Of a stretch of 64,000 nt of DNA, positions 1-64,000 are shown one piece after another. The stretch is from a virus. Numbering within the stretch: position 1 is the stretch's first letter; each line of letters opens with the position of its first letter. The stretch covers positions 1-64,000 of IMG/VR virus record IMGVR_UViG_3300018481_000021; one strand, given 5' to 3'. The position numbers were made by a program, and so were the translations under genes. The notes under the pieces are model-generated. The model was not told where the DNA came from and did not search any database. It worked only from the letters and a program-made list of their open reading frames with translations.

Positions 1-1389
1 CAACGTCAAGGGCTATGGGAGCAGTTGGCCGAGTATGCAATCCAGGACTTGAAGAATTGCTGGGCTATCTTCAAGAAGTACTGGCCGCAAATGTCAGCTA
101 TCGAGCAGTTGCGGCTGCACTGGTCAACCATGAATTACGTCCGTGCGCGATTGCGGATCGACATGGCCGCGTTGCATAGTACTTATGCTGGGCTAGTTGC
201 GGAGCGCGACGCGCTTCTGGACGAAGCGGGGATTACCAAAGAGATCGCCCGTAGCCGTGACAAGTTCGCTGCCCATCTGGAGTGGCTGGGTGTCACGGTC
301 GAGAAGAAAAATGGTAAGAACGATGCTGAAATACCGGCGATTGGCAGAAAGGACAAGTTCGTCCAACAACTGTTGTTGGATGACAATCCACAAGTACAGG
401 CAGCGATCAAGGCGCGGCTCGCATTCTCGTCAACACTGGAGGTAAGCCGGGCCGAGCGGCTGTTGAAGATGGGCCACGCCACACGTGGCTGCATGCTTCT
501 GCCTACTTTATACCACGCGGCGCACACTGGCCGACCGGGCGGAACTGATAAGGTCAACGTGCTGAACTTTACCCGTGGCTCCAAGATCAGGGAAGCCATT
601 GTGACGCCACCGGGCAAGGTGCTGGTAGAGGTGGATGCGTCACAAATCGAGGCCCGTTTTTGTGCCTGGATCGCTGGCTGTGATCACTTGTTGGATGCTT
701 TTGCCGATCCTAGTCGTGATCCGTATTGTGAATATGCTTCTGAGATTTTTGGTCGGGAGATTACTAAGGCTGATGAAATGGAACGGCAAGTGGGCAAGGT
801 CGGCATTCTCAGCCTGCAGTATGGCTGTGGTTGGGAAAAGACTATGAATGAGCTGGCGAGTAAGGGGATCAAAATCACGGAACCCGAAGCCCGTAGCTAC
901 GTTGATATTTATCGGATGAATTATTCTGAAATATTGGGCAGCGGTGCCGAGTTCATTCTTGATTGGAAACAAGCAATCATCGACCATACGGAAGTACTTA
1001 GTAAAGGCTTTGTATTCTCACCCTACGGGATGCAACTTCCATCCGGTCGAATGATGTACTACGACCAGCTATGCGTGCAAGGCAAAGAGTTGTTGTACTG
1101 GTCACATCGCTACAAGTCATGGCAAAAGATATTTCCCGGAGCGATGAACGAGAACATTTGCCAAGCCGTGGTCAACGATCTTATCGGAGCTGTGCAAGCC
1201 AACTACATTGACACTTGCATCGCGATGATCTACGATAGTCTGGTTTTGCTGGTAGATATCGACAAGGCCGAGCAAGTGAGTAAGGAGCTAGCGAGTATGA
1301 TGGTGATGCAACCAAGTTGGGCGAGTAACGTGCGGGATCGACCTATCCCGTTGGCGGCTGAGATCAAACCATTTCGGAGGCATTGGTGA
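1..1389 (+). CDS. DNA polymerase, family A (partial, 5' end outside window)
   Basis: Replicative DNA polymerase of the Pol I family. The frame is open to base 1, so the N-terminal part is missing. The first residues, with YAIQDLKNCWAIF, fit the Exo III motif of the 3'-5' exonuclease. Counting from the TTG codon at 25, motif A is VEVDASQIEAR (Asp204), motif B is R254-x3-K258-x3-L262-x3-Y266, and motif C is IYDSL (Asp404). The residue matching E. coli Phe762 is Leu262. Motif C has Tyr-Asp-Ser where the family usually has His-Asp-Glu. One copy of the dispersed palindrome lies at 362-380 and is translated as VQQLLLD. The stop overlaps the next start (TGATG). Confidence 0.93.
   Translation, partial: QRQGLWEQLAEYAIQDLKNCWAIFKKYWPQMSAIEQLRLHWSTMNYVRARLRIDMAALHSTYAGLVAERDALLDEAGITKEIARSRDKFAAHLEWLGVTVEKKNGKNDAEIPAIGRKDKFVQQLLLDDNPQVQAAIKARLAFSSTLEVSRAERLLKMGHATRGCMLLPTLYHAAHTGRPGGTDKVNVLNFTRGSKIREAIVTPPGKVLVEVDASQIEARFCAWIAGCDHLLDAFADPSRDPYCEYASEIFGREITKADEMERQVGKVGILSLQYGCGWEKTMNELASKGIKITEPEARSYVDIYRMNYSEILGSGAEFILDWKQAIIDHTEVLSKGFVFSPYGMQLPSGRMMYYDQLCVQGKELLYWSHRYKSWQKIFPGAMNENICQAVVNDLIGAVQANYIDTCIAMIYDSLVLLVDIDKAEQVSKELASMMVMQPSWASNVRDRPIPLAAEIKPFRRHW
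362..380. repeat. dispersed palindrome TCCAACA-N5-TGTTGGA
   Basis: Perfect arms, core ACTGT. Inside the DNA polymerase, read as VQQLLLD. Confidence 0.95.
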
Positions 1390-1616
1390 TGGAATACCAA
1401 ATCAAAATCGGCGATGAAATGATATTGCCGGGTTGGGTTGCAACGGTAACAGAGATCAAACACACACCGGATAGGTTAGATCCGATGGTGCATGGACTAA
1501 TTACGCACGACGATGGTACGCGCGTAAGATATTTTGCTAGGCATTTAGATGAAACCGTTACGTTGATAACGTTGCACACAGAACTTATCATGCAGATGAT
1601 ACGGGAGCATTGGTGA
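1389..1616 (+). CDS. hypothetical protein (75 aa)
   Basis: Unrecognised small protein between the polymerase and the nuclease. ATG at 1389 overlaps the polymerase TGA and has GGAGG at 1376-1379 region upstream at proper spacing; an upstream TTG in frame is less likely. The sequence (EYQIKIGDEMILPGWVATVT...) has a beta-rich N-terminus and could be a small barrel-like fold, but this is only an impression. It probably belongs to the replication operon by position. Confidence 0.7.
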   Translation: MEYQIKIGDEMILPGWVATVTEIKHTPDRLDPMVHGLITHDDGTRVRYFARHLDETVTLITLHTELIMQMIREHW

Positions 1617-1679
1617 TGACTAGGAATGATCCGATGACACTAGCGTCGCATGGTATATCGCGAACAGGGAGTGGTGTTG

Positions 1680-2381
1680 ATGGTGACGGATGAACAGGGC
1701 GAAGTCATGCAGTGGCCGAACGTACCATGGTCGTACTCGGCCATCAGCAAGTTCGAACAGTGTGAGTTGAGCTATGGAGCCGTCAATGTTCAGAAGAAAT
1801 GGCGAACCGAAGAAACCGAAGCCATGTCGTCTGGCACGCTGGTACACCGACAGATGGAGGACTACGTTGCAGCAAAGAAAGAGCTACCTCTCATGCTTCA
1901 GCCATTGGGCCGAGCAGTGGATCGCCTCTGCCAGGGTGCTAAGGCAGTTTATCCAGAGCGATCCGTCAACCTGACCTATCGGCTGGACCCCTGCGGTGTA
2001 TTCCACGATGACTGTTGCTGGCGTGGGCGGATCGATCTGACCGTCATGCGCGCCGATGCAACGATCATCGTGGATTACAAGACCGGCCGGGAACCTCGGG
2101 ATACGTTCGACCAGCTGGAGTTGTGCGCATTCGCGGCGATGGTGGAGCGGCCTGAGATCGAAGTCGTACACGCCATGTACGCCTATACCAAGCATGGCCT
2201 ACGGCAGATGCCGACGTTCACCCGTGCCGACTTGCCGCGCGTGGTGCGTGAGTGGACGCCACGGCTGAAGCGGCTGCAAATAGCGCGTGCTGAAGCGCAA
2301 TACCGTGCAACACCTGGGCCATGGTGTCGTTGGTGCCCCGTGTTGGATTGCCAGTTCAATCCGAAGGGGAACGGGCGATGA
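1680..2381 (+). CDS. PD-(D/E)XK nuclease, Cas4/RecB-like
   Basis: Predicted exonuclease of the Cas4/RecB (PDDEXK_1) family. Motifs in order: WSYSAISKFEQC at the N-terminus, GTLVHRQMEDYV, the catalytic GRIDLTVM...IIVDYKTGR (Asp, Asp, Lys) and the QLELCAFAAM helix. A C-terminal WCRWCPVLDC together with an N-terminal Cys could hold a metal or Fe-S cluster as in Cas4 and AddB. ATG 1680 is chosen because GGGAG lies 8 nt upstream; an in-frame ATG at 1650 has no clear ribosome site. It overlaps the next gene by ATGA. Probable role: end processing in recombination or replication. Confidence 0.85.
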   Translation: MVTDEQGEVMQWPNVPWSYSAISKFEQCELSYGAVNVQKKWRTEETEAMSSGTLVHRQMEDYVAAKKELPLMLQPLGRAVDRLCQGAKAVYPERSVNLTYRLDPCGVFHDDCCWRGRIDLTVMRADATIIVDYKTGREPRDTFDQLELCAFAAMVERPEIEVVHAMYAYTKHGLRQMPTFTRADLPRVVREWTPRLKRLQIARAEAQYRATPGPWCRWCPVLDCQFNPKGNGR

Positions 2382-2704
2382 TCGAGAGGAGCCATTGGGC
2401 CATTAACGGGGAGGATGTAAGGGAACCCCTCCATTACCCCGACTGTGGCCTGGACAACATCTATCTTCTTAGCGGCTATGAGGTCGTTCAGACGGCTTAT
2501 GGCGATGGTGTTGCCATTAAGAACCTTGATGGTCTTAGAAGGGCCATTGGGTTCCAACTGGCGACCAGGAAGAAGCTGCTGCACGGCCAGGAAATCAGAT
2601 TCCTCCGCAAGTTCTACGAGAACAGCAACCAATGCGTAGGCGCATGGGTTCCCAATGAATGGGAGCCTGCTGTATATCCAACATTAGATGTTGGATACAA
2701 CTAA
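2378..2704 (+). CDS. HTH/MqsA-like regulator, apparently C-terminally truncated
   Basis: 108-aa protein. Its sequence CGLDNIYLLSGYE...DGLRRAIGFQLATRK...LHGQEIRFLRK resembles the start of MqsA/XRE-type helix-turn-helix proteins, where the FLRK helix normally leads into a SQ-x-LA-x-LG HTH. Here the HTH is not recognisable: the protein ends about 30 residues later in YPTLDVGYN, which is encoded by the dispersed palindrome at 2677-2695. The start ATG overlaps the upstream stop. Either it is a shortened family member or the palindrome insertion remodelled the tail. Assignment is by motif memory only. Confidence 0.6.
   Translation: MIERSHWAINGEDVREPLHYPDCGLDNIYLLSGYEVVQTAYGDGVAIKNLDGLRRAIGFQLATRKKLLHGQEIRFLRKFYENSNQCVGAWVPNEWEPAVYPTLDVGYN
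2677..2695. repeat. dispersed palindrome
   Basis: Perfect arms, core TTAGA. End of the HTH-like gene, read as YPTLDVGY. Confidence 0.95.
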
Positions 2705-2705
2705 A

Positions 2706-3047
2706 ATGATCGAGAAAAACATTACCGATAAGATCAGCGCGCTGCTGCGCAGCTACAAGCCGGGTGTGCATTATTACCGGCCAGTACCTAGCCGCTACGG
2801 CGCGAGGTTCTTGGATTACATAGGTTCTGCCTATGGTTACGCTTTTGTTATCGAAGCTAAGCGGCCGAATAGAAAGCCGACTGAAGCACAATTTGAAAAG
2901 CTACGGGTCATGGAGGAAGCTGGAAGTGCTGTATTCATCATCAGTAATTTAGGAGATATCGCAGAATTGGGACAATGGTTGACATGGTGTCGCCAAACCT
3001 ATCTCGGCCGACCGGACTGGTGGCCCAAGGTGGAGGATGCGAAATGA
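2706..3047 (+). CDS. VRR-NUC-like nuclease
   Basis: 113-aa small endonuclease candidate of the VRR-NUC/PD-(D/E)XK superfamily. The core is FLDYIGSAYGYAFVIEAKRP followed by KPTEAQ, which gives the D...ExK metal site, and a later VFIISNLGDI segment typical of this fold. ATG at 2706 is preferred over the in-frame ATG at 2688, because the latter lies inside the palindrome and would add residues not expected in the family. It overlaps the helicase gene by ATGA. Next to a helicase, VRR-NUC proteins are usually inferred to act on branched DNA. Confidence 0.8.
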   Translation: MIEKNITDKISALLRSYKPGVHYYRPVPSRYGARFLDYIGSAYGYAFVIEAKRPNRKPTEAQFEKLRVMEEAGSAVFIISNLGDIAELGQWLTWCRQTYLGRPDWWPKVEDAK

Positions 3048-4669
3048 ACGGCAAAACAATTGACCTGGGCAAGATTGCTGAGCCGTTTCTGGTCGAGCAA
3101 TTGAATATGATACTTTTGCCGTTTAATTGCGAAGTAGAATTGCCAGATAACGCTAAGCTGGTAACACTACGCGGGCATGCATTCTATGCTGCGCCGAATA
3201 CACCGCAACTAAGTTCCTTGCTATATTCTGCCGGCTATCCATTGTCGTCGCCAATTTATTTCGACGAAGATTATGATTGGTCGGATGTGCAGATATATGA
3301 AGCTCAGGCACAGATGGCTGGGCTACTGACTTGCCGGCGACGGGCCTACAATCTGAGTGCGATGGGTACAGGCAAGACAATAGGTTCATTACTAGCGATT
3401 GATTGGCTGATTGAGCGTGGGCATATCGAGCAAGCGCTAATCGTTGCGCCGCTGACTATACTATGGACCGTATGGCAAGACGAGATCAGGAAACACTTTC
3501 CCAGGTTGCACCCGGTAATCTTGCACGGTGCCAAGGAAAAGCGGCTGAAGCTGTTGGCGATGAACAGTTGGAACGTGGCAATCATCAACCATGAGGGCGT
3601 GCAGGTCGTCCAACAACAATTGATGGATAAGCATTTCGGTATGGTGCTGATTGATGAAGCTGCGACGTATCGTGATGCGCAGACAGCGAAGTGGAAAGTC
3701 ATGAAGAAGGTAGTCGAACAGGCTTCGTTCGTAAGCGCGTTGACCGGCTCACCTACTCCTAACGCACCCAGCGATGCGTATGGACTGGCTCGTTTAATTA
3801 CACCTGAAAATTGCCCGCGCAGCTTCACGGCGTTCCGGCATTCTGTCGAGTACGAAATGTATCCAGGTCGTTGGATGCCGCGCAAGGATGCCGCCGAGAA
3901 AGTGGCCAAGCTGTTGCAACCTGCGGTACGTTTTAAACGCTCGGATATCATCGAGCTAAAAGACGTGTTCATGCAGACACAACGTGTCTTGTTGTCATCG
4001 GAACAAAGCAAGGCGCTAACAGAATTGAAAAAGGAAAGTATGGTTCGCTTTCCCGAAGGAATAGTTGATGCTATGAACGCAGCGGTCATGGTCGGTAAGG
4101 CGTTGCAAATCTGTGCCGGTGCAGTTTACACCAGCGATAAGAACGTGGTCCACCTGCACCCGCAACATCGAATTGAAACCACTGAGACCATCATCGATAG
4201 CGCCGAAGGTAAAGTAATCGTGCTTGCTCCATTTCTGCACGTCACCGCGATGCTGGCCGAGAGGCTGAGACAAAGTTATAAGATCGCCGTGGTAACGGGT
4301 GCAGTAGCAACAAAAGATCGATCATCAATCTTCCGACGTTTTCAAGATAAGCAAAATCCTTTGCGGGTATTGGTGGCGCACCCACGGGTGTTGGCGCATG
4401 GGCTCAACCTCACAACGGCCAACGTTATTGTTTGGTTTAGTCCATTGTACAGCAGAGAAATATACGAGCAAGCAAATGCACGAATTACGCGTCTCGGACA
4501 GTCCCGCGAACAGTTTATTATTCATCTTTCTGCTGGTGCTGACGAGGATGCCGTGTACAAAGCATTAGAAACAAAAGGAAAAGTGCAGAATGTTATATTG
4601 GATATGTTTGGTCTAAAAATGGAGAATACAAATACTAGGAATATTAACCCCTTGATAGGACTGGAATGA
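3044..4669 (+). CDS. SNF2-family DNA helicase/ATPase
   Basis: 541-aa superfamily 2 helicase of the Snf2 type common in phage replication modules. Walker A is MGTGKT with Lys111, the DEAD-like box is LIDEAA (Asp204-Glu205), motif III is ALTGSPTPN, and motif VI is RITRLGQSR (Arg483, Gln486). ATG 3044 has GGAGG 7 nt upstream and overlaps the VRR-NUC stop. A degraded copy of the dispersed palindrome at 3609-3627 encodes VVQQQLMD just before the DEAD box. Likely works with the adjacent nuclease in replication or recombination. Confidence 0.92.
   Translation: MNGKTIDLGKIAEPFLVEQLNMILLPFNCEVELPDNAKLVTLRGHAFYAAPNTPQLSSLLYSAGYPLSSPIYFDEDYDWSDVQIYEAQAQMAGLLTCRRRAYNLSAMGTGKTIGSLLAIDWLIERGHIEQALIVAPLTILWTVWQDEIRKHFPRLHPVILHGAKEKRLKLLAMNSWNVAIINHEGVQVVQQQLMDKHFGMVLIDEAATYRDAQTAKWKVMKKVVEQASFVSALTGSPTPNAPSDAYGLARLITPENCPRSFTAFRHSVEYEMYPGRWMPRKDAAEKVAKLLQPAVRFKRSDIIELKDVFMQTQRVLLSSEQSKALTELKKESMVRFPEGIVDAMNAAVMVGKALQICAGAVYTSDKNVVHLHPQHRIETTETIIDSAEGKVIVLAPFLHVTAMLAERLRQSYKIAVVTGAVATKDRSSIFRRFQDKQNPLRVLVAHPRVLAHGLNLTTANVIVWFSPLYSREIYEQANARITRLGQSREQFIIHLSAGADEDAVYKALETKGKVQNVILDMFGLKMENTNTRNINPLIGLE
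3609..3627. repeat. degraded palindrome copy
   Basis: Left arm intact, right arm with changes (TTGATGGA). In the helicase, read as VVQQQLMD. Confidence 0.6.
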
Positions 4670-4680
4670 TGTGCTATATT
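4652..4680 (+). promoter_or_regulatory. sigma-70-like promoter
   Basis: TTGATA (4652-4657), 17-nt spacer, TATATT (4675-4680). It overlaps the end of the helicase gene and precedes the gene at 4716. The spacer contains TGGAAT, shared with the promoters at 54055 and 61123. Confidence 0.6.
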
Positions 4681-4690
4681 TGTGACACTA

Positions 4691-4706
4691 CCCTGAACCT
4701 AAAAGG
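4691..4706 (+). promoter_or_regulatory. CTACCCTGAACC leader box with ribosome binding site
   Basis: CCCTGAACCTAAAAGG stands before the start at 4716. Nearly the same box stands before 54766 (54740-54755) and 54283 (54260-54274), so it is a recurrent 5' leader element that ends in the Shine-Dalgarno AAGG. Confidence 0.5.
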
Positions 4707-4715
4707 ACCTAACCA

Positions 4716-5153
4716 ATGACACCCGAACTGTTCAAGAAATTCAGCAAGCTACCCGCTGGCGAACTGACCAGCATGTATGTCGCGCTACGCGACGAGCGCG
4801 ACCAGTTGAACCGGCAAAAGAAGTACAAACAGAAGCTAATGGATCAGTTGGCGGTGATCCTACAACAAAAGTTGGATGAAGCTCAGGTGCAGTCGTTCCG
4901 GGCGTTGAGCAACGGCAAGACGGTGTATCGCTACGAACTAATTACGGCGCTGGTTGAGGACCGCGACGCATTGATTGCGTTCGTCAAGGAACACGACGCG
5001 TTTGATTTGTTAGAGACAAGGGCGAGCAAGGCAGCTTGCCAGATTTATGCGACCACGCCGACTGGTGAGCTGGACGACGAAGGAAATCCAATCTTGCAAG
5101 GTTTACCTCCCGGCGTGCGCTTGGATACGCATGTCAAGCTAGGTGTGCAGTGA
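4716..5153 (+). CDS. hypothetical phage protein (145 aa)
   Basis: No domain that I can name. The N-terminal half is helical and charged (RDERDQLNRQKKYKQKLMDQ), probably coiled coil. A helical DRDALIAFVKEHDAFDLLETRASKAA segment follows, and the C-terminus is LPPGVRLDTHVKLGV. It follows its own promoter and the CCCTGAACC leader box, and precedes the Cys-motif protein by a short gap holding one palindrome. The position suggests a replication or recombination accessory protein. Confidence 0.8.
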   Translation: MTPELFKKFSKLPAGELTSMYVALRDERDQLNRQKKYKQKLMDQLAVILQQKLDEAQVQSFRALSNGKTVYRYELITALVEDRDALIAFVKEHDAFDLLETRASKAACQIYATTPTGELDDEGNPILQGLPPGVRLDTHVKLGVQ

Positions 5154-5157
5154 ACCA

Positions 5158-5176
5158 TCCAACAATGATTGTTGGA
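5158..5176. repeat. dispersed palindrome
   Basis: Perfect arms, core ATGAT. Intergenic, before the 5204 gene. Confidence 0.95.
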
Positions 5177-5203
5177 TATAGCACAACAACAGGAGAAGCT
5201 ACA

Positions 5204-6385
5204 ATGACCTCTGAACTGACCACCACCCGCAGGCAGTTGCCGGATTACCTGCGTCCCTTCAAGGCCAAGACCAGCGAGTACGATGTCGCTGGTGGGGCAC
5301 CAATCGGCCGGTTGTCATTGGAAGGCAAGGTGTTCACGGCCTTGTATCGTGATCAGGAGCAAATCCTGAAAACGGCCAAGGGCCATGCCATTCCGATGTT
5401 TGATGTGGTAATCGTTGGCGCTAACCCGGCGACGACTAAGACATATTACGCTAGTACCTATACCAAGGCGGCGAAGTCGGCACGGCCCGACTGTGCTTCG
5501 GCCGATGGCGTCGCACCCGATGCTGGTGTGCCAAATCGACAAGCTTTGAAGTGCAATGAATGTCAGCATAACAAGTGGGGTACGGCTATAGGTGGTACGG
5601 GGGGTAAGCGGTGTCAAGATAACAAGCGCATGGCTGTCGTACCCGAGGGTAATCTGGACAATCTCGAATGGGGTGGGCCGATGCTCCTACGGATGCCGCC
5701 CGCCAGCTTCAAGAACTTCGTGCCATATAAGCTTAGCCTGGAACGCGATGGCATCGATCCGCACATGGTTGTGACGCGGCTTAGCTTCGTAGCTGAGACG
5801 GGTCATCCCGAACTTGATTTCGAGTTTCAACGTTTCCTCGAACCGGGTGAAGCACAGCGCATTGCCGAGTGGCGTGAAGCTGACGCCGAGGGCCACATTC
5901 AGAACGAGCATCTACTGCGAGTGCTGCGGGCGAGCCAAGTTGAGTTGTCCGAAGGCGAACATGAAATCGAAGATACTAAGCCAGAACCGGCTGCGGCCAT
6001 CACGCCGACCGATAAGGTTGCCGCAGCGAAGATCGTCGCCAGGACTGGTAAGCCCAATGGCGAGGCTGTAACGAAACCCGTTGCAGTATTTCGCAAGCCC
6101 GAGCCTCCTGCACCAGCACCAGCACCAGCACCAGCACCAGCGCCAGTACCAACACCCGTTGTTGCTAAAAGCCCAACGCCAGAAGAGGCCAAGAGGGCAC
6201 GGCTCGCAACGCTACTGGCTGAAGCCGAAGCTTTGGACGCCGAGCTTAATCCAGAAGAAAACGTTGAGCTTCCTGCCATGAGCACCGAAGCTGCTACAGA
6301 TGATACGCCGACTAACGACGACGAGCTTAGTTCAATCGATTTGCTGAACGAGCTTACCCAGGAACTGGGTCGCATCCCTGACTAA
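5204..6385 (+). CDS. Cys-motif, acidic-tailed protein; candidate ssDNA-binding protein
   Basis: 393 aa. A globular N-terminal domain (about residues 1-230) contains CNECQHNKWGTA...GGKRCQDNKR, a probable metal site of Cys-x2-Cys...Cys type seen in phage proteins of the replication region. A Pro/Ala linker follows (PAPAPAPA, from a CCAGCA tract near 6110-6145). The end is acidic (NDDELSSIDLLNELTQELG), as in SSB-like proteins that recruit partners. ATG 5204 has AGGAG upstream; the longer frame from GTG 5150 would run through the palindrome at 5158-5176. Function as an SSB is inference from architecture and neighbourhood. Confidence 0.7.
   Translation: MTSELTTTRRQLPDYLRPFKAKTSEYDVAGGAPIGRLSLEGKVFTALYRDQEQILKTAKGHAIPMFDVVIVGANPATTKTYYASTYTKAAKSARPDCASADGVAPDAGVPNRQALKCNECQHNKWGTAIGGTGGKRCQDNKRMAVVPEGNLDNLEWGGPMLLRMPPASFKNFVPYKLSLERDGIDPHMVVTRLSFVAETGHPELDFEFQRFLEPGEAQRIAEWREADAEGHIQNEHLLRVLRASQVELSEGEHEIEDTKPEPAAAITPTDKVAAAKIVARTGKPNGEAVTKPVAVFRKPEPPAPAPAPAPAPAPVPTPVVAKSPTPEEAKRARLATLLAEAEALDAELNPEENVELPAMSTEAATDDTPTNDDELSSIDLLNELTQELGRIPD
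6109..6146 (+). repeat. trinucleotide-type tandem repeat (Pro-Ala linker)
   Basis: Tandem CACCAG units encode alternating Pro-Ala in the linker of the 5204-6385 protein. Confidence 0.8.
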
Positions 6386-6404
6386 TCCAACAACTTTTGT
6401 TGGA
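6386..6404. repeat. dispersed palindrome
   Basis: Perfect arms, core ACTTT. Directly after a stop codon. Confidence 0.95.
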
Positions 6405-6416
6405 TATCCCTGACAA

Positions 6417-6450
6417 ACCACCCAGCCTTGATGCGCAGGGGCTGGGTGGT
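6417..6450 (+). terminator. 11-bp hairpin without U-tract
   Basis: ACCACCCAGCC (6417-6427) pairs perfectly with GGCTGGGTGGT (6440-6450) around a 12-nt loop. It follows a palindrome copy and precedes the primase gene. No T-run follows, so it may be an attenuator, processing site or mRNA stabiliser rather than a simple terminator. Confidence 0.5.
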
Positions 6451-6471
6451 AAATCTCCAAGGACAAGTTGA

Positions 6472-9282
6472 ATGTCCCTCACGGCGCTACTGCACGACGA
6501 CGGTGAGCCTATCATCGTTTCAGGATCAGAGAAGCTAAGCAATGGCGATACCAAGTGGTGGAACCAATATGCCCAAGACAGAACTAAAGCCGACCGTTTC
6601 GGCATTAATATTCAACGCAATGCCTATTGCCGCCACGGTATCCACGATGGAACCATCCGGGATGCCGATAATCGTCCAGACTGTCGAGTTAAACATTTCA
6701 CAGGTTCACGAACTTTCTTTATTGACATCGATGCTGGAACCGGACACAAATCCCCGCAATACCAAACCCTGAATGAAGCTGTTGTAGCATTCAAGTCAGC
6801 TATTATGGAACTCTGCCAACTCGGCCTGCCGCGACCCAACCTGATCCAGTTCACTGGCGGTGGGCTGCAAGCTGCATGGGTAACTGACACAGTTTACCCA
6901 CAGGCCGAGTGGTCGCAATTGATGCGAATACTTTTTCTGCTGTTGAAAAAGTTTCGCTTAGAGTTGGATGCCAACTTAACCTCAATTGATCGCGGCATTC
7001 GCTATTGCGGTGAAGGCTATGTCAATGTTAATTACGGCGATCCTAAGCCAACCAAGATTATCCATATCGACAACCGAATTAATGGTAACGTTTTCCAAAA
7101 TGTACTCAAGCAGCACGGACAAATTCGCGTCGTACCAGCAAAGAAACAGAAGTCTGAATACGATATTGAGGGATTTGAATTTCAATTTGATATTACAGCA
7201 ATCGCAGATGAATGTAAAGTGGTGCAGGAAGCAGTCAACACAGGGGGTAAGGATCATGATCGACGGCATTGGATCAACTTAGTTTCGCTTGCGGCTAAGA
7301 ATCACGATGAAACGTTTGGGCGAAGCGCTGCGCATGCTGTATCGTCGCAACATCCTGACTACGATGCTGACGAGGTTGATGGTAAGTTTGATGAGTTTCG
7401 CAACAGTGAAATCAAGGGTTATATTACATGCGAAAAGCTAGGATTAGAGCATCGGTCATTATGTCAAAGCTGCGCGTACTATCAGAAAATTATCAGCCCC
7501 GCTAAGATTCAGGGTTTACTACGCAGTAAGGCCACAGCCATAGAACCACATCAATTCAACGGAGCTATCATCGATAGCTTGTATTTCAATTCAGAGCAGG
7601 GTATTCGCAGGCTACGGCTAGGTACAGAAACTGCTGACCCGATGGTATGGACTGGAGTACGGATCGACGCCATCCAACTAGAATTGTTGGACGGAGACAG
7701 CAAGCAAGAATACCTTGCCTTTGAATGCGGAGCCAGTGATAGGGCTAACCATAATCGACGTATTTCGGTAGATATCAAGCGACTGCAATCCGTCACTTCT
7801 ATGGCGACGGCGCTAGGCGAGAACAGCGTAATTATCGGGCACGACCAACAAAAAGGGATGCAGAAGGCTATGGTTAGTTGGGTCGAGAAGCTACGAAAAG
7901 ATGCAACGCGGACAATCAGATACACCCGTCTTGGTTGGACTGAAAGCCGTGATGGTTTCGTACTAGGTGAATGGTTGTATCGCCGCGATGGTGAGCGCGA
8001 ACCAATTCAAGACACCCTCAGTAATCTGCGCAATCACAATACTCATGGCAGCTCTGGTTATTACGACGAACTAATTAATAACATTATTAGTAATGAGCAT
8101 CGACCCGACGCACACGCGTTAATAGCCGCAGCTTTTTCATCTGTACTGCTAGAAATCATCGGTGCGTCGGGCATCGCACTGAATTTCTATTCAATCCGAT
8201 CAGGTTTCGGCAAAACAACATTGTCAAATTTAGCGGCATCGATTTGGGGCAATCCGCGTGACTTGATGTTTACTTTGAATGATACCGAGAACAGTGTAAT
8301 TCGTCGCATTGCGATACTCAATAATATCGCTGCGTTCTACGATGAACTACAGATTACCCCCGACAACGCACGGGCGGTAATCAACTTGATTTTTCGCCTA
8401 AACTCGAACATGGAGAAGTCACGCCTCGATGGTAGCAGCCGAGTACAGGAACGCGGTGACTGGCGAACGCCAATGATTTTCACCACCAATTATTCCTTCA
8501 TTGATCTGATCCGCAAGAACCGTAGTGGGCGCGGTGGCGATGCAGGATTGGCGCGGGTAATGGACTTCGTGTTGTCACCACTACCAGATAATGCCCGCGA
8601 CCACATGGCGGAAGTGGCTATGGTATTGCCAAAGTTGCATGAGAACAATGGCTGGCCCGGTCACAAATTTGTACCTTATGTAGTCGCTAATCAAGACAAC
8701 ATTGAAAAGAGATTAACTCAAACGATAAATTTGTTGGTGCGACTAACCCAGCAACAAGACAATAGCGTATTCAGCCGCAATCAAATATTCATCGGCGCAA
8801 CCATGTTGGTCGCAGCCAGAATCGTCAACGTCAATAATATTTTTCCCATTGATGAACGCAAAGTATTGACGGCCTTGGTTGCTGCCATTGGTAGCGTGAA
8901 AACAACTAAGCAAGAGCTAGTCGTTGCTAATGACCCGTTGAATGTAGTCAGAGATTATATGGTAGCTATGGAAAAGCATCGAGTTACTACTATTGCCGCA
9001 AACGGCAAGATAGAGATAGACATGCATCGGATGCAACCGGTCAAACCTTGGGCCTACGAGGTTAAAATATATGATAAAACAATTATGCTACCAGTGCTTG
9101 GCTTTATCGAGTGGTTACGACAACAGGAATACCCTTACGGCAATTCGATACTGGAAGTGCTACGACAGACCTACAAGCCACAGTCGCGACGGCTGTGTGA
9201 GAACGTGCCCAGGATGTCGGGACCGTACCAGGAAATCATCGTGTTGCCCGCAGTTGGCGCTCTGAAAGGATTTTTCGATTGA
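6472..9282 (+). CDS. primase-helicase fusion (AEP primase + DUF927-like ATPase)
   Basis: 936 aa. The N-terminal part resembles an archaeo-eukaryotic primase (Prim-Pol): FFIDIDAG gives the metal-binding Asp85/Asp87, LIQFTGGGLQAAW is the middle motif, and SIDRGIRYCGE is near residues 171-181. A Cys motif (ITCEKLGLEHRSLCQSCAYY) may bind zinc. The C-terminal part is a DUF927-type helicase: Walker A GFGKTT with Lys581, Walker B AFYDELQ with Asp624-Glu625, then MIFTTNYS. AAGGA lies before the ATG. A degraded palindrome lies at 7673-7691. The protein should prime and unwind at the fork together with the Pol A. Confidence 0.85.
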   Translation: MSLTALLHDDGEPIIVSGSEKLSNGDTKWWNQYAQDRTKADRFGINIQRNAYCRHGIHDGTIRDADNRPDCRVKHFTGSRTFFIDIDAGTGHKSPQYQTLNEAVVAFKSAIMELCQLGLPRPNLIQFTGGGLQAAWVTDTVYPQAEWSQLMRILFLLLKKFRLELDANLTSIDRGIRYCGEGYVNVNYGDPKPTKIIHIDNRINGNVFQNVLKQHGQIRVVPAKKQKSEYDIEGFEFQFDITAIADECKVVQEAVNTGGKDHDRRHWINLVSLAAKNHDETFGRSAAHAVSSQHPDYDADEVDGKFDEFRNSEIKGYITCEKLGLEHRSLCQSCAYYQKIISPAKIQGLLRSKATAIEPHQFNGAIIDSLYFNSEQGIRRLRLGTETADPMVWTGVRIDAIQLELLDGDSKQEYLAFECGASDRANHNRRISVDIKRLQSVTSMATALGENSVIIGHDQQKGMQKAMVSWVEKLRKDATRTIRYTRLGWTESRDGFVLGEWLYRRDGEREPIQDTLSNLRNHNTHGSSGYYDELINNIISNEHRPDAHALIAAAFSSVLLEIIGASGIALNFYSIRSGFGKTTLSNLAASIWGNPRDLMFTLNDTENSVIRRIAILNNIAAFYDELQITPDNARAVINLIFRLNSNMEKSRLDGSSRVQERGDWRTPMIFTTNYSFIDLIRKNRSGRGGDAGLARVMDFVLSPLPDNARDHMAEVAMVLPKLHENNGWPGHKFVPYVVANQDNIEKRLTQTINLLVRLTQQQDNSVFSRNQIFIGATMLVAARIVNVNNIFPIDERKVLTALVAAIGSVKTTKQELVVANDPLNVVRDYMVAMEKHRVTTIAANGKIEIDMHRMQPVKPWAYEVKIYDKTIMLPVLGFIEWLRQQEYPYGNSILEVLRQTYKPQSRRLCENVPRMSGPYQEIIVLPAVGALKGFFD
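7673..7691. repeat. degraded palindrome copy
   Basis: TCCAAC...TTGTTGGA with changed centre. In the primase-helicase, read as AIQLELLDG. Confidence 0.6.
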
Positions 9283-9836
9283 ACTACTGTCAAGACGTAG
9301 GCAAGCCTTGCACCCTCTGCTGTCGCATCATGGGTGTAGCTGAAATACGCAAGCCGCGTATGCAGTGGTGCGAGCACTGCAACATAGGTAAGGGTTGCCG
9401 CATCTACGACTATCGTCCGTCATCATGCAATGAGTTTCAATGCATAGCAAAACAAATGTATGATGACGGTAAGGATGTTCCGCTAGGCTTGAAGCCATCC
9501 GCATGCGGAGCTGTGCTACATGGTACGAAAGATGGTGAGCACTTAGTCGTTGATTTGAACGATGGGGCTGATTGGCGCGTAGGTGAACTAGGTAAAATTA
9601 TTTATAAAATGAGCCGGAAAAATTCCGTACTGATCCGTACTCGTTCGCGCATGATTGTTGTCAAGAATAATACAGTGCTGGCTGACTACGTGGATGAGCG
9701 CTTAATGCACGGCAAAGAAGAGATAGAAGTTGAGTTACCAGAGCCAGACCTTCCAACAACTAATGTTGGATCAGGCTATAGCCCCGCTGCGGGTACGGCG
9801 GTACGAGCGGTTCTTCGAGGCCGGCTTAAGGCGTAA
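9279..9836 (+). CDS. YkgJ-like CxxCxxCC metal-cluster protein
   Basis: 185 aa with the Cys pattern of the YkgJ (Fe-S/Zn chelating) family: CQDVGKPCTLCC at the N-terminus, then WCEHCNIGKGC, IYDYRPSSCNEFQC. The family's function is unsettled. The start is a TTG that overlaps the primase stop, with AAAGGA 8 nt upstream. The C-terminal tail contains the palindrome at 9752-9770, read as LPTTNVGS. The last 66 bp overlap the convergent HNH gene on the other strand. Confidence 0.8.
   Translation: MNYCQDVGKPCTLCCRIMGVAEIRKPRMQWCEHCNIGKGCRIYDYRPSSCNEFQCIAKQMYDDGKDVPLGLKPSACGAVLHGTKDGEHLVVDLNDGADWRVGELGKIIYKMSRKNSVLIRTRSRMIVVKNNTVLADYVDERLMHGKEEIEVELPEPDLPTTNVGSGYSPAAGTAVRAVLRGRLKA
9752..9770. repeat. 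dispersed palindrome
   Basis: Perfect arms, core ACTAA. In the YkgJ-like gene, read as PTTNVGS. Confidence 0.95.
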
Positions 9837-10034
9837 GTTGCTACGGCCAGTGCCCCCACCTTTGGATAGAGGAACAACATGATCAACATCCATACCAGCA
9901 GGAATATTATTCTTACCATTTTCCTTTTCGAGTATGCGGCGAGCTTTATTCCGTTTGGCACGCGCCTTCTTGCGTGCGGGGGTTCCGTCACTTTGCTTAT
10001 ACTCAGCCTTGTAGTCGCGTGGATTGCGAGGCAT
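9771..10034 (-). CDS. HNH-type endonuclease-like protein (last gene of the leftward arm)
   Basis: 87 aa, very basic (KKARAKRNKARRILEKENGKN), with GMDVDHVVPLSKGGGTGRSNLRLKPASKN, the DH...P...G...N pattern of short phage HNH proteins. AAAGGA lies upstream of the ATG. The gene converges on and overlaps the 3' end of the YkgJ-like gene. Such HNH proteins often assist terminase in packaging, but this one is far from the terminase genes. A free-standing homing role is the alternative. Confidence 0.75.
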   Translation of the reverse strand: MPRNPRDYKAEYKQSDGTPARKKARAKRNKARRILEKENGKNNIPAGMDVDHVVPLSKGGGTGRSNLRLKPASKNRSYRRTRSGAIA

Positions 10035-10063
10035 CTACATTTCCTTTGGTCATAAGTTTCCTC

Positions 10064-10092
10064 TTGACTTAGCAAGTTCCCCATGCTATAGT
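10064..10092 (+). promoter_or_regulatory. sigma-70-like promoter for a short plus-strand RNA
   Basis: TTGACT (10064-10069), exact 17-nt spacer, TATAGT (10087-10092). No plus-strand reading frame follows before the terminator at 10151-10188. Confidence 0.6.
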
Positions 10093-10098
10093 TAAGAG

Positions 10099-10188
10099 GA
10101 AGGCTGGGGTTGGGAACTGTCTCCAATCCCGGGGTTCAGGGTGAGACTAGGGGGCTAGGTGTGTCATTCCGCCTAGCCCCTCTTTTTT
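10099..10188 (+). ncRNA. candidate ~90-nt small RNA
   Basis: A good promoter (10064-10092) and a good intrinsic terminator (10151-10188) define a roughly 90-nt plus-strand transcript with no start codon and usable frame. It lies between two minus-strand genes (DUF3008 and HNH), so it is antisense to their intergenic leader. The 5' part contains TTGGGA...TCCAA, which can form a small hairpin. Function unknown; possibly an antisense regulator of the HNH transcript or a trans-acting RNA. Confidence 0.45.
10151..10188 (+). terminator. rho-independent terminator
   Basis: GGGGCTAGG (10151-10159) pairs with CCTAGCCCC (10172-10180), followed by TCTTTTTT. The U-tract is on the plus strand only. Confidence 0.85.
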
Positions 10189-10204
10189 CACCTGAACCAG
10201 TATA

Positions 10205-10375
10205 CTACGGATGTTCTTTAGGCTTTTTCTTTCCCTTAGCGAAGTGACGCAAACTACTTTCAGGCATCTGCGCCATCTTGGCCGAGGGCGTACCCGGTTT
10301 GGCCTTCTTCTTACCACGCTTGACAGCCATGGCAACACCGGCTGCCTTCTGCTGTTGGTACGATTTCGCTGGCAT
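10205..10375 (-). CDS. DUF3008-family small basic protein
   Basis: 56 aa beginning MPAKSYQQQKAAGVAMAVKRG and ending with SSLRHFAKGKKKPKEHP, the pattern of DUF3008 proteins (MPAKSxxQQxAAGxALxxKRG). The function of that family is unknown. The family-like start is ATG 10375. An alternative start at ATG 10432 overlaps the stop of the giant gene (TGATG) and has GAGG at good spacing, so a 75-aa form through translational coupling is possible. This is near the end of the late operon. Confidence 0.8.
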   Translation of the reverse strand: MPAKSYQQQKAAGVAMAVKRGKKKAKPGTPSAKMAQMPESSLRHFAKGKKKPKEHP

Positions 10376-10431
10376 GATCCCTACTCTCGTTCCCTGATGG
10401 GCGAACCCATGAGGTTGGTTGATGGTGTTCA

Positions 10432-13400
10432 TCAGTACCTCGCCTCGATTTCTCTGAGCATACGTAACTGTGCTTTGTTACGCACTGCTACGCCATACTC
10501 GCCTACCAGATACTCTTCTTTGCGGTCGCGGCGTACTGACGCCTTGACACTTTCCTTAGTAATTTTATAGCCAGGGTATTTCTTGTTGAATGCAGACATA
10601 GCCTGTATAGCTACACGACGTGCGTCCTTGTCACGATTTTCTATAGCATCCTTAAAGTCAGCAATTAGCTTACTCTTTTCGGTCTTAGCATTGTCATCAG
10701 CAACAAAGAAAGCCCGGCGCGCAGATTTCTTAGAGGCAATTTCAGGTGGATCAAAACCAAGTCCACGACGTATGATATCAGCGTAGCCGATTTCTTTTGG
10801 CCCCATATACTCATTGCCACGAATATCTACTAACCCGCGATTGGCATAATTCAAAGCTCGGATCGTATCGTTGATGCCGAATGCTTTCGGGGTCATTTGC
10901 TCGGCTGCTGTAGCGTAATTGCCTTCGCCCATGGCCTTTGCTGCCTTGGTCATTTGCTCGATAAGACTACCCGGCGCACCGAGAACAACCTCACCAACCA
11001 AAGTATCCAAGGTTGTTCCGACACTGGCTGGGCCAGTAGCAGTTTTCTTGATAGTCTGCCATGGCACCAATGACGGGAGCGCCATCCGGCTAGCGTCAAC
11101 TACATTACCCGCATACAGCGGACCCTTCAACAATAACTCGGTTAGTGGTTGCCAATCTTCATCAATCCATTCTTGCATCGCTTTACGCAATGCCTGTTCA
11201 GGATCATCTTCGTCACTTAACCCCCACGTCAATGCCATTGCAACCACATAAAATGGATCAAGTGTGGTCCAACCCAGCATACCCGCACCAATGAATGTCG
11301 TTGCCAGTATACCAGCAACAAATTTACGCGCTATCTTACGCTCCTGCGGCGTCTTGGCCTTCATTGATTTAACCAGATTATGCATAATCGAGTAGAGCAT
11401 GCGCTGCGGATAAGTTTTAAATACCGTGGCGAAGCGAAGATATTCATGTTGAAAGGCAGCAGGGCGATCTGCAGCAGAGTAATTCCACTGCGATTGATCG
11501 ATATCACGGGCAGCCAAATCCAACAACTGTTGTTGGATGGCCTCGGCCTTATTAGTAATGGCTGGATCGGCCATTACACCTTGGGTAACAGTATCTTTAT
11601 TCAAGCGATAGCTGGACAAGCCCATGACCATGCGGTTCATGGTCTCGCTGGCTTGCGGCATGATAAAGGCTGCATCCATCATGTACTGCGTCGCCATCCA
11701 TTTGGTGGATGACCGATTGGAGATCGACTGAATGTCGGCGACTAGACCAAAATCAATCTTTTTGCGTAAGGCTAACGCCTTAATGTGATCTTTTTCACCT
11801 GGATCAGTCAAGTAGTCGGCAGCCTGCTCGAACATAGGCAGACTAGGATTGCGAATTTCGGGGGTAAAACCTTTGCGCGACAAACCAACTTTAAGCGTAC
11901 GTGGTACGCCCAATGCCGCTCGGCCCACTTCGCGACCAGTCTCAAAAGCAATGGGCTTAAATAGATCAGTGTATGCCTTAGTAATAGTGACGGCGCTACG
12001 GGCAAAGCCATGCTTAGAACCCAGCAAAGGAAAACCAACCTGCCATACCTGCATTGCATTAATCAGCGTCGTACCTGGTCCGGTCAACAGCCAAGCTGCC
12101 GTGAGCTGCGGGATAGTCCGCCACATCGACAAGAAAGCACCGTCTTGTTGCAGTGCATCCTTGGCAGCAAGACGATCATAGGCAGCGTCAGCGCGTTTCA
12201 AATGATTTTGAATTTTCTGCAAATCCTCAGCCTGATCATACTGACCAGCAGCCTGCATAGCCTTACCAGCAACATCCATGTCGTGGCCGATAGCCGACGC
12301 CAGCTTAGCCCCATACATCATCTGACCTGAGAAGTAGGCAGCGCCATTGACGTAGGTGGCATAGACGTGCATCATGTCGCGCGATGCACCAGCGATTTTT
12401 CGAGCCCGCATTTGGCTCTTACGAACTGAGCCTTCTGGCAACTTGTCAAGATAGTATGTCATAATCCGATCTGAAACGTGCTCCCCGGCTCCAGCGCCGA
12501 GCATCTTAGTAACGTCATCCTTAATAGATACCCGCAAAGCTTCGACGTTGGCTGACTGCAAAGCCGCTGCTTGGTAAACATCAGCTTGTTTCAAAGCTAA
12601 TTTTTCTTTGTCGATAGTTAAACCACGCGTATTCCAACCCGCTTTGTAATCAGCTAGTAAGTCGTCAGCATCCTGCCGGGTATCAACTGAACCAACTACA
12701 ACGTTACGCATTTTGAGATAATAAGTCTGCAACGCCGCATCGTATTTCTCCTCAAGAATTTCGAGATCACCACCTTCATCAAGTTTGTTCTTCGCCATCA
12801 TGGCGTCGTATTGTTTCTGTGTTACTCCCTGCATTACGCGTTCCGGGCTAGTCATATAAACGTAATAACTACCAACCCGGCGCAACGGTACATACGGCCC
12901 AGTTTCTTTGCCGAATGCTTTCTGTACTTCTAGTAGATCAGCCCTAACCCGCTTCGTTTTGATTGGGTTAAGCCCGAGAGTGTTGATAAAAGTATCCAAC
13001 TCCGCAGCGGTAGGCATCCGATGGTATTTGATTTCAATACCAGATGGTGCTGGTCCAGTGGCTGCATTACTTTGCACTGGCAAAGTAGTTATCATTCGTT
13101 CCAGTAGCTCAGCCGTAGCGTTGTCAAGCCGAGCGCGCAACCGCCAAATCATGATCTGTTGCATGTCGCGAACACGTTGAGCTGTGGAATTAAATGTTAC
13201 TAACCGGTAAAAGTCTTGCTGCAATGGGCTTAGTGCGGCCCATTGCGAAGCTAGCTTATTGTAAAGTTGCGCTCCACCGGGTTGCTTGATACCTGCAAGA
13301 TTAGCCGGATCATACATCTGCTTATCAGCGTGCAAACTCCAGTAGCGAGAATTGACCAGTACTTCATCCAACAATTCCGGGTTGGATGCTTGGTGATACG

Positions 13401-16400
13401 CCTGCTTACCGATACCAATGATACGCGATGCCAATGACCGTAAATTGGCGACATGGCCTTCACGCTCATCCAGTAAGCGGGTGTAGTTACCAATAGTCGG
13501 GCTAAGTTCACCAAAGCTTTGCTCGATCTGGCTTGGCCCCCGAAACTGCAAGGACCAAGCATTAACTCGGCCGCGTGCTCCTGCCGTAGCACCTTGCACA
13601 ACAGTGTTACGTTGCGCGGCCCGATACCAACTAGCCAAGCTGGCAACCGGTTGCGACAAACCAAGATTGTCAAGTTGAGTAAGTATTTCCTGCCGATTAC
13701 CTTCTTGCAAAAATGTTCCATCAGGGATCAATTCCAGTAAACTATTAAACAACCGATTGCTATTTGGATCAGACGGCATGCCGAAGGCCGTAGCCAGTCG
13801 CGACTTGAACCGCGACCAAATAGACCGGTTATTCACAAACTCTGCTAAGCTTTCCGGCAGTGATGCTAACTTATCAGCAAAAGAAGTATTAGTAAGAGCC
13901 TCGGAAATAAACTCTTCAACGCTGCCGAAACCGCGCATGGTCTGCGCTTCAGGCTGCCAACCCATTTCGGTCCAGGCATTGTTGGCCTTGCGCATCGTGT
14001 CTTCGAGTGACTTACGTAAACCAGTATTGCTACGAATCTTGTAGAGAGTGGCAGCATGCACCGCTTCGTGCAACACAATGTTGACGGTATCCTCGGCTTG
14101 CTCTAGGTCAATGAAGATGCGATCTGACTTAGGGTCATAAAGACCCTGGAAGCCACGGCTCAGCTTGCGATTCTCGACTACTATTTTTAGCGGTTGCTTG
14201 GTTGAGTTTGGAAACGCGCTGCGTAGTTTCTGGATCAGCTTGAACGCCCGGTTATCCTGCGAAGCCGAGAAACTATCCTGCAATCCAGCAAGAATAGTAT
14301 CAACGCCACGCGGTCCATCCTTAAGCATGAATGCCAACCGCTCGCGCGGTGTCATTTTGGGCAGAGCCTTCTTGCGCTTCGGCGTCTTGGCCAATAATGT
14401 CTGCTCAATTCCAGGCAATACCGGAGCCAGCGGGTCCGATCCAACAACAGTTGTTGGATCGGACCCTTGCGCGGCCATGGCGAGCAACTGCTGTCGGTCG
14501 GTATCAGTTGCCACCGTGGATGGTGCAGAGGTAACACCTCCAGATTGCGGTTGTGGTGCTTTAGGGGTGAAAAGTTGCACCGCCACCGAAGGACTAGGTG
14601 GCGGTGCAACAATGGCCGGCCCTTGCGTCGCGGGAGCCGGTTGCGCCGCAGATTGGACGGGAGGCTGTGCAACCTGCGGCATCTCGGGAAGTAAGGCAGC
14701 TTGGGCCGTAGTCGGCCCAGCCATAGCTACATTCGGATCAGCTTGCGGAGTTGTCTGCACCTTAGCCGATGTGCGCGCGCGAATAGCCGCGACTTCTGCC
14801 GATCCGGCGTTCCTGACCACCTGCGGCTGAGCTGGAAAACTAGCTGGTTCCGCCGTAGTTATAGTTTGTCCTGGTCCGGTTGTAGCCGCTTGCCGCTTAC
14901 TCCAACGGGTCAAGGCTGCTGCGCGTGCCTGTTGACTACGCTTAACTGATTCATTAATTTTCGCTAACAGTGGTGGTTCTTCGGTGTCCGGGCCGAATGC
15001 TTCATCCAATTCCTTATCGATTTCTTGTTCTACAAGCTGCTTGATCACGTTTGGATCAGTGGGTCCAATCTCCTCAAATCCAGGCAATGGTTGCTCCATC
15101 ATCTTATCAGATGCGCTAGCCCGCTTCTTCTGATAAGCCTCACGCTGAGCTACAGCAAAATCATAAGCTCGTTTTGCTGTTTTGAACGCCGCGACAGCCT
15201 TGGCCTTATTACCGCGAGTACTCTCAATTCGTTTACGCGCACGGTCTAGTTCTCTTTCGTGTGCAGTAACAGTATTGTCCAATTCACTAGCGTACTCATT
15301 GAATGCTTGACCACCAACCGCAAGTTCAGCTTCACCAGATGGTGATAGGCCACTCTGCATTGATTCAGTCGGCGGCACGTTGATTTGCGTACCACGCCCA
15401 ACGGCTGCCGGTCCTGGTGGTGTAGGCGCAGGCAATCCTAGTTGCTGTTGCGGAGCTGGCAAGGCCAACATCGGTTGCGGCGCAGCTTGTTCTGCTGCTA
15501 ACCGATCACGCTCCGCATTAATCGCTTGCTGCTCGGCCTGATCCGCGCGTACCTTGTCTTGCTGTCTCTGCTTCAACCGGCGTGCGCCAGGAGCCGACAA
15601 AGCTACACCAAGTGGACCACCAATTGCTGCGCCACCTACCGCAGCTTCAGCGATGTTACCAGCATCGAAGTCGAGCCCGACAGTTTTCTTGCCAACTTCA
15701 GTACCGAATGCACCAGAACTTTCTTCGATTGATTCTGCACCAGCAGAAAGAGCACCGCGCTTGCCTATACTTGACGCACGTCCTTTCAAGCCAGTCCCGG
15801 CTGGAACTACACCACCTAATATTTTACTGGTCAACCGGCCAGTAATTGCGCCACCCACAGCCGCAATGCCTGCTGCTGTTTGCATAGCCTGTAAGCGTTG
15901 CTCGTCAGTCAGGCCAGCTTGTTCTGCTGCTTGACCGGCACCAGCAGCAGCTTCGCCAGCGGTAAATCCAGCACCAGCAGCCGCGTAGCCCGCTTCTCTA
16001 CCTGTTTTCTTTACAGTTGCACCAAGCGCTGCACGGGCACCGCGAATACCCAATGCCGCAATCTCACCAACTCCGGCTGTACCTAAAAAATATGGCGCAT
16101 TACTGGCGATGCCGTGTACCCACGAACGCCAATCAGCCCCAGCCCCTTCCTTGCTAAAATCAATCCACGAACGGTTAACGGCTTCCTGCCATTCTTTAGT
16201 TGTTTTCTTCAACAATTCCTGCGTTGCATTCGTGCCCGCTTCGCGCCAACCCTTGCCGGTTTCGGGGAATGCCAATTCAGTCAAGGCACCCACCGCCTCG
16301 ACGCCACTAGTTACGCCCATACCAGCAGAAACAAACGTATTCCAGGCGTTGTCCCAAACTGTGTCGGCATCAGTTGGTGCTGCGGGGGCAGTCTTTTCGT

Positions 16401-16617
16401 GTCGAACAATCTTACCATCAGGTTGTCGAGTGGCACGACCTTCCCAAAGATCACCAAGAGTAGTAATCGGCAACCGTGGGATAGTTGCCTGTGCTTGCGG
16501 CGGACCACCTTCTTCATCCAACATTGATTGTTGGATAGGCGTATCCAACGCTTGCTGAGGCGGCGGCCGCCCAGGCCACGTAGCCCGCCCAGCCCAAATG
16601 TCGCCAAGAGTGGGCAT
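10432..16617 (-). CDS. giant internal virion (ejection) protein with HExxH site
   Basis: 2061 aa, the largest gene, at the end of the structural operon as in podovirus ejectosomes (T7 gp16 position). Visible parts: a Gly/Ala-rich hydrophobic stretch near residues 190-290, a long Pro/Gln-rich low-complexity region near 380-780, then a zinc-protease-like IVLHEAVHAATLY (His850-Glu851, His854), and a long helical C-terminal half. Membrane insertion plus peptidase or cell-wall activity during DNA entry is the likely role. Palindromes lie at 11519, 14440 and 16517 (all in frame) and a weak one at 13367. The stop overlaps a downstream ATG. Confidence 0.85.
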   Translation of the reverse strand: MPTLGDIWAGRATWPGRPPPQQALDTPIQQSMLDEEGGPPQAQATIPRLPITTLGDLWEGRATRQPDGKIVRHEKTAPAAPTDADTVWDNAWNTFVSAGMGVTSGVEAVGALTELAFPETGKGWREAGTNATQELLKKTTKEWQEAVNRSWIDFSKEGAGADWRSWVHGIASNAPYFLGTAGVGEIAALGIRGARAALGATVKKTGREAGYAAAGAGFTAGEAAAGAGQAAEQAGLTDEQRLQAMQTAAGIAAVGGAITGRLTSKILGGVVPAGTGLKGRASSIGKRGALSAGAESIEESSGAFGTEVGKKTVGLDFDAGNIAEAAVGGAAIGGPLGVALSAPGARRLKQRQQDKVRADQAEQQAINAERDRLAAEQAAPQPMLALPAPQQQLGLPAPTPPGPAAVGRGTQINVPPTESMQSGLSPSGEAELAVGGQAFNEYASELDNTVTAHERELDRARKRIESTRGNKAKAVAAFKTAKRAYDFAVAQREAYQKKRASASDKMMEQPLPGFEEIGPTDPNVIKQLVEQEIDKELDEAFGPDTEEPPLLAKINESVKRSQQARAAALTRWSKRQAATTGPGQTITTAEPASFPAQPQVVRNAGSAEVAAIRARTSAKVQTTPQADPNVAMAGPTTAQAALLPEMPQVAQPPVQSAAQPAPATQGPAIVAPPPSPSVAVQLFTPKAPQPQSGGVTSAPSTVATDTDRQQLLAMAAQGSDPTTVVGSDPLAPVLPGIEQTLLAKTPKRKKALPKMTPRERLAFMLKDGPRGVDTILAGLQDSFSASQDNRAFKLIQKLRSAFPNSTKQPLKIVVENRKLSRGFQGLYDPKSDRIFIDLEQAEDTVNIVLHEAVHAATLYKIRSNTGLRKSLEDTMRKANNAWTEMGWQPEAQTMRGFGSVEEFISEALTNTSFADKLASLPESLAEFVNNRSIWSRFKSRLATAFGMPSDPNSNRLFNSLLELIPDGTFLQEGNRQEILTQLDNLGLSQPVASLASWYRAAQRNTVVQGATAGARGRVNAWSLQFRGPSQIEQSFGELSPTIGNYTRLLDEREGHVANLRSLASRIIGIGKQAYHQASNPELLDEVLVNSRYWSLHADKQMYDPANLAGIKQPGGAQLYNKLASQWAALSPLQQDFYRLVTFNSTAQRVRDMQQIMIWRLRARLDNATAELLERMITTLPVQSNAATGPAPSGIEIKYHRMPTAAELDTFINTLGLNPIKTKRVRADLLEVQKAFGKETGPYVPLRRVGSYYVYMTSPERVMQGVTQKQYDAMMAKNKLDEGGDLEILEEKYDAALQTYYLKMRNVVVGSVDTRQDADDLLADYKAGWNTRGLTIDKEKLALKQADVYQAAALQSANVEALRVSIKDDVTKMLGAGAGEHVSDRIMTYYLDKLPEGSVRKSQMRARKIAGASRDMMHVYATYVNGAAYFSGQMMYGAKLASAIGHDMDVAGKAMQAAGQYDQAEDLQKIQNHLKRADAAYDRLAAKDALQQDGAFLSMWRTIPQLTAAWLLTGPGTTLINAMQVWQVGFPLLGSKHGFARSAVTITKAYTDLFKPIAFETGREVGRAALGVPRTLKVGLSRKGFTPEIRNPSLPMFEQAADYLTDPGEKDHIKALALRKKIDFGLVADIQSISNRSSTKWMATQYMMDAAFIMPQASETMNRMVMGLSSYRLNKDTVTQGVMADPAITNKAEAIQQQLLDLAARDIDQSQWNYSAADRPAAFQHEYLRFATVFKTYPQRMLYSIMHNLVKSMKAKTPQERKIARKFVAGILATTFIGAGMLGWTTLDPFYVVAMALTWGLSDEDDPEQALRKAMQEWIDEDWQPLTELLLKGPLYAGNVVDASRMALPSLVPWQTIKKTATGPASVGTTLDTLVGEVVLGAPGSLIEQMTKAAKAMGEGNYATAAEQMTPKAFGINDTIRALNYANRGLVDIRGNEYMGPKEIGYADIIRRGLGFDPPEIASKKSARRAFFVADDNAKTEKSKLIADFKDAIENRDKDARRVAIQAMSAFNKKYPGYKITKESVKASVRRDRKEEYLVGEYGVAVRNKAQLRMLREIEARY
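11519..11537. repeat. dispersed palindrome
   Basis: Perfect arms, core ACTGT. In the giant ejection protein, read as IQQQLLD. Confidence 0.95.
13367..13386. repeat. weak palindrome-like copy
   Basis: TCCAAC and GTTGGA around an 8-nt centre, one base longer than other copies. In the giant gene; may be chance. Confidence 0.3.
14440..14458. repeat. dispersed palindrome with extended arms
   Basis: Core ACAGT; 8 further base pairs on each side are inverted repeats (14432-14466, 35 bp). In the giant gene, read as GSDPTTVVGSDP. Confidence 0.97.
16517..16535. repeat. dispersed palindrome
   Basis: Perfect arms, core TTGAT. N-terminus of the giant gene, read as IQQSMLDE. Confidence 0.95.
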
Positions 16618-17792
16618 TACTCTTCTTCCAACGTCGGAGGCTTAAGCATCTGTAAGTAGTTAGCAATTTCGTCGGTAAGCGGTAATTGTGTACCATCGGG
16701 AAGTTGTATCAGTGTACCATCTTCATTTGTCGTAGCCTGCGCCAACTCTTCCGGTTTGGTACGAGCAATACGGTCAGCAAGATAAAACGCGTTCTTACCA
16801 AGCCCCGGCACCGCCTGTTGCAACGCCGTGCTAAAGCCAGCACGTGTAGCTTCATCAGTTATAAAGGGATTAGACGGCAACGGAGTACCAAATTCATCAG
16901 TTGGCGCATCGCCGGTCAACCCCATTGCCAGTTCTTCCATTGTCGGTTCTGGCTTTCGCGGTGCCACGCCGATATTGGCAGTGCGCTTTGCCGTTTCTGC
17001 CGCAGTTAATCCCTGTTGTGCCACTTGACCCGGCAACAATGCTCTACGCTCAGCAGCTAATGCACTAGCCGCTGCGGCCGTGGCTCCAGATGCACCGGCT
17101 GATGCTTGCGATGCCTGCGCTTGAGCTGTTAATTGCTGCTGTTTGAATGGCCTTAATGCCTGCTCGCTCTCAGTTTGTGCTTGATACCGGCGAGCTTGCG
17201 CCATGCCCGTAGCTTCTTTAATACCCAATTCACTACGCGCAATTTCCATTTTACCAGTTGCTTCCGGTCCAAGCGCGTAAGCTTCGACCCCGCTCAAAAT
17301 ATCGTAGCCCAATTCGTCCATGTCCGTATAATCTTTGGCCGATGGTTTACCACCGACATTGGTCAATAACCGCACACCTTGCGGCGTGCGCTGTATGTCA
17401 TACTTCGTACCAGTACCTACCAACGCATGATACTTATTGATCAGCGGCACCGCTGCCATAGGATCAGTCTTAGCAACAGCAAAAGCATTCATCAAAGTTC
17501 GGTCCCCCTCGAACTTGGTCAGTTGCTGTGCGTTGCTGTTCCATTTATCATAATTATCAAAATCGCTATTCTTGAGAAATATTTGAGCACCAGCCTTGGT
17601 AGCTGCAATCGGGTCAGTTTTGAACTGGCCAGATTCGACCAACTGCGCAATTTCTTGCTCAGCCCGTTGACGCCGCTGACGCAACTGGCCCTGTTCTTGG
17701 ACTTGTTGAACTTGGGAATACAGGTCGAGCCCTTGTTGGCTACCGCCGGTAAACCCTTGACCAAACTGACCGATAGCGTCGAGCACGCCCAC
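16617..17792 (-). CDS. internal virion (ejection) protein
   Basis: 391 aa. The GTG start at 17792 is chosen because GGAGGAG stands 6 nt upstream inside the end of the previous gene; the longer frame to 17858 would overlap that gene. The composition is Ala/Gln-rich and helical (ATAAAASALAAERRALLPGQVAQQG), with an N-terminal QQVQEQGQLRQRRQRAEQEIAQL coiled coil. Position between a membrane-type protein and the giant protein suggests the T7 gp15-like member of the ejectosome. No enzymatic motif is visible. Confidence 0.75.
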   Translation of the reverse strand: MGVLDAIGQFGQGFTGGSQQGLDLYSQVQQVQEQGQLRQRRQRAEQEIAQLVESGQFKTDPIAATKAGAQIFLKNSDFDNYDKWNSNAQQLTKFEGDRTLMNAFAVAKTDPMAAVPLINKYHALVGTGTKYDIQRTPQGVRLLTNVGGKPSAKDYTDMDELGYDILSGVEAYALGPEATGKMEIARSELGIKEATGMAQARRYQAQTESEQALRPFKQQQLTAQAQASQASAGASGATAAAASALAAERRALLPGQVAQQGLTAAETAKRTANIGVAPRKPEPTMEELAMGLTGDAPTDEFGTPLPSNPFITDEATRAGFSTALQQAVPGLGKNAFYLADRIARTKPEELAQATTNEDGTLIQLPDGTQLPLTDEIANYLQMLKPPTLEEE

Positions 17793-17793
17793 G

Positions 17794-18717
17794 TCACACT
17801 CCTCCGAACATACCCGTTTGCGGGTTGTAAGCACGTCCTGGCCCACCCGCAAATCCACCAGCAGTACCGCCTAGCTGACCACCTAATTGAGCACCTAATT
17901 GAGCACCGGCAACGCTACCTGCTGGACCTAGATAAGCACCTAGCCCAACACCAGCCAACGTGCCAGCCGTAGCCCCAAGCCCGGCCCACGGACTACCCTC
18001 ACCACCCTGCGCGGCTTTAAATTGAGATTCTTGCACCTTAGCATTAAACGAAGCATCAATCAAGTCTTTTCTCGCGCCAAGGTTCTGACCCGGCGTGCCA
18101 AAAATATTGGCAAAGTTGGTAGCCGTTTGATTACCTAGCCCAACAGTCGAAGAACCTAGACCCGAACCGACTTGGGCAGCTTGCAACGCGCCTTGCTGAA
18201 TATTTGAACCAACTCCAAGCGCATCGCGGGCATACTGTTGACCGCGTTCCTCGACATCCTGACCGGCTTCCTTACCAGCCCGAACTTGTTCCAGCGCAGT
18301 CTGCAAACGCACGTTTTGATCCAAGGCCGCGCCACGCGTCATGCTCGGATCAATGCCGTAACTTTCCAAACGGGCAATGGCAGATTGCCGCGAAGCCTCG
18401 CCAGCCGCACCCACGTCGGCCATGGCCTTTTGGGTTTCGAGCTGGCGACGCTCCGGGGTATCATATTCACGAGCCTTCTGCATATACTCACGGGCAGCGG
18501 GGATGTATTCTTCCTCGGCTAAGTCTTGCATACCTTGCGCTTGGCGGAATACTCCGCGCATAGCTGGTACAGTTTCATTAATCAAACTATCCAAAGATGT
18601 ATTGACAGTATTTTCATAATCCTGCAACACAGGCATGCGTTGCCGGTACAAGTCCTGGAACCGCTTACCAAGCCGGTCGTATTTCTTACGCCAGTCTTCG
18701 CTGTCAAGAGTAGCCAT
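17794..18717 (-). CDS. internal virion (ejection) protein, membrane-interacting
   Basis: 307 aa. The N-terminal two thirds is helical and charged. The C-terminal 70 residues form a Gly/Ala-rich hydrophobic segment (GLGATAGTLAGVGLGAYLGP, then GAQLGAQLGGQLGG), as in small ejection proteins that insert into the outer membrane. ATG 18717 has GGAAG upstream, just downstream of the palindrome at 18735-18753. Likely the gp14-like member of the ejection complex, with the two following genes as partners. Confidence 0.75.
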   Translation of the reverse strand: MATLDSEDWRKKYDRLGKRFQDLYRQRMPVLQDYENTVNTSLDSLINETVPAMRGVFRQAQGMQDLAEEEYIPAAREYMQKAREYDTPERRQLETQKAMADVGAAGEASRQSAIARLESYGIDPSMTRGAALDQNVRLQTALEQVRAGKEAGQDVEERGQQYARDALGVGSNIQQGALQAAQVGSGLGSSTVGLGNQTATNFANIFGTPGQNLGARKDLIDASFNAKVQESQFKAAQGGEGSPWAGLGATAGTLAGVGLGAYLGPAGSVAGAQLGAQLGGQLGGTAGGFAGGPGRAYNPQTGMFGGV

Positions 18718-18734
18718 CGTTCTCTTCCTGCTTA

Positions 18735-18753
18735 TCCAACAACTGTTGTTGGA
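18735..18753. repeat. dispersed palindrome
   Basis: Perfect arms, core ACTGT. Intergenic, upstream of the ribosome site of the 17794 gene. Confidence 0.95.
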
Positions 18754-18759
18754 TACGCA

Positions 18760-21024
18760 TCACGGTCCCTCTAAAGCTTTCAAACGACGTTCCAACTCAG
18801 CCATCTTTGTGGGACTTGGAACAGCTAGTGTACCATCCCCACGCTGGTTTGTCAATAGCTCTACTGCTTCCCATAAAGCTCGAACAGTCGGGGCAAGACT
18901 ACGATCATCAACAATCGCTGGAATACCTGGATAACGTGTAGTTTTAACATGCGTCGGAACTATCGTACCAACATTAGGGGGCAACGGCTCAATAAATATA
19001 GTTCCGGTTCCACTACCAAGCAATTTATTGATAACGCCGGCACCAACACCTGGCTGTATACTAATAACATTGCCAACACCAATTCCAACTAGCGAAGCTC
19101 GTATACCAAGCCCGACGCCAATAATAATTTCATTACCAGTAGCACTACCGATTAATTGCCGTAGCGCACCTGCGCCAGTACCAATAAACACTGGCGCACC
19201 AAGTGCAGCCCCAGTAAGAGACCGCATGGTGCCGATGCCAGCACCGGTATATAATCCACTACCAGTACCTATACCTGTCAATGATGGAATAACAGCAATA
19301 CTAATACCATTGATTAGTTCGGTACCAATGGCCGAACCAATTAGTGCATTGTAAATACCAGCACCGGCACCTGTAATAGCTACAGAACCAATGGCGTTAC
19401 CACCCAATTGATTAATAACGCCGGCGGCATTACCTATAAAGGCATGCACACCAACTGCGCTACCGATCAATTGATTGGTAATACCAGTACTATTACCAAT
19501 TATAATCTCTGAACCGATAGCACTACCGCTCAATTGGCTAATAACACCAGCACCGCTAGCAATATATAATCCGGCACCCGTTGCAGTGCCAGTTAGTTGA
19601 CTAACAACGCCAACACCACTACCAGTTATAACCTCAGAACCGATGGCGTTACCTGTTAATTGATTAATAATACCTACAAAATCACCAGTAATAGCAACCG
19701 CAATTACAGAACCAATTGCCTCACCAACTAATTGGTTAATAACAGCATCGCTAGCACCAGAAATTATTTCAACACCAGACGCCTCTCCAACCAAGGCTGG
19801 AATATTAGCAATACCAAGACCATTAATTACTTGGGAACCAATTCCGGCACCAGTCAATTGGTTAATAGCACCAACACCAATACCAACCGGGCCAGTATCG
19901 CCGATTCCAACGCCAGTCAACTGGGCGCAATCGCCAGCACCCGCGCCTACAAATATTTCTAAACCAGTAACCGTTCCAATTAATTGTGCTGTTGAGCCGA
20001 CGCCAATGCCAGAAATTGAGGCAACACCAGATTGAATTTCAAGCAGTAAAGGTTCACCGCTTTCAAGTAATAATTGATTACCGTTTTCCAATAAATAATC
20101 AGATACTTCTCCAACTTCGGCACCCGCATCACCAAATGCAGTACCTACTAAGCTATTAATAGTACCCGCGCCAACACCAATAATAATCTGAGTACCCGCA
20201 GCTACGCCGCTTATACTATTTATTAAACCAGCACCATTGCCAACAAAAACTTCCGTACCGTTAGCAGCGCCAATTATTTTATTTATTGCACCCGCGCTAG
20301 TGCCAATCGGATTTTCAATATGGCTACCAGTTGCAACACCAGTAATCGACGCAATTACACCGCTACCCGATCCAGTATAATCCGCAACCGCTTCAGCCCA
20401 TTCAATTAATGTTGCAGAACTTTGAGTACAAGTAGTAGCCCACGTCGCGTTGACTACTGCATCATTGGCATCATAATAAGATGCATAACGATGATTCGAT
20501 GCAACCGTAGAAGACTGAATTTGAATATAGTTAGCTGGAACAGGTACACCAGCTCCAGCCGTACCTCGTCCTGCAAAAAAAGCCATCACCGTACTGGTGG
20601 CAGCCGGTACATTAGGTAATACTGGTGCTGGATCACCAGCAGTACTCGTACCGGTTGCAATATTAGTCGGCGCTTCGCCAGCACCAGTAATTTGAAAAAC
20701 GCTAAGTGAAGCTGAATCAATAACGATACCAATATTCCACGTCACCGTCATATTTATAGGTGGCGTACTACCAATCTTCCGACGATAAGTTAGCTGGCGT
20801 AAGCTAGGACCAGTACCAGAAATAGCATTCGCAACTAAAGACCACGTACCCCCCGCATTATCGGTTGGCACACTACCGGTAGGCACTGAAATAGTGTTGG
20901 ATTTACCGACAAGATGTACAACAAGAGAAGCATTGGCCGTAGGTGTAAACGCCGTAGCATTCGTAATACTGGACGCACCAGTATTATTGCTAGAAGCAAG
21001 TAACGCAGGTACACCGACAGCCAT
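18760..21024 (-). CDS. virion protein with about 20 tandem 21-residue repeats
   Basis: 754 aa. Residues 1 to about 230 form a beta-rich globular domain (SLVVHLVGKSNTISVPTG, TYRRKIGSTPPINMTVTWN). Residues about 232-690 are tandem repeats of 21 residues with consensus INQLxGxAxGSEVIxGxGAGV (about 20 units; a few have inserts), which suggests a regular beta-solenoid. The end (LAPTVRALWEAVELL, AELERRLKAL) is helical and may trimerise. Position between tail and ejection genes suggests a tail fibre or appendage. I do not recognise a named family for the repeat. Confidence 0.75.
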   Translation of the reverse strand: MAVGVPALLASSNNTGASSITNATAFTPTANASLVVHLVGKSNTISVPTGSVPTDNAGGTWSLVANAISGTGPSLRQLTYRRKIGSTPPINMTVTWNIGIVIDSASLSVFQITGAGEAPTNIATGTSTAGDPAPVLPNVPAATSTVMAFFAGRGTAGAGVPVPANYIQIQSSTVASNHRYASYYDANDAVVNATWATTCTQSSATLIEWAEAVADYTGSGSGVIASITGVATGSHIENPIGTSAGAINKIIGAANGTEVFVGNGAGLINSISGVAAGTQIIIGVGAGTINSLVGTAFGDAGAEVGEVSDYLLENGNQLLLESGEPLLLEIQSGVASISGIGVGSTAQLIGTVTGLEIFVGAGAGDCAQLTGVGIGDTGPVGIGVGAINQLTGAGIGSQVINGLGIANIPALVGEASGVEIISGASDAVINQLVGEAIGSVIAVAITGDFVGIINQLTGNAIGSEVITGSGVGVVSQLTGTATGAGLYIASGAGVISQLSGSAIGSEIIIGNSTGITNQLIGSAVGVHAFIGNAAGVINQLGGNAIGSVAITGAGAGIYNALIGSAIGTELINGISIAVIPSLTGIGTGSGLYTGAGIGTMRSLTGAALGAPVFIGTGAGALRQLIGSATGNEIIIGVGLGIRASLVGIGVGNVISIQPGVGAGVINKLLGSGTGTIFIEPLPPNVGTIVPTHVKTTRYPGIPAIVDDRSLAPTVRALWEAVELLTNQRGDGTLAVPSPTKMAELERRLKALEGP
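18960..20330 (-). repeat. 63-bp tandem coding repeats
   Basis: The DNA encoding the 21-residue repeats. Units keep the reading frame and diverge in sequence, with conserved codons for NQL-x-G and GSE. One unit has a 3-residue insert and one about 26 extra residues (YLLENGNQLLLESGEPLLLE). Confidence 0.75.
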
Positions 21025-21049
21025 AGCTTATGCCGCGCAGCACTTTTGA

Positions 21050-21469
21050 TTATGCCGCAGGATCAGTAAGCTGAAAACTCGAAATCTGCACTGTGGCACC
21101 AACTACGAATGATACAGTTGAAAACATAATAGTTCCACCTCCACCAGTGGCTGTAACATCACAATCAAAAACAGTAGCACCAGTCGCATCCTTAATCCGC
21201 GCCCATGTAGCTGTACCCGTAACATCCGCAGAAACATCTGGAGCAATTGGGTTAGTAAATATCAAAATACCAGCGGACGCATTCGGTGCTGATGGCTCAG
21301 CAAAAGATAAAATAGCTAACGGCGGTGTAGCATGAGCTACGTCGGCATTAGCCGGTTGCGCACCAGCGTAAATATTAATTGTGCCTGGTCCAGTGCCGAC
21401 ATCGATGGCGTCCCTGATCGCGTTTAGCCGCGCATTACGGATCGCAGTCACTACTCGAACGTTAGCCAT
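21050..21469 (-). CDS. virion-associated hypothetical protein (139 aa)
   Basis: The start is ATG 21469 (MANVRVVTAIRNARLNAIRD) because AAGGAGA stands 7 nt upstream; the frame extends further up through the palindrome at 21488-21506, but that extension (DPTTVVGS) is the repeat's own translation. A helical N-terminus is followed by Gly/Thr-rich beta structure (TATWARIKDATGATVFDCDV). Small proteins like this are common beside tail fibre genes. Function unknown. Confidence 0.75.
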   Translation of the reverse strand: MANVRVVTAIRNARLNAIRDAIDVGTGPGTINIYAGAQPANADVAHATPPLAILSFAEPSAPNASAGILIFTNPIAPDVSADVTGTATWARIKDATGATVFDCDVTATGGGGTIMFSTVSFVVGATVQISSFQLTDPAA

Positions 21470-21487
21470 TTCACTCTCCTTGCGTGA

Positions 21488-21506
21488 TCCAACAACAGTT
21501 GTTGGA
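21488..21506. repeat. dispersed palindrome
   Basis: Perfect arms, core ACAGT, 3 extra paired bases. Intergenic, upstream of 21469. Confidence 0.95.
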
Positions 21507-21519
21507 TCAGGTTGATTGG

Positions 21520-22728
21520 TCAAGCATTCAAGGCCACCAGTCCAGCATCGTCAACCGGTGACAACCAACTAATGCCATCCGGGTAGCTGATCAAGTGTCC
21601 AAACAGATGGTTTGCATTGAGTCTGTTGTGACCGAGCACAAGCCGGTTCAAGCCGGTCGGCATCGCGCACGACGTGTCTCGTGTCCCCAATGTGCTGGCA
21701 TTGCATAAGTTCATGCTGTTGGCGGCGATGCTGAAAGATATTTTACGTTCTGTAGATGCCGCAATCGTTCCGGCCGTAATGGTAGCGACTACAGAACTAC
21801 CACTAGTCACCACCAACGTGGGCACGCCAGCCGCAAGGTAGCCCTCAACCTTGTTGGCATCTGACCCGTCGTGGAGACAAAAAATAAACTGATTTCCAAC
21901 TACGCCGAGCGCTGTCTTAATCTCGAACGCCAACGCGAAACCGCCAGATGGCGGGCTCACAGTCTGCAACGAGATATCCGCTGCGCGCGTAGAATTTGCC
22001 CCGGCTGCGATAGGCATCGGTGAGGACGGAAATGCGCCTTGTTCTTGGACGAAGTTCCACATAGCAACATTGCTGGTTCCATCGCCTGCGTATGATGCAG
22101 TCGTTCCAGACAATAAGTTGATCTGCCTGCTTATTACCCCACCATCCGCGTCTGTGTCTCGGGATTGCCAAATTCGATACCAACCATCGGGCATCGCTAT
22201 GACACTGTGTACCCCGCTAGGAGCAGTGACTACGGTTCCATCGTCTGGATCAACAAACAAATTACCGCTGCCTCCGGCGAACGCAGTGCCAAATGTAACA
22301 AGTGAAACATTCCGCGTTCCAGATGTTGCGCGTTTCACGAATAAAGAATGACACCAAGCTTCCAGCGCACCATGGCCGGATAAATCATGTCGAATACGAT
22401 GCTCGCCGGAGCCCGTTTCCGTGATCAATCCGCCACTCGTAGTTCCGTCTGGACCCGTTACTTGACTGGCTAAAGCAGTTACATTCAATTTGCCCCAGTA
22501 AGCATTTGCTGGATCATTAGCACGTTGAATGAAATTGGTCCGCGCCCCTTCGACCAAGCGCCCCACCTTGCCGCTCGCCAGCCGCTCGTCTCTAGGAACA
22601 TCGACCGCATGCGACGTATAGACTGCCGCCGCAAAGTTGGCACCCGTCAGAGCATACGCAGTACTGGCACGAGACCAAGCCATCGGCGCAATGGCAGGTG
22701 AGCGGTACTTGACCTTAAACACCATCAT
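21520..22728 (-). CDS. tail fibre/lectin-like protein
   Basis: 402 aa. The N-terminus has WSRASTAYALTGANF...DERLASGKVGRLVEGARTN, the (F/W)xRASxAYxxxxxG...LVEGARTN pattern of phage tail proteins with concanavalin-like or carbohydrate-binding domains. The rest is beta-rich (ISFSIAANSMNL, LNRLVLGHNRL), consistent with a laminin-G-like lectin. It overlaps the upstream tailspike by ATGA. Together with that gene it is richer in G+C than its neighbours, so the pair may have been exchanged as a unit. Likely host-surface binding. Confidence 0.75.
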   Translation of the reverse strand: MMVFKVKYRSPAIAPMAWSRASTAYALTGANFAAAVYTSHAVDVPRDERLASGKVGRLVEGARTNFIQRANDPANAYWGKLNVTALASQVTGPDGTTSGGLITETGSGEHRIRHDLSGHGALEAWCHSLFVKRATSGTRNVSLVTFGTAFAGGSGNLFVDPDDGTVVTAPSGVHSVIAMPDGWYRIWQSRDTDADGGVISRQINLLSGTTASYAGDGTSNVAMWNFVQEQGAFPSSPMPIAAGANSTRAADISLQTVSPPSGGFALAFEIKTALGVVGNQFIFCLHDGSDANKVEGYLAAGVPTLVVTSGSSVVATITAGTIAASTERKISFSIAANSMNLCNASTLGTRDTSCAMPTGLNRLVLGHNRLNANHLFGHLISYPDGISWLSPVDDAGLVALNA

Positions 22729-24836
22729 GGAAAGCGAGCCTCAATTGCAAAGTAAGAGCCCTTGGCCGGGGTGGTATGAACCGCATCAACATCGACAAAG
22801 AGAATATCGCCTGTCGCAAGGTCGTCGTTGCTGGCGTTGATTGTTCCAACGGTGCCGGTGGCGCTGGTCGTTTCGGTGCTGTCGGTAGCCGGCGGCGTTG
22901 AAAAAACATCTACATCCACCCCAGCTCGGTGTCGTCGCAACTGTACGCTCGCAGTGCCACCGATACCCGCCGTTGTGTGGGCAAGCAGGCCGGAAACCAC
23001 GTTCATCCCGTTCAAGGCGGCCGTCACTAGAAAACCATCCTGCCCGTCGCCTATAGCCAAGTTGGTAGTGGGCGTTGCGGTAAGCTGGAACGAAATTGGT
23101 GCGACCTCACTCTCCCAAGCGGTCGTGCTGATCGCCACTCGGGCCGTCGTGCCAGCAATCCCAATCTGGCCAAGAAAATCCGGCGCAGTGGTGAAATCGG
23201 CAAGGAGTTTTGTATCTGGCCACCTATGCAGATAAGTGGCCCCATGCGCGAGCTTCGAGGACATCCGCTCTACGCGGATGAATTTATAATCAACATCGTC
23301 CGTTATCGCAACTGCGAGATAAATTACCTCCGATCTGTTGCAGCTTACGAACATCGAAAATGGGGCGTTAGTTAAAGTAATGTTTTTGAATGAGGTCGTC
23401 ATAGTCGTCGAGTTATTGAATGAGCTGTCGTTGCTAGTGCCGATGTATGGCATGTCTCCAGCACTAAGCGCCCCTACGGCAGAAAACGAAGCGTTCAATC
23501 CCTGGACCATAAAGGCGGTGCCGCCACCGGTCTGCGCCCCGGTCCAACTGGCCGTGACCTTCAGAACATCCCCCACATTGACCGGGACCAGTATATAGCC
23601 AAACTCGGAGCCGGCGAGTTTGAAGCTCCTAGTTGCCGAGGTCAGAACCACGTTGGTAAATATCTTACCGGTCGGATTGGTGGACGAGCACAAATCCCGA
23701 TGGTAGAAATTGGTGCCGATGTTGCTCCAACCCGAGTAGTCAATGAGCGCAACTTCCGTCCACTGGACCCCATCGGGACCGCCGACGAAGTTGGGCGCCC
23801 AGGATGCATGAATCCAGGTTGGTAGTGATCCGTCTTGGCAATAACCTGCGTCAACGCGATTACGCGAGACCTTGCCACCAGTGCCGGTGCCGTCACCGAA
23901 AACAACTGCCCCGGCCGTTTCCAGCCGAACCTGATCGAACCTGTTAAGGAGCGCATGCTCAAAATAGATGGGCCTTGGCAATCCTTCCAAATGAGCCATT
24001 GAAAACCTGTTATTATTACTAGCATAGGTGCCAGTAAAATGTACCCCGGTCTGAGTGCCACCCAAGGTATTTCCAGCACTGCCGATAGTTATGAAATTGA
24101 ACTTATTTTCATTGATCCACCCATTTGCGGTTATGAGGCTTGTTTTTAGCCGTAGTCCTACCAAAGTTCCATACGTCCCGATATATTCGAATGTATTAAA
24201 CGCGACATACTGAAAATCCACCGCATCCGGGGCAATATCAAAGCCAACTTCGAACCACTGCGCTCGTAAAGAACGGAATCGGCAATGGGCCGCGCCTTTG
24301 AGCAGGATGCCTATAGTTCCGGTCAAGCCGGTGTTGCTGGAATTAGCATGCTGAATGTTTATGTTTATATCGCCGTTGATCATGTCGGTATTGGCATTGC
24401 CGACTGTGCCGATGGTCACACCAACCTGACCGGCTGATATCAACGATCTTATGGTTCCTTCACTTACAATCCGTCTGACATTGGTAAAATCCAGAGCGCC
24501 GCACGGGTAACTACCGCTTGGAATCCATAACGTCTTGTTAGTTCCCTTGACAGCATCCGCCGCCGCTTGAACTGCTACCGTATCATTACCACCACCAGTA
24601 CCGGCTGCACCCCAATCCTTAACACTAATGATTTCACCAAATTTAGCCTTCAGCGATCGGTTGATAGCACCAGCAGCTCCATCGGCCATACCAATAAGCG
24701 TATCATTGGGATGGAGCTTTTGATTTGTTCCGCTCGGAGCCATCGATAAATCAGATACATCGACGTAAGTAAACCAATCCGCCGCAGGGTCCATTGCGGT
24801 ATCTGTGACAAGTTCTGTAATTTTAGACCCAACCAT
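22725..24836 (-). CDS. tailspike, pectate-lyase-like beta-helix
   Basis: 703 aa. After a short virion-binding N-terminus it has KFGEIISVKDWGAAGTGGGNDTVAVQAAADAV, the hallmark start of a Pectate_lyase_3 right-handed beta-helix (VKDxGAxGDGxxDDTxAxQ), then many short beta turns, and a beta-rich C-terminal domain. Such proteins bind and often degrade host polysaccharide. The start codon is preceded by a weak ribosome site (GGGGCAG). A palindrome lies 22 bp upstream at 24858-24876. Confidence 0.85.
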   Translation of the reverse strand: MVGSKITELVTDTAMDPAADWFTYVDVSDLSMAPSGTNQKLHPNDTLIGMADGAAGAINRSLKAKFGEIISVKDWGAAGTGGGNDTVAVQAAADAVKGTNKTLWIPSGSYPCGALDFTNVRRIVSEGTIRSLISAGQVGVTIGTVGNANTDMINGDININIQHANSSNTGLTGTIGILLKGAAHCRFRSLRAQWFEVGFDIAPDAVDFQYVAFNTFEYIGTYGTLVGLRLKTSLITANGWINENKFNFITIGSAGNTLGGTQTGVHFTGTYASNNNRFSMAHLEGLPRPIYFEHALLNRFDQVRLETAGAVVFGDGTGTGGKVSRNRVDAGYCQDGSLPTWIHASWAPNFVGGPDGVQWTEVALIDYSGWSNIGTNFYHRDLCSSTNPTGKIFTNVVLTSATRSFKLAGSEFGYILVPVNVGDVLKVTASWTGAQTGGGTAFMVQGLNASFSAVGALSAGDMPYIGTSNDSSFNNSTTMTTSFKNITLTNAPFSMFVSCNRSEVIYLAVAITDDVDYKFIRVERMSSKLAHGATYLHRWPDTKLLADFTTAPDFLGQIGIAGTTARVAISTTAWESEVAPISFQLTATPTTNLAIGDGQDGFLVTAALNGMNVVSGLLAHTTAGIGGTASVQLRRHRAGVDVDVFSTPPATDSTETTSATGTVGTINASNDDLATGDILFVDVDAVHTTPAKGSYFAIEARFP

Positions 24837-24857
24837 GCTACTGCCCCGTACCTTTGA

Positions 24858-24876
24858 TCCAACATTTAATGTTGGA
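24858..24876. repeat. dispersed palindrome
   Basis: Perfect arms, core TTTAA, 3 extra paired bases. Intergenic. Confidence 0.95.
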
Positions 24877-26718
24877 TCATGCTATCTTGCACTCTCGTCT
24901 TGTCTCAGCAACGATAATCCGTTGCACTTCTGCTGATCCTGATACTTCCAAATAAAATCTTGTCGCCTTGTAACCTTCCGGCAAAGAATGCACTTTTTCA
25001 TCAGTAATAATTTTAGTATACTTCACTTGGCCATCAGTCAGCAAAGTAAATTGAATATTATTGAAACTGAATAGCGCTGTAGTGTCATACAACGGTTCAC
25101 CACCTATTGGCTGGATTGGCGGCAACCCGCTTAACGCCGGGATAACATCAGGTCGAGAAATCTGCCGATTAAAATCGTACCCATCAAAAACATCCAACGG
25201 ACCAAAAGCCATTCGACTATCATTATATGCTTGCATTGCCAACAACAATTGATCCAAATCGTCTTCATTTTCTACTTGTTTAAAAAGTATCTGCACAGCA
25301 CCAAGATTAAGCGGCTTAGTATGAATAAACTCTTTAGATCGAAAAGTAGTCGAAAACCGAGCATCTAAACGAGCATCAAATTTACTAATCAAGTCATCCT
25401 GAATAACCATTAAATCACCGCTACGCGGATCAGTATCAAGTCCGGTCACACCGAAATAGCGATCCAATGGCATAAAAGAAATTGGCTCAAAAGGTGGTAA
25501 CGCAATTGCAAAACCACGTGACGGTTCATAGAACGCAATATAATACGAACCATACGAAGCAGCAAAAATAGCTTCGGGGAAATAAGCGATAAACTCTTCG
25601 CGGGTCAGTAAAGCATTAGTCGGGCGAGTCAACCCATTGGCTGAAATCGAACACAGGCCATTCGTCGAACAAAACATTACTGCATTAGACATGACCACAA
25701 TGGATCGTTGTGATGTGCATGGCTCAGGATCAGGCAGTTTTTGAATAGCCATTTGCGCCGGGTGATTACCAGACAATATAAACGGCACACCTTTAGTCAA
25801 CACCACTACCGAATTGAGCAGCGGTGCAATACCAACAATTACGTCGCTTACAGTATACGCATAGGCTTGCGGCCAACTATGTGGAAGATAAGGCGTTGAA
25901 AAATACACGGTACGATCATGGAATGCAGCAAAAGCACCAGAACTATGCAAGATCAAACCCTGAACATTCTCTGGAGCTGGATCGTTATCGAAACTATCCA
26001 GTATTGGCTGCAACGGTACTTGGTCAGGAGGCATGCTATCGTTAAATGATCCAACTGTAGATGCAATCTCTCCGACTTTGTAGTAGGCTCCAGAAGTTTG
26101 CTCGCCAGTAGCCGAACGATAAATAAAAATCTTCACCGCATTAGCGGGTGCTACCGTAAATCCGCTAATAACCCAAGTACCAAGATTACCTTGCGCGATA
26201 GTAGTTGGTGACGGTGGACCAATGGCACCAAAACGATCGACATAAGTATAAACGTAAGCTCGAATATCATCGGTCCCGGCCGGGGGCGAAACATTTGGCG
26301 CACTCGCCGGACGAACTATACCAGAAGATGAAGATGGCACATCCGTCGCCAATTCAGCATAGGTAATTACCCGCAACCCAGTTGATGTGTTATCGGTAAA
26401 ATAAATGCGATCAAACGCATCCGTGGCAAGCGGCGATTTTAAAGCCGATGCATTGATATCGGTACTAGTAAAATAGGTAAATTCATCGCTGTTAGTTCGA
26501 TAAATCTTAATTGCACGACGGTAAACCACTCCAGTAGGAGTTAGAAAACCTTCAGACACTAATGAGCGAAAACCACGTAAATCACCATTACCAACTTTAA
26601 TATTGGTCGCAAAGCTTGCTTGACTGTCGTCGAGTAGACGATCAGCATATCTAGGCGCAAGGCCCTGGAAGTTTGGCACGACAAACGCAGTGATCTCCGT
26701 TCTCCTAAGAACCCCCAT
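24877..26718 (-). CDS. tail nozzle/tubular-B-like protein
   Basis: 613 aa, beta-rich. The start resembles podovirus tail proteins (YADRLLDDSQASFATNIKVGNGDLRGF), followed by TSTGLRVITYAELA, repeated blade-like segments and many aromatic turns, so a beta-propeller or stacked-beta fold is likely. Order after the adaptor and collar genes fits the tail nozzle (T7 gp12/P22 gp10 position). The ATG at 26718 is the last base of the palindrome plus its flank; no clear Shine-Dalgarno precedes it, so a downstream GTG at 26679 cannot be excluded. Confidence 0.65.
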   Translation of the reverse strand: MGVLRRTEITAFVVPNFQGLAPRYADRLLDDSQASFATNIKVGNGDLRGFRSLVSEGFLTPTGVVYRRAIKIYRTNSDEFTYFTSTDINASALKSPLATDAFDRIYFTDNTSTGLRVITYAELATDVPSSSSGIVRPASAPNVSPPAGTDDIRAYVYTYVDRFGAIGPPSPTTIAQGNLGTWVISGFTVAPANAVKIFIYRSATGEQTSGAYYKVGEIASTVGSFNDSMPPDQVPLQPILDSFDNDPAPENVQGLILHSSGAFAAFHDRTVYFSTPYLPHSWPQAYAYTVSDVIVGIAPLLNSVVVLTKGVPFILSGNHPAQMAIQKLPDPEPCTSQRSIVVMSNAVMFCSTNGLCSISANGLTRPTNALLTREEFIAYFPEAIFAASYGSYYIAFYEPSRGFAIALPPFEPISFMPLDRYFGVTGLDTDPRSGDLMVIQDDLISKFDARLDARFSTTFRSKEFIHTKPLNLGAVQILFKQVENEDDLDQLLLAMQAYNDSRMAFGPLDVFDGYDFNRQISRPDVIPALSGLPPIQPIGGEPLYDTTALFSFNNIQFTLLTDGQVKYTKIITDEKVHSLPEGYKATRFYLEVSGSAEVQRIIVAETRRECKIA

Positions 26719-26736
26719 CCAACATTTACTGTTGGA
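26718..26736. repeat. dispersed palindrome with extended arms
   Basis: Core TTTAC; outer arms ACCCCCA and TGGGGGT extend the inverted repeat to 33 bp (26711-26743). At the start of the tail nozzle gene. Confidence 0.97.
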
Positions 26737-26782
26737 TGGGGGTCGTCAGCCTACCGATGCGCCAGTCAGCCGACCACTTCAA

Positions 26783-27049
26783 TCAACGCTTCATCGGGTC
26801 CGACCACCCGCGCGGACTACCTTTCCAGTTTCCAGTCATGGTTCCGGGATGGCCACCTCCGAAACTCTTGATCCGCCCACTACCAGGCCCATTGGTCGTA
26901 CCACTAGGACCAAGTTGATGCCCACCACCAGAACCAGATGGCCCTTGGCCGTACTGGTAAGTTGGGCCGCAAGTAGCCGTACGCGGCTTACCAATTCCGC
27001 TGCCATTACTCGGTGGCGAAGTCGGGTCTTTCGGGATTGAAAACTTCAT
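26783..27049 (-). CDS. Gly/Pro-rich small protein
   Basis: 88 aa, unstructured-looking: rich in Gly, Pro, Ser and His (GQGPSGSGGGHQLGPSG). AAGGAG at good spacing precedes the ATG. It sits between the collar fibre and the nozzle gene. Function unknown; perhaps a virion accessory. Confidence 0.65.
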   Translation of the reverse strand: MKFSIPKDPTSPPSNGSGIGKPRTATCGPTYQYGQGPSGSGGGHQLGPSGTTNGPGSGRIKSFGGGHPGTMTGNWKGSPRGWSDPMKR

Positions 27050-27065
27050 AGCTCAGCTCCTTCCG

Positions 27066-28055
27066 TTACACGTCGAACATGACACGCGCGAGGACAAAAA
27101 ACGGTGGCACAGTTACGACATGTTGATGATCACCAAGTGGCTCAATTCCATGTGTATGTCCTGCTACACCATTGTAACCACCAAAAGTTACTGATTCCAC
27201 ACGCGCCGCTCCAATACCTTCACCAGTAGCTGCAAGTACCCTATTAATAATCACAGATGGCAAATTAGTATTACCAAGTTGCGCATTCGTAACAATATGA
27301 CCATGACCTCCAGCAGCAGAAGTAAGACTTTGCGATGGATTTATCTCTGGCACTCCACCTTCTCCACCAACTCCAAACGTTGCTGTCCATCCCTTGATAT
27401 ACTTACCTCGTAAATCAGGCGTACCATTTGTACCGTCGCATAACTTCAAATGAGATGGCAAATTATTAATATTCCCAAACCAATCAAACACGATGCCATC
27501 AAACATTTGCGAATTAGTAATTACTCGGCCCATATACCCCGGCCGCCGTGCATCAAAATTAGCATTGGTATCTGGTGGAATATAAATTGCATTCTCGCTA
27601 GCAGCATACGGTTGATCGAGCGGTGTACTTGCTGCGCGCCAAAAATTCGCATGATATGTATCAAAACGAACCGCCGTCTCAGAAAGATCGGCATCCAATA
27701 ATTTGTGTCCATCCAAATCAAGATCACCAAGCATAGTATCGCCAGAACGCTGTAGAAAACTATCTGCTATGCCGGCAGTCATACGAACTTCAAACCGCGA
27801 ACCAGAAGCAAACGTTCTCGCTGCCGTACCCTCTTGGCCACGAATCACAGTTACTACATCTGCAACTACAGCCGTTGCTGTAACAATTTCCGAAGCACCA
27901 GCACCGTCAATCATAGTGGCGCGAAAAACGTCACCGAATGCCAATACCGGCATCCGCAAACCACCACCAGTTTCCAACTGCACAGCAGTGGCGTTAGAAA
28001 CAACTGTTGCCGTAATCAACGAAGATGCACGATTAGAAAACTTAAACTTAGTCAT
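27066..28055 (-). CDS. tail fibre with collar-type tip
   Basis: 329 aa. The N-terminal domain is beta-rich, and the middle has a LGDLDLDGHKLLDADL motif. The C-terminal third is of phage tail collar type: LPSHLKLCDGTNGTPDLRGKYIKG followed by His-x-His pairs (HGHI, HTHG, HQHV) that in such tips bind metal. It overlaps the upstream gene by ATGA. Likely a short tail fibre with receptor-binding function. Confidence 0.8.
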   Translation of the reverse strand: MTKFKFSNRASSLITATVVSNATAVQLETGGGLRMPVLAFGDVFRATMIDGAGASEIVTATAVVADVVTVIRGQEGTAARTFASGSRFEVRMTAGIADSFLQRSGDTMLGDLDLDGHKLLDADLSETAVRFDTYHANFWRAASTPLDQPYAASENAIYIPPDTNANFDARRPGYMGRVITNSQMFDGIVFDWFGNINNLPSHLKLCDGTNGTPDLRGKYIKGWTATFGVGGEGGVPEINPSQSLTSAAGGHGHIVTNAQLGNTNLPSVIINRVLAATGEGIGAARVESVTFGGYNGVAGHTHGIEPLGDHQHVVTVPPFFVLARVMFDV

Positions 28056-28624
28056 ACTACCGCTCCAGATGGCAAGGCACTACGACTTTTGCGTATTCCA
28101 ATCCAAAATGAATTTTGTTTATTATTAACATTAGTAATTGTAAAACTAATTCTAGCTGGTAAAGTCAATGCCGCCAATTCCCCAATCAAAAATAGCTCAG
28201 TCGATACATTGCCGGGATACAACTCCAGTCCGCAACCATCCGATTGCGCTGGTTCAATCTTAGTAGTTACACTCTTAATAGCAGACTGGTCGCAACCAAC
28301 TAATATAATCTTAATAGAAATAAACGGAGCCGCGAGTATTACTTGTCCAATTTGCGGATCAGCCCGAGTATCCGCCATATTGTATTGCAATGCAGTTCGA
28401 CAATACGGATAACTAATGTTGTATGCTCCAATTGGATGTTCGACAGAACGTGACGTATCCAAAAAATTAGCCGTGAAACAGCCCGGTTGGAACAACTCTT
28501 GACCTTCAACAATGACTACACTAAACGATAAATCATCAAATACATATTGCAAAGCATTAACCCCGAGTGCAACCAAATTGCCACCCGACGTTTCCAAGTA
28601 AGCATACGGCGGAGTACCACTCAT
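28052..28624 (-). CDS. hypothetical virion protein (190 aa)
   Basis: No named domain. Beta-rich sequence with several Cys (CFTANF, YPYCRTALQY, DGCGLELYPG). The start is ATG 28624, which overlaps the upstream stop as ATGA; ATG 28633 is an alternative. It is in the adaptor/tail section of the late operon, so a tail component is likely. Low-GC codon use matches its neighbours. Confidence 0.7.
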   Translation of the reverse strand: MSGTPPYAYLETSGGNLVALGVNALQYVFDDLSFSVVIVEGQELFQPGCFTANFLDTSRSVEHPIGAYNISYPYCRTALQYNMADTRADPQIGQVILAAPFISIKIILVGCDQSAIKSVTTKIEPAQSDGCGLELYPGNVSTELFLIGELAALTLPARISFTITNVNNKQNSFWIGIRKSRSALPSGAVV

Positions 28625-29004
28625 AACCGGCATAACCCTGGACGACTTAACCCTTGACGAATAACAATTGATTTACCATTACTAGATTTAATCGCAGCAA
28701 AATTAATATGAAAAAGAAGCATTCCATCGTTATTTCGATATATTACAACTTGATTAATATCTTCATTGGGTGGTGTCACTGGAAAAGTAATTGGATTACA
28801 TCCCAACCATCCTTGAGAACTAACTGTCTTATTGGTAAGAATAACTGGTGGAGAACGTAGTGGACCAGCAGCCACCACATTACTATCATTACCAGTAAAC
28901 GGATAATCGAGTCGTGTAATAACACATGAAAATTCATCGTTCAGCCAATGCACCAGCGATGTGGCAAAACGCACTCGTGCAATACTGTAAATTGATAATG
29001 TCAC
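28621..29004 (-). CDS. hypothetical virion protein (127 aa)
   Basis: GTG start with GGGAGG 5 nt upstream, overlapping the preceding stop. The sequence (MTLSIYSIARVRFATSLVHWLNDEF...) is beta-rich, ending in KSIVIRQGLSRPG. No family recognised. It lies among head-tail joining genes. Confidence 0.7.
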   Translation of the reverse strand: MTLSIYSIARVRFATSLVHWLNDEFSCVITRLDYPFTGNDSNVVAAGPLRSPPVILTNKTVSSQGWLGCNPITFPVTPPNEDINQVVIYRNNDGMLLFHINFAAIKSSNGKSIVIRQGLSRPGLCRL

Positions 29005-29726
29005 CAGTACCTCCCGCTGCCACCGCGTGAGCTACCGTGTGAAAACCTCCCTTGCAAATTAACACCCAAAAAGCGAAACGGCGTAATCACCTGTTCACGA
29101 ATATTAGTGTGCGAAGCTATCGCATCACGAGCTGCATTCGACATCATCGAACGATAACGTTTCTCCATCCGCACGCCCAAGTCAGGCTTGTAGTTAACAC
29201 CGGGACTAAGATAGATATCACCAAGAACACCACATTTAATCGCATCAAAAAATCGTTCCTTGATCCAATCTGGATGACAAAGATCAATAGGCATCATATT
29301 GCAAAAGAACTTAACTTGGTTAGTACTACCTTCGGGTATAGTCGGAAATATTTGAAGCTGTGTTGATGGCGTTTGGAAAAAATACAACGGGTCGCCGATT
29401 TCATCTTCGTTTATCATCTGATCAGCAGCCGGATCAGAACTAGATACAGCAGTCAAAGGAAAACCATCGCTGAGACGATAACCGGCCAACGTTGAAATCA
29501 ATTCGGCTTTGAAGTCAGTCAGCTCTACTGAATATCCCGATATAGTCGGATGGAGCGTAATCGGGCCAACCCATTCCCGCCAGCATTGACTGCGTTGGAA
29601 AAAGTAACGCAATTTCGTCAATATCAAATACTTGATATGATCCAATGGAACATTGGGTGCAGCGGGGGCAATCGCGTTGATCCAATCCAACGGTGCCGTA
29701 ATGCCGCCAGGAAATGCTTCGCTCAT
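29001..29726 (-). CDS. head-tail adaptor/connector-type protein (241 aa)
   Basis: Alpha/beta protein with YLILTKLRYFFQRSQCWREWVGPITL, a TLQIFPTIPEG-like strand, and a C-terminal FDAIKCGVLGDIY...MEKRYRSMMSNAARDA helical part. This pattern is seen in gp11/gp6-type phage adaptors with the strand-helix-KRYR ending. Translationally coupled by ATGA to both neighbours. Assigned by pattern and operon position, not by a confident family match. Confidence 0.6.
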   Translation of the reverse strand: MSEAFPGGITAPLDWINAIAPAAPNVPLDHIKYLILTKLRYFFQRSQCWREWVGPITLHPTISGYSVELTDFKAELISTLAGYRLSDGFPLTAVSSSDPAADQMINEDEIGDPLYFFQTPSTQLQIFPTIPEGSTNQVKFFCNMMPIDLCHPDWIKERFFDAIKCGVLGDIYLSPGVNYKPDLGVRMEKRYRSMMSNAARDAIASHTNIREQVITPFRFLGVNLQGRFSHGSSRGGSGRYW

Positions 29727-30049
29727 GTCCGCAAGTCCCCTTCAAACATCTTGAGCATCGCGGCAGCACGGCCATCTGTAGCATACTCGTCATCAGCCAG
29801 TTCTACCCAACCAACAGCAAATCGAATCAATGACGGAATGAGTGTTTCCGGTAAATCAAATTCCTCCGTAGCTGCGACGATCTGGTAAGCAGGTTGAGCA
29901 AAACGACCAATGAAATAATCTGGTCGTATCCGTCTCGTATCCAAAATACCGAGATTTAACGCCGCAATAATGCGAGCGTCAGTATACCGATCCAAGTCCA
30001 TATCCTGGAGCGTTTCGCGTACGCGCGAAACCAGGACGGAAACTTTCAT
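29723..30049 (-). CDS. phage adaptor protein (head-completion type)
   Basis: 108 aa: VRETLQDMDLDRYTDARIIAALNLGILDTRRIRPDYF...FDLPETLIPSLIRFAVGWVELADDEYATDGRAAAMLKMFEGDL. The R-x-x-LxD...x-R-x-x-D-x-x-I-x-x-xLN pattern followed by a membrane-like helix pair is typical of small podovirus adaptors (DUF6682 type) that sit between portal and nozzle. Overlaps both neighbours by ATGA. Confidence 0.75.
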   Translation of the reverse strand: MKVSVLVSRVRETLQDMDLDRYTDARIIAALNLGILDTRRIRPDYFIGRFAQPAYQIVAATEEFDLPETLIPSLIRFAVGWVELADDEYATDGRAAAMLKMFEGDLRT

Positions 30050-30531
30050 TTTTTGCTACTTTTCTTCGGCGGCTTAGGTTCTACGTATAGCTCTAGTTGT
30101 GGCGTACCGTCCTTTTCATAGGTCAATTCGCCATCGGCATCGAGTACATAGACTAGCGGCTGACCATCTTCATCATAAAGCCGGTTTCCTCCCGTATCCA
30201 CGGCCCATGGCGGTTCGCCATCAACCAATACTGGAACGTCGCTAATCTGCACCTCCTCTTCGTCCAATCCAACAACAGTTGTTGGATCATCAGTCAAGGC
30301 CGCTTGACCCTCCGCAAATGCATTTCCGAGTTGTAGCACAGTATCTTGATCAACAACTACTTCCTCAGCAACGAACAAATCACCAGTCGTCGGATCAACG
30401 TAAGTCGGGTCCGGTTTATCCGGCACAAAATCATCGCTCTCGTCATCAACCTCCTTCATATAAGGTATCTTCGCCATTTCGTGGTTCCAGCCAAACAACC
30501 GACCAGTTCGACGATCCTGTAGACGGCGCAT
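30046..30531 (-). CDS. acidic hypothetical protein downstream of the capsid gene
   Basis: 161 aa, highly acidic and Pro/Lys at the end (VEPKPPKKSSKK). No domain is recognised. The start at ATG 30531 (MRRLQDRRTG) has AGGG 9 nt upstream; ATG 30540 is possible. The palindrome at 30268-30286 is read as DDPTTVVGLDEE in a flexible-looking stretch. It lies directly after the capsid gene and hairpin, where head-completion or decoration proteins are often found. Confidence 0.65.
   Translation of the reverse strand: MRRLQDRRTGRLFGWNHEMAKIPYMKEVDDESDDFVPDKPDPTYVDPTTGDLFVAEEVVVDQDTVLQLGNAFAEGQAALTDDPTTVVGLDEEEVQISDVPVLVDGEPPWAVDTGGNRLYDEDGQPLVYVLDADGELTYEKDGTPQLELYVEPKPPKKSSKK
30268..30286. repeat. dispersed palindrome
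   Basis: Perfect arms, core ACAGT. In the acidic protein gene, read as DDPTTVVG. Confidence 0.95.
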
Positions 30532-30551
30532 GTCCAACATCCCTAGTTGGT

Positions 30552-30584
30552 GGGTGAGGTAGAGTTGCCCGCTCTACCTCACCC
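30552..30584 (-). terminator. 13-bp hairpin after the capsid gene
   Basis: GGGTGAGGTAGAG (30552-30564) pairs with CTCTACCTCACCC (30572-30584). It stands just downstream of the capsid stop on the coding strand, without a U-tract; a partial terminator or 3'-end stabiliser would lower expression of later genes relative to the capsid. Confidence 0.65.
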
Positions 30585-30590
30585 AAAAGG

Positions 30591-31556
30591 TTACGGTGCC
30601 CGCGAAACGTAAGCAGCCGCAATTGATTCCGGTTTCAGCACCTTGAACCCATACACCTGCAACCCGCGCAGGATCGTGCCGAAAGTTGTTTCGGAACGAA
30701 TTGTCTCCATTTCGCTAAGCTGACTAGCAAACGACAAGCCAGTATTGTGACCGGCCAAAACCCAATACTTCGTACCAGTATCTGATGCCGTAGGCAACAG
30801 ATTGGTCTGGTACACCGTAAACCGGGATAGCTGGCCGACCCGGCCATTGCGTAGAGCTGACGTGGCGTCGCCCATGATGTTGGCAGCACGCACATCCGAC
30901 TTGAGCAGCATACCCACGGCCCAAGCCGGGAGAAGTACCCAACGTCCCGGCTCCGGTACGTTCTGCTCGTCGAGCACCACACCAAGATCAATCAGCAGAG
31001 AAATAATCCCAACCACGCCAGAAGCGTCAGCCGGCCCCACAACGACCGCCGCGCCCGTCTTGCCGAGATTGATGTTGTTGCTGATCTTCCCGGCCGTGTC
31101 GCCTGTATTGTCAGCGCTGACCTGGGTAGGGATTGCCGCCAACACCTGCGTATCGATGGCGATCTTCAACTGTTCTGACGCGTCGTCAGACCAGATGTCC
31201 ATCAAGTCCATGTCCGCCTGCACACGGAACACGTCGTCGAGAATGGCAGCGAAGTACTTACCTTTATCGATCAGCAACGTAGTCACGTTGCTAGCCGGCC
31301 GCTCAATAGAGAGTGCCTGAGTAGCCGTGTAATCGTTGATGGTCAAGGTTGGGATCGTACGGATGATAACCTTATCACCCTGGTTCTTGATCTCACCCTC
31401 GTAGTCTGTGTTGCTGATCGCAGCCAGCACACATGCCGCGTAGAACTTCTCCAGCAACCGTCCACTCCAGATTTCTGGAATGAACGTACCCGACAAGGCC
31501 GGGTTGTGCGCTGTCGTACCCGCCGGTGACGGCGTGCCAGAAATTGGATAGGCCAT
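30591..31556 (-). CDS. major capsid protein
   Basis: 321 aa, HK97-fold type major head protein. Features: SGTFIPEIWSGRLLEKFYAACVLAAISNTDYEGEI at the N-terminus (the FxPEIWS...LxxFY start of podovirus coat proteins), the extended GDKVIIRTIPTLTIN and KYFAAILDDV strands, and WVLLPAWAVGMLLKSDVRAANIMGD of the A-domain. It is flanked by the scaffold gene upstream and a hairpin downstream. AGGGG precedes the ATG. Main shell protein. Confidence 0.9.
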   Translation of the reverse strand: MAYPISGTPSPAGTTAHNPALSGTFIPEIWSGRLLEKFYAACVLAAISNTDYEGEIKNQGDKVIIRTIPTLTINDYTATQALSIERPASNVTTLLIDKGKYFAAILDDVFRVQADMDLMDIWSDDASEQLKIAIDTQVLAAIPTQVSADNTGDTAGKISNNINLGKTGAAVVVGPADASGVVGIISLLIDLGVVLDEQNVPEPGRWVLLPAWAVGMLLKSDVRAANIMGDATSALRNGRVGQLSRFTVYQTNLLPTASDTGTKYWVLAGHNTGLSFASQLSEMETIRSETTFGTILRGLQVYGFKVLKPESIAAAYVSRAP

Positions 31557-31583
31557 AGCCTGAGCCCCTTGCTAGAGACACTA

Positions 31584-31602
31584 TCCAACAATTGTTGTTG
31601 GA
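31584..31602. repeat. dispersed palindrome
   Basis: Perfect arms, core ATTGT. Between scaffold stop and capsid start. Confidence 0.95.
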
Positions 31603-32697
31603 TTAGTACCTCGATTGACCACCACGGATATTACCCGACGCAAGCGAACGCTTGATACGGGCTTCCATCTGAGTGATCTCGGCTTCTGTGAGTGATTTCG
31701 GATTCCGCACCTTACGGTCATAATACCGCCTGATGTCCGATGTACTCAGCGGAGCCTCGGGGGCGTCAGTCGTGATGATGGGGTCGGTACGCCCGCGCCC
31801 ACCATTCGGAGAGGCTAGGTTGCCGATACGGGTCTGCCCGGTCGCAGTTTTCGACCGTGCGCGGGGTATCGGGGCCGTAGCTTCCTGTTCCGTGACAAAA
31901 CCCTCAAAGATCATCTTGACCCTAGAGTACTGCTCTTTATCCATGGCGTCTTTGAGGATGTTAAACCTCGCCACGCCAGAAAATGGGTCTACCTGCTTAA
32001 GCCAGTCCAAGAACAGGGGGTCATCGTCCTGTTCACGCCAACTTTGCAAGTTAGTATCAAGCCACGCGTGCAAGCGTGTAATTTTTTGTTCCTCAGAGCT
32101 TCGACCAAGAGTGTCAACGTGGGAAGTAAGGTTATCAACCTTGGGCTTGATCTCACTAAGCTGCGAGGCAACTGCCCTAGACGATACCTCCTCTGCCACC
32201 CTGGCAATCATGTCGAAGAACTGTGGACCATAATCCTTCAATTCTTCAGGAGTAATATTACCATAGTCTGGACCCCCTGTCAAGGACTTTTTTTCGGGGG
32301 TTATTTCTGGTTTTTTTACAAGTTGCGCAGTAAGTTCTGTCAATTGCCTTTGTAAATTTTGAGTAACCCTAGCCTGTTCTTCCGCCTCGCTGCGTAGCCG
32401 ACGAACTTCAGAATTATACCTACCTCGTATAGTGTGCAACTGCTTGCGCAACTGCTCAGCGTCGTCGCCATCGTCATGCTGTTCCGCTTGCGGTTCCGCT
32501 TGCGGTTCCGGCTGCGGTTCCGGTTGCGGTTCCGGTTGCGGTTCCGGTTGCGGTTCCGGTTGCGGCTGCAGTTCTGGTTGCGGTTCCGGCTGTTGCTCGC
32601 CATTCATCATTGCTTTATACGCAGCCTGCCCGCGTTCAATCTTATCCCGAACTTCCTGCGGGATAAACACATGCTGATCTTCGCCGACCTCAGCCAT
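31603..32697 (-). CDS. scaffolding protein
   Basis: 364 aa directly upstream of the capsid gene. The N-terminal part has a Pro-Gln-Pro-Glu tract (about 12 repeats), then a long charged coiled coil (LRKQLHTIRGRYNSEVRRLRSEAEEQARVTQ...), then a helical C-terminal region ending in basic residues. This architecture, helical and acidic with a basic end, is typical of podovirus scaffolds that bind the coat protein. The stop is immediately preceded on the genome by the palindrome 31584-31602. Confidence 0.85.
   Translation of the reverse strand: MAEVGEDQHVFIPQEVRDKIERGQAAYKAMMNGEQQPEPQPELQPQPEPQPEPQPEPQPEPQPEPQAEPQAEQHDDGDDAEQLRKQLHTIRGRYNSEVRRLRSEAEEQARVTQNLQRQLTELTAQLVKKPEITPEKKSLTGGPDYGNITPEELKDYGPQFFDMIARVAEEVSSRAVASQLSEIKPKVDNLTSHVDTLGRSSEEQKITRLHAWLDTNLQSWREQDDDPLFLDWLKQVDPFSGVARFNILKDAMDKEQYSRVKMIFEGFVTEQEATAPIPRARSKTATGQTRIGNLASPNGGRGRTDPIITTDAPEAPLSTSDIRRYYDRKVRNPKSLTEAEITQMEARIKRSLASGNIRGGQSRY
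32490..32585 (-). repeat. 12-bp tandem repeat encoding PQPE
   Basis: Units of GGTTCCGGTTGC in near-perfect tandem array in the scaffold gene; likely slippage-prone. Confidence 0.85.
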
Positions 32698-32702
32698 CTT
32701 AC

Positions 32703-32816
32703 TTACCTACCCACACCAGCAAAAGGATTACGTCTAGGACAAAGCGGATTTTGACATGTCTGTTCAGATGTCGGAGGACAAATACAACCCATCGGTTTCG
32801 AAACTTCCTCAGCCAT
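32703..32816 (-). CDS. 37-aa Cys-rich peptide (not predicted by length-cut callers)
   Basis: ATG 32816 to TAA 32703 encodes MAEEVSKPMGCICPPTSEQ... with cysteines at positions 11, 13, 21 and 26, CxC-x7-C-x4-C. AAGG stands upstream, and the stop of the previous gene is 6 bp before the start, so it fits the operon spacing. The following scaffold start is 6 bp away. A zinc- or disulfide-bound mini-protein is plausible. Function unknown. Confidence 0.6.
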   Translation of the reverse strand: MAEEVSKPMGCICPPTSEQTCQNPLCPRRNPFAGVGR

Positions 32817-32821
32817 CTTTT

Positions 32822-33061
32822 CTACCTTCGCAACTGCTGCGTAGCCTTATCGCTTTCATCCAACAATTGTTGTAGGATGAAAGCACAACCCGCGTGCCAG
32901 TCTCTTTTTTCCGACCCAGGCCCGCATGCCATACGATACATCGCCGGTAACACGTTCTGTCGCCAATGATTGAGTACAACTGAAAAAGCTTCCTCGCGTA
33001 ACAACATGCGAATAGCTTGATCCAACCGTTCGTCAATGCCAAGCTCTAATAGCTTACTCAT
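32822..33061 (-). CDS. small helical protein (79 aa)
   Basis: Starts MSKLLELGIDERLDQAIRMLL at ATG 33061, which overlaps the phosphatase stop (TAATG). The C-terminus contains a palindrome with extended arms (32852-32884) read as FILQQLLDESDK. Helical throughout, with no recognised domain. Located between secreted accessory genes and the scaffold. Confidence 0.65.
   Translation of the reverse strand: MSKLLELGIDERLDQAIRMLLREEAFSVVLNHWRQNVLPAMYRMACGPGSEKRDWHAGCAFILQQLLDESDKATQQLRR
32859..32877. repeat. dispersed palindrome with extended arms
   Basis: One arm mismatch (TGTAGGA); outer GCTTTCA/TGAAAGC extend it to 33 bp (32852-32884). Read as ILQQLLDE. Confidence 0.93.
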
Positions 33062-33912
33062 TACCCACCGCTCACACAGGCAGCCGAGCCGGTATCGCCA
33101 GCAGATCCAGATATCGGCAGGAACTGCCAAGAGTAGCTGGCCGCACCCAGTTGCAGCCTAAGGACGCCATGCCTGGCGGCGCGCGATTGGCTGTTGGTGC
33201 CCACCCGAGTGGTCGCACGGAGTGTGGTGCCGCCGGTGCCGACGACAAACTGCCTGACCCCGCGCGTGTCGCTACGGCTCCCGCTGGGCGTCTGTGGCGC
33301 GAACCGCTCATAGTGGTGGTCGTGCCCGGCTAGCACCACGCTCACCCGGCCGTCGTAGAGCGCCTGAAACGCCCGCGCCGTGGCGCTGTTACCATTACCA
33401 TGCGCGCCGCTAGACCATCTAGGATGATGCATGTACGCCAATTTGCAGCGCTGTGGGCTCGCGGCTAAATCGGCCCTCAACCACGTCAATTGAGCGGAGC
33501 CAAAACACGCACCTCCAATGCTGCAGCCCGTGTTGAGGGCGTAAACCCTCCACTCGCCCACATTGTAGGCGTAGTAGCCTCGAGGGCCATTCGCGACTGC
33601 CCCGAAATAGCCGAAATAGCCGGCCGCGCCCGGGGTATTGTAGTCGTGATTGCCGGGCACCGGCTTGGTGCGAGGCTTTAACCCCGCATAGGGCTGATCG
33701 TAGCAGGTGTTGAACTGCGCCGCCGTGCCGTCGTTATAGGCCAAGTCTCCTAAAGCCAGAAATGTCCCGGCCTGAGACCGGATCAAGTTACCGACCTGGG
33801 TGTCAGTGGTGACAGAGCAGTTGCCGATATCACCAGCAGCGAGCAAGGTCTGGCCATAAACCGGAGCGGATAGGACCATCATGGTGACGACAGCAGCGAC
33901 AGTGCGACGCAT
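33061..33912 (-). CDS. secreted metallophosphoesterase (purple-acid/PhoD-like)
   Basis: 284 aa. The start at ATG 33912 (MRRTVAAVVTMMVLSAPVYGQ) gives a clean signal peptide and lies 1 nt after the previous stop. Binuclear-metal motifs: AAGDIGN, LALGDLAYNDG, VPGNHDY, YMHHPRWSSG, VLAGHDHHYERF, in the order of calcineurin-like phosphatases. This is an unusual cargo for a virion operon: it would act in the periplasm or outside. Higher GC than neighbours suggests horizontal acquisition together with the next upstream gene. Confidence 0.9.
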   Translation of the reverse strand: MRRTVAAVVTMMVLSAPVYGQTLLAAGDIGNCSVTTDTQVGNLIRSQAGTFLALGDLAYNDGTAAQFNTCYDQPYAGLKPRTKPVPGNHDYNTPGAAGYFGYFGAVANGPRGYYAYNVGEWRVYALNTGCSIGGACFGSAQLTWLRADLAASPQRCKLAYMHHPRWSSGAHGNGNSATARAFQALYDGRVSVVLAGHDHHYERFAPQTPSGSRSDTRGVRQFVVGTGGTTLRATTRVGTNSQSRAARHGVLRLQLGAASYSWQFLPISGSAGDTGSAACVSGG

Positions 33913-33913
33913 G

Positions 33914-34591
33914 TTACTGGACGCCACCAACAATACTGATGCGGTTCGACGTGGGCTCGCCAGCAACCGAAGCACTTAACTCACCGCGGCCGTCGAAAAC
34001 CTTAGTCTCGATCTCCGTCAGATCACCATCCTCGAAATGACTGATCTGAAGCGTGACTTGTGTAGCCGTTAGGGCAGTGACCTTCGCCACTTCACGCAGG
34101 CTGCCACCATCAATGGACTCGATAGTCCACGTCTGACCGACAGTCGGGTTAGCTACCATGTAGGTCCCGGCGCGCTCGCCCTGGAAGCCATGCACGAAAG
34201 AGCCTTCATCTGAGAGATCGTTCAGATTGGGGGAGGAGCTATACTCGAACGCGGTGGTTATCTCACCGCCGTAGCACACGTCTCCCGACTTGTTCTCGGC
34301 GTAGAGGTCGATGGTGCTCTCGCCAAGCAAGCCCGTTGAAATCTCGCCGCCGATGTCGCTGATGGCCCGCCACCAGATGCCCCCAGCGCGCACGTAATGC
34401 GGCAGCACCGAAACGATGCTCTGCTCGCTACCGTCGCTGTAAACAGCGACCTGCCCGGAGGGGAATTTGGCAAACTTGGTGTCGATCACCGCCCTGGGGG
34501 TGAAGTTTCCGGGGTCGGTGCATGACCCAGCATACGCAGTTGTGGATGAAACAAAAATTACGCTCAAAACAGTAACCCATAACCTAGTCAT
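33914..34591 (-). CDS. secreted protein of unknown function
   Basis: 225 aa with signal peptide (MTRLWVTVLSVIFVSSTTAYAG). The mature part is beta-rich with two Cys (GSCTDP, GDVCYGGE) and ends VSGxP-like SVAGEPTSNRISIVGG. It overlaps the portal stop (ATGA) and runs into the phosphatase gene with a 1-nt gap, so the two are a co-inserted pair. GC-rich like the phosphatase. No family recognised. Confidence 0.75.
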   Translation of the reverse strand: MTRLWVTVLSVIFVSSTTAYAGSCTDPGNFTPRAVIDTKFAKFPSGQVAVYSDGSEQSIVSVLPHYVRAGGIWWRAISDIGGEISTGLLGESTIDLYAENKSGDVCYGGEITTAFEYSSSPNLNDLSDEGSFVHGFQGERAGTYMVANPTVGQTWTIESIDGGSLREVAKVTALTATQVTLQISHFEDGDLTEIETKVFDGRGELSASVAGEPTSNRISIVGGVQ

Positions 34592-36645
34592 GCTGCTTGC
34601 CTCGCTGTTCGTGCTATAGCCCCTTTAGACCGTGTACGCATTGCGTTGTCAGAACCTTGCGCCGTTTGATTACGTTCATCCTTTTGCTCACGCGGAGCTG
34701 GTTGGTTAGGCTGTCCTTGCGGCTGCGCCGCACCTGCCGCTTGCTGCATCTGCGCAGCTTGTTTCTGCGCCTCTTCCATTTGCATCATAGTATCTTCGGA
34801 CGGAACTACCGTCTGATTACCTTTCAAGAATGCCTCACTAACCGAACGCAGCAAAGTCGCACGACCATTCATGCCGAGTATCTGCATATCAAACGGATTA
34901 GCAGTCGCTTGCAGAAATTCAATCATTCGCATCCGATCCGTTTCTCTTTCCTCCGCGTAAGTTGCGCCGCGCGCCACAATACTTTCATCACCGCGCAATA
35001 CATCTGTACCAGTGGTAAGTAAAACCAAATCATAAGTTTTTCGTAGAATCGGCTCAATAACATTCTGATCGATACCTCCAGCCACGCTAGTCATTGTCCG
35101 ATTAGCATTACTCATCAACTGCGACAAACCAGATGCCGTACGACCGGCCCCGCCCAATTTATCCGAACCAGTAAGATAACGCGGAATACCCGAAATTTCA
35201 TCAGCCATATTCTGCAAATACGAAAGAACCCCCATCAACTCCTGTGCATTGATTTGAGGCTGATAAAACTCAATAGGTTTCTCACCGGCTGGAGCCGATG
35301 GATCACTATCAAACTCCCAAATCTGCCAAGGCGTAATATGAACAGTTTGGTCATTTGGGGCTTGCCATCGATCACGATTAATTCCCACTTGGGGTCCGCT
35401 GGAAATACCCACGTTATTGACCAGGGCGCGTAACGTAGCGTTGTAGGTTTCTTGAACGTCACCAATCAACTCCGGTAGAGCCGTACCGGGAATGCTGCCG
35501 CTGACAGGTTCATAAGCAGCCGAATAGTACGGCGGGCGATTACTCGGATCGGGGTCAACTTGGACTTTAAGCGTGTACTCACCGCATATCCAGGCTTGCA
35601 CCTGATAATCGTAATCACGTCGTAAGGTCTCGCCTTCCGGTACTGGAATACCAAAATCTTGTAATTGCCATCCAGGCATAGTTCCAGTGTAAAGCAAAAC
35701 CTCAATCATCATCTGGTAAAACCGACTGCCCTGGTTCTGAGCGTCTTCGTGAATTTGTTCAAAGAACTGCCAATACGAATAACCGCTCTCACCATAATCG
35801 CGCAATACGCTACGAATGGCTTGCTCGTCAAACCCATCCAACCCAATCAAAGCGTTGACGTCTGCTCGCGTCATCCGCATGCGCTCAATAATCTCTGCAT
35901 TAGCAAAATCCATCGCGCCTGGACCCCACATAATATCGTAAGGATCGACGCGACGAAACATCAATACCGGCTTGCGTGTACGCGTTGGTTTACCTTCAAC
36001 ATAATCAACCATTGTTTTCATAACAGCAGTTGGACCAGCCATCACAGCAAAAGGATAAGTACAAAAATCAAGAATGAACGCATTCAATGATTCGTAGAAA
36101 TTACCTTCAACCAAAATATCATCGATGTAACGGGCACTCTCTATGGCTTCCATACGAGCTTGCTTGCGAGCAGCTTCGCCCGCAGCGCGAGTAAGCTGTT
36201 CAATCCGCCCACGAAGTTGCTCTGGCTGAATCGGTTGACCAGACTGTTGCAATGTTTGAGCTTCAACCGTAACCAACTGCTCAACGTTTTGCGCAATATC
36301 CTCTGGCAGAGAAGGAACTGGGGTAGCATCGATATCCCATGGCCGCTCGCCTTGAATAAAAATAGATCGCAACATCGCGGCCCCACCGCGTATTTTGTTA
36401 GTAGTCAATCGAGCAAATACACTCGATCCGCCAAACTCAGCAATCATGCGCAATTGCAACTCGTCGTACTGACCTTCACGCAACCGCAAACAATTATTCA
36501 AACGCTCGGTCAAATGAATATGTTTCCGAAATCGCTCCATCTGCTCAAGAACACGTTGAACTTCCCAACGCAGCATGTGCGCAGGTTCAGTAGGCTGACC
36601 ACCGATATCAGCACCTTCCTGAAAATCTGTTATAGTCTTAAGCAT
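34588..36645 (-). CDS. portal protein
   Basis: 685 aa, podovirus-type portal. Recognisable parts are a charged N-terminus, VDPYDIMWGPGAMDF in the crown-wing region, then IGDVQETYNATLRALVNNVGISSGPQVGIN and ADEISGIPRYLTGSDK...GRTASGLSQLMSNANR, and a Gln/Pro-rich C-terminal tail. Start chosen at ATG 36645; ATG 36660 lies inside the palindrome 36653-36671, and neither has a strong ribosome site. The upstream Acb2-like gene ends in the same place, so coupling is likely. Confidence 0.88.
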   Translation of the reverse strand: MLKTITDFQEGADIGGQPTEPAHMLRWEVQRVLEQMERFRKHIHLTERLNNCLRLREGQYDELQLRMIAEFGGSSVFARLTTNKIRGGAAMLRSIFIQGERPWDIDATPVPSLPEDIAQNVEQLVTVEAQTLQQSGQPIQPEQLRGRIEQLTRAAGEAARKQARMEAIESARYIDDILVEGNFYESLNAFILDFCTYPFAVMAGPTAVMKTMVDYVEGKPTRTRKPVLMFRRVDPYDIMWGPGAMDFANAEIIERMRMTRADVNALIGLDGFDEQAIRSVLRDYGESGYSYWQFFEQIHEDAQNQGSRFYQMMIEVLLYTGTMPGWQLQDFGIPVPEGETLRRDYDYQVQAWICGEYTLKVQVDPDPSNRPPYYSAAYEPVSGSIPGTALPELIGDVQETYNATLRALVNNVGISSGPQVGINRDRWQAPNDQTVHITPWQIWEFDSDPSAPAGEKPIEFYQPQINAQELMGVLSYLQNMADEISGIPRYLTGSDKLGGAGRTASGLSQLMSNANRTMTSVAGGIDQNVIEPILRKTYDLVLLTTGTDVLRGDESIVARGATYAEERETDRMRMIEFLQATANPFDMQILGMNGRATLLRSVSEAFLKGNQTVVPSEDTMMQMEEAQKQAAQMQQAAGAAQPQGQPNQPAPREQKDERNQTAQGSDNAMRTRSKGAIARTARQAA

Positions 36646-36649
36646 AGCA

Positions 36650-36850
36650 TCATCCAACATCTATTGTTGGACGGCTAGAAAGCTGCGCTCTAACCGCGCA
36701 ATCCTTAGCCTCCAAGAGCTTCCGTAACGCAACCGTGCGTTCTGGATTACGCGGCAGCACATCCACAATCCACTGCGCCATTTCGGCGAATGGTTTTGAA
36801 AATTCCTGCAAGTGGGCAGGAAGATGCGTATAACCGAAAAAGATCAACAT
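36650..36850 (-). CDS. Acb2/DUF7681-like small hairpin protein (candidate anti-CBASS sponge)
   Basis: 66 aa: FGYTHLPAHLQEFSKPFAEM...LPRNPERTVALRKLLEAKDCAVRA. The two-helix pattern, the LPxxxExxxALxxLxEAxxxAxRA ending and the length match the DUF7681 small-protein group that includes Acb2, a phage protein that sequesters cyclic nucleotides of CBASS. ATG 36850 is preferred over 37033, because the longer form would overlap the gene at 36855 with an unrelated tail. The last residues RPTIDVG come from the palindrome. Binding activity is inference. Confidence 0.6.
   Translation of the reverse strand: MLIFFGYTHLPAHLQEFSKPFAEMAQWIVDVLPRNPERTVALRKLLEAKDCAVRAQLSSRPTIDVG
36653..36671. repeat. dispersed palindrome
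   Basis: Perfect arms, core TCTAT. Junction of the Acb2-like gene (RPTIDVG) and the portal start. Confidence 0.95.
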
Positions 36851-36854
36851 CGGC

Positions 36855-37220
36855 TCACGACTTTCTTTTACCGGCTCGATACTGCTGTCGGGCAAGTTGC
36901 TGGCCTCCGTTTTTCCCGGCGGGTTTACCAACTCGGGCAACACTTCGCTGGCCGAGGGCGCTGTTGATTTTACCGATATCTGGTTGCCCGGTTCTGGCCC
37001 TACTTTGTGTAGCGGCTTGCTTGGGTTTTGCATTTACGGGTCCTGTCTTTCTACTCTTAATATCTTTCAACGCAGCGCCATAAGCCGCATCCTCTGCGGC
37101 TTGTTTTTTCTGTGCTTCAGCTACGTTGGCACCCAGTCCGGCCTTCGCCCCAAGACGCAACGCCGCTGTCCCCAAGGACAATGGATTAAGTTGACCAACA
37201 GGCGTTTTGTAGTTAGCCAT
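36855..37220 (-). CDS. basic hypothetical protein (121 aa)
   Basis: Basic, Ala/Gln/Lys-rich, helical to disordered (AEAQKKQAAEDAAYGAALKDIKSRK, ARQQYRAGKRKS). It follows the 37224 gene by 3 bp. Possibly a DNA-binding or internal head protein in view of the charge. Not recognised. Confidence 0.65.
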   Translation of the reverse strand: MANYKTPVGQLNPLSLGTAALRLGAKAGLGANVAEAQKKQAAEDAAYGAALKDIKSRKTGPVNAKPKQAATQSRARTGQPDIGKINSALGQRSVARVGKPAGKNGGQQLARQQYRAGKRKS

Positions 37221-37223
37221 AGG

Positions 37224-37898
37224 TCACTTCCTCCGATCGCGCTGCAACTCGGCGGTAGTCTTGTTTCGACCAGTGCGCGGTGTGTAACCACGACCCGCAT
37301 AATGTTCATGGGTTGGCGTTGACGTTTTAACTGGATTGGCGCGGTTAGCGCGCCCTTCGTCACCAATTTTTGTTTGACGACGCGCACGCGCTTCCGCTTG
37401 AAGCTGGGCAGCAGGAAGTTCTACTACTGGTTTTGACCGAGCTTTCGCCGCCGATTTAGTTGCTGATTTAGCGGGGGCCGCGTTCATTTTAGCGGGTGGC
37501 GGCAACTCAGCCACATTAATTTTTGGAGTAGCATCTTTACGTGGGAGACTAGACTGTGATTTTGGCATTGTAGATTCAGATGCAGCCGCAACTTTCGGTC
37601 CCGATGTAGACATAGCCGTAACGGGTCGTGCTGCGGCTGCCTTAGCAGCCATTGACGACCCGCGCCGTTGGATCGATCCGCGTGTCGTCGGTGCAGCCAA
37701 ATCAGGCTTAGCTTCGGCTACAACATCAAGGGGTCGAGCTACAGCAGCCTTAGCAGCCATTTCTGACCCGCGCCGTTGGATCGATCCGCGTGTACTTACT
37801 TTGTTATCTCTCTGCTTTTTTTTCTTAGCTAGGTAAGATTTTCCAGCCGCGCGAAATCTTGACTGTCCAGGTTGCGGATGGTACAACTCTACTGCCAT
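37224..37898 (-). CDS. basic protein with internal duplication
   Basis: 224 aa, strongly basic and low-complexity. Two copies of TRGSIQRRGSxMAAKAA occur near residues 36-55 and 72-91, coded by a direct repeat at 37653-37690 and 37759-37796. C-terminal half is Arg/Thr-rich. It lies between the holin and the portal gene. Could be a head or DNA-condensation protein by charge; no homologue recognised. Confidence 0.65.
   Translation of the reverse strand: MAVELYHPQPGQSRFRAAGKSYLAKKKKQRDNKVSTRGSIQRRGSEMAAKAAVARPLDVVAEAKPDLAAPTTRGSIQRRGSSMAAKAAAARPVTAMSTSGPKVAAASESTMPKSQSSLPRKDATPKINVAELPPPAKMNAAPAKSATKSAAKARSKPVVELPAAQLQAEARARRQTKIGDEGRANRANPVKTSTPTHEHYAGRGYTPRTGRNKTTAELQRDRRK
37653..37796 (-). 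repeat. direct repeat (two ~45-bp copies, 106 bp apart)
   Basis: The two copies encode the duplicated TRGSIQRRGS segment of the basic protein and are almost identical. Confidence 0.8.
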
Positions 37899-37949
37899 TG
37901 AAGGTACTCCAGCTCAGGATGTACAGTGTAACACAGTCAATACCCACCG

Positions 37950-38195
37950 TCAAGAACTATTTTCGTAGCCATCCAACAACGATTGTTGGATGGAAGCAAG
38001 TTCAGCAGTTATGCCAGAACTCACAACGAGCTTCCATAGCAAGACCAGTAATACAATCACTATAACCGCAATCACGCCAATCCTTACGATGTTAGCCATT
38101 TCAGGATCAGGTATTTTACCGACAAACATCAGCACCAGCAAACCGCCAACAGCGATTGCAACCATTATTAGAATGGTGGACAAGATAGGTTCCAT
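37950..38195 (-). CDS. holin (two transmembrane segments)
   Basis: 81 aa. Transmembrane helices at about residues 4-24 (ILSTILIMVAIAVGGLLVLMF) and 37-57 (RIGVIAVIVIVLLVLLWKLVV), then a charged tail. AGGAG upstream of the ATG. Next to the endolysin gene, as in lysis cassettes. The C-terminus is the palindrome (ASIQQSLLDGYE). Confidence 0.75.
   Translation of the reverse strand: MEPILSTILIMVAIAVGGLLVLMFVGKIPDPEMANIVRIGVIAVIVIVLLVLLWKLVVSSGITAELASIQQSLLDGYENSS
37972..37990. repeat. dispersed palindrome
   Basis: Perfect arms, core ACGAT, 3 extra paired bases. Holin C-terminus, read as SIQQSLLDG. Confidence 0.95.
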
Positions 38196-38206
38196 CTGCT
38201 ACACTC

Positions 38207-38602
38207 CTACGCTGTTTCTACTGGATAGTTGTACCAAGCTAGTTCCCAATGAGGACCATCTTTGAACGAAGTCCAATCTCCACCCCAAGTAACGTTGATA
38301 TCTAGTGCTGCCGCCATTGCTTTGATATGCGGTTCCAAAGCATAGTAGTAATCCCAATTCCAACTCACCTCATTAGTACTCGGATCAAGCGGAGCCAAAT
38401 CAACCGCATGTCCAGTCAAATGACGCGAGTTCATTGTCTGCGATGCACCAGAAGCAACATACTCCGCTTGCTTCTCTTCAGTACGCACTCCCTCCAACAC
38501 CATAAAATTTATTGGTGGCGACACCGCGCAAGCACGCACCAAATGCATCAAATCAGGATGCACTCCCTCAAGTCGCTCCATGTCACGCTCAGTAAGCTGC
38601 AT
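38207..38602 (-). CDS. endolysin, peptidase M15 family (VanY-like)
   Basis: 131 aa L,D-carboxypeptidase/endopeptidase type. Zinc-site motif SRHLTGHAVDLA (His61, Asp68) and DGPHWEL (His118) match the M15 pattern of phage T5-like lysins, with GVRTEEKQAEYVASGASQTMN upstream. Start ATG 38602 with GGAG upstream; the frame extends to GTG 38605. Sits next to the holin and a membrane-anchored protein, so it is the peptidoglycan-cutting part of the lysis module. Confidence 0.88.
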   Translation of the reverse strand: MQLTERDMERLEGVHPDLMHLVRACAVSPPINFMVLEGVRTEEKQAEYVASGASQTMNSRHLTGHAVDLAPLDPSTNEVSWNWDYYYALEPHIKAMAAALDINVTWGGDWTSFKDGPHWELAWYNYPVETA

Positions 38603-38607
38603 CACTG

Positions 38608-38964
38608 CTACTCCAACACGTCCATGACATATCGTGCGAGCCCTTCCATAGTACCATTGACAAAAATCCGTCTACCGGTCAGTCCATGCAGAGCCACGCA
38701 TGGATCAGGTGACGTTGGAGGATTACCGATAGCAATAACAAACTCGGGTTTAATATAAGCCCATTCAGTAAAACGATGATCTAATTTTCCAGTCACGCTG
38801 CATACTCGAACCAATACCCAACCCTGCACTTCTGGCGGCTTGGGTATTGGCTTGCGGTCCGAAAAATCAAAGTCCGGCTCATTAGCACTCTCTACTGGCC
38901 ATACCTGTGTCAATACTAAACTTGCAAAAGCAAGCCCAAAACACAACAACAGTCTTATCCACAC
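38608..38964 (-). CDS. membrane-anchored lysis-region protein
   Basis: 118 aa starting at GTG 38964 (VWIRLLLCFGLAFASLVLTQV), a single hydrophobic segment or signal peptide, then a soluble part with three Cys (RVCSVTG, PDPCVALHG). The frame runs up to ATG 38988 but that overlaps the upstream gene. In a lysis cassette this is a candidate spanin or regulator, but no diagnostic spanin feature is seen. Confidence 0.6.
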   Translation of the reverse strand: MWIRLLLCFGLAFASLVLTQVWPVESANEPDFDFSDRKPIPKPPEVQGWVLVRVCSVTGKLDHRFTEWAYIKPEFVIAIGNPPTSPDPCVALHGLTGRRIFVNGTMEGLARYVMDVLE

Positions 38965-38968
38965 CGCA

Positions 38969-40336
38969 TTATCCACCCACACCAACATCGGCAGGCGTCA
39001 ACAATTTACGCGGCAAATAAGAAACACCTTGCTTTGCCTTGTCGTGATAAATATATGTAGCGACATCTACGTTACCCGGCACCAACTTAATATTACCATC
39101 GTGCTTCCAAATCGTAACGTGATCAACTTTGCCACCTTGACCGTTATCCAAGTTGTGTTTGCTACTGACGAACCCAACATTGAGTGGTCCCTCGTTCATA
39201 TCAAATTCTGCATAATCAGCCGCCTGATAAAAAGGACCTCCACCATTGTGGCTCGCACCTGCGTAGGCATCACAACTTTCCCAACTATTATTATAAAGTT
39301 TATGCCCAGCCCCATTCAGTACTAATTTGGCACCCTTAAAAATATTGGATTCAATGCGAGCCTTACCACCATGACGGATACCCCCATTGTGCTTACATCC
39401 AAGCAAACTACATTGAGATATGATAAGACCACGCTTACAATAGACACCGCGCACCCGATTATTGTCAGCGCGAATGAGGCAGTGGGTAATTTCCACATCC
39501 TCCATGCATACAACATCATTGCCTTTAGGTTTACTATCGCCGAAATAAATTACGTGATCTTCCATAGCCCCACCGGGTCGTGAGCCATTATCATTAAAAT
39601 CGCAATAGTAGATATAAATCCGTTGCGGGCCATCGCTCGGCCTTGGATAGTCGTTACCATCTGGCATTTTGAACACGATGTTACTAACAGAATTAGTGCC
39701 TGGATTCTTACCGTTGAACGTACACCAACCAATTTTGATATCCGCACGTCTCTTCTGATGACTACTGATACCCTGCGGAGACTGTATCTCCATTCTGGTT
39801 AACCAAACAAAATCAGCGTCGAGCACGATTGCAGCCGAACCAGTATCATTTACTCTGAAAGTTTCTTTGAAACCGTGCAACCAATGACCCTTGCCGGTAA
39901 TACGTACACGTTGATCAAGAAAAGCACCGAGCAAATCACGACTACGAATAATCACTGGTCTCGTAGGGTCCATATTACGAGCCAGCGCCAATGACCCGCA
40001 TTCAACCCCAGCCTTGACACTAATAGTGGTTCCAGGAGGCGCATCTTGATACGCCGCCATTACCGTAGGATAATTCTCAGGGACCATTCGCGTATTCTGC
40101 GGTGTAGCTGCAGGTGGGTTTTTTGGCCGCTTGTCATCCTCTTCAGGCGGCTTAACGACAGGCGGTACAACAGGAGGCTCAACAGGAGGCTCAACAGGAG
40201 GCTCAACAGGAGGCTCAACAGGAGGCTCAACAGGAGGCTCAACAGGTACAGCAGCGTTCAACTCAGCCTGTAACACGTTGACCTCGGATAGCTTCCCATC
40301 CAACTCGGTCCAGATTTCAGCCGGTGTACGCGTCAT
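38969..40336 (-). CDS. tailspike/depolymerase, PL6 chondroitinase-B-like beta-helix
   Basis: 455 aa. N-terminal helical part, VEPP repeats (six, coded by 12-bp units near 40170-40240), then a right-handed beta-helix with PGTTISVKAGV, GSAAIVLDADFVWLTRMEI, YCDFNDNG, NRVRGVYCKRGLIISQC, as in chondroitinase-B/alginate-lyase-type tail proteins. Its C-terminal region is similar to that of the 40370 gene (GG-x4-YQAADYxExxxNxG). AAGGAG precedes the ATG. Probably cuts or binds host polysaccharide. Confidence 0.8.
   Translation of the reverse strand: MTRTPAEIWTELDGKLSEVNVLQAELNAAVPVEPPVEPPVEPPVEPPVEPPVEPPVVPPVVKPPEEDDKRPKNPPAATPQNTRMVPENYPTVMAAYQDAPPGTTISVKAGVECGSLALARNMDPTRPVIIRSRDLLGAFLDQRVRITGKGHWLHGFKETFRVNDTGSAAIVLDADFVWLTRMEIQSPQGISSHQKRRADIKIGWCTFNGKNPGTNSVSNIVFKMPDGNDYPRPSDGPQRIYIYYCDFNDNGSRPGGAMEDHVIYFGDSKPKGNDVVCMEDVEITHCLIRADNNRVRGVYCKRGLIISQCSLLGCKHNGGIRHGGKARIESNIFKGAKLVLNGAGHKLYNNSWESCDAYAGASHNGGGPFYQAADYAEFDMNEGPLNVGFVSSKHNLDNGQGGKVDHVTIWKHDGNIKLVPGNVDVATYIYHDKAKQGVSYLPRKLLTPADVGVGG
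40168..40245 (-). repeat. 12-bp tandem repeat encoding VEPP
   Basis: Units of AGGAGGCTCAAC in near-perfect tandem, encoding Pro-Val-Glu-Pro linkers of the tailspike. Confidence 0.85.
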
Positions 40337-40350
40337 AGCTTACTCCTTCA

Positions 40351-40369
40351 TCCAACAACGATTGTTGGA
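40351..40369. repeat. dispersed palindrome
   Basis: Perfect arms, core ACGAT. Abuts the stop of the 40370 gene. Confidence 0.95.
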
Positions 40370-42784
40370 TCATGCTGGATCGCAACCTGCGCCTGCGCGC
40401 AACACTGATTCAACAATTGTATTGATCGCAGGATATCCACCTAAACCACCAGTATTAACAACTACTGCACTAGGCGGCGTAGTGTGTCCATTACTGGTAA
40501 AATCCAAATTTGGATTCCACCCACGGTTTCCTTTATAAATACGCACGTTATTAGGATTGCCACCTTTACTTGCAACTACCGTGTGATTATCGGCACTCTG
40601 AACATCACCAATTATAATATCAAATCCTGGATTATCTACTAACGTACAATAATCAGCGGCTTCATGCTCACCCCCGTTAGCGCTCTTTGGAACTTGTCCA
40701 CAATTCAATGCAGCGACCATAGTCCCACTATCGCATCGATTACCAATAATCGTTATTCCAGAGCCATTAAGCTCTATATTTCCACCATTACCAAATCGAT
40801 TACCGCGAATAATTCCACCCGTATCATAATTATTATTTTCAATTTGTCCATCGCGAAAAACAATAGGCCCCGTAAGAGTACTATCGATAAAATTATATTC
40901 GTAAGTCATATTCCGTTTGGTATACAACCGCCCATCACCTTCAACAATATTATAAGCAAATCGAAAAGATTGTTGCACTGCAACAGAATTTGACGATGGT
41001 TTACTTTTTTGCGCGTAAAGAAAATTATGTACACCCCCGCTTGGACGATTAAATGTACACCACGCAATATTACTATTTGAAGGTAAATTAGACCCCGAAC
41101 CCATCGGAACTAGAGCAATACTGGCAGTTATTACGGCGCCTTCATCTGGATTAGCACCAATTGAGTTATAGCAAAAGTTAAAATTACTATACGGAGTGCC
41201 ACCAGGATATGCAATTGTCACAAACAAACCATTTGGAATAGAAGAATTAGTTACCCACAAACCTGATCTAGTGCATACTATTGCAGTTGATGAAGATTCA
41301 TAACCACCGCTAGCGCGAAATGTAAATCGAATCCCCGACATCCACCAATTTACTCCATTAATACGAACCTGCAATGAAATAGTTGCCCCAAGATGCGTAC
41401 GCGACCGCATCATGATACGTTGCGAACCACTCGCTGTATGCGTACCAGCTCTACTGGTTGATATCGCACTACCAGAATACGTACCATTGTCCAGAACAAT
41501 CAAATCACCAGGTGCGAGATTGGAGCTATTCATGGCGGCATCTAAACCAGCCCTGCCTGCAGCATAAGTTGCTTTAGAACCAGTCTGATTAAATCCAACA
41601 CAATGCCATTTGCTAACCGATACAGTCGGTAAGTGTTTCGGAAATTCTGTTGTTGGTGGTGGATCGGGGTCTTCTGCTACATCAATTAATGTAGCATTTG
41701 CCGTAGCCTGATTAATATTACCAATACTAGGGCTATTAATCGTAATTGTAATCGTTCTGTTGCCTTGCAAACCAGTACGGTTATTTGTCCCGCTCGTAAG
41801 ACCTACAGTAGTAGCGCTAGCCGGCAACGTTAGAGTACCAGTAGTTGGAGCGACCAAATCCGAAGAAGTACTAAGGTTACTAATAACCGAATAATTAACC
41901 GTTACGGCCTGTGTACCCGAACCAACAAGGCGCCTTAACGTCCACCCAATATTGTTTCCTTCAACTATATCACTACCACTATTTGCAAAAATACCAACAG
42001 TCGGAGTTAGTGTTACGACAAAATCATCCAACTGAAACGCGGCTGACGAATTAGTCGGTGAAATCACCCCATTGGTAATTCCTGTCAATGTCAAAAAAAG
42101 TCCACGCGAACCCTGCGTACCGCTACGCGCAGCAGTCGCTACTGAAATATTCACTTGACTAATCGAAGCATTAAGTGTTGCAACACCAGTAAGAACCGCG
42201 CCAACAGCAAAATCAGTAGCGTCAAGACTACTAGTCCAAGCCCAATTAATGTTGACTGTAGCCGTAGGATCACCGCTTACGCGTCGAATCTGTGCTGTTA
42301 CTGACGAAGCTTCTACTATTGTTGTTGGTGATTGGGCAAAAGCGCCGATGACGGCCGGCGGCACAAATACATCCTGAAGAACTGTAATAGCAAAAGAACG
42401 GGTAGGATCAATCAAAGTCTCTTCATCACCACCAGAAGGTACTGTAAGAGTAGCACGAAGATCGCGATTACCTTGCGTTCCAGACCGATTGACAGTAACA
42501 ACAGAAACGATTTCTTCTACATCGCCTGAATTGAGTACTATTGTTTCGACAGTCGGGGCTACCAGATCAGCAACACCAGCAGTGCTAGTGAAAGTAACAA
42601 TTACAGTCGCACTAATATTAATTAGCCCACTGACTTGGAAAATTCTGAAAAAAACTTCATCACCTTCAACCGCCGTATTTTCAATCGACTCGATGCCAAT
42701 GGTCGGGGGATCATCAGGCGGCACAAAAGTCCCGTCGCCTTCCGCGCGCATACGCTGATGCAGTAGTGCAGCCGTGGCTTTCAT
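40370..42784 (-). CDS. tailspike with three Calx-beta-like domains and a beta-helix
   Basis: 804 aa. Three N-terminal Ig-like/Calx-beta domains of about 110 residues each (EGDEVFFRIFQVSG..., EASSVTAQIRRVSGD..., EGNNIGWTLRRLVGSG...) with RTGLQGNRTITITI-type strands, then a chondroitinase-B-like beta-helix (DLIVLDNGTYSG, WMSGIRFTFRASGG, IAWCTFNRPSGGVHNF). The C-terminal part is a paralogue of the 38969 gene. The ATG is the last base of a palindrome copy whose centre supplies the ribosome site AGGAG 7 nt upstream. Receptor-binding or depolymerase function likely. Confidence 0.8.
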   Translation of the reverse strand: MKATAALLHQRMRAEGDGTFVPPDDPPTIGIESIENTAVEGDEVFFRIFQVSGLINISATVIVTFTSTAGVADLVAPTVETIVLNSGDVEEIVSVVTVNRSGTQGNRDLRATLTVPSGGDEETLIDPTRSFAITVLQDVFVPPAVIGAFAQSPTTIVEASSVTAQIRRVSGDPTATVNINWAWTSSLDATDFAVGAVLTGVATLNASISQVNISVATAARSGTQGSRGLFLTLTGITNGVISPTNSSAAFQLDDFVVTLTPTVGIFANSGSDIVEGNNIGWTLRRLVGSGTQAVTVNYSVISNLSTSSDLVAPTTGTLTLPASATTVGLTSGTNNRTGLQGNRTITITINSPSIGNINQATANATLIDVAEDPDPPPTTEFPKHLPTVSVSKWHCVGFNQTGSKATYAAGRAGLDAAMNSSNLAPGDLIVLDNGTYSGSAISTSRAGTHTASGSQRIMMRSRTHLGATISLQVRINGVNWWMSGIRFTFRASGGYESSSTAIVCTRSGLWVTNSSIPNGLFVTIAYPGGTPYSNFNFCYNSIGANPDEGAVITASIALVPMGSGSNLPSNSNIAWCTFNRPSGGVHNFLYAQKSKPSSNSVAVQQSFRFAYNIVEGDGRLYTKRNMTYEYNFIDSTLTGPIVFRDGQIENNNYDTGGIIRGNRFGNGGNIELNGSGITIIGNRCDSGTMVAALNCGQVPKSANGGEHEAADYCTLVDNPGFDIIIGDVQSADNHTVVASKGGNPNNVRIYKGNRGWNPNLDFTSNGHTTPPSAVVVNTGGLGGYPAINTIVESVLRAGAGCDPA

Positions 42785-42802
42785 CCAACAACTCCTGTTG
42801 GA
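42784..42802. repeat. dispersed palindrome carrying a ribosome binding site
   Basis: Perfect arms, core ACTCC: on the minus strand this reads AGGAG, 7 nt before the ATG whose A is the last base of the repeat. Confidence 0.95.
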
Positions 42803-44419
42803 TCAAGGTATGGGGGTAGGAGTACGTACATCAACTGTCACGCCATCATTCTGGAACCACAACTCAGCAACGCCATAGGGCACGCTCAACACATCGCGTC
42901 CACCTTCCAAATTTAGTACCACAGCACCACCACCGATTACCGCTTTTGGTTGATAACCGATCAACGCTATATTAGTTTTCAATGCGGCAGATGAAAAATT
43001 ACCTGTAACAGTAAAATCTGCAGTAACAGTAGATACACCAGAAAAAATACCGTAAGCCTGATTTCTATTGTTACTGGTGTCAGAAGCAAGAACATCAGGT
43101 AGACCAGCAGTATTACCAAAAGCATCCCGCGTAACATTGGTAGTGAACGACACAAATGTGCTATTTACTGGTGCCGCACCTGAGCCAGCCATACCCATGA
43201 CCAATGATTGCGCCGGCAATCCAGGTATGGTTGCCGTAGCTGTGGAGCGAACCAATGTGGCTTGCCTCGGGTCAAATGCAAAGAATGGGAGAGCCCCTTC
43301 GGTCTTATCAAGAATAAAGTAATCAGCGGCTAAGAAATCCGTATTTACACCTTCATCCATACGAATATTAATGGTTTGTCCAGCTCGGGCTCCCAACATA
43401 GCGCGCGCGAGGAAAAATTGAGGCCGTGAACTTGCCGGTGGAAAAGCTTCGTATGGGCTTATAGTATCCCAGGTTAAACCACCAGTAAGATCAAAAGTAA
43501 CAGTACTGGGAAAACTTGGGCCAAAATGCATCGCGTTAAAAACAAGTAGCACTTCGCCGTCAACGACCCCAACCGGCGGAATGACAATTGGCACATCCAG
43601 TAATCGTCGAGCAGTCGTGCTAGTATTTTCTACACGGAAAACACTTCGTCCGCGAGCGACCAAGGTCGGAGTAACAAGATTAGTACCTCCTGCTTGTGGC
43701 ACGAATTTAACTGAGCCAGTAGCCGAACGCAGCTTGTATGCACCCCAGCGAGCTTTCTTTTCAGCAGATGTAAAAATTCCAGGAGGAATGGTGACAACAA
43801 CCTCGGCACCACCAACCGGCTGCACTTGTCGTTCTGTAAATAGAAAACCTGACGCAAACGTCTCGTCACCCGTCAATGGCCCTGCCGTATCCAAATCACG
43901 ACTTTCTTGCGCAATACCCGCCGCCTTTTGTGCGCTAATCACAGCGCTATCGCCACCGCCAGGAAGCGATGTACCTTCGGGGGCCAAGGCAAATTGTTGC
44001 GACAACGTAGCCGATCCTGCCGCTGCGTTAGATGCTGTAGCGGCAGAATTAGCTGAATTGGTCGCCTGTGTAGCCGATCCCGCCGCTGCACTTTGCGACG
44101 ACGCCGCCTGTGAAGCGGCTTGCTGCGCAGCCGTTACGGCTTGTTGAATTTCTGGAATATCAGCAATCGAGCCGCCGTTGAGCAAAAGTTGACCAGTAGA
44201 TGACAACGTTAATGTGGCTTGCTGTAGTGGTGCCGCCCCCGGTGGCTTATACACCGATTGTATCTGAACCCGATGCGCCACCGCGTCCCAAGTTATGACG
44301 GTGTAGTTCTGCGCCGCTTGGTCGCCCAAGATCAACGGTTGCGTCGGATCGTGGATCACGCCGGGCACGGGCTCAATCTCCTCGCAGATCAGGTGCGCGA
44401 GAGCGCTAGCTAAGGTCAT
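42803..44419 (-). CDS. tail fibre/appendage protein
   Basis: 538 aa. Ala/Ser-rich N-terminal coiled-coil (QAASQAASSQSAAAGSATQATNSANSAATASNAAAGS), which often forms trimeric fibre shafts, then beta-rich domains. A NILxLxGGRDVLSVP-like end (NLEGGRDVLSV) is close to the C-terminus. ATG 44419 is preferred over an in-frame TTG inside the palindrome 44427-44445; the ribosome site is weak. No enzymatic motif seen. Confidence 0.7.
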   Translation of the reverse strand: MTLASALAHLICEEIEPVPGVIHDPTQPLILGDQAAQNYTVITWDAVAHRVQIQSVYKPPGAAPLQQATLTLSSTGQLLLNGGSIADIPEIQQAVTAAQQAASQAASSQSAAAGSATQATNSANSAATASNAAAGSATLSQQFALAPEGTSLPGGGDSAVISAQKAAGIAQESRDLDTAGPLTGDETFASGFLFTERQVQPVGGAEVVVTIPPGIFTSAEKKARWGAYKLRSATGSVKFVPQAGGTNLVTPTLVARGRSVFRVENTSTTARRLLDVPIVIPPVGVVDGEVLLVFNAMHFGPSFPSTVTFDLTGGLTWDTISPYEAFPPASSRPQFFLARAMLGARAGQTINIRMDEGVNTDFLAADYFILDKTEGALPFFAFDPRQATLVRSTATATIPGLPAQSLVMGMAGSGAAPVNSTFVSFTTNVTRDAFGNTAGLPDVLASDTSNNRNQAYGIFSGVSTVTADFTVTGNFSSAALKTNIALIGYQPKAVIGGGAVVLNLEGGRDVLSVPYGVAELWFQNDGVTVDVRTPTPIP

Positions 44420-44426
44420 GGATGTA

Positions 44427-44445
44427 TCCAACAATAGTTGTTGGA
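44427..44445. repeat. dispersed palindrome
   Basis: Perfect arms, core ATAGT. Upstream of ATG 44419. Confidence 0.95.
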
Positions 44446-44459
44446 CGGGTTTTTGTGCA

Positions 44460-47400
44460 TCATGTCACATCCGTCAACGTAACTACCTGCACATATATGC
44501 GCGCATTCGCTACAGCAATAATAGCACACGAATTAGTAGGCACTGTCGGATTGGACCCGGCCGGCCCATCGATGGTAACAGTTCCGCCCGTCGCCACTAT
44601 AGTGCATTCAAAGTCGTATCCGATAATATCTACTACCGGCACTGTTACGGTTATCGCCGCTGTGCAAACAATTCGCTGAGCATGGTTGATATTGGCCAAA
44701 GTAAAATTAGCTGATCTAGTAGCTGGAGCACGCCCACCATTTAGGGTCGAACGCAACTTCAATGACCCTGAAGGTAGCCGACTATTTGTTCCAAACTCGG
44801 CAAATCCACCAGAGGGGTTCTGCGGGGCTCTATCGGCGTCGCCTTCTATTACAAAAGCATCTGCATTTGCTGGTGATGCCGGATCGTCGTTATCACTTAC
44901 CCAAGATTGCCAGTCATAATCACCAGCGATAATCTGCATCTTGGAACGCGAACCGCAATTAGGTCCAGTGAATGTCATTAAGCGCGGATTGATGGTAGCG
45001 GTCATTCCCGAGAAATCGTAAATCAATATACCATTACCCGTAGTATTCACTTCCGCCGCTGCTCTAAGGAAAATAGCTCGCGGCCTATCTTGGCTACCTT
45101 TTTGGATTACTCGAACTGCACCCTCGACTTGCAGCACACCATCTTCGACATCAAGAGCCCTATCACCAGTAACAACCGCATCAAAATTTCTTACGCGGTT
45201 AGTTTGTCGCGCCTCTGCTGGAGTAAGTACATCCTCGCGACCAAATTTAACCCCGATGCCGCTACCTTCATATGAACATCCATCAAGAAAATGCTCACCA
45301 AAATCATTAGCAAATTGCTTATAGAACACAAACCCAACCGGAACTCGCCGAACATGACAATTGGTTGCACGGCACCGCACACCACGAAATTGAAATCCAG
45401 AACCGGTAGAAGATTCGCTGAAGTATCCACCGTCAACATCCAAATTCATGAACCGGGCTTCATAGGCATCTGAGTGCGTGTCGTATGCCGAAGATGAACA
45501 TGACCCGGAAGCACCACCATTAACTGTCGGTCGAAACGCGCGGCCCCACTGTACTCTAGGATTACTGGAATTTGGAGCGATGGTAGTATATACATGACGA
45601 CAATCGTCACCGCCGAGATCGGTATGCACAGTCATATACGAACCGCCATCAACCACGCCGTAACCAACAATCGCCGGTGTCTCGCTGGCTGTTGCATTAC
45701 GCAAATGATGCGCTCGAATACTATACGTAGCCGCAAGATAAGTTCCAATTAGAGCCAAACCTTGCAGCCAATCCCTGAACCACAACCCGAATACGCGTGG
45801 TTCGACTGCGGACACGACCCTGACGCCAATCCCGCGCCAATCTTCCGCAACTAAACGCGCCCAATTACCACGTACTCCAAAATCCGTTATCAAAACACGC
45901 TGCGTCTTATCCAACATATGTAGTTGGATAGACGTAGTGTAGCTGTCAACCAGCATGGCTGGAATGTAGAGCAACCATTGACCTGGAGTTGCATGCGCTG
46001 CCATTGCAGCGATGTAGACGTGTTGACCGACAAAATCACCAAGATCACTCTCAACGATCTGGTCGGTGGCAGTTATCTTCCCTACATCGCCAACGACTGG
46101 AGGTAGTTGACCAGCCGTCAAGGCAATGGTAATCACCGTGACTGGGGTATCTGAGCTGAATGTTCCAGAAAAATCAAATATGCCGGTCGTTACCGAAACG
46201 ACGTTATAAATCTCCGGCACTTCGACACGACAATCCAAAACCGCAAACCCTTCCGGGTCGTAATCAACATAAATCTCACCCGTGCCGCCACCATCAATAA
46301 TAGGTTTGTTCAGAATAGGCAGCGCTGCCGTAACACGCCATGTCCCTCGGGCAAGATCGAGCACACCTCCAGCCTGATTGACCTGAGTTATCGCCTGCGA
46401 CAAGGCCAAGGTATCATCAGCTATTCCGTCGCCAACGGCTCCATAGGTGAACGGAGATACCCTATTGACCGCGACCCCTTGCGAGCCTTGCGTCGGCAGA
46501 CCTACAACAACCCATATTGAAGAACCAAACTCAGGTGGAGTAGTAAACTGAATCACGTCGCCATTGATCAGAAAATCCACAGCCGGTTGCAAAATGATGT
46601 TGTTTTGTGAGACCAGCACATTGGTTGGCGTGCCGGGAAATACATTGACCCCTGACATATTGAAAAGTTCAAAATCGGTCTGAATATCATCGAACAGCCA
46701 CGCCGAGGTATCAATAGCTACTGCGTTGGGCGAAAACTGCACGTCGCCGACAGTAAACAGTTGCACGACCACCGCAGTATTGACGCACATAGGGGTGGCA
46801 AGAGCAATGAAATCACCACCGGCCCCACCCTCATTGACAGTGTAATCCGCCCCGTTGACCTGCAACACACCATTGAGATAGACATTGATACCGTTGACCG
46901 AAACCTGCCCGGTGGATACGTCGAACTCCAGAATATTACCGTAACTGTCGGCTGTGCCGGGTCCGTTGGGTGGAATGACGCTGGTTTCTATGCTAATGCT
47001 ATAGTAGTAGGCCCGGATCGACGCCGGCAACGCCGCTGCGGCAACAACGAAACGACCAGCAGAAGAAAAAATGTAGAAAGTATCATTGCTGATGTTGTAG
47101 TAAGTGTGCCCGACTTCGAGCGGATTACCGAAGTTATCGGCGACTGGGGGGGATGACTTGGGTCCAAGGTACATCCCCCCGCCGCCGCTGGCGAGGGCTG
47201 CAATCGGGTAGTTGGCAGATCGTAGTGGTTGATTCAATCCACCGGAGACTACTGGTACTCGCGGATTTTCCAGACCGGAAACGTCGTCCACGCCTGGTAG
47301 TAGGCCGCGTAGTCCGAAATCGACAGTAATTGGAACTGAAGCATTGCCCGGTCCAGAGGTAAGGCCGTCGAGTGTGATGCGATGATCAGAGGCTAGTTGT

Positions 47401-47462
47401 TGCAATTCGTCGGTTTCGAACCCACGAACCTTCAGCTCGGTGCCGACGATCGGGCTGGCCAT
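44460..47462 (-). CDS. tailspike, pectate-lyase-3-like (1000 aa)
   Basis: The N-terminal ~300 residues form a virion-binding part with beta-rich repeats (GNPLEVGHTYYNISNDTFYIFSSAGRF). Then SPFTYGAVGDGIADDTLALSQAI, the classic start of a Pectate_lyase_3 beta-helix tailspike, and a long beta-helix follows. It overlaps the upstream small gene by TGATG. A degraded palindrome at 45910-45928 is read as SIQLHMLDK. Likely the main spike of host-polysaccharide recognition. Confidence 0.85.
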   Translation of the reverse strand: MASPIVGTELKVRGFETDELQQLASDHRITLDGLTSGPGNASVPITVDFGLRGLLPGVDDVSGLENPRVPVVSGGLNQPLRSANYPIAALASGGGGMYLGPKSSPPVADNFGNPLEVGHTYYNISNDTFYIFSSAGRFVVAAAALPASIRAYYYSISIETSVIPPNGPGTADSYGNILEFDVSTGQVSVNGINVYLNGVLQVNGADYTVNEGGAGGDFIALATPMCVNTAVVVQLFTVGDVQFSPNAVAIDTSAWLFDDIQTDFELFNMSGVNVFPGTPTNVLVSQNNIILQPAVDFLINGDVIQFTTPPEFGSSIWVVVGLPTQGSQGVAVNRVSPFTYGAVGDGIADDTLALSQAITQVNQAGGVLDLARGTWRVTAALPILNKPIIDGGGTGEIYVDYDPEGFAVLDCRVEVPEIYNVVSVTTGIFDFSGTFSSDTPVTVITIALTAGQLPPVVGDVGKITATDQIVESDLGDFVGQHVYIAAMAAHATPGQWLLYIPAMLVDSYTTSIQLHMLDKTQRVLITDFGVRGNWARLVAEDWRGIGVRVVSAVEPRVFGLWFRDWLQGLALIGTYLAATYSIRAHHLRNATASETPAIVGYGVVDGGSYMTVHTDLGGDDCRHVYTTIAPNSSNPRVQWGRAFRPTVNGGASGSCSSSAYDTHSDAYEARFMNLDVDGGYFSESSTGSGFQFRGVRCRATNCHVRRVPVGFVFYKQFANDFGEHFLDGCSYEGSGIGVKFGREDVLTPAEARQTNRVRNFDAVVTGDRALDVEDGVLQVEGAVRVIQKGSQDRPRAIFLRAAAEVNTTGNGILIYDFSGMTATINPRLMTFTGPNCGSRSKMQIIAGDYDWQSWVSDNDDPASPANADAFVIEGDADRAPQNPSGGFAEFGTNSRLPSGSLKLRSTLNGGRAPATRSANFTLANINHAQRIVCTAAITVTVPVVDIIGYDFECTIVATGGTVTIDGPAGSNPTVPTNSCAIIAVANARIYVQVVTLTDVT
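45910..45928. repeat. palindrome copy with one arm change
   Basis: Right arm AGTTGGA. In the 1000-aa tailspike, read as IQLHMLDK. Confidence 0.75.
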
Positions 47463-47680
47463 CAGTGCATTATCCTAACTGCTTCCGGGTAACGACTGTA
47501 CGGATAATTACATTGTGCAGCTACGAAACGACAAGCGTCCTCACGCTGCCCGTATCGCCGCCATGAAAAAGTTTCGATGTAATCGTACAAATGCCAATAA
47601 TGCAAAACCACCGGGTTCGTCCGATCCAACAACTGTTGTTGGATGGGATCGGGATAGTGATTTTTTCTCCTAGCCAGCAT
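47462..47680 (-). CDS. small basic protein (72 aa)
   Basis: ATG 47680 with GGAG 8 nt upstream; the frame extends to 47920 but that part would overlap the terminase. Sequence: MLARRKNHYPDPIQQQLLDRTNPVVLHYWHLYDYIETFSWRRYGQ..., with the palindrome read as DPIQQQLLDRT. It may be a tail-region helper. No family recognised. Confidence 0.55.
   Translation of the reverse strand: MLARRKNHYPDPIQQQLLDRTNPVVLHYWHLYDYIETFSWRRYGQREDACRFVAAQCNYPYSRYPEAVRIMH
47625..47643. repeat. dispersed palindrome
   Basis: Perfect arms, core ACTGT. In the small basic gene, read as IQQQLLD. Confidence 0.95.
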
Positions 47681-47771
47681 ACGCGTATCTCCGCTCGCGT
47701 ACATGCGCCGAACAGTACGCGCTTTAGTTGAATAAGTCAAGCACCAAATAGGGGGTGCGACAATATGTCCA

Positions 47772-47790
47772 TCCAACGATAATTGTTGGA
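47772..47790. repeat. palindrome copy with one arm change
   Basis: Left arm TCCAACG. After the terminase stop, only 147 bp from the previous copy. Confidence 0.85.
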
Positions 47791-47795
47791 TAATT

Positions 47796-49265
47796 TCAGG
47801 TCCAGGCCAGTGGCGAAACTTGCTGTTGCTTCGGGCGATGTGCGAACCCGCGTGGGAGCGCGGCCTTGCGACGGTAACGCGCCGAGCCCGTGACGCCGAA
47901 CGCGAGATAACCGCAAGCATCGACTACGTCGGAAATGGGATGCTTTTTCTCGGGCTTATCTTCCAGTTCCTGCGTAATCTTTTTACGTTTATACCGATAC
48001 CTGCCCCCGAGGGCGGAAATAAGGGTCGTACAAGACGGATCAATGATAAGAGCCGGTGTTGGCCCCTCCGATTGAAGTTCCGATAAAGTTCGATATGGCG
48101 TATCAGTCTCCAGTCCCCGCGTCTCAGTAAGAAATAGCTCAAGCGCCTTGAGACGTGGATCAAGGTCGTTTGTCGAAGCAAGCGTGACATCCAACTTTTT
48201 CGCTTCGAGGAGACCTTTGGCGGATAACCCCGAATTTGCATCCCGCGTTACTCCTGCTGGGTCCATGATGAAAAAGTGGGAGCGGGTAGTAAAACCTGGT
48301 CTCTGCATTTGTGGTATTAGGTAGTTGTCCACAAAGACGCCGAAAAGGGTGTTGGAGGCAAATACCTCACGTAGGATTCGGAGTTGACCACGTGAGCTGA
48401 GTTGTCCAAAGACAGCAGCCGGGTTGAGACCTGGATCGATACCGACAATGACGGGAAGGTTAGCGATGACATTCAACGGCTCCTTGGCAACATGAAAGTT
48501 CTCATTAAAAATAGCAGCAAAGATAGGTTCGCCAGAAAGGTCAGCGGACCATTGAGAATGAATGAAGCTGTCGATCCAGGCACGAGTAGCTCCGATCATC
48601 TGATCTTCGTAGTAGTTCTCGGGCAGGTATTGCAGCCAATCGGCTTTTTCGGATAAGGCAGATGGTTGGTGAATATACATCACGGCGGGATGTTTCTTCT
48701 TTTCGAGAAATTCGTGCAAGGGCGATCCTTCCACACCCATATTGCCATCGGCAAGCAGAAAGCGATGAGTGCAAGGAACCTTCCCGTGTTTGTTGGAAGG
48801 GAAACGACCAGCTCGGCTGAATGCGGCAAAAATAGTATTAAACTCGATTTCACGTATTTCGTTTATGTAGACGCCAGATAATTGCAGCGAGAGCAAGCGG
48901 CGAAGGTCTTCGGGCTTATCGAGGCCCAATAACATCCATTCACTTTCGATGTCGGCATGGCGAAACCAAATGGTATTTTCTGACACACGGAGTTGCACCA
49001 TTTCGTGGAACAGAGAGAGGATGTCCTTGACAATGGTTTGTCGAAGATTGACCAGGGTATTGCGGACAATACCGAAGCGGGTGCGGCGAATGCCGTCCGG
49101 GCTTGGTTGCTGGCGGGCTGCGGTCATCAGCAGCCAATGCAGGCAAGAGGTGGTTTTGGACGAGCCGACAGGGCCAAGAATGAAGATCATCTTGGTATCC
49201 GGTGTCACCAAGAACATCCGGGCCAGGGATGGCACTGGCGTAAATTCAAAGTTAATGTCAGCCAC
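47796..49265 (-). CDS. terL: terminase large subunit
   Basis: 489 aa. Walker A GPVGSSKTTS (Lys37), Walker B GVYINEI, nuclease-domain Asp motifs VIVGIDPG, MDPAG and SDVVDACGYLAFG. The GTG start overlaps the previous stop (TAGTG). ATPase plus nuclease that cuts and packages concatemers. The palindrome at 47772-47790 follows the stop directly. The C-terminal tail is Lys/Gln rich. Confidence 0.93.
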   Translation of the reverse strand: MADINFEFTPVPSLARMFLVTPDTKMIFILGPVGSSKTTSCLHWLLMTAARQQPSPDGIRRTRFGIVRNTLVNLRQTIVKDILSLFHEMVQLRVSENTIWFRHADIESEWMLLGLDKPEDLRRLLSLQLSGVYINEIREIEFNTIFAAFSRAGRFPSNKHGKVPCTHRFLLADGNMGVEGSPLHEFLEKKKHPAVMYIHQPSALSEKADWLQYLPENYYEDQMIGATRAWIDSFIHSQWSADLSGEPIFAAIFNENFHVAKEPLNVIANLPVIVGIDPGLNPAAVFGQLSSRGQLRILREVFASNTLFGVFVDNYLIPQMQRPGFTTRSHFFIMDPAGVTRDANSGLSAKGLLEAKKLDVTLASTNDLDPRLKALELFLTETRGLETDTPYRTLSELQSEGPTPALIIDPSCTTLISALGGRYRYKRKKITQELEDKPEKKHPISDVVDACGYLAFGVTGSARYRRKAALPRGFAHRPKQQQVSPLAWT

Positions 49266-49543
49266 TAGTGATTATCCATATCTCCTGTTTTGGTATTGCG
49301 AAAGCCGGCATGGATGTTGTTCTCGGATTGGTACACGGCCGCGTCGCGATGCAGCTTTGCGATGTCCCGGCGTTCCAGGGCAGTGGGCAGACAACGACGG
49401 AGGAGGTTGAGCACAGCAGGCATGTAGGGGTCGTTAGCCGTCATGACCAAAGTGGGCACGGATTGCGGCTTCGGTGGCTCACTGGCGGTATTGATACCAC
49501 CGACCAGACCGATATAGGGCTTTGGAAAGCGGGTGATACGCAT
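49265..49543 (-). CDS. hypothetical protein between terminase genes (92 aa)
   Basis: No recognised domain. Starts MRITRFPKPYIGLVGGINTASEPPKPQ, then LVMTANDPYMPAVLNLLRRCLPTALERRDIAKLHRDAAVYQSEN, a helical pair. Position between small and large terminase suggests a packaging helper. Its stop overlaps the TerL start. Confidence 0.65.
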   Translation of the reverse strand: MRITRFPKPYIGLVGGINTASEPPKPQSVPTLVMTANDPYMPAVLNLLRRCLPTALERRDIAKLHRDAAVYQSENNIHAGFRNTKTGDMDNH

Positions 49544-49545
49544 GG

Positions 49546-50091
49546 TCAGTCGCTCTCGAAGGGGTTGCTCTGATCCAACAATTGTTGTTGGACGGGTGGT
49601 GGCGGTGATGGTACAGCAAAAGAATTATCGACGTGGACGGATTTGTGGTCGAGATTGATAGTCAGCGCGAAGCGTTGTGGCGGCTCGGCCTGTTCCGGGC
49701 GTTCCATGCCGGTCAGTGATTTGATTTGTGCGAACGCAGCCACGCGGGCCGCAGCGGGGTTATTGGGGAATTTGGCGATGTCGTACATCTGGTCGAGAAG
49801 CATTTCGGTAATGATTTGTGATTTGATGCGGACACGTTCCGACGTGGCCGTGTAGCTGTTGAAGTGACGGCGTTGTTCGACGACGGCTTTGAGGAAGATG
49901 GGGTCTTTGGATAGGTTGGCGAATTGAGATTTACTGATGCGGTGGCGTTGTAGAATATCAGCAAGTGGTTCGAGATTGGCGGCAATCTCGACGACGAGGA
50001 TGCCGAAACGGTTGTCGAGCTTAGAACCCGCTGGATGGAAGGGGACTTCGGGTTTACGCGGTGGTAGGATTAAAGCGGCGGGGGCGTTCAT
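49546..50091 (-). CDS. terminase small subunit (predicted)
   Basis: 181 aa. ILQRHRISKSQFANLSKDPIFLKAVVEQRRHFNSYTATSERVRIKSQIITEMLLDQMYDIAKFPNNPAAARVAAFAQIKSL has the HTH plus helical oligomerisation pattern of phage small terminases that recognise the pac site. Located directly upstream of the large subunit. The C-terminal PVQQQLLDQSN is the palindrome 49574-49592. Assignment is by pattern and position. Confidence 0.75.
   Translation of the reverse strand: MNAPAALILPPRKPEVPFHPAGSKLDNRFGILVVEIAANLEPLADILQRHRISKSQFANLSKDPIFLKAVVEQRRHFNSYTATSERVRIKSQIITEMLLDQMYDIAKFPNNPAAARVAAFAQIKSLTGMERPEQAEPPQRFALTINLDHKSVHVDNSFAVPSPPPPVQQQLLDQSNPFESD
49574..49592. repeat. dispersed palindrome
   Basis: Perfect arms, core ATTGT. 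C-terminus of the small terminase, read as VQQQLLD. Confidence 0.95.
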
Positions 50092-50477
50092 GAAATATCA
50101 CTTGTAGCTATTTGTGGTGTAAAATGGGATTGCGGCGACGCAGTGACGCGGGCTGAAGTTACGACGGCTCGCTTAGCAAAGTAAATTTCAAGAACTTGAA
50201 GGATTAAATCGTTGGGGTCGTAATGACGAGTGAAGGCGGTTTGCTTGAGATCGTCGAGCATAGATTCCGGCAAAAAGAAAACGAAAGAGGTTTCGTGGTC
50301 GTAAGATTTGCGAGGTAGCTTGGGCGGTGGCAGACCGAAGATGATGGATAGGTCGGCGGCGCGACGTAGCAGCTCGGCGGCGGGGGTTTGTTCCGCGTGG
50401 GCCACGGCGTGCAGCGTCGCGAGCATACTGGTGGGCAGATGCAAACGGAGCTTTATCTGACTGGTGGTGCGTGGCAT
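50088..50477 (-). CDS. tandem ribbon-helix-helix DNA-binding regulator
   Basis: 129 aa with two RHH-like units: SQIKLRLHLPTSMLATLHAVAHAEQTPAAELLRRA and TSFVFFLPESMLDDLKQTAFTRHYDPNDLILQVLEIYF (short beta-strand then two helices each). It is the first gene of the late operon, next to the promoter at 50504-50532. RHH proteins bind palindromic operators as dimers, so it is the best candidate to bind the genome-wide palindrome. That link is inference. It overlaps the TerS start (ATGA). Confidence 0.7.
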   Translation of the reverse strand: MPRTTSQIKLRLHLPTSMLATLHAVAHAEQTPAAELLRRAADLSIIFGLPPPKLPRKSYDHETSFVFFLPESMLDDLKQTAFTRHYDPNDLILQVLEIYFAKRAVVTSARVTASPQSHFTPQIATSDIS

Positions 50478-50503
50478 ATTCAGTTCCGAAAGGGGCAGGG
50501 TGG

Positions 50504-50532
50504 AGTATATTATAGTATGGGAAGAGTGTCAA
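50504..50532 (-). promoter_or_regulatory. strong sigma-70 promoter of the late operon
   Basis: On the minus strand: TTGACA (50527-50532), 17-nt spacer, TATACT (50504-50509), with long A-tracts upstream (about 50534-50566) like an UP element. Drives the RHH, terminase and structural genes. Confidence 0.75.
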
Positions 50533-50760
50533 GAAGTTTTTTTAGTGTGAATTTTTTTATTTTTTGCGGGTTGACGCGTCGCGCGCGGGCGCGTAGGGTG
50601 GGGTATGTTTTGCATACGGGAGTGGAACGGAAGTATGTTTTATTTTTTGGGAAGTGAAGTTGCTTGGCCGTGACGCGATAACAGACTGCCGCCCCGCCCC
50701 CGGCCGTTGTCCATACCGCCATGCCCCGTCCAACAATGATTGTTGGATGGCCAAGGGCCG
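50533..50760. other. intergenic region between the divergent promoters
   Basis: This stretch holds the A/T-rich tracts upstream of the minus-strand promoter, a GC-rich run near 50570-50596 with nested CGCG palindromes, and palindrome copy 50729-50747. I see no supported gene. Confidence 0.6.
50729..50747. repeat. dispersed palindrome
   Basis: Perfect arms, core ATGAT. Divergent promoter region, 15 bp upstream of the plus -35 box. Confidence 0.95.
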
Positions 50761-50762
50761 AG

Positions 50763-50791
50763 TTGACACGCGAGCGCACCTATGGGATACT
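50763..50791 (+). promoter_or_regulatory. sigma-70-like promoter
   Basis: TTGACA (50763-50768), 17-nt spacer, GATACT (50786-50791), about 35 bp upstream of the gene at 50827. A palindrome copy ends 15 bp upstream of the -35 box. Confidence 0.7.
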
Positions 50792-50826
50792 AAGCATGGT
50801 TAGAACAAACAAACGGACACACCCTG

Positions 50827-51033
50827 ATGCGCACCCTTCGCGACGAAATCGCTTATCACGTCATGATTGACGATAACCCCTCTCGCGACTACGTCACCAA
50901 TTCGTTGGTCTCTGCGGTCAACTACGTGCAAGAATGCTGTGGCCATCGGCTTGCCAAAGCCGAGCAGCGTCATGGAGGCCGCTACATCGTGAAGTACGCT
51001 GGCAAGCCGATAGCTACCATCGTGAAGCACTAG
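50827..51033 (+). CDS. hypothetical protein (68 aa)
   Basis: Small soluble protein, MRTLRDEIAYHVMIDDNPSRDYVTNSL..., ending GGRYIVKYAGKPIATIVKH. Directly downstream of a clear promoter. No family recognised. It is followed by a 31-bp perfect palindrome (51045-51075) that may stop or process the transcript. Confidence 0.7.
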   Translation: MRTLRDEIAYHVMIDDNPSRDYVTNSLVSAVNYVQECCGHRLAKAEQRHGGRYIVKYAGKPIATIVKH

Positions 51034-51050
51034 GACCATCCTCCAGCCCG

Positions 51051-51069
51051 TCCAACAATCATTGTTGGA
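51051..51069. repeat. dispersed palindrome with extended arms
   Basis: Core ATCAT; AGCCCG/CGGGCT extend it to a 31-bp perfect palindrome (51045-51075). Intergenic. Confidence 0.97.
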
Positions 51070-51101
51070 CGGGCTCAGGGATCGCCCTTTGTGATCCGCA
51101 A

Positions 51102-51121
51102 CCGTCCTGAAAGGACACACA
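51102..51121 (+). promoter_or_regulatory. ribosome binding site within a small hairpin
   Basis: GTCCT-GAA-AGGAC just before ATG 51122 can pair and hide the Shine-Dalgarno AGGA; possible translational control. Confidence 0.4.
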
Positions 51122-52423
51122 ATGCCAAATCCAATTCCGGGCCTAAGCGCGGCAATCGACGACGCACGCGCATCCGACGCACCGGCAGCCGGTCACAACT
51201 TACCGCCGGCTGATCAACTCCAGGCTGAGTTGTACCTTGCTCAGGTTCGTGCCGATAGCGCGCTCAACTCGACGATGCGGCAACTCGACGATGCACTACG
51301 CGGCGAGAGCGGCTTTCAGCGAGCACTAGAGGCAAGCTCTTTGTTTCCCACAATCGACTTTATGGTTGTGTGGGAAGCGTCTAAGAATAACGCCGCAGAG
51401 AAGGCTATCATCCAAACGCACAACAGTTGCGGCGTGACTGTCACTCCCGCGTATGAGCGCGAGCTTAAGATCGCCCGATCGGTCGCGGTTCACGCGAGCA
51501 CGAGCGACATCGTGACCACGGCGCGGATTGGCGATCCAGGTAGCCGTGGAACCGCTGACAAGCCGCTCTTCAAGTACGTAGTCCAGCAGGACTTCAAGGG
51601 CGACGCGGCGCCGGGCGACGAACCGTGGCGCAAGGACATGTCCACAGCGAAGGCTGAACTCGACAAGCGCGTCGCGGCCGCGAGCGGTCCCGCTGCGAGC
51701 GAGGTATGGGGATGGGCAAAGAACGCCCATAACAACGTCAACGGGCTGCGCTTTCTCGCGGCCAAGGTCGCGAGCGTTGGCGTCAACTCTGGCAGGTGGC
51801 GTAACCTCCTATTCATGGGCATCGGTCAGGACTTGTTCAAAGCATACAAGGGAATTAAGCCCCTTGGACAAATCTGGCTGCCGGCGCTTGCGGCCGCACG
51901 CGAAGCACAAGTCAAGTATGTGAAGGCTGTACCTCTCGACAAGCGCAACCCGACCGAGTTGAGCGAGCTGATGCGCGCCGGCATCAATTCGGTTCTTGAT
52001 TTGCATCGCACGGCTAAGGCGCGCGACGTGGATAGCGATGCGGCGAAGCTGGTGGAAAGTTTCGAGAGGATCGCGGGCCTTGTCGAGAAGGAATTTTCGG
52101 CACCCGGTCTCTGGATCGATATCCGCAAGCTGGCCGTCATGACCAACGTCCCGCTAACTAAGCGCGAGAACGCGGCCCTTGCCGCTCAGGCCGAGGAAGC
52201 GGCAGCCAAGGCGAAGCGCGATGCAGACGCCGCTGACCTAAAGGCGCAGCAGGATCGCGAAGAGGAAGATGCGAGGATTGCTAAGAAGGCCGAGCGCGAC
52301 GCGAAGGCCGCTGCCGCTGCAAAGGCGAAGGCCGATGGTGACGCAAGCGCGCCGGTCGCGAGCGAGCCGAAGTTGAGCAGACTTCTGCTGAAGAACAAGC
52401 CAGCGCCCACACCAGCGGCCTAA
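51122..52423 (+). CDS. hypothetical protein with coiled-coil C-terminus (433 aa)
   Basis: A GC-rich gene. The N-terminal part is globular and helical (FQRALEASSLFPTIDFMVVWEASKNNAAEKAII). The last 100 residues are Ala/Lys/Glu-rich coiled coil (AAQAEEAAAKAKRDADAADLKAQQDREEEDARIAKKAERDAKAAAAAKAK). A strong terminator follows. No family recognised. Codon use and GC differ from the AT-rich stretch that follows. Confidence 0.75.
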   Translation: MPNPIPGLSAAIDDARASDAPAAGHNLPPADQLQAELYLAQVRADSALNSTMRQLDDALRGESGFQRALEASSLFPTIDFMVVWEASKNNAAEKAIIQTHNSCGVTVTPAYERELKIARSVAVHASTSDIVTTARIGDPGSRGTADKPLFKYVVQQDFKGDAAPGDEPWRKDMSTAKAELDKRVAAASGPAASEVWGWAKNAHNNVNGLRFLAAKVASVGVNSGRWRNLLFMGIGQDLFKAYKGIKPLGQIWLPALAAAREAQVKYVKAVPLDKRNPTELSELMRAGINSVLDLHRTAKARDVDSDAAKLVESFERIAGLVEKEFSAPGLWIDIRKLAVMTNVPLTKRENAALAAQAEEAAAKAKRDADAADLKAQQDREEEDARIAKKAERDAKAAAAAKAKADGDASAPVASEPKLSRLLLKNKPAPTPAA

Positions 52424-52439
52424 TACAATCTCGCCGCTT

Positions 52440-52473
52440 GGCCCGGAGGGTTTACCCTCCGGGCCTTTTCTTT
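52440..52473 (+). terminator. rho-independent terminator
   Basis: GGCCCGGAGGG (52440-52450), loop TTTA, CCCTCCGGGCC (52455-52465), then TTTTCTTTG. Ends the 50763 transcription unit. Confidence 0.93.
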
Positions 52474-52490
52474 GTCCTGCCGCTAGGCCA

Positions 52491-52509
52491 TCCAACAATG
52501 GTTGTTGGA
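52491..52509. repeat. dispersed palindrome
   Basis: Perfect arms, core ATGGT, 3 extra paired bases. Between terminator and AT-rich region. Confidence 0.95.
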
Positions 52510-52698
52510 TGGGGAAGGTACGGTCATCACGCCTACTGCGCGCGTACGCCTACGCGGGCTCGCGTAGAAAATCAGCAAAGAAAAAGGGCTCTATATTATT
52601 ATATTATATATAAAGTATATATAGTATATTGTACAGTGTATTCGTTCACCTACCTCGCATGCTCGCACCCCCGCAAGGTATACAATATCACCGAATCG

Positions 52699-52738
52699 TT
52701 ATATACTATTAAACGTATATACGTTTAATAGTATATAA
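52699..52738. repeat. 40-bp perfect palindrome
   Basis: The left arm starts TTATATACTATTAAACG and the right arm is its exact inverse, meeting in GTATATAC. It could be an operator, or extrude as a cruciform. Confidence 0.9.
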
Positions 52739-52856
52739 TTATTATAGTATATAGTATACCTCGCGTGCATGCATGTGACTGGGATAGAATATAGTATTGT
52801 ACAATATACTATATAGATAATATAAATACAGCTATAATTTAAGAATATATTCCGTA

Positions 52857-52885
52857 TTGACAACTATATACTATTAACCTACTAT
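52857..52885 (+). promoter_or_regulatory. consensus sigma-70 promoter
   Basis: TTGACA (52857-52862), 17-nt spacer, TACTAT (52880-52885). The spacer contains the 13-mer TATATACTATTAA also found in the 40-bp palindrome, so a repressor could act here. Drives the 52920 gene. Confidence 0.8.
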
Positions 52886-52919
52886 ATATAGTTCACCCTC
52901 TAACCTTTGGAGCATGATC

Positions 52920-54029
52920 ATGACTTCATCCAACAATGATTGTTGGACGGCTGAGCTGAAAGCTGATTTGATATTTGCCATGGGCATTTACAAGAATGCC
53001 ATGGAACAAACTTCAACCGATGATAAAAGTATATTCGACGCGAAGCTGGCCGAGCATTGCACGGCGACGGGCTTACTGGCGAAGATCGAAAACATGGATG
53101 GCCGCGCCGTAACCCAGCTACGTAGTTACATGGCATTACAAGTTCAGATATATAATAATAGACGGGCTAAGGGCGAAGTTTTTTCACCTGTCAATAAAGC
53201 CTTTCTTTTGCTGAATCCATGCGCCATACGTGGTGCCGATCTCGCCCAATTATTAGGTATGACCAGGCAATTACAAGCAACTAAGCGATGGATACTTCGT
53301 AGCAATTTAAATCCGCAAGAAATACCTGTATTGCCGCGTAAACCGTCCTCGCGTTCATCTAAATATCCTAGACCTATTTGTCCAGAAACAGGTTTAGAAT
53401 ATTATGAGCATCCTACCTGTCCAAAATACAAACGCGAAAGCCCATTATATCGTTTTCATGCCGAGGTGTGGGCGCGTCAGCAATATGCCGATATCCTGCG
53501 CATGCACGGCTACACGGCATGCCCGATCAGTTTACGCCATCATCTCGACATGACTTGCGAAAACTTACTTGCGAACAGCGAAGTAGACTACCTGATCCGA
53601 GCGTATCGCGTATTAGCCCGCCATCGGACCAACATCGCCTACCGTTCTCAAAACTGTGGTATTTCTTTGCCGTATTATATCGACGCACCAGATGTTCAAG
53701 GTGCTCTATTGCTGCAGTATGCGCAATACGATTACAAGGATTATAAAAAACTGAGTAAACCAGCCAGCATGTCTACTGGTGAAATGGTTCACTTGTTGAC
53801 TGAAGAGGCTTATCAGCAATTCGACTTCCTGGAATTGAATGCTTTTGCCGATAAGTATAATTTACCACCATTTGGCATGACGGGCGACGAGGGCATGGGC
53901 CGAGGTGCGCGAGGCTTATCGGGTAGGGTGCGCAACATGGATGGCTCATGGTCTCACAAACCGGCAAAAGAAAAAACCGAATCGCCGATCGAACCAGAAG
54001 ACGAAGAACCACGTAAACCATGGGAATAA
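52920..54029 (+). CDS. hypothetical protein with a palindrome near its start (369 aa)
   Basis: ATG 52920 is chosen because TTGGAG lies 7 nt upstream; ATG 52914 is too close. Codons 4-10 are the palindrome, read as SNNDCWT, the only copy in that frame. The middle has a Cys/His motif RPICPETGLEYYEHPTCPKYKRE that may bind zinc, then a helical part. The C-terminus is disordered (PAKEKTESPIEPEDEEP). AT-rich coding like its promoter region. No family recognised. Confidence 0.75.
   Translation: MTSSNNDCWTAELKADLIFAMGIYKNAMEQTSTDDKSIFDAKLAEHCTATGLLAKIENMDGRAVTQLRSYMALQVQIYNNRRAKGEVFSPVNKAFLLLNPCAIRGADLAQLLGMTRQLQATKRWILRSNLNPQEIPVLPRKPSSRSSKYPRPICPETGLEYYEHPTCPKYKRESPLYRFHAEVWARQQYADILRMHGYTACPISLRHHLDMTCENLLANSEVDYLIRAYRVLARHRTNIAYRSQNCGISLPYYIDAPDVQGALLLQYAQYDYKDYKKLSKPASMSTGEMVHLLTEEAYQQFDFLELNAFADKYNLPPFGMTGDEGMGRGARGLSGRVRNMDGSWSHKPAKEKTESPIEPEDEEPRKPWE
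52929..52947. repeat. dispersed palindrome
   Basis: Perfect arms, core ATGAT. Codons 4-10 of the 52920 gene, read as SNNDCWT. Confidence 0.95.
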
Positions 54030-54054
54030 ACCTTATCATAGGAAAACGTACCTC

Positions 54055-54082
54055 TTGTGTGGAATTTATTCTGCTGTATAAT
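54055..54082 (+). promoter_or_regulatory. promoter sharing its spacer with 61123-61150
   Basis: TTGTGT (54055-54060), 16-nt spacer beginning GGAATTTATTCT, TATAAT (54077-54082). The spacer is nearly the same as at 61123-61150. Confidence 0.7.
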
Positions 54083-54282
54083 AGGCACACTACTCGAATG
54101 GTTTATCGGGTAGGTTCTACCAAAGAAAATCCAACAATGATTGTTGGATCGAACAAATACCCGATGATGGTCATCGGGTATAACCCTAAGAGGCGAGATA
54201 GCGAAGTGGACCGGGGCAAGGGCGTCGATACTACCCCCACATGGCGCCCTTGCAACGCACCCTGAGCAAAAAGGAAATGAAC
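54083..54282 (+). other. structured 5' leader
   Basis: About 200 nt between the promoter and ATG 54283 with three hairpins: the palindrome 54130-54148, TACCCGATGA-TGG-TCATCGGGTA (54158-54180) and GCAAGGGCG...CGCCCTTGC (54216-54253), then the CCCTGAGC-AAAAAGG box. Good candidate for leader-based control. No gene supported. Confidence 0.5.
54130..54148. repeat. dispersed palindrome
   Basis: Perfect arms, core ATGAT. In the structured leader of the 54283 gene. Confidence 0.95.
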
Positions 54283-54684
54283 ATGCAACGCAAGTTCTCC
54301 CTCGCTGGCAACGACTGGCCGCGCACGATGGCCTGGGCGGCGATGCATGAAGTGGACCGTCTCTGGTCTGTATCTGTGACCGACGTTCACGTCATGCCCA
54401 CTCTGCGAACGATGCTCTTCCGCACGCTCGACGACGCGCTCAAGGCTGCGTTCGATCTTTCCGGCTGTGACCGCGCTTGGTTCCGGCGCGAAGCGGACAC
54501 GGAGCACGACGAGCCGTTCATTGTGCTACGCGGTGGTAAGCCGACGTGTCCTATCGTTGCGTTCCTCTATCCTGCAATGCTAGGCTTCACGATGCCGGCC
54601 GTGTCGCTGGCGCGTTCGTTCGATGTCGCCCGCACTATGGCCGAAGCCCGTGAAGCGATGCATGCCGTAAGTGATCTGATCTAG
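54283..54684 (+). CDS. hypothetical protein (133 aa)
   Basis: ATG 54283 has AAGGA 7 nt upstream inside the recurrent CCCTGAGC-AAAAAGG box. Sequence MQRKFSLAGNDWPRTMAWAAMHEVDRLWSVSV..., alpha/beta with a Cys-rich CDRAWFRREAD segment. GC-rich compared with its leader. No family recognised. Confidence 0.7.
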   Translation: MQRKFSLAGNDWPRTMAWAAMHEVDRLWSVSVTDVHVMPTLRTMLFRTLDDALKAAFDLSGCDRAWFRREADTEHDEPFIVLRGGKPTCPIVAFLYPAMLGFTMPAVSLARSFDVARTMAEAREAMHAVSDLI

Positions 54685-54708
54685 TTCTCTTTTGCCGTAA
54701 CTACCCAA

Positions 54709-54727
54709 TCCAACAACTAATGTTGGA
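54709..54727. repeat. dispersed palindrome
   Basis: Perfect arms, core ACTAA. Intergenic, before the CCCTGAACC box. Confidence 0.95.
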
Positions 54728-54765
54728 TGACAGCTACTACCCTGAACCAAAAAGGTACGATCATC

Positions 54766-55011
54766 ATGCAACTGCCCGCCACCTACGCCAGCATCAAACG
54801 GATCGCTGAAGAATACACGGCTCAGAAGCTATATTGGGCGTGCTCCACGGCACGGCCTAGGCCGCGTGTTTATTGCGACGCGACTACTGCATGCGCTATT
54901 GTTGCCGTGTACGACGCGGTGAACGAAGAAAACAAACTCAAGTTAGAGGCGATGATCCGCAAAGGCCCGCACATGTTGCCGCGCATCGCAGCTATTGCGT
55001 GGGGGAAGTAA
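54766..55011 (+). CDS. hypothetical protein (81 aa)
   Basis: ATG 54766 follows the CCCTGAACCAAAAAGG leader box. Helical, mixed charge (MQLPATYASIKRIAEEYTAQKLYWAC...). A palindrome lies 39 bp upstream. It ends 2 bp before the ATPase start, so it is probably in the same operon as the MoxR/VWA pair. Function unknown. Confidence 0.7.
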   Translation: MQLPATYASIKRIAEEYTAQKLYWACSTARPRPRVYCDATTACAIVAVYDAVNEENKLKLEAMIRKGPHMLPRIAAIAWGK

Positions 55012-55013
55012 CC

Positions 55014-56354
55014 ATGACCTCCTACTCCATGCCTATCTCGGAAGCTGTCGAGCTTATCATGACGGTCTACGCGGGCAAGGCCGTGCTGGTCAGGGGCGCG
55101 CCGGGCGCGACTAAGACCGCGCAGCTTCTTTCTGCCGCGATCAAACGGCAAAAGGAAGACCCTGAGTTTGGCGCGTGTTGCTTCAACGCGAGCAATGCAC
55201 AAGCGCCAGACTTCTTTGGTGTGTGGCAGTCCAATACTGGCCCGCTTACTGCCAATGCCGTGCCACAGTTGTTTCAGCCGGTGCCCGAGGAAGGGCTGCG
55301 TGGCGCGTTCCCTGCGCTGTGCCCACGTGAGCTTGTGCATCCTGACGCGAGTATACAGCCAATCGATCCTGATCTGCTGTATACTGCGGGCTTGCAGCGT
55401 TCTGTGCTGAGCACGTATCCGCGTGGACTTGTAATCGTGGACGAGGCGAGCAAGGTCCAGGGTGAAGACACCATGGCCAGTTTGTCGATGCTGGCCTATG
55501 AGGGGCGCACGGGTCAGTGGGGCGTGCCGACTTCACGCTCAAATTCCACGGCCAGCCCCTCGAACAGACAAGCGTTGTCCGATCCAACAACAGTTGTTGG
55601 ATGGACCCGAGTTTTCATCGCCAATCGGGCCGAGGATAACTCACGCGATCTGGATTTTCCCTCGACGTTCGACAATCGCGTGGCGATCCTGGACGTGCAT
55701 TGCACGTTCGACGACGTAGCGCCCTACTGGCGCAGCCAAGGGATGCACCCTTCGTTTGTTTCTTTTGCTGGTGCTTACTCCGGGCTGATCCTGTCCAATC
55801 AGGTTCCGGCGGTGCGCCAGCAATTCGGCACGGCGCGGTCATGGTTCGAGGCGCATTCCGAATGCATGGCCTACTGCAAGAGCTTGGGAATTGAGAGTTC
55901 TGAGCCGGATCGCTACATGCCCGAGTTGCTTCCCGTGTTTGGCCCTAATGTCGAGGATCGCAGCGCGCAGCGTTGGCACCGCACCTTCATTGGCCTGATC
56001 GCAGCGCGATGTGGCGAAGCGATTGCATCGCAATTCAGCGAGTATCTTCTTGCCAGTACCGATCTGCCTACTTACGACGAGATCGTGTCTAACCCGGAGA
56101 CCTGCATCATCCCCGAGCATCCTGGCGTAATCCATGCCGTTGTCGAGACCCTACTGACCAATACCGATCTGTGCGAGATCGACGAGATCGGAAAATATCT
56201 CAAGCGACCGGAGTTTCCCAAGGCGATGGCCTGCGTCTACTTGAATAGGATGATGGATCGTCATCCTATTGCGGCCGCGAGCAGCAATAAATTCTTTGCC
56301 TTGGTGAGGCACTTCGGGATTGCCGCGTCCATGACGCTGCATCACAGCCGGTAA
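55014..56354 (+). CDS. MoxR-type AAA+ ATPase
   Basis: 446 aa. Walker A GAPGATKT (Lys34), Walker B VIVDEAS (Asp143-Glu144), then VFIANRAEDNSRDLDFPSTFDNR, the sensor/arginine region of MoxR-like ATPases. Such ATPases work with VWA-domain partners, and one is encoded 430 bp downstream. The palindrome at 55583-55601 is an in-frame insert (SDPTTVVGWT) between Walker B and the sensor part. GGGGGAAG precedes the ATG. A metal-chelation or protein-remodelling role is inferred. Confidence 0.85.
   Translation: MTSYSMPISEAVELIMTVYAGKAVLVRGAPGATKTAQLLSAAIKRQKEDPEFGACCFNASNAQAPDFFGVWQSNTGPLTANAVPQLFQPVPEEGLRGAFPALCPRELVHPDASIQPIDPDLLYTAGLQRSVLSTYPRGLVIVDEASKVQGEDTMASLSMLAYEGRTGQWGVPTSRSNSTASPSNRQALSDPTTVVGWTRVFIANRAEDNSRDLDFPSTFDNRVAILDVHCTFDDVAPYWRSQGMHPSFVSFAGAYSGLILSNQVPAVRQQFGTARSWFEAHSECMAYCKSLGIESSEPDRYMPELLPVFGPNVEDRSAQRWHRTFIGLIAARCGEAIASQFSEYLLASTDLPTYDEIVSNPETCIIPEHPGVIHAVVETLLTNTDLCEIDEIGKYLKRPEFPKAMACVYLNRMMDRHPIAAASSNKFFALVRHFGIAASMTLHHSR
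55583..55601. repeat. dispersed palindrome
   Basis: Perfect arms, core ACAGT. In the MoxR-like ATPase, read as SDPTTVVGW. Confidence 0.95.
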
Positions 56355-56365
56355 GGGGTACGATC

Positions 56366-56563
56366 ATGTCTTACATCCTTGTTCTTGCGATCACGATGCT
56401 GAGCGGCCGAGGGGAATGGCTCGTGCTCGACAGTCAAATGACTTCCAGCGAATGCACCCTGGCGCTGATGCGAACAAATCATGAGCTAGCTACGCGCTCA
56501 CTCACTATCAACGGAACGACAATCGAGTTGTTCTGCGCTCTGGAGCAAGGTGAGCAGTCATGA
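56366..56563 (+). CDS. small secreted/membrane protein (65 aa)
   Basis: N-terminal hydrophobic MSYILVLAITML followed by SGRGEWLVLDSQMTSSECTLALMRTNH, two Cys. A probable periplasmic or membrane-anchored peptide between the ATPase and VWA genes. It overlaps the next gene by ATGA. Confidence 0.6.
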   Translation: MSYILVLAITMLSGRGEWLVLDSQMTSSECTLALMRTNHELATRSLTINGTTIELFCALEQGEQS

Positions 56564-56772
56564 CTGACCACATGAAGCGCCGGCTTTACGCTCTTGGCTT
56601 CTACTCCATGCGGGTGCCTGATGTCACCACGGGGCGATGGGACGAGGCCGCATGGATCAAGTGGATCGATGCGAGTGGCAAGTGGCGCGAGCCGCCCTAT
56701 CCTTGCTGCCACAAGCCCGAGCAATGCGTCCCGAAGGGCCGCTGCGTTACCGATCCAGTTTGTTTCAACTGA
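56560..56772 (+). CDS. Cys-rich small protein (70 aa)
   Basis: MTDHMKRRLYALGFYSMRVPDVTTGRWDEAAWIKWIDASGKWREPPYPCCHKPEQCVPKGRCVTDPVCFN. The last third has four or five Cys (PCC, QC, RC, VC) and may bind metal or form disulfides. Located in the MoxR/VWA operon. No family recognised. Confidence 0.65.
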   Translation: MTDHMKRRLYALGFYSMRVPDVTTGRWDEAAWIKWIDASGKWREPPYPCCHKPEQCVPKGRCVTDPVCFN

Positions 56773-56784
56773 GGTTTATCTGCC

Positions 56785-58191
56785 ATGTCTTACATAATCC
56801 CCGACGAACTGCTGCAACCCTTCAGCTTCCTGCACACGGCGCACCGCAGCATGGCCGTGTATCTGATGCACATACCGATTACCCTAAAAGTAATCGACGT
56901 GGACCCTAACGGACCAAACTCGTTCAAGGCGCAGACCTATGGGCGCGTAATCGAGTTCGCCAAGTGGTTCCTGCCCACTATACCCGACTATGAGGAGCAA
57001 GCGCTCGTGCTGACGCACGAGATACTGCACCAGATGTGTCAACACTGTACCTTGATGCACAAGTGGTCACGGGCTGGGTCAATAACTGGCCGCTGGTCAG
57101 ACAAACACGAGCCTGTGACGCGGCCGTTCGACATGGGCGTGGCGCAATGGGCCTTGGACTACATCGTCAACGACGCCGGCTATCGCATGGGCTTGCCGCT
57201 ACCCAAGGACGCGCTGCACCGTCCAGCAATCGGTACGTGGCTAGACCTTGAAGCCGATGTGTACGTGCGACTGTACGACATGATGTTTCAACAATCCACT
57301 CCTGAGCCAGACCCGCGCACGCAAACGCAGAAGGACCACGATAATCAGCAGAAAGATAATTCTTCTGCCGGTGGGTCTGATCCAACAACTAATGTTGGAT
57401 CGCTGCAACGGTTCAACTCTTCTGCCGATCCGGGCAATTCATGCCCCGACACGAGCAAGCCCGGCGCAGGTGCGTATGACGTGATCCCTTCCGATCCCAC
57501 CGATGAACGTGGCGACAACGATGTGCGGCAACGGGCTGCGATCCGCAAGGCGATGGCTGAACTGAATCCAGACAAGACCCGAGGCATCTGGCCCGGTGAA
57601 ATCGAGAAGCTGATTGATAAACTTCTACCACAAAAGATGGACTGGCGTGATGTGCTGCGTCCACGCTATCGCCACTACATGCCCGGCCCGAAGCCTACCT
57701 GGAGCAGCTTCGACCGTCGTGCGTTCCCTCACTCTATTCTTTTGCCGGGCCGAGTGGCGAAGCGGGCTGGTACTGTGGCCCTAGTCCTCGACACATCAGG
57801 TTCAATCGGTCGCCGCGAATACGAGCATTTCATCAACCACCAGATAGGACTGTTCGAACAGACTATGCCGCGTACGCTGTATGTGCTGGAAACAGATACG
57901 CAGGTGCGGCGTGACACGTTAATCAAGTATCCTTCACAACTGAAGGAGTACACCAAGCCAATCATGTCCAGCAAGAAAGGACTAATCGGCGGTGGTGGCA
58001 CGAACATGCCTGCTGCGCATGCATGGATGCGGTCGAATAACATCCAACCCGACATCACTGTGTTCTTCACCGATGGCTACACTCCCTTTCCTGCCGATCT
58101 AGGCACGTCACGCGAGGTGATTTGGGTCATGACCACGGATAAGGTCGCGCCTACTGAAGCTGGCCGCACTGTACGGATGTGGATGGACTGA
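56785..58191 (+). CDS. metallopeptidase-VWA protein (DUF2201-like)
   Basis: 468 aa. The N-terminal half is a zinc-peptidase-like domain with LVLTHEILHQMCQH (HExxH: His78-Glu79, His82). A low-complexity linker with the palindrome 57379-57397 (SDPTTNVGSL) follows, then a VWA-like domain with the metal-binding VLDTSGSIG (Asp336-Thr-Ser338) and ITVFFTDGYT. This two-domain order is that of the DUF2201 group, which is usually paired with a MoxR ATPase as here. Substrate unknown. Confidence 0.85.
   Translation: MSYIIPDELLQPFSFLHTAHRSMAVYLMHIPITLKVIDVDPNGPNSFKAQTYGRVIEFAKWFLPTIPDYEEQALVLTHEILHQMCQHCTLMHKWSRAGSITGRWSDKHEPVTRPFDMGVAQWALDYIVNDAGYRMGLPLPKDALHRPAIGTWLDLEADVYVRLYDMMFQQSTPEPDPRTQTQKDHDNQQKDNSSAGGSDPTTNVGSLQRFNSSADPGNSCPDTSKPGAGAYDVIPSDPTDERGDNDVRQRAAIRKAMAELNPDKTRGIWPGEIEKLIDKLLPQKMDWRDVLRPRYRHYMPGPKPTWSSFDRRAFPHSILLPGRVAKRAGTVALVLDTSGSIGRREYEHFINHQIGLFEQTMPRTLYVLETDTQVRRDTLIKYPSQLKEYTKPIMSSKKGLIGGGGTNMPAAHAWMRSNNIQPDITVFFTDGYTPFPADLGTSREVIWVMTTDKVAPTEAGRTVRMWMD
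57379..57397. repeat. dispersed palindrome
   Basis: Perfect arms, core ACTAA. In the VWA protein linker, read as SDPTTNVGS. Confidence 0.95.
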
Positions 58192-58192
58192 C

Positions 58193-58426
58193 ATGAACGA
58201 ACTAGGCCGACTTGGAGTTTCTGAGTATGGCTGGTTGGTCATACCCGACGATGTTACGGCCTTAGAGGCTGCGCGGCTGGCCGAGTTACTGGCCAAGATT
58301 GTGGCCGCCGAGACAACTAGAACCGAGCACGATCCAATAACAGAAATCAAGAAACTAAACCTCGAACGATTTTTCCAACCGTTCGATCCAACAATTAGTG
58401 TTGGATCAGACCCTGAACAGGAGTAG
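58193..58426 (+). CDS. hypothetical protein (77 aa)
   Basis: Starts 1 bp after the VWA stop. Helical EAARLAELLAKIVAAETTRTEHDPIT, and the C-terminus is the palindrome (FDPTISVGSDPEQE). No family recognised. Confidence 0.6.
   Translation: MNELGRLGVSEYGWLVIPDDVTALEAARLAELLAKIVAAETTRTEHDPITEIKKLNLERFFQPFDPTISVGSDPEQE
58387..58405. repeat. dispersed palindrome
   Basis: Perfect arms, core ATTAG. C-terminus of the 58193 gene, read as DPTISVGS. Confidence 0.95.
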
Positions 58427-58431
58427 CAATC

Positions 58432-58821
58432 ATGACCACCCGTGAATACCACTTCCGCCTTCTGGTCATCGATGATGACCGTATCCTTTTGCTGTATCCT
58501 AAGAGCAGCGAAGAACTTCATGGCCGGCGGGCTAAGGCCGCACTGGAGTTTCTACGAAGTGATCTTGTGCCTAAGCCAAGTGAACCAGCCAACAGAAATT
58601 ACAATATGACTGAAACAATGAAAATGCTACTAGCTGAGGTAGTTACTAATAACGGTCCCGTTACGGCAAAAATGATTGCCGAGAATTTACAAATAAAACT
58701 AGGGACTGCAAGCTCGCGCCTATCTATGCTTAAAAGCATGGGTTACTTGGATTTTGTTACACGGGGTAAGTATCTCGCTACCATCAATGGGCGTCTATGG
58801 CTGAAGGAACAGGAAATATGA
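58432..58821 (+). CDS. winged-helix DNA-binding protein
   Basis: 129 aa. The C-terminal half (from about residue 58) is a winged-HTH: MKMLLAEVVTNNGPVTAKMIAENLQIKLGTASSRLSMLKSMGYLDFVTRGKYLATI, with recognition helix GTASSRLSMLKSMG and wing. The N-terminal half is a small alpha/beta part (FRLLVIDDDRILLLY). The start has AGGAG upstream. Possible regulator of the accessory arm. Confidence 0.75.
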   Translation: MTTREYHFRLLVIDDDRILLLYPKSSEELHGRRAKAALEFLRSDLVPKPSEPANRNYNMTETMKMLLAEVVTNNGPVTAKMIAENLQIKLGTASSRLSMLKSMGYLDFVTRGKYLATINGRLWLKEQEI

Positions 58822-58967
58822 ACATGACCGACGCGGAGCGCGCCCGATTTGTGATGTGGCTGCGCATATGCGCGGCGCGATGCGGATCATCTGCCGACTG
58901 GACAAGCATCTATCTACGGGCCGCAGAGAATATCGAACGAGCCCAGCACGGGAGCCGGACACGATGA
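58818..58967 (+). CDS. 49-aa peptide missed by length-cut callers
   Basis: ATG 58818 overlaps the wHTH stop (ATGA) and its own TGA overlaps the next ATG (58964). Encodes MNMTDAERARFVMWLRICAARCG..., helical, basic. The double ATGA overlap is strong evidence that it is translated. ATG 58824 is an alternative start. Confidence 0.6.
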   Translation: MNMTDAERARFVMWLRICAARCGSSADWTSIYLRAAENIERAQHGSRTR

Positions 58968-59164
58968 AATACCGCAAACTGTATACTGAACTATGGACTT
59001 GTATTGGTCTGCTTTTCTTCGCTATTTTATATGGACTGCCGTTCGGTTTGGTAAGTTATGCCATCTCATGGTGGCTCGGCGTACCCAATCCAGGTATAGC
59101 GGGACTAGTAACCACTGGCCTGGCATTTCTTTTCATCATCTTCGTGAATATGGATGAAAATTGA
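58964..59164 (+). CDS. small membrane protein (66 aa)
   Basis: MKYRKLYTELWTCIGLLFFAILYGLPFGLVSYAISWWLGVPNPGIAGLVTTGLAFLFIIFVNMDEN: two hydrophobic segments. Possible second holin or an inner-membrane accessory. The start overlaps the upstream 49-aa gene. Confidence 0.65.
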   Translation: MKYRKLYTELWTCIGLLFFAILYGLPFGLVSYAISWWLGVPNPGIAGLVTTGLAFLFIIFVNMDEN

Positions 59165-59262
59165 ATGTGTGAATTTTATCACATACTTGTAATCCTTTTT
59201 GCTGTAATCTACCCGTAACCCGTCCAACAATCATTGTTGGATACAACTCTAGGAGAACTTCG
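59165..59262 (+). promoter_or_regulatory. leader with shared motif and palindrome
   Basis: Holds CTTTTTGCTGTAATCTACCC (59195-59214), close to CTTTTGCCGTAACTACCC at 54689-54706, and palindrome 59223-59241, before the RTX gene. A promoter is likely but its boxes are not clear. Confidence 0.4.
59223..59241. repeat. dispersed palindrome
   Basis: Perfect arms, core ATCAT. Leader of the RTX gene. Confidence 0.95.
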
Positions 59263-59988
59263 ATGTTCACGTACATCTTGACCGACGCCATCGACATCCA
59301 CTACGATACTGGAGAAGTCCAGGATACTACTTGGTATGCCTTGAGAGGCGAAGACCAGTTATGGCTGGGCATGGGTTTGGATACTGCTTATGGTGGAGGA
59401 GGTGACGACTTCATCAATGGTGGCTGGGGCAACGACACCTTGTTCGGCGAACGGGGTCATGACCAATTGCAGGGTGATTTCGGCAACGACACTCTGATTG
59501 GAGGGCGTGGCAATGACCTGCTGTTCGACGAATGGGACGAGTTTTCCGACAACATCTATGGTGGGCCGGGTAACGACTGGATACAGAGCGACGGCGGCGT
59601 GGTCGTCGCCGGAGCTGGTGATGACCGTATCCACCTCATGAACACCTACACCGAGACCACGGTGCAGCTCGGCACGGGTCGCGATACTCTGATTTGGGAC
59701 GCTGATTTTTACGATTACCGCATGAACCGGGTCGATGTCTTCGATTTCAAGGCGGAAGACACGCTCGAACTGGCTGCAAACGAGTATGACTACAGGGACA
59801 ACGCGGAAATACTCGACATTTTGGACCGCAACAACGACGGCTGGCTGGGTCGCAAGGACGTGGAGACCGTGGACAACGGCGACGGCTACGGGGTCAGCGT
59901 CGGCACCAACACACTCACGTTGGAGATTTTCCACATCGATCTGGTGTTTCACGGCCTGAAGAACGCCAGCTTCGATTTTCTGAGTTGA
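59263..59988 (+). CDS. RTX-type calcium-binding repeat protein
   Basis: 241 aa with GGxGxDxLx nonapeptide repeats between residues 41 and 120 (GGGGDDFINGGWGNDTLFGERGHDQLQGDFGNDTLIGGRGNDLL), plus a second calcium loop DRNNDGWLG near 189. No signal peptide; such proteins use type I export. A phage carrying this outside the tail region is unusual. Likely a secreted or surface-active accessory; palindrome 59223-59241 in the leader. Confidence 0.8.
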   Translation: MFTYILTDAIDIHYDTGEVQDTTWYALRGEDQLWLGMGLDTAYGGGGDDFINGGWGNDTLFGERGHDQLQGDFGNDTLIGGRGNDLLFDEWDEFSDNIYGGPGNDWIQSDGGVVVAGAGDDRIHLMNTYTETTVQLGTGRDTLIWDADFYDYRMNRVDVFDFKAEDTLELAANEYDYRDNAEILDILDRNNDGWLGRKDVETVDNGDGYGVSVGTNTLTLEIFHIDLVFHGLKNASFDFLS

Positions 59989-60167
59989 GCGGCTACACTT
60001 TCCTCGATTTGTGCTTCGGCCTTGGGGCGGGACTAATCTCGTTCTTCGGCCGAAGCCGGCTCGGGCTGGTGCTCGCCTTGTCCTTGTTGCTGACAGTCGG
60101 CGACTTCGCGACATGGGCGGGCATGATACTTTTTTGCGGTAGTCTGCTCGTAGCTACGGCAAAATGA
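59985..60167 (+). CDS. small membrane protein (60 aa, TTG start)
   Basis: TTG start overlaps the RTX stop (TTGAG). Sequence LSGYTFLDLCFGLGAGLISFFGR...GLVLALSLLLTVGDFATWAGMILFCGSLLVATAK, two transmembrane helices. The ribosome site is weak, so translation by coupling is assumed. Confidence 0.5.
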   Translation: MSGYTFLDLCFGLGAGLISFFGRSRLGLVLALSLLLTVGDFATWAGMILFCGSLLVATAK

Positions 60168-60177
60168 AGAGAACCTA

Positions 60178-60196
60178 TCCAACAATCATTGTTGGA
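60178..60196. repeat. dispersed palindrome
   Basis: Perfect arms, core ATCAT. Leader of the 32-aa peptide. Confidence 0.95.
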
Positions 60197-60217
60197 TGAA
60201 CTTACGGAGAAGTTGTC

Positions 60218-60316
60218 ATGAGCTTAGTTTGGACTGCGTTGGCTACTTTGGTGGTGCTTGTCGCGGTGTACCTACTCGCCGCGAGTCAATTCCAGGGGCC
60301 GGATGCGAATGACTAG
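60218..60316 (+). CDS. 32-aa transmembrane peptide missed by length-cut callers
   Basis: MSLVWTALATLVVLVAVYLLAASQ..., one strong hydrophobic helix then a short tail. GGAGA 7 nt upstream. It overlaps the next start. Resembles phage micro-peptides that act on host membrane enzymes, but function is unknown. Confidence 0.6.
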   Translation: MSLVWTALATLVVLVAVYLLAASQFQGPDAND

Positions 60317-60563
60317 CGAAATGACCTACCCGATCTATTGCCGTACCGTTGGCAATCGTACCACATCGGCGGTGGTGGGCTACACGCCTTTACAGCCTAA
60401 GCGGATCGGTCTGTACGACACCGACACGCCTCAAGTAGTCGCGAGACGGGCTAAGCTCGACTTTAACACGGTAGCCGATGTCGGTCCTAATCTGGCTAAC
60501 ACTACGTGGATCATAACTTTGTTCGATGATCCAACAACAGTTGTTGGACAAGAGGGAAAGTAA
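60303..60563 (+). CDS. hypothetical protein (86 aa)
   Basis: ATG 60303 or 60309, both after GGGG at 60296. Sequence MRMTSEMTYPIYCRTVGNRTTSAVVGYTP..., ending in the palindrome (FDDPTTVVGQEGK). No family recognised. Confidence 0.6.
   Translation: MRMTSEMTYPIYCRTVGNRTTSAVVGYTPLQPKRIGLYDTDTPQVVARRAKLDFNTVADVGPNLANTTWIITLFDDPTTVVGQEGK
60530..60548. repeat. dispersed palindrome
   Basis: Perfect arms, core ACAGT. C-terminus of the 60303 gene, read as DDPTTVVGQ. Confidence 0.95.
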
Positions 60564-60564
60564 G

Positions 60565-60879
60565 ATGGACAAGACGGTAAACATCTTGATCTGCAAAGGA
60601 AAGCTTGCTGCCGGGATAAACGCCGGCATGCGACATCAGGTCATGCTAGACGGTAATCCATTGGGCATGCCAAAACGTGAACCATTCTATGGGAGTGCTC
60701 GCCATCTACTGGGTTTAGGCTACGACCCAACCTGGACGTTAGAAGCGTCATGGTGGGATAAACCAGAAGTTGTGGCTATGTCCATGCCGTTGGGCGAAGC
60801 GGCGAAGTGGACTATCAAAGAAAGGGCGCATGGCGGACTTAAGCGCGAGCTATGGCAACCCTGGCCGGGTCAGAAATAG
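60565..60879 (+). CDS. hypothetical protein (104 aa)
   Basis: ATG 60565 with AGGGAAAG upstream. MDKTVNILICKGKLAAGINAGMRHQVMLDGNPLGMP..., alpha/beta with a Trp-rich C-terminal LEASWWDKPEVVAMSMP. No family recognised. Next gene is 280 bp away. Confidence 0.7.
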   Translation: MDKTVNILICKGKLAAGINAGMRHQVMLDGNPLGMPKREPFYGSARHLLGLGYDPTWTLEASWWDKPEVVAMSMPLGEAAKWTIKERAHGGLKRELWQPWPGQK

Positions 60880-60888
60880 CCTGTTCCC

Positions 60889-60983
60889 CGGCCCTGGTGC
60901 GCGGTGCTACCGAGCGGTACAGTGATAAGAGGTAGTTCCATGCCACTTGATACCTGCGCCCGTTCTTACTGCCACCGGGGCCG
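60889..60983 (+). ncRNA. candidate structured RNA
   Basis: CGGCCCTGGTG (60889-60899) pairs with CACCGGGGCCG (60973-60983; 11 bp with one G-T). The interior can form TACC-GAGC-GGTA (60908-60919) and AGGTA...TACCT (60930-60955), so a multi-branched RNA is possible. No promoter is visible directly upstream. Could be a packaging or regulatory structure. Confidence 0.35.
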
Positions 60984-61014
60984 ACGGAGCTAGGGGGCCA
61001 ACCCTAGCTCCGTC
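60983..61014 (+). terminator. 13-bp perfect hairpin, no U-tract
   Basis: GACGGAGCTAGGG (60983-60995) and CCCTAGCTCCGTC (61002-61014) with loop GGCCAA. Rho-dependent stop or processing site. Confidence 0.5.
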
Positions 61015-61122
61015 GTTGAACCGAGGCCGCTGCAACACACCCTCAGTCCAGCAAGAATCGAAAACCCAACAAAATCAGTATATTACATCCCGATACCCGT
61101 GTCAACTATGAACATAAACCTA

Positions 61123-61150
61123 TTGCATGGAATTTATTCTCTGGTATAAT
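61123..61150 (+). promoter_or_regulatory. promoter sharing its spacer with 54055-54082
   Basis: TTGCAT (61123-61128), 16-nt spacer GGAATTTATTCTCTGG, TATAAT (61145-61150). Confidence 0.7.
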
Positions 61151-61191
61151 GGTATAGGAAATGAAGAGTATGCGCTACCCCCTGAACCTTA

Positions 61192-61210
61192 TCCAACAAT
61201 CAATGTTGGA
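61192..61210. repeat. dispersed palindrome
   Basis: Perfect arms, core ATCAA. 5' of the 61215 start. Confidence 0.95.
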
Positions 61211-61214
61211 TCAC

Positions 61215-62096
61215 ATGAAAGAAACTCCAATGCCGATCACTTTCAGCCAACTTCACGCATCGACCAGATGGAAAACTGAAACTGAGTTGTTGAGCGTGTT
61301 CAATCCGTTGTTGTTGAGCATGGGCCGTCCACCAAATTTGGATGAGCACTATGCAAATGTACTCGAAGAGTACTGGGGCGATAAGTTGAACATGATGATT
61401 GAGCATGCAACTGCAATTGCCGAGCTGCAGCATGATACCGAGGAATGCTGGAGCAGTAGAAATACTAACGCGGTTTTGTATGGAGGCTATTTGGATACAC
61501 ATCGAACAACCAATCTTTATTGGATCGCGATGTCGTTGAGCACTGGCAGCGACCTACGCAAAATTGCCGACTGGTTAGGGCTCAGTAACACCGCAGCGTT
61601 GCTGCTGCGACCGTCATGCATGAACATGAGCGGGACCACCAAACGGGCTTTAGTCCACGCTGATTGGTTCTATAATAGGCGCTATGTAGATTGTCCTTCT
61701 AATCAGGCACATGATCCAGAATTATGCGACTGGATCGATATGACTTTTTCTGCTATCGAGGAATGGTTGGAACTGACTAAGTATATCGAACAAATGCAAA
61801 GTTGTACGACATTATTTAGTATGGGTTCGCGAAATATTAACGTAAATAAACATGAGGCTGCAATCAAGACTCAAGCCATGGAGCTGATACTCAATCATGT
61901 TTGCGGTGGTTATCCCGTAAGCGGCTGGGCCATCTTGACGTTGAACAAAGATACCTGGGCACGACGCCATGACAAAAATAAAACTGATCTATTACGGCGA
62001 TGGCTGGAGAAGCTGGTGCTGATCAATCGTAGTTCGTACGAAGAAAAAGAAGCTTTGGGCATGCATCTTACGCATGCTCAACAGTATGCAGCATGA
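61215..62096 (+). CDS. hypothetical protein (293 aa)
   Basis: The frame opens at 61161, but that ATG lies only about 4 nt after the expected transcription start, and the palindrome 61192-61210 would then be translated. ATG 61215 (MKETPMPITFSQLH) is a more normal start; neither has a strong ribosome site. Helical protein with Trp/Tyr-rich segments (MMIEHATAIAELQHDTEECW, LYWIAMSLSTG). No family recognised. Confidence 0.6.
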   Translation: MKETPMPITFSQLHASTRWKTETELLSVFNPLLLSMGRPPNLDEHYANVLEEYWGDKLNMMIEHATAIAELQHDTEECWSSRNTNAVLYGGYLDTHRTTNLYWIAMSLSTGSDLRKIADWLGLSNTAALLLRPSCMNMSGTTKRALVHADWFYNRRYVDCPSNQAHDPELCDWIDMTFSAIEEWLELTKYIEQMQSCTTLFSMGSRNINVNKHEAAIKTQAMELILNHVCGGYPVSGWAILTLNKDTWARRHDKNKTDLLRRWLEKLVLINRSSYEEKEALGMHLTHAQQYAA

Positions 62097-62107
62097 GGAG
62101 TAAACCA

Positions 62108-62437
62108 ATGTCGATCAGCTCGGAGTACTTATTGCGGATACTTGATCGCGCTCGAAAAGAAATCGAAACCCGCAAATACCAAACCAAGTTCATCGCCATG
62201 AACCAGCACGGTGAATCATGCTCACCAAAACAACGTGGTGCCGCGTTGTCGTTTCACGGTGCAATTATTTGTGCTTGTCGATCGATCCCGGATCGAACCG
62301 CCGTATTTGCGTGGCTGAGCGACCATGGCCTAATCCCGCGTAGTCAGCCGCGCAGCAAGGAAAGTTGTCTGGCGCTATTCAGTGAGGCAATTGCTATTGC
62401 TAAGCGCGAGCATGCACAATTGGAGTTGATATTGTGA
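62108..62437 (+). CDS. hypothetical protein, weakly DUF6197-like (109 aa)
   Basis: ATG 62108 has GAGGAG 7 nt upstream; the frame runs up to 62093. Helical with FHGAIICACRS...WLSDHGLIP, and a later CLALFSEAIAIAKRE. The CxxGAIxxA pattern hints at DUF6197, but weakly. Overlaps the next gene by TGATG. Confidence 0.55.
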   Translation: MSISSEYLLRILDRARKEIETRKYQTKFIAMNQHGESCSPKQRGAALSFHGAIICACRSIPDRTAVFAWLSDHGLIPRSQPRSKESCLALFSEAIAIAKREHAQLELIL

Positions 62438-63072
62438 TGTGGTGGTACTTCGATAATTGGTTCTATAAGCATGGCGAGATGGCGTCGATCCAACAACAGT
62501 TGTTGGATAAGAAAGCTCGCATTCCACCAATGCTGACGGATAATCATATCTGCGACATTTCCACACGAGGCGTCAACTGGATGATGGCGGCGACACATAC
62601 TTATCATCGGCAAACAGTATTGTTGCCGTATGCCGGGCATCGCTCGGTACGGATGGGGCTACGTAATTTTTGCCATCTGAACTATTGGTTGATTGAGCCG
62701 CGTGGTGACAGGTTCGCTGACCTATGTCAAGACGATACGCAGGAAGAAGATGAAGATATCTACAATATTAATACCATGTGGCATTTAGACCCATTGGATT
62801 GGGCGGGCAAGTTCGATCCAGATGGAATGCAAGTGGACAGCTTATTGATCAATCCGCCACATGGCCGCGCGGCCGAGACCTTGATGGCCTTGCACCCATT
62901 CACCAAGGAACGCGGTTGCACTGCCGCTGTGATCGATGCCAGCGAGCTGCTTTCACCAGAACGTGAAGTGTTTCGCCGCTGGGCTGGCAAAGAAGGGTTC
63001 ACCTGGGGCCTACTAAAAGACCTTTTCTTTGCCGCTTATGGCGACGAGCATCCTGTAATCCTGTTCAAGTAG
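62437..63072 (+). CDS. protein with NPPH motif, possible degenerate methyltransferase (211 aa)
   Basis: DSLLINPPHGRAAETLMALHPF has the (N/D)PPx motif of N6-adenine methyltransferases, in a strand-loop-helix context, followed by AAVIDASELLSPEREVFRRWAGKEGF. No clear SAM-binding GxG motif is seen. The palindrome 62489-62507 is read as SIQQQLLDKK near the N-terminus. An acidic stretch (DDTQEEDED) sits in the middle. Function uncertain. Confidence 0.6.
   Translation: MWWYFDNWFYKHGEMASIQQQLLDKKARIPPMLTDNHICDISTRGVNWMMAATHTYHRQTVLLPYAGHRSVRMGLRNFCHLNYWLIEPRGDRFADLCQDDTQEEDEDIYNINTMWHLDPLDWAGKFDPDGMQVDSLLINPPHGRAAETLMALHPFTKERGCTAAVIDASELLSPEREVFRRWAGKEGFTWGLLKDLFFAAYGDEHPVILFK
62489..62507. repeat. 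dispersed palindrome
   Basis: Perfect arms, core ACAGT. In the NPPH protein, read as SIQQQLLDK. Confidence 0.95.
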
Positions 63073-63081
63073 GAGAGTGAT

Positions 63082-63438
63082 ATGCGTAAGATCGTTCTTG
63101 TGATGCTGCTAGTTACCACAACTCCCGCCCATGCGGGCAACTTCGAAGGCGGTTGGGGCGCTAAGGCCAATGCCGACCGCGCGATGCGGCCCGGTGGTGA
63201 CTGGAACAGTTGGTGCTGCGCCAGCGCCCCGGAAACAACCTATAGCAGCCCCGATGGCAACTTCGCCGTCGCGGCGAAGCGGGCTTGGGGCAATGTGACT
63301 GGTTGGTTCGGCAAGGGCAGAACTAATCTCGGTGAACCGGACTATTCCGCGCCGTCATATGGGATCGGCTACGGTAGTGGTGGAGGCTCCGGCGGCACTG
63401 CCACTGATGGCGGTTCCGGCGGCACGGCGGGGAGCTGA
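63082..63438 (+). CDS. secreted Gly-rich protein (118 aa)
   Basis: Signal peptide (MRKIVLVMLLVTTTPAHAG), a WGAKANADRAMRPGGDWNSWCC segment, then a Gly/Ser-rich tail (GIGYGSGGGSGGTATDGGSGG). Likely periplasmic or extracellular. AGGAG upstream; stop overlaps the next start. Confidence 0.65.
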   Translation: MRKIVLVMLLVTTTPAHAGNFEGGWGAKANADRAMRPGGDWNSWCCASAPETTYSSPDGNFAVAAKRAWGNVTGWFGKGRTNLGEPDYSAPSYGIGYGSGGGSGGTATDGGSGGTAGS

Positions 63439-63680
63439 TGATGGTGAATCTAGTTGCACGTCACGTTGCGGCGGCTTTCATCGTAGCGTGGGGCGTGGCG
63501 ATAGCGGCAATGATAGTCTCACTAGGGCTTGGCACTACCGAGTTTGGATGGACACCGGAAATGCGGGCGCGTGTCCAAGTCATCGCCGAAATGCTGATGT
63601 GGATCGGCGTAGCGATTTCAGTCATACACACGACGTTGGATATCCTTATCTGGCTCGCCGACAAGGGAAAAGACCAATGA
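63438..63680 (+). CDS. small membrane protein (80 aa)
   Basis: Two or three hydrophobic segments (VARHVAAAFIVAWGVAIAAMIV, VIAEMLMWIGVAISVIHTTLDILIW). Starts in overlap with the secreted protein and overlaps the next gene by ATGA; the three may form a cell-envelope unit. Confidence 0.65.
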   Translation: MMVNLVARHVAAAFIVAWGVAIAAMIVSLGLGTTEFGWTPEMRARVQVIAEMLMWIGVAISVIHTTLDILIWLADKGKDQ

Positions 63681-64000
63681 CGGTTGAACGTATGGCTGAA
63701 GCTATCTTGGAACTAACCGGAAACATGGCTGGGCCTCTCGGCTTGGAATTGGAATTGCCACCTAGAGAAGAACTACGACCAAAAATCATCCGTGATCTGC
63801 AAGCCAACGACGAAGATGCTTTGTCACTGGCCGATTTGGTCGAACGTGTCGTCAACGCCTACATGGGCGGGGGCGTCGAGCGTCATGGCCGCGCGTTGAT
63901 TGAAGCCATAGCCGAGACCAACAAGGCTAAGCGGCTGTGCATGAACGTGCTGACTGGACCGGGTGCAGGATCATGGGAGTGCATCATTCGCCGTGATCGT
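63677..64000 (+). CDS. hypothetical protein (partial, 3' end outside window)
   Basis: ATG 63677 overlaps the previous stop. The frame stays open to the last base (108 codons): MTVERMAEAILELTGNMAGP..., helical. No family recognised. Confidence 0.6.
   Translation, partial: MTVERMAEAILELTGNMAGPLGLELELPPREELRPKIIRDLQANDEDALSLADLVERVVNAYMGGGVERHGRALIEAIAETNKAKRLCMNVLTGPGAGSWECIIRRDR

Follow-up and report, generated by a model that had tools for sequence, protein, structure and literature searches.

The stoperators of Cluster A mycobacteriophages such as L5 and Bxb1 are asymmetric 13-bp sites that are bound by the repressor throughout the genome; from one related phage to the next, motif and repressor differ together (PMC6550527). 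The repressor binds them as a monomer (PMC9283540). In the Bacillus prophage SPbeta, a short conserved repeated element, SPBRE, is bound by one master regulator, MrpR (PMC10516654). Among mutational processes that act on inverted repeats, replication template switching homogenises the arms of such repeats in coding genes, in one case converting a repeat with 5-bp arms and a 5-bp spacer into a 16-bp perfect repeat (PMC8604942), and it can create perfect stems in a single event (PMC8794818).

The window analysed here, a 64-kb stretch of a 65,330-base viral record, carries a 19-bp palindrome, TCCAACA-N5-TGTTGGA, dispersed over the phage genome. Like stoperators, the sites are numerous and scattered: in the window we counted 35 perfect cores, against none in shuffled sequence, and ~43 plausible copies once up to two mismatches are allowed, and in the whole record 36 perfect cores. 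Stoperators, however, lie mostly in one orientation to transcription, whereas the window sites are palindromes and often fall inside genes. SPBRE is a 15-bp motif at ~10 promoters, fewer places than the ~43 found here, where more than half of the sites are within genes.

Coordinates are given without strand for all copies. Perfect cores occur at 362-380 (within the DNA polymerase gene), 2677-2695, 5158-5176, 6386-6404 (immediately 3' of the stop of ORF 5150-6385), 9752-9770, 11519-11537, 16517-16535, 18735-18753 (intergenic), 21488-21506, 24858-24876 (intergenic), 30268-30286, 37972-37990, 40351-40369 (intergenic), 42784-42802 (occupying the gap between ORFs 40370-42784 and 42803-44434), 44427-44445, 47625-47643, 49574-49592, 50729-50747, 52491-52509, 52929-52947, 54130-54148, 54709-54727, 55583-55601 (within the AAA ATPase gene), 57381-57399 (within the VWA metallopeptidase gene), 58387-58405, 59223-59241, 60178-60196, 60530-60548, 61192-61210 and 62489-62507. 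Copies with one mismatch lie at 3609-3627 (within the SNF2 helicase gene), 7673-7691, 13367-13386 (spacer 6) and 47772-47790, and one with two mismatches lies at 4858-4876. The copies compared with sites of a relative and those with extended arms are described below.

The closest relative, L064 (5 kb, capsid 79%), has kept TCCAAC-N6/7-GTTGGA, with other spacers, at the corresponding positions around the capsid gene. Its site 3618 corresponds to the perfect core 31584-31602 upstream of the capsid gene, a conserved position; site 4664 matches the place of core 30533-30551 (two mismatches) after that gene; and site 67 is near the position of the perfect core 36653-36671. Capsid searches with window and L064 queries returned no relative closer than L064. 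Megablast against isolate phages found no close relative, nor did exact-peptide searches with the portal and a 613-aa protein, and scanning for the core pattern returned a single match in each stretch listed.

We then scanned 16 relatives, comprising the Rhizobium phage RHph_TM3_14A and 15 uncultured capsid relatives fetched whole. RHph_TM3_14A (MN988472; L123 and L124), the nearest isolate (portal 41%, capsid 55% identity), lacks the TCCAACA family and carries ~55 unannotated copies of GTTACC-N5/6-GGTAAC, ~1 per kb, which are unrelated in sequence to TCCAACA and likewise show regular spacing and an intergenic preference. RHph_TM27A and TM29 have dispersed palindromes too; the records of the TM phages do not annotate them, and the literature searched yielded no description of them. 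In total, 12 of the 16 relatives possess their own dispersed palindrome of differing sequence, with none in shuffled sequence at 0-1 mismatches. These are GTTACC-like in six (TTACCG-N3 in one of the six), and otherwise TTGATCC-N2 (full form TTGATCC-N2-GGATCAA), CCACTAC-N1/2, TACTCC-N0/1, TTAACAG-N1, GTTACT-N6 and GTTACA-N5/6. Such differing palindromes are what would be expected of co-evolving pairs of site and protein. In several relatives the distance between half-sites is not constant but shifts by 1 bp, which is not typical of operators bound by a rigid dimer. Between TM3_14A and TM27A, which are 99.6% identical, there are 0 changes in 660 core positions. At one palindrome (22551 in TM3_14A, L123; TM27A, L323), four clustered changes are confined to the spacer, TGCTGA becoming ACAGGA; the new spacer equals that of TM3_14A site 40456, and the 4-base change is not a simple spacer inversion.

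Spacing of the window sites is more regular than random (CV 0.60 vs 0.97 expected, p 0.0005). Regular spacing was also seen in TM3_14A and in three uncultured relatives (G002, G007 and G015) and was not found in G003, G009 or G014. Unlike stoperators, the dispersed palindromes are regularly spaced in the densest genomes, in which close-set copies are rarer than chance, and their binder is represented by candidates only. Sites are preferentially intergenic (92 of 434 vs 33 expected over 13 genomes; 15 of 45 vs 2.5 in the window), although most are nevertheless within genes. In-gene copies in the window are almost always read in two frames, giving IQQQLLD or DPTTVVG-like peptides.

The extended consensus is symmetric, with a first flanking pair R..Y on the outside and a spacer that is mostly YNR, which fits a symmetric protein such as a homodimer on duplex DNA. 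We found no strand asymmetry of the motif. Sense-strand mismatches over the 434 sites of the 13 genomes were G-U in 151 cases and A-C in 164 (p 0.50); by position, the G-U and A-C counts were 61 and 57 for the core, 51 and 60 for the inner neighbouring pair and 39 and 47 for the outer one. Gene strands came from a simple longest-ORF method, in which mis-assigned strands would weaken, but not conceal, a strong G-U bias. The lack of a G-U excess over A-C indicates that RNA hairpins are not what selection keeps. The cores look like duplex-DNA protein sites, and the ~43 copies are probably bound by a symmetric phage protein and would work in the manner of dispersed repressor or stoperator sites.

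Four copies carry perfect outer arms of 8, 7, 7 and 6 bp, at 14440, 26718, 32859 and 51051, respectively. The first (14432-14466; core 14440-14458, 8-bp outer arms) has 17-bp perfect arms in total around a 1-nt centre and lies within a 2061-aa DarB-like gene on the minus strand, where it encodes GSDPTTVVGSDP. The second (26711-26743; core 26718-26736, 7-bp outer arms) has 14-bp perfect arms and a 5-nt loop and covers the likely start codon of the gene for the 613-aa protein (24877-26718, minus strand). The third (32852-32884; core 32859-32877, 7-bp outer arms) has 15-bp arms with one mismatch, which is within the core (TGTAGGA) and not the outer arm; it lies in a small, conserved minus-strand gene, a homologue of L064 2206-2436. 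The fourth (51045-51075; core 51051-51069, 6-bp outer arms) is intergenic, between ORFs 50827-51033 and 51122-52423. All four inverted repeats with site-specific outer arms reported in the first-pass annotation were recovered at their coordinates; the range that it gave, 14432-32884, is right for three of them, with the fourth, at 51045-51075, falling outside it. A fifth, imperfect case absent from that annotation spans 45896-45942, inside the 1000-aa ORF 44460-47462, with long, bulged outer arms around core 45910-45928. The extended copies share no context: 14440, 32859 and 45910 are in genes, 26718 covers a start codon and 51051 is intergenic.

Of the 45 copies with at most two mismatches in the whole record, 41 have only 0-3 bp of contiguous outer pairing; the remaining four have 6, 7, 7 and 8 bp, and none has 4-5 bp. 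When right flanks were swapped among copies, a mean of 0.27 copies had contiguous outer pairing of at least 6, and four or more such copies arose in 5e-5 of 20,000 permutations. The extended arms are thus real and exceptional, rare and non-random. The first outer pair is A..T in 31 of the 45 copies and is part of the extended consensus of the site, which leaves the arm that is truly local to a copy ~1 bp shorter than first noted. Past this pair, the four arm sequences have no bases in common.

Dispersed palindromes do not as a rule carry outer arms. Contiguous outer arms of at least 5 bp occur once in ~355 sites of the other 12 genomes; with short mismatched junctions allowed, there is a small excess, 12 of 433 sites (window included) scoring at least 6, vs 4.8 by swapping. 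The idea that relatives keep their outer arms complementary therefore fails for the dispersed palindromes of these 12 genomes as a whole, and no relative holds the four extended sites at the same positions. Long-stem cases elsewhere include TM3_14A 54422 (intergenic, 10-bp arms), G014 21106 and G002 23110.

The explanation that we favour, to which we give a probability of roughly 0.55, is a stoperator-like set of double-stranded DNA sites, at a few of which the hairpin formed by the core seeded template switching during replication and so lengthened the arms. Each core, with 7-8-bp arms and a 3-5-nt spacer, would be a ready-made inverted repeat seed. The nascent or template strand could fold on it during replication, and the polymerase would briefly copy one flank from the other, as in quasipalindrome template switching, making the flanks reverse complementary. 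The product would be an inverted repeat that pairs perfectly but has outer sequence found at that site alone, and the outer arms at four or five copies would be secondary to the core.

Several observations point this way. The extended copies show perfect, lengthened arms at a short-spacer seed (arms 14-17 bp, spacer 1-5), as template switching would leave them. They resemble known quasipalindrome products, in which the arms of a short inverted repeat are likewise perfected and lengthened, within coding genes as well (PMC8604942, PMC8794818); unlike those, their seed would be a repeated, putatively functional site, so that the same core is joined to different local arms. The clustered change in one spacer between TM3_14A and TM27A is a further observation in its favour. 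Outside the family, the genome has 18 perfect inverted repeats of at least 9 bp with spacers of 3-15, vs 2.4 in shuffles, which suggests that something makes inverted repeats generally in this genome, although the excess includes some probable terminators. One imperfection counts against the model: at 32859 the outer arm is perfect and the core is not, which requires a mutation of the core later than the formation of the arms. For the polarity of arm replacement only L064 at 32859 is comparable, and it is too diverged to polarise. Of the origins proposed in the first pass, hairpin-templated repair or template switching is the best supported, by inference. Template switching is the most likely origin of the outer arms.

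Three perfect 14-bp inverted repeats outside the family were also noted. One, at 14574-14610 and counted in the excess above, shares a gene with the 14432 copy and lies 108 bp from it; those at 30551-30585 and 60982-61015 are intergenic, the former directly 3' of the capsid gene and adjoining a decayed core site.

An alternative that we consider unlikely, yet the most serious of the rivals, is that the extended copies are functional hairpins of RNA (or of single-stranded DNA, or cruciforms) selected at these places, for example to control translation at the 26718 copy, to set transcript stability at the 51051 copy or to terminate transcription. Each of the four folds much more stably than shuffled sequence (z -5.5 to -7.3, DNA parameters), the 26711-26743 repeat overlaps a likely start codon, and a few sites in relatives (TM3_14A 54422, G014 21106) also lie in long stems. 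A kept RNA structure should, however, leave a sense-strand G-U bias, and none is seen at core, inner or outer pairs over the 434 sites. The two wobble pairs of 45910 are G-T on the non-coding strand only. At least two copies are deep in genes, and their positions are not conserved in relatives. No match was found in Rfam, and, read by eye, neither strand has a T run after any of the four repeats. An intrinsic terminator reading of the four arms was rejected for want of a U-tract. The RNA hairpins suggested in the first-pass annotation thus find no support, most extended copies also being in genes.

Considerably less probable is a mobile origin, in which the palindrome inserted itself into inverted repeats, for instance terminators, that were already there. 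Tolerated inserts could account for the restriction of in-gene copies to almost only two frames; some copies align to gaps in TM3_14A homologues, as site 55583 does; and TM3_14A 54422 resembles a site inside a hairpin. The one locus at which prior inverted repeats could be looked for speaks against this origin. At 32859, the homologous L064 gene gives a gap-free alignment (RDWHAGCAFILQQLLDESDKATQQLR vs RDWFAGRASVVQEFLDDVDNYREQLR) but lacks the core and the arms alike, which suggests that the site arose by substitution and was not inserted in an older inverted repeat. The protein alignment is also gap-free across site 362, again consistent with substitution. The intergenic L064 sites, at matching places with different spacers, and the rarity of close-set copies in the densest genomes argue against mobility as well.

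Two further readings have very little to recommend them. Extra contacts of the binding protein, making extended or higher-affinity operators, would suit arms that are symmetric about the core, but four arms that share nothing past the first pair could not all be read by a sequence-specific protein. Slightly less probable still, a chance tail of a large site family would give some extension among 45 copies and agrees with the small excess in relatives, but not with four contiguous arms of 6-8 bp, none of 4-5 bp and a permutation probability of 5e-5.

Returning to the set of double-stranded DNA sites, we looked for genes that accompany the palindromes. The AAA ATPase gene (phrog_1297; 54873-56354, plus strand) is present in 11 of 13 palindrome genomes and 0 of 4 without, and the DUF2201 metallopeptidase/VWA gene (56785-58191, plus strand) in 13 of 13 and 1 of 4, respectively. 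As a test of the prediction, isolate phages with a VWA gene were examined. The cyanophage Planktothrix phage Pag-Yong1 (OL906435, L325), which has VWA and ATPase genes, contains its own palindrome, GGTTCAG-N1-CTGAACC, in 32 regularly spaced copies in 1-50000 (CV 0.55); the N4-like phages Presley, Axy11 and pYD6-A, which have the VWA gene, showed no dispersed palindrome in the 50 kb scanned. Among uncultured contigs, at least five copies of one palindrome were found in 19 of 69 with VWA vs 0 of 41 other viral contigs (p 5e-5), or in ~13 of 63 once likely duplicates were removed (p 0.001). The association of palindrome with VWA and AAA genes may reflect shared ancestry rather than function. More palindromes were noted in VWA-bearing viral contigs (L331-L410): TTGCTA, TTCATAC, AACTTAT, TACTAC, CTAACA, GACTCC, GACTTA and AAGTTAG.

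Candidate binders of the core in the window are a winged-helix-like protein (58432-58821, plus strand; below the Pfam cut-off) and, second, an Arc-like repressor-like protein (50088-50477, minus strand) that was not found in relatives. Gene clustering and searches for Arc-like, phrog_2440, ParB, HTH_3 and RHH_1 proteins over 17 genomes yielded no binder common to the palindrome genomes, nor did Pfam scans of the small genes that neighbour VWA in the window and in TM3_14A. Many relatives have a ~230-300-aa gene upstream of the polymerase, and the Rhizobium homologue of window ORF 6472-9282 is labelled 'integrase'. Near the start of the rightward gene block, 52665-52772 forms a 108-bp AT-rich imperfect palindrome (54-bp arms, 78% paired), a possible origin.

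Taken by themselves, the outer arms are probably a mutational by-product, and if the extended copies formed as proposed, they would show in nature how a protein-binding site can seed template switching. Among related phages the sites themselves are spelled entirely differently, yet they remain symmetric and spread over the whole genome. Site-protein co-evolution thereby becomes directly testable, as it has been for immunity in cluster A mycobacteriophages, and cultured Rhizobium isolates are included in the group. The pairing of AAA and VWA genes is common in phages, including N4-like ones; the link with palindromes offers a first concrete hypothesis for it. Tentatively, and well short of an even chance, lineage-specific palindromes and the MoxR-like AAA ATPase/VWA pair might together constitute an undescribed genome-organising or silencing system in a widespread group of ~50-67-kb phages that takes in the window phage, the Rhizobium TM phages, Pag-Yong1 and many uncultured members, with regular spacing in the densest of them. 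Were that so, its roles could lie in condensation, segregation, packaging or transcription roadblocks, and the few outer arms would be a by-product of replication through palindromes.
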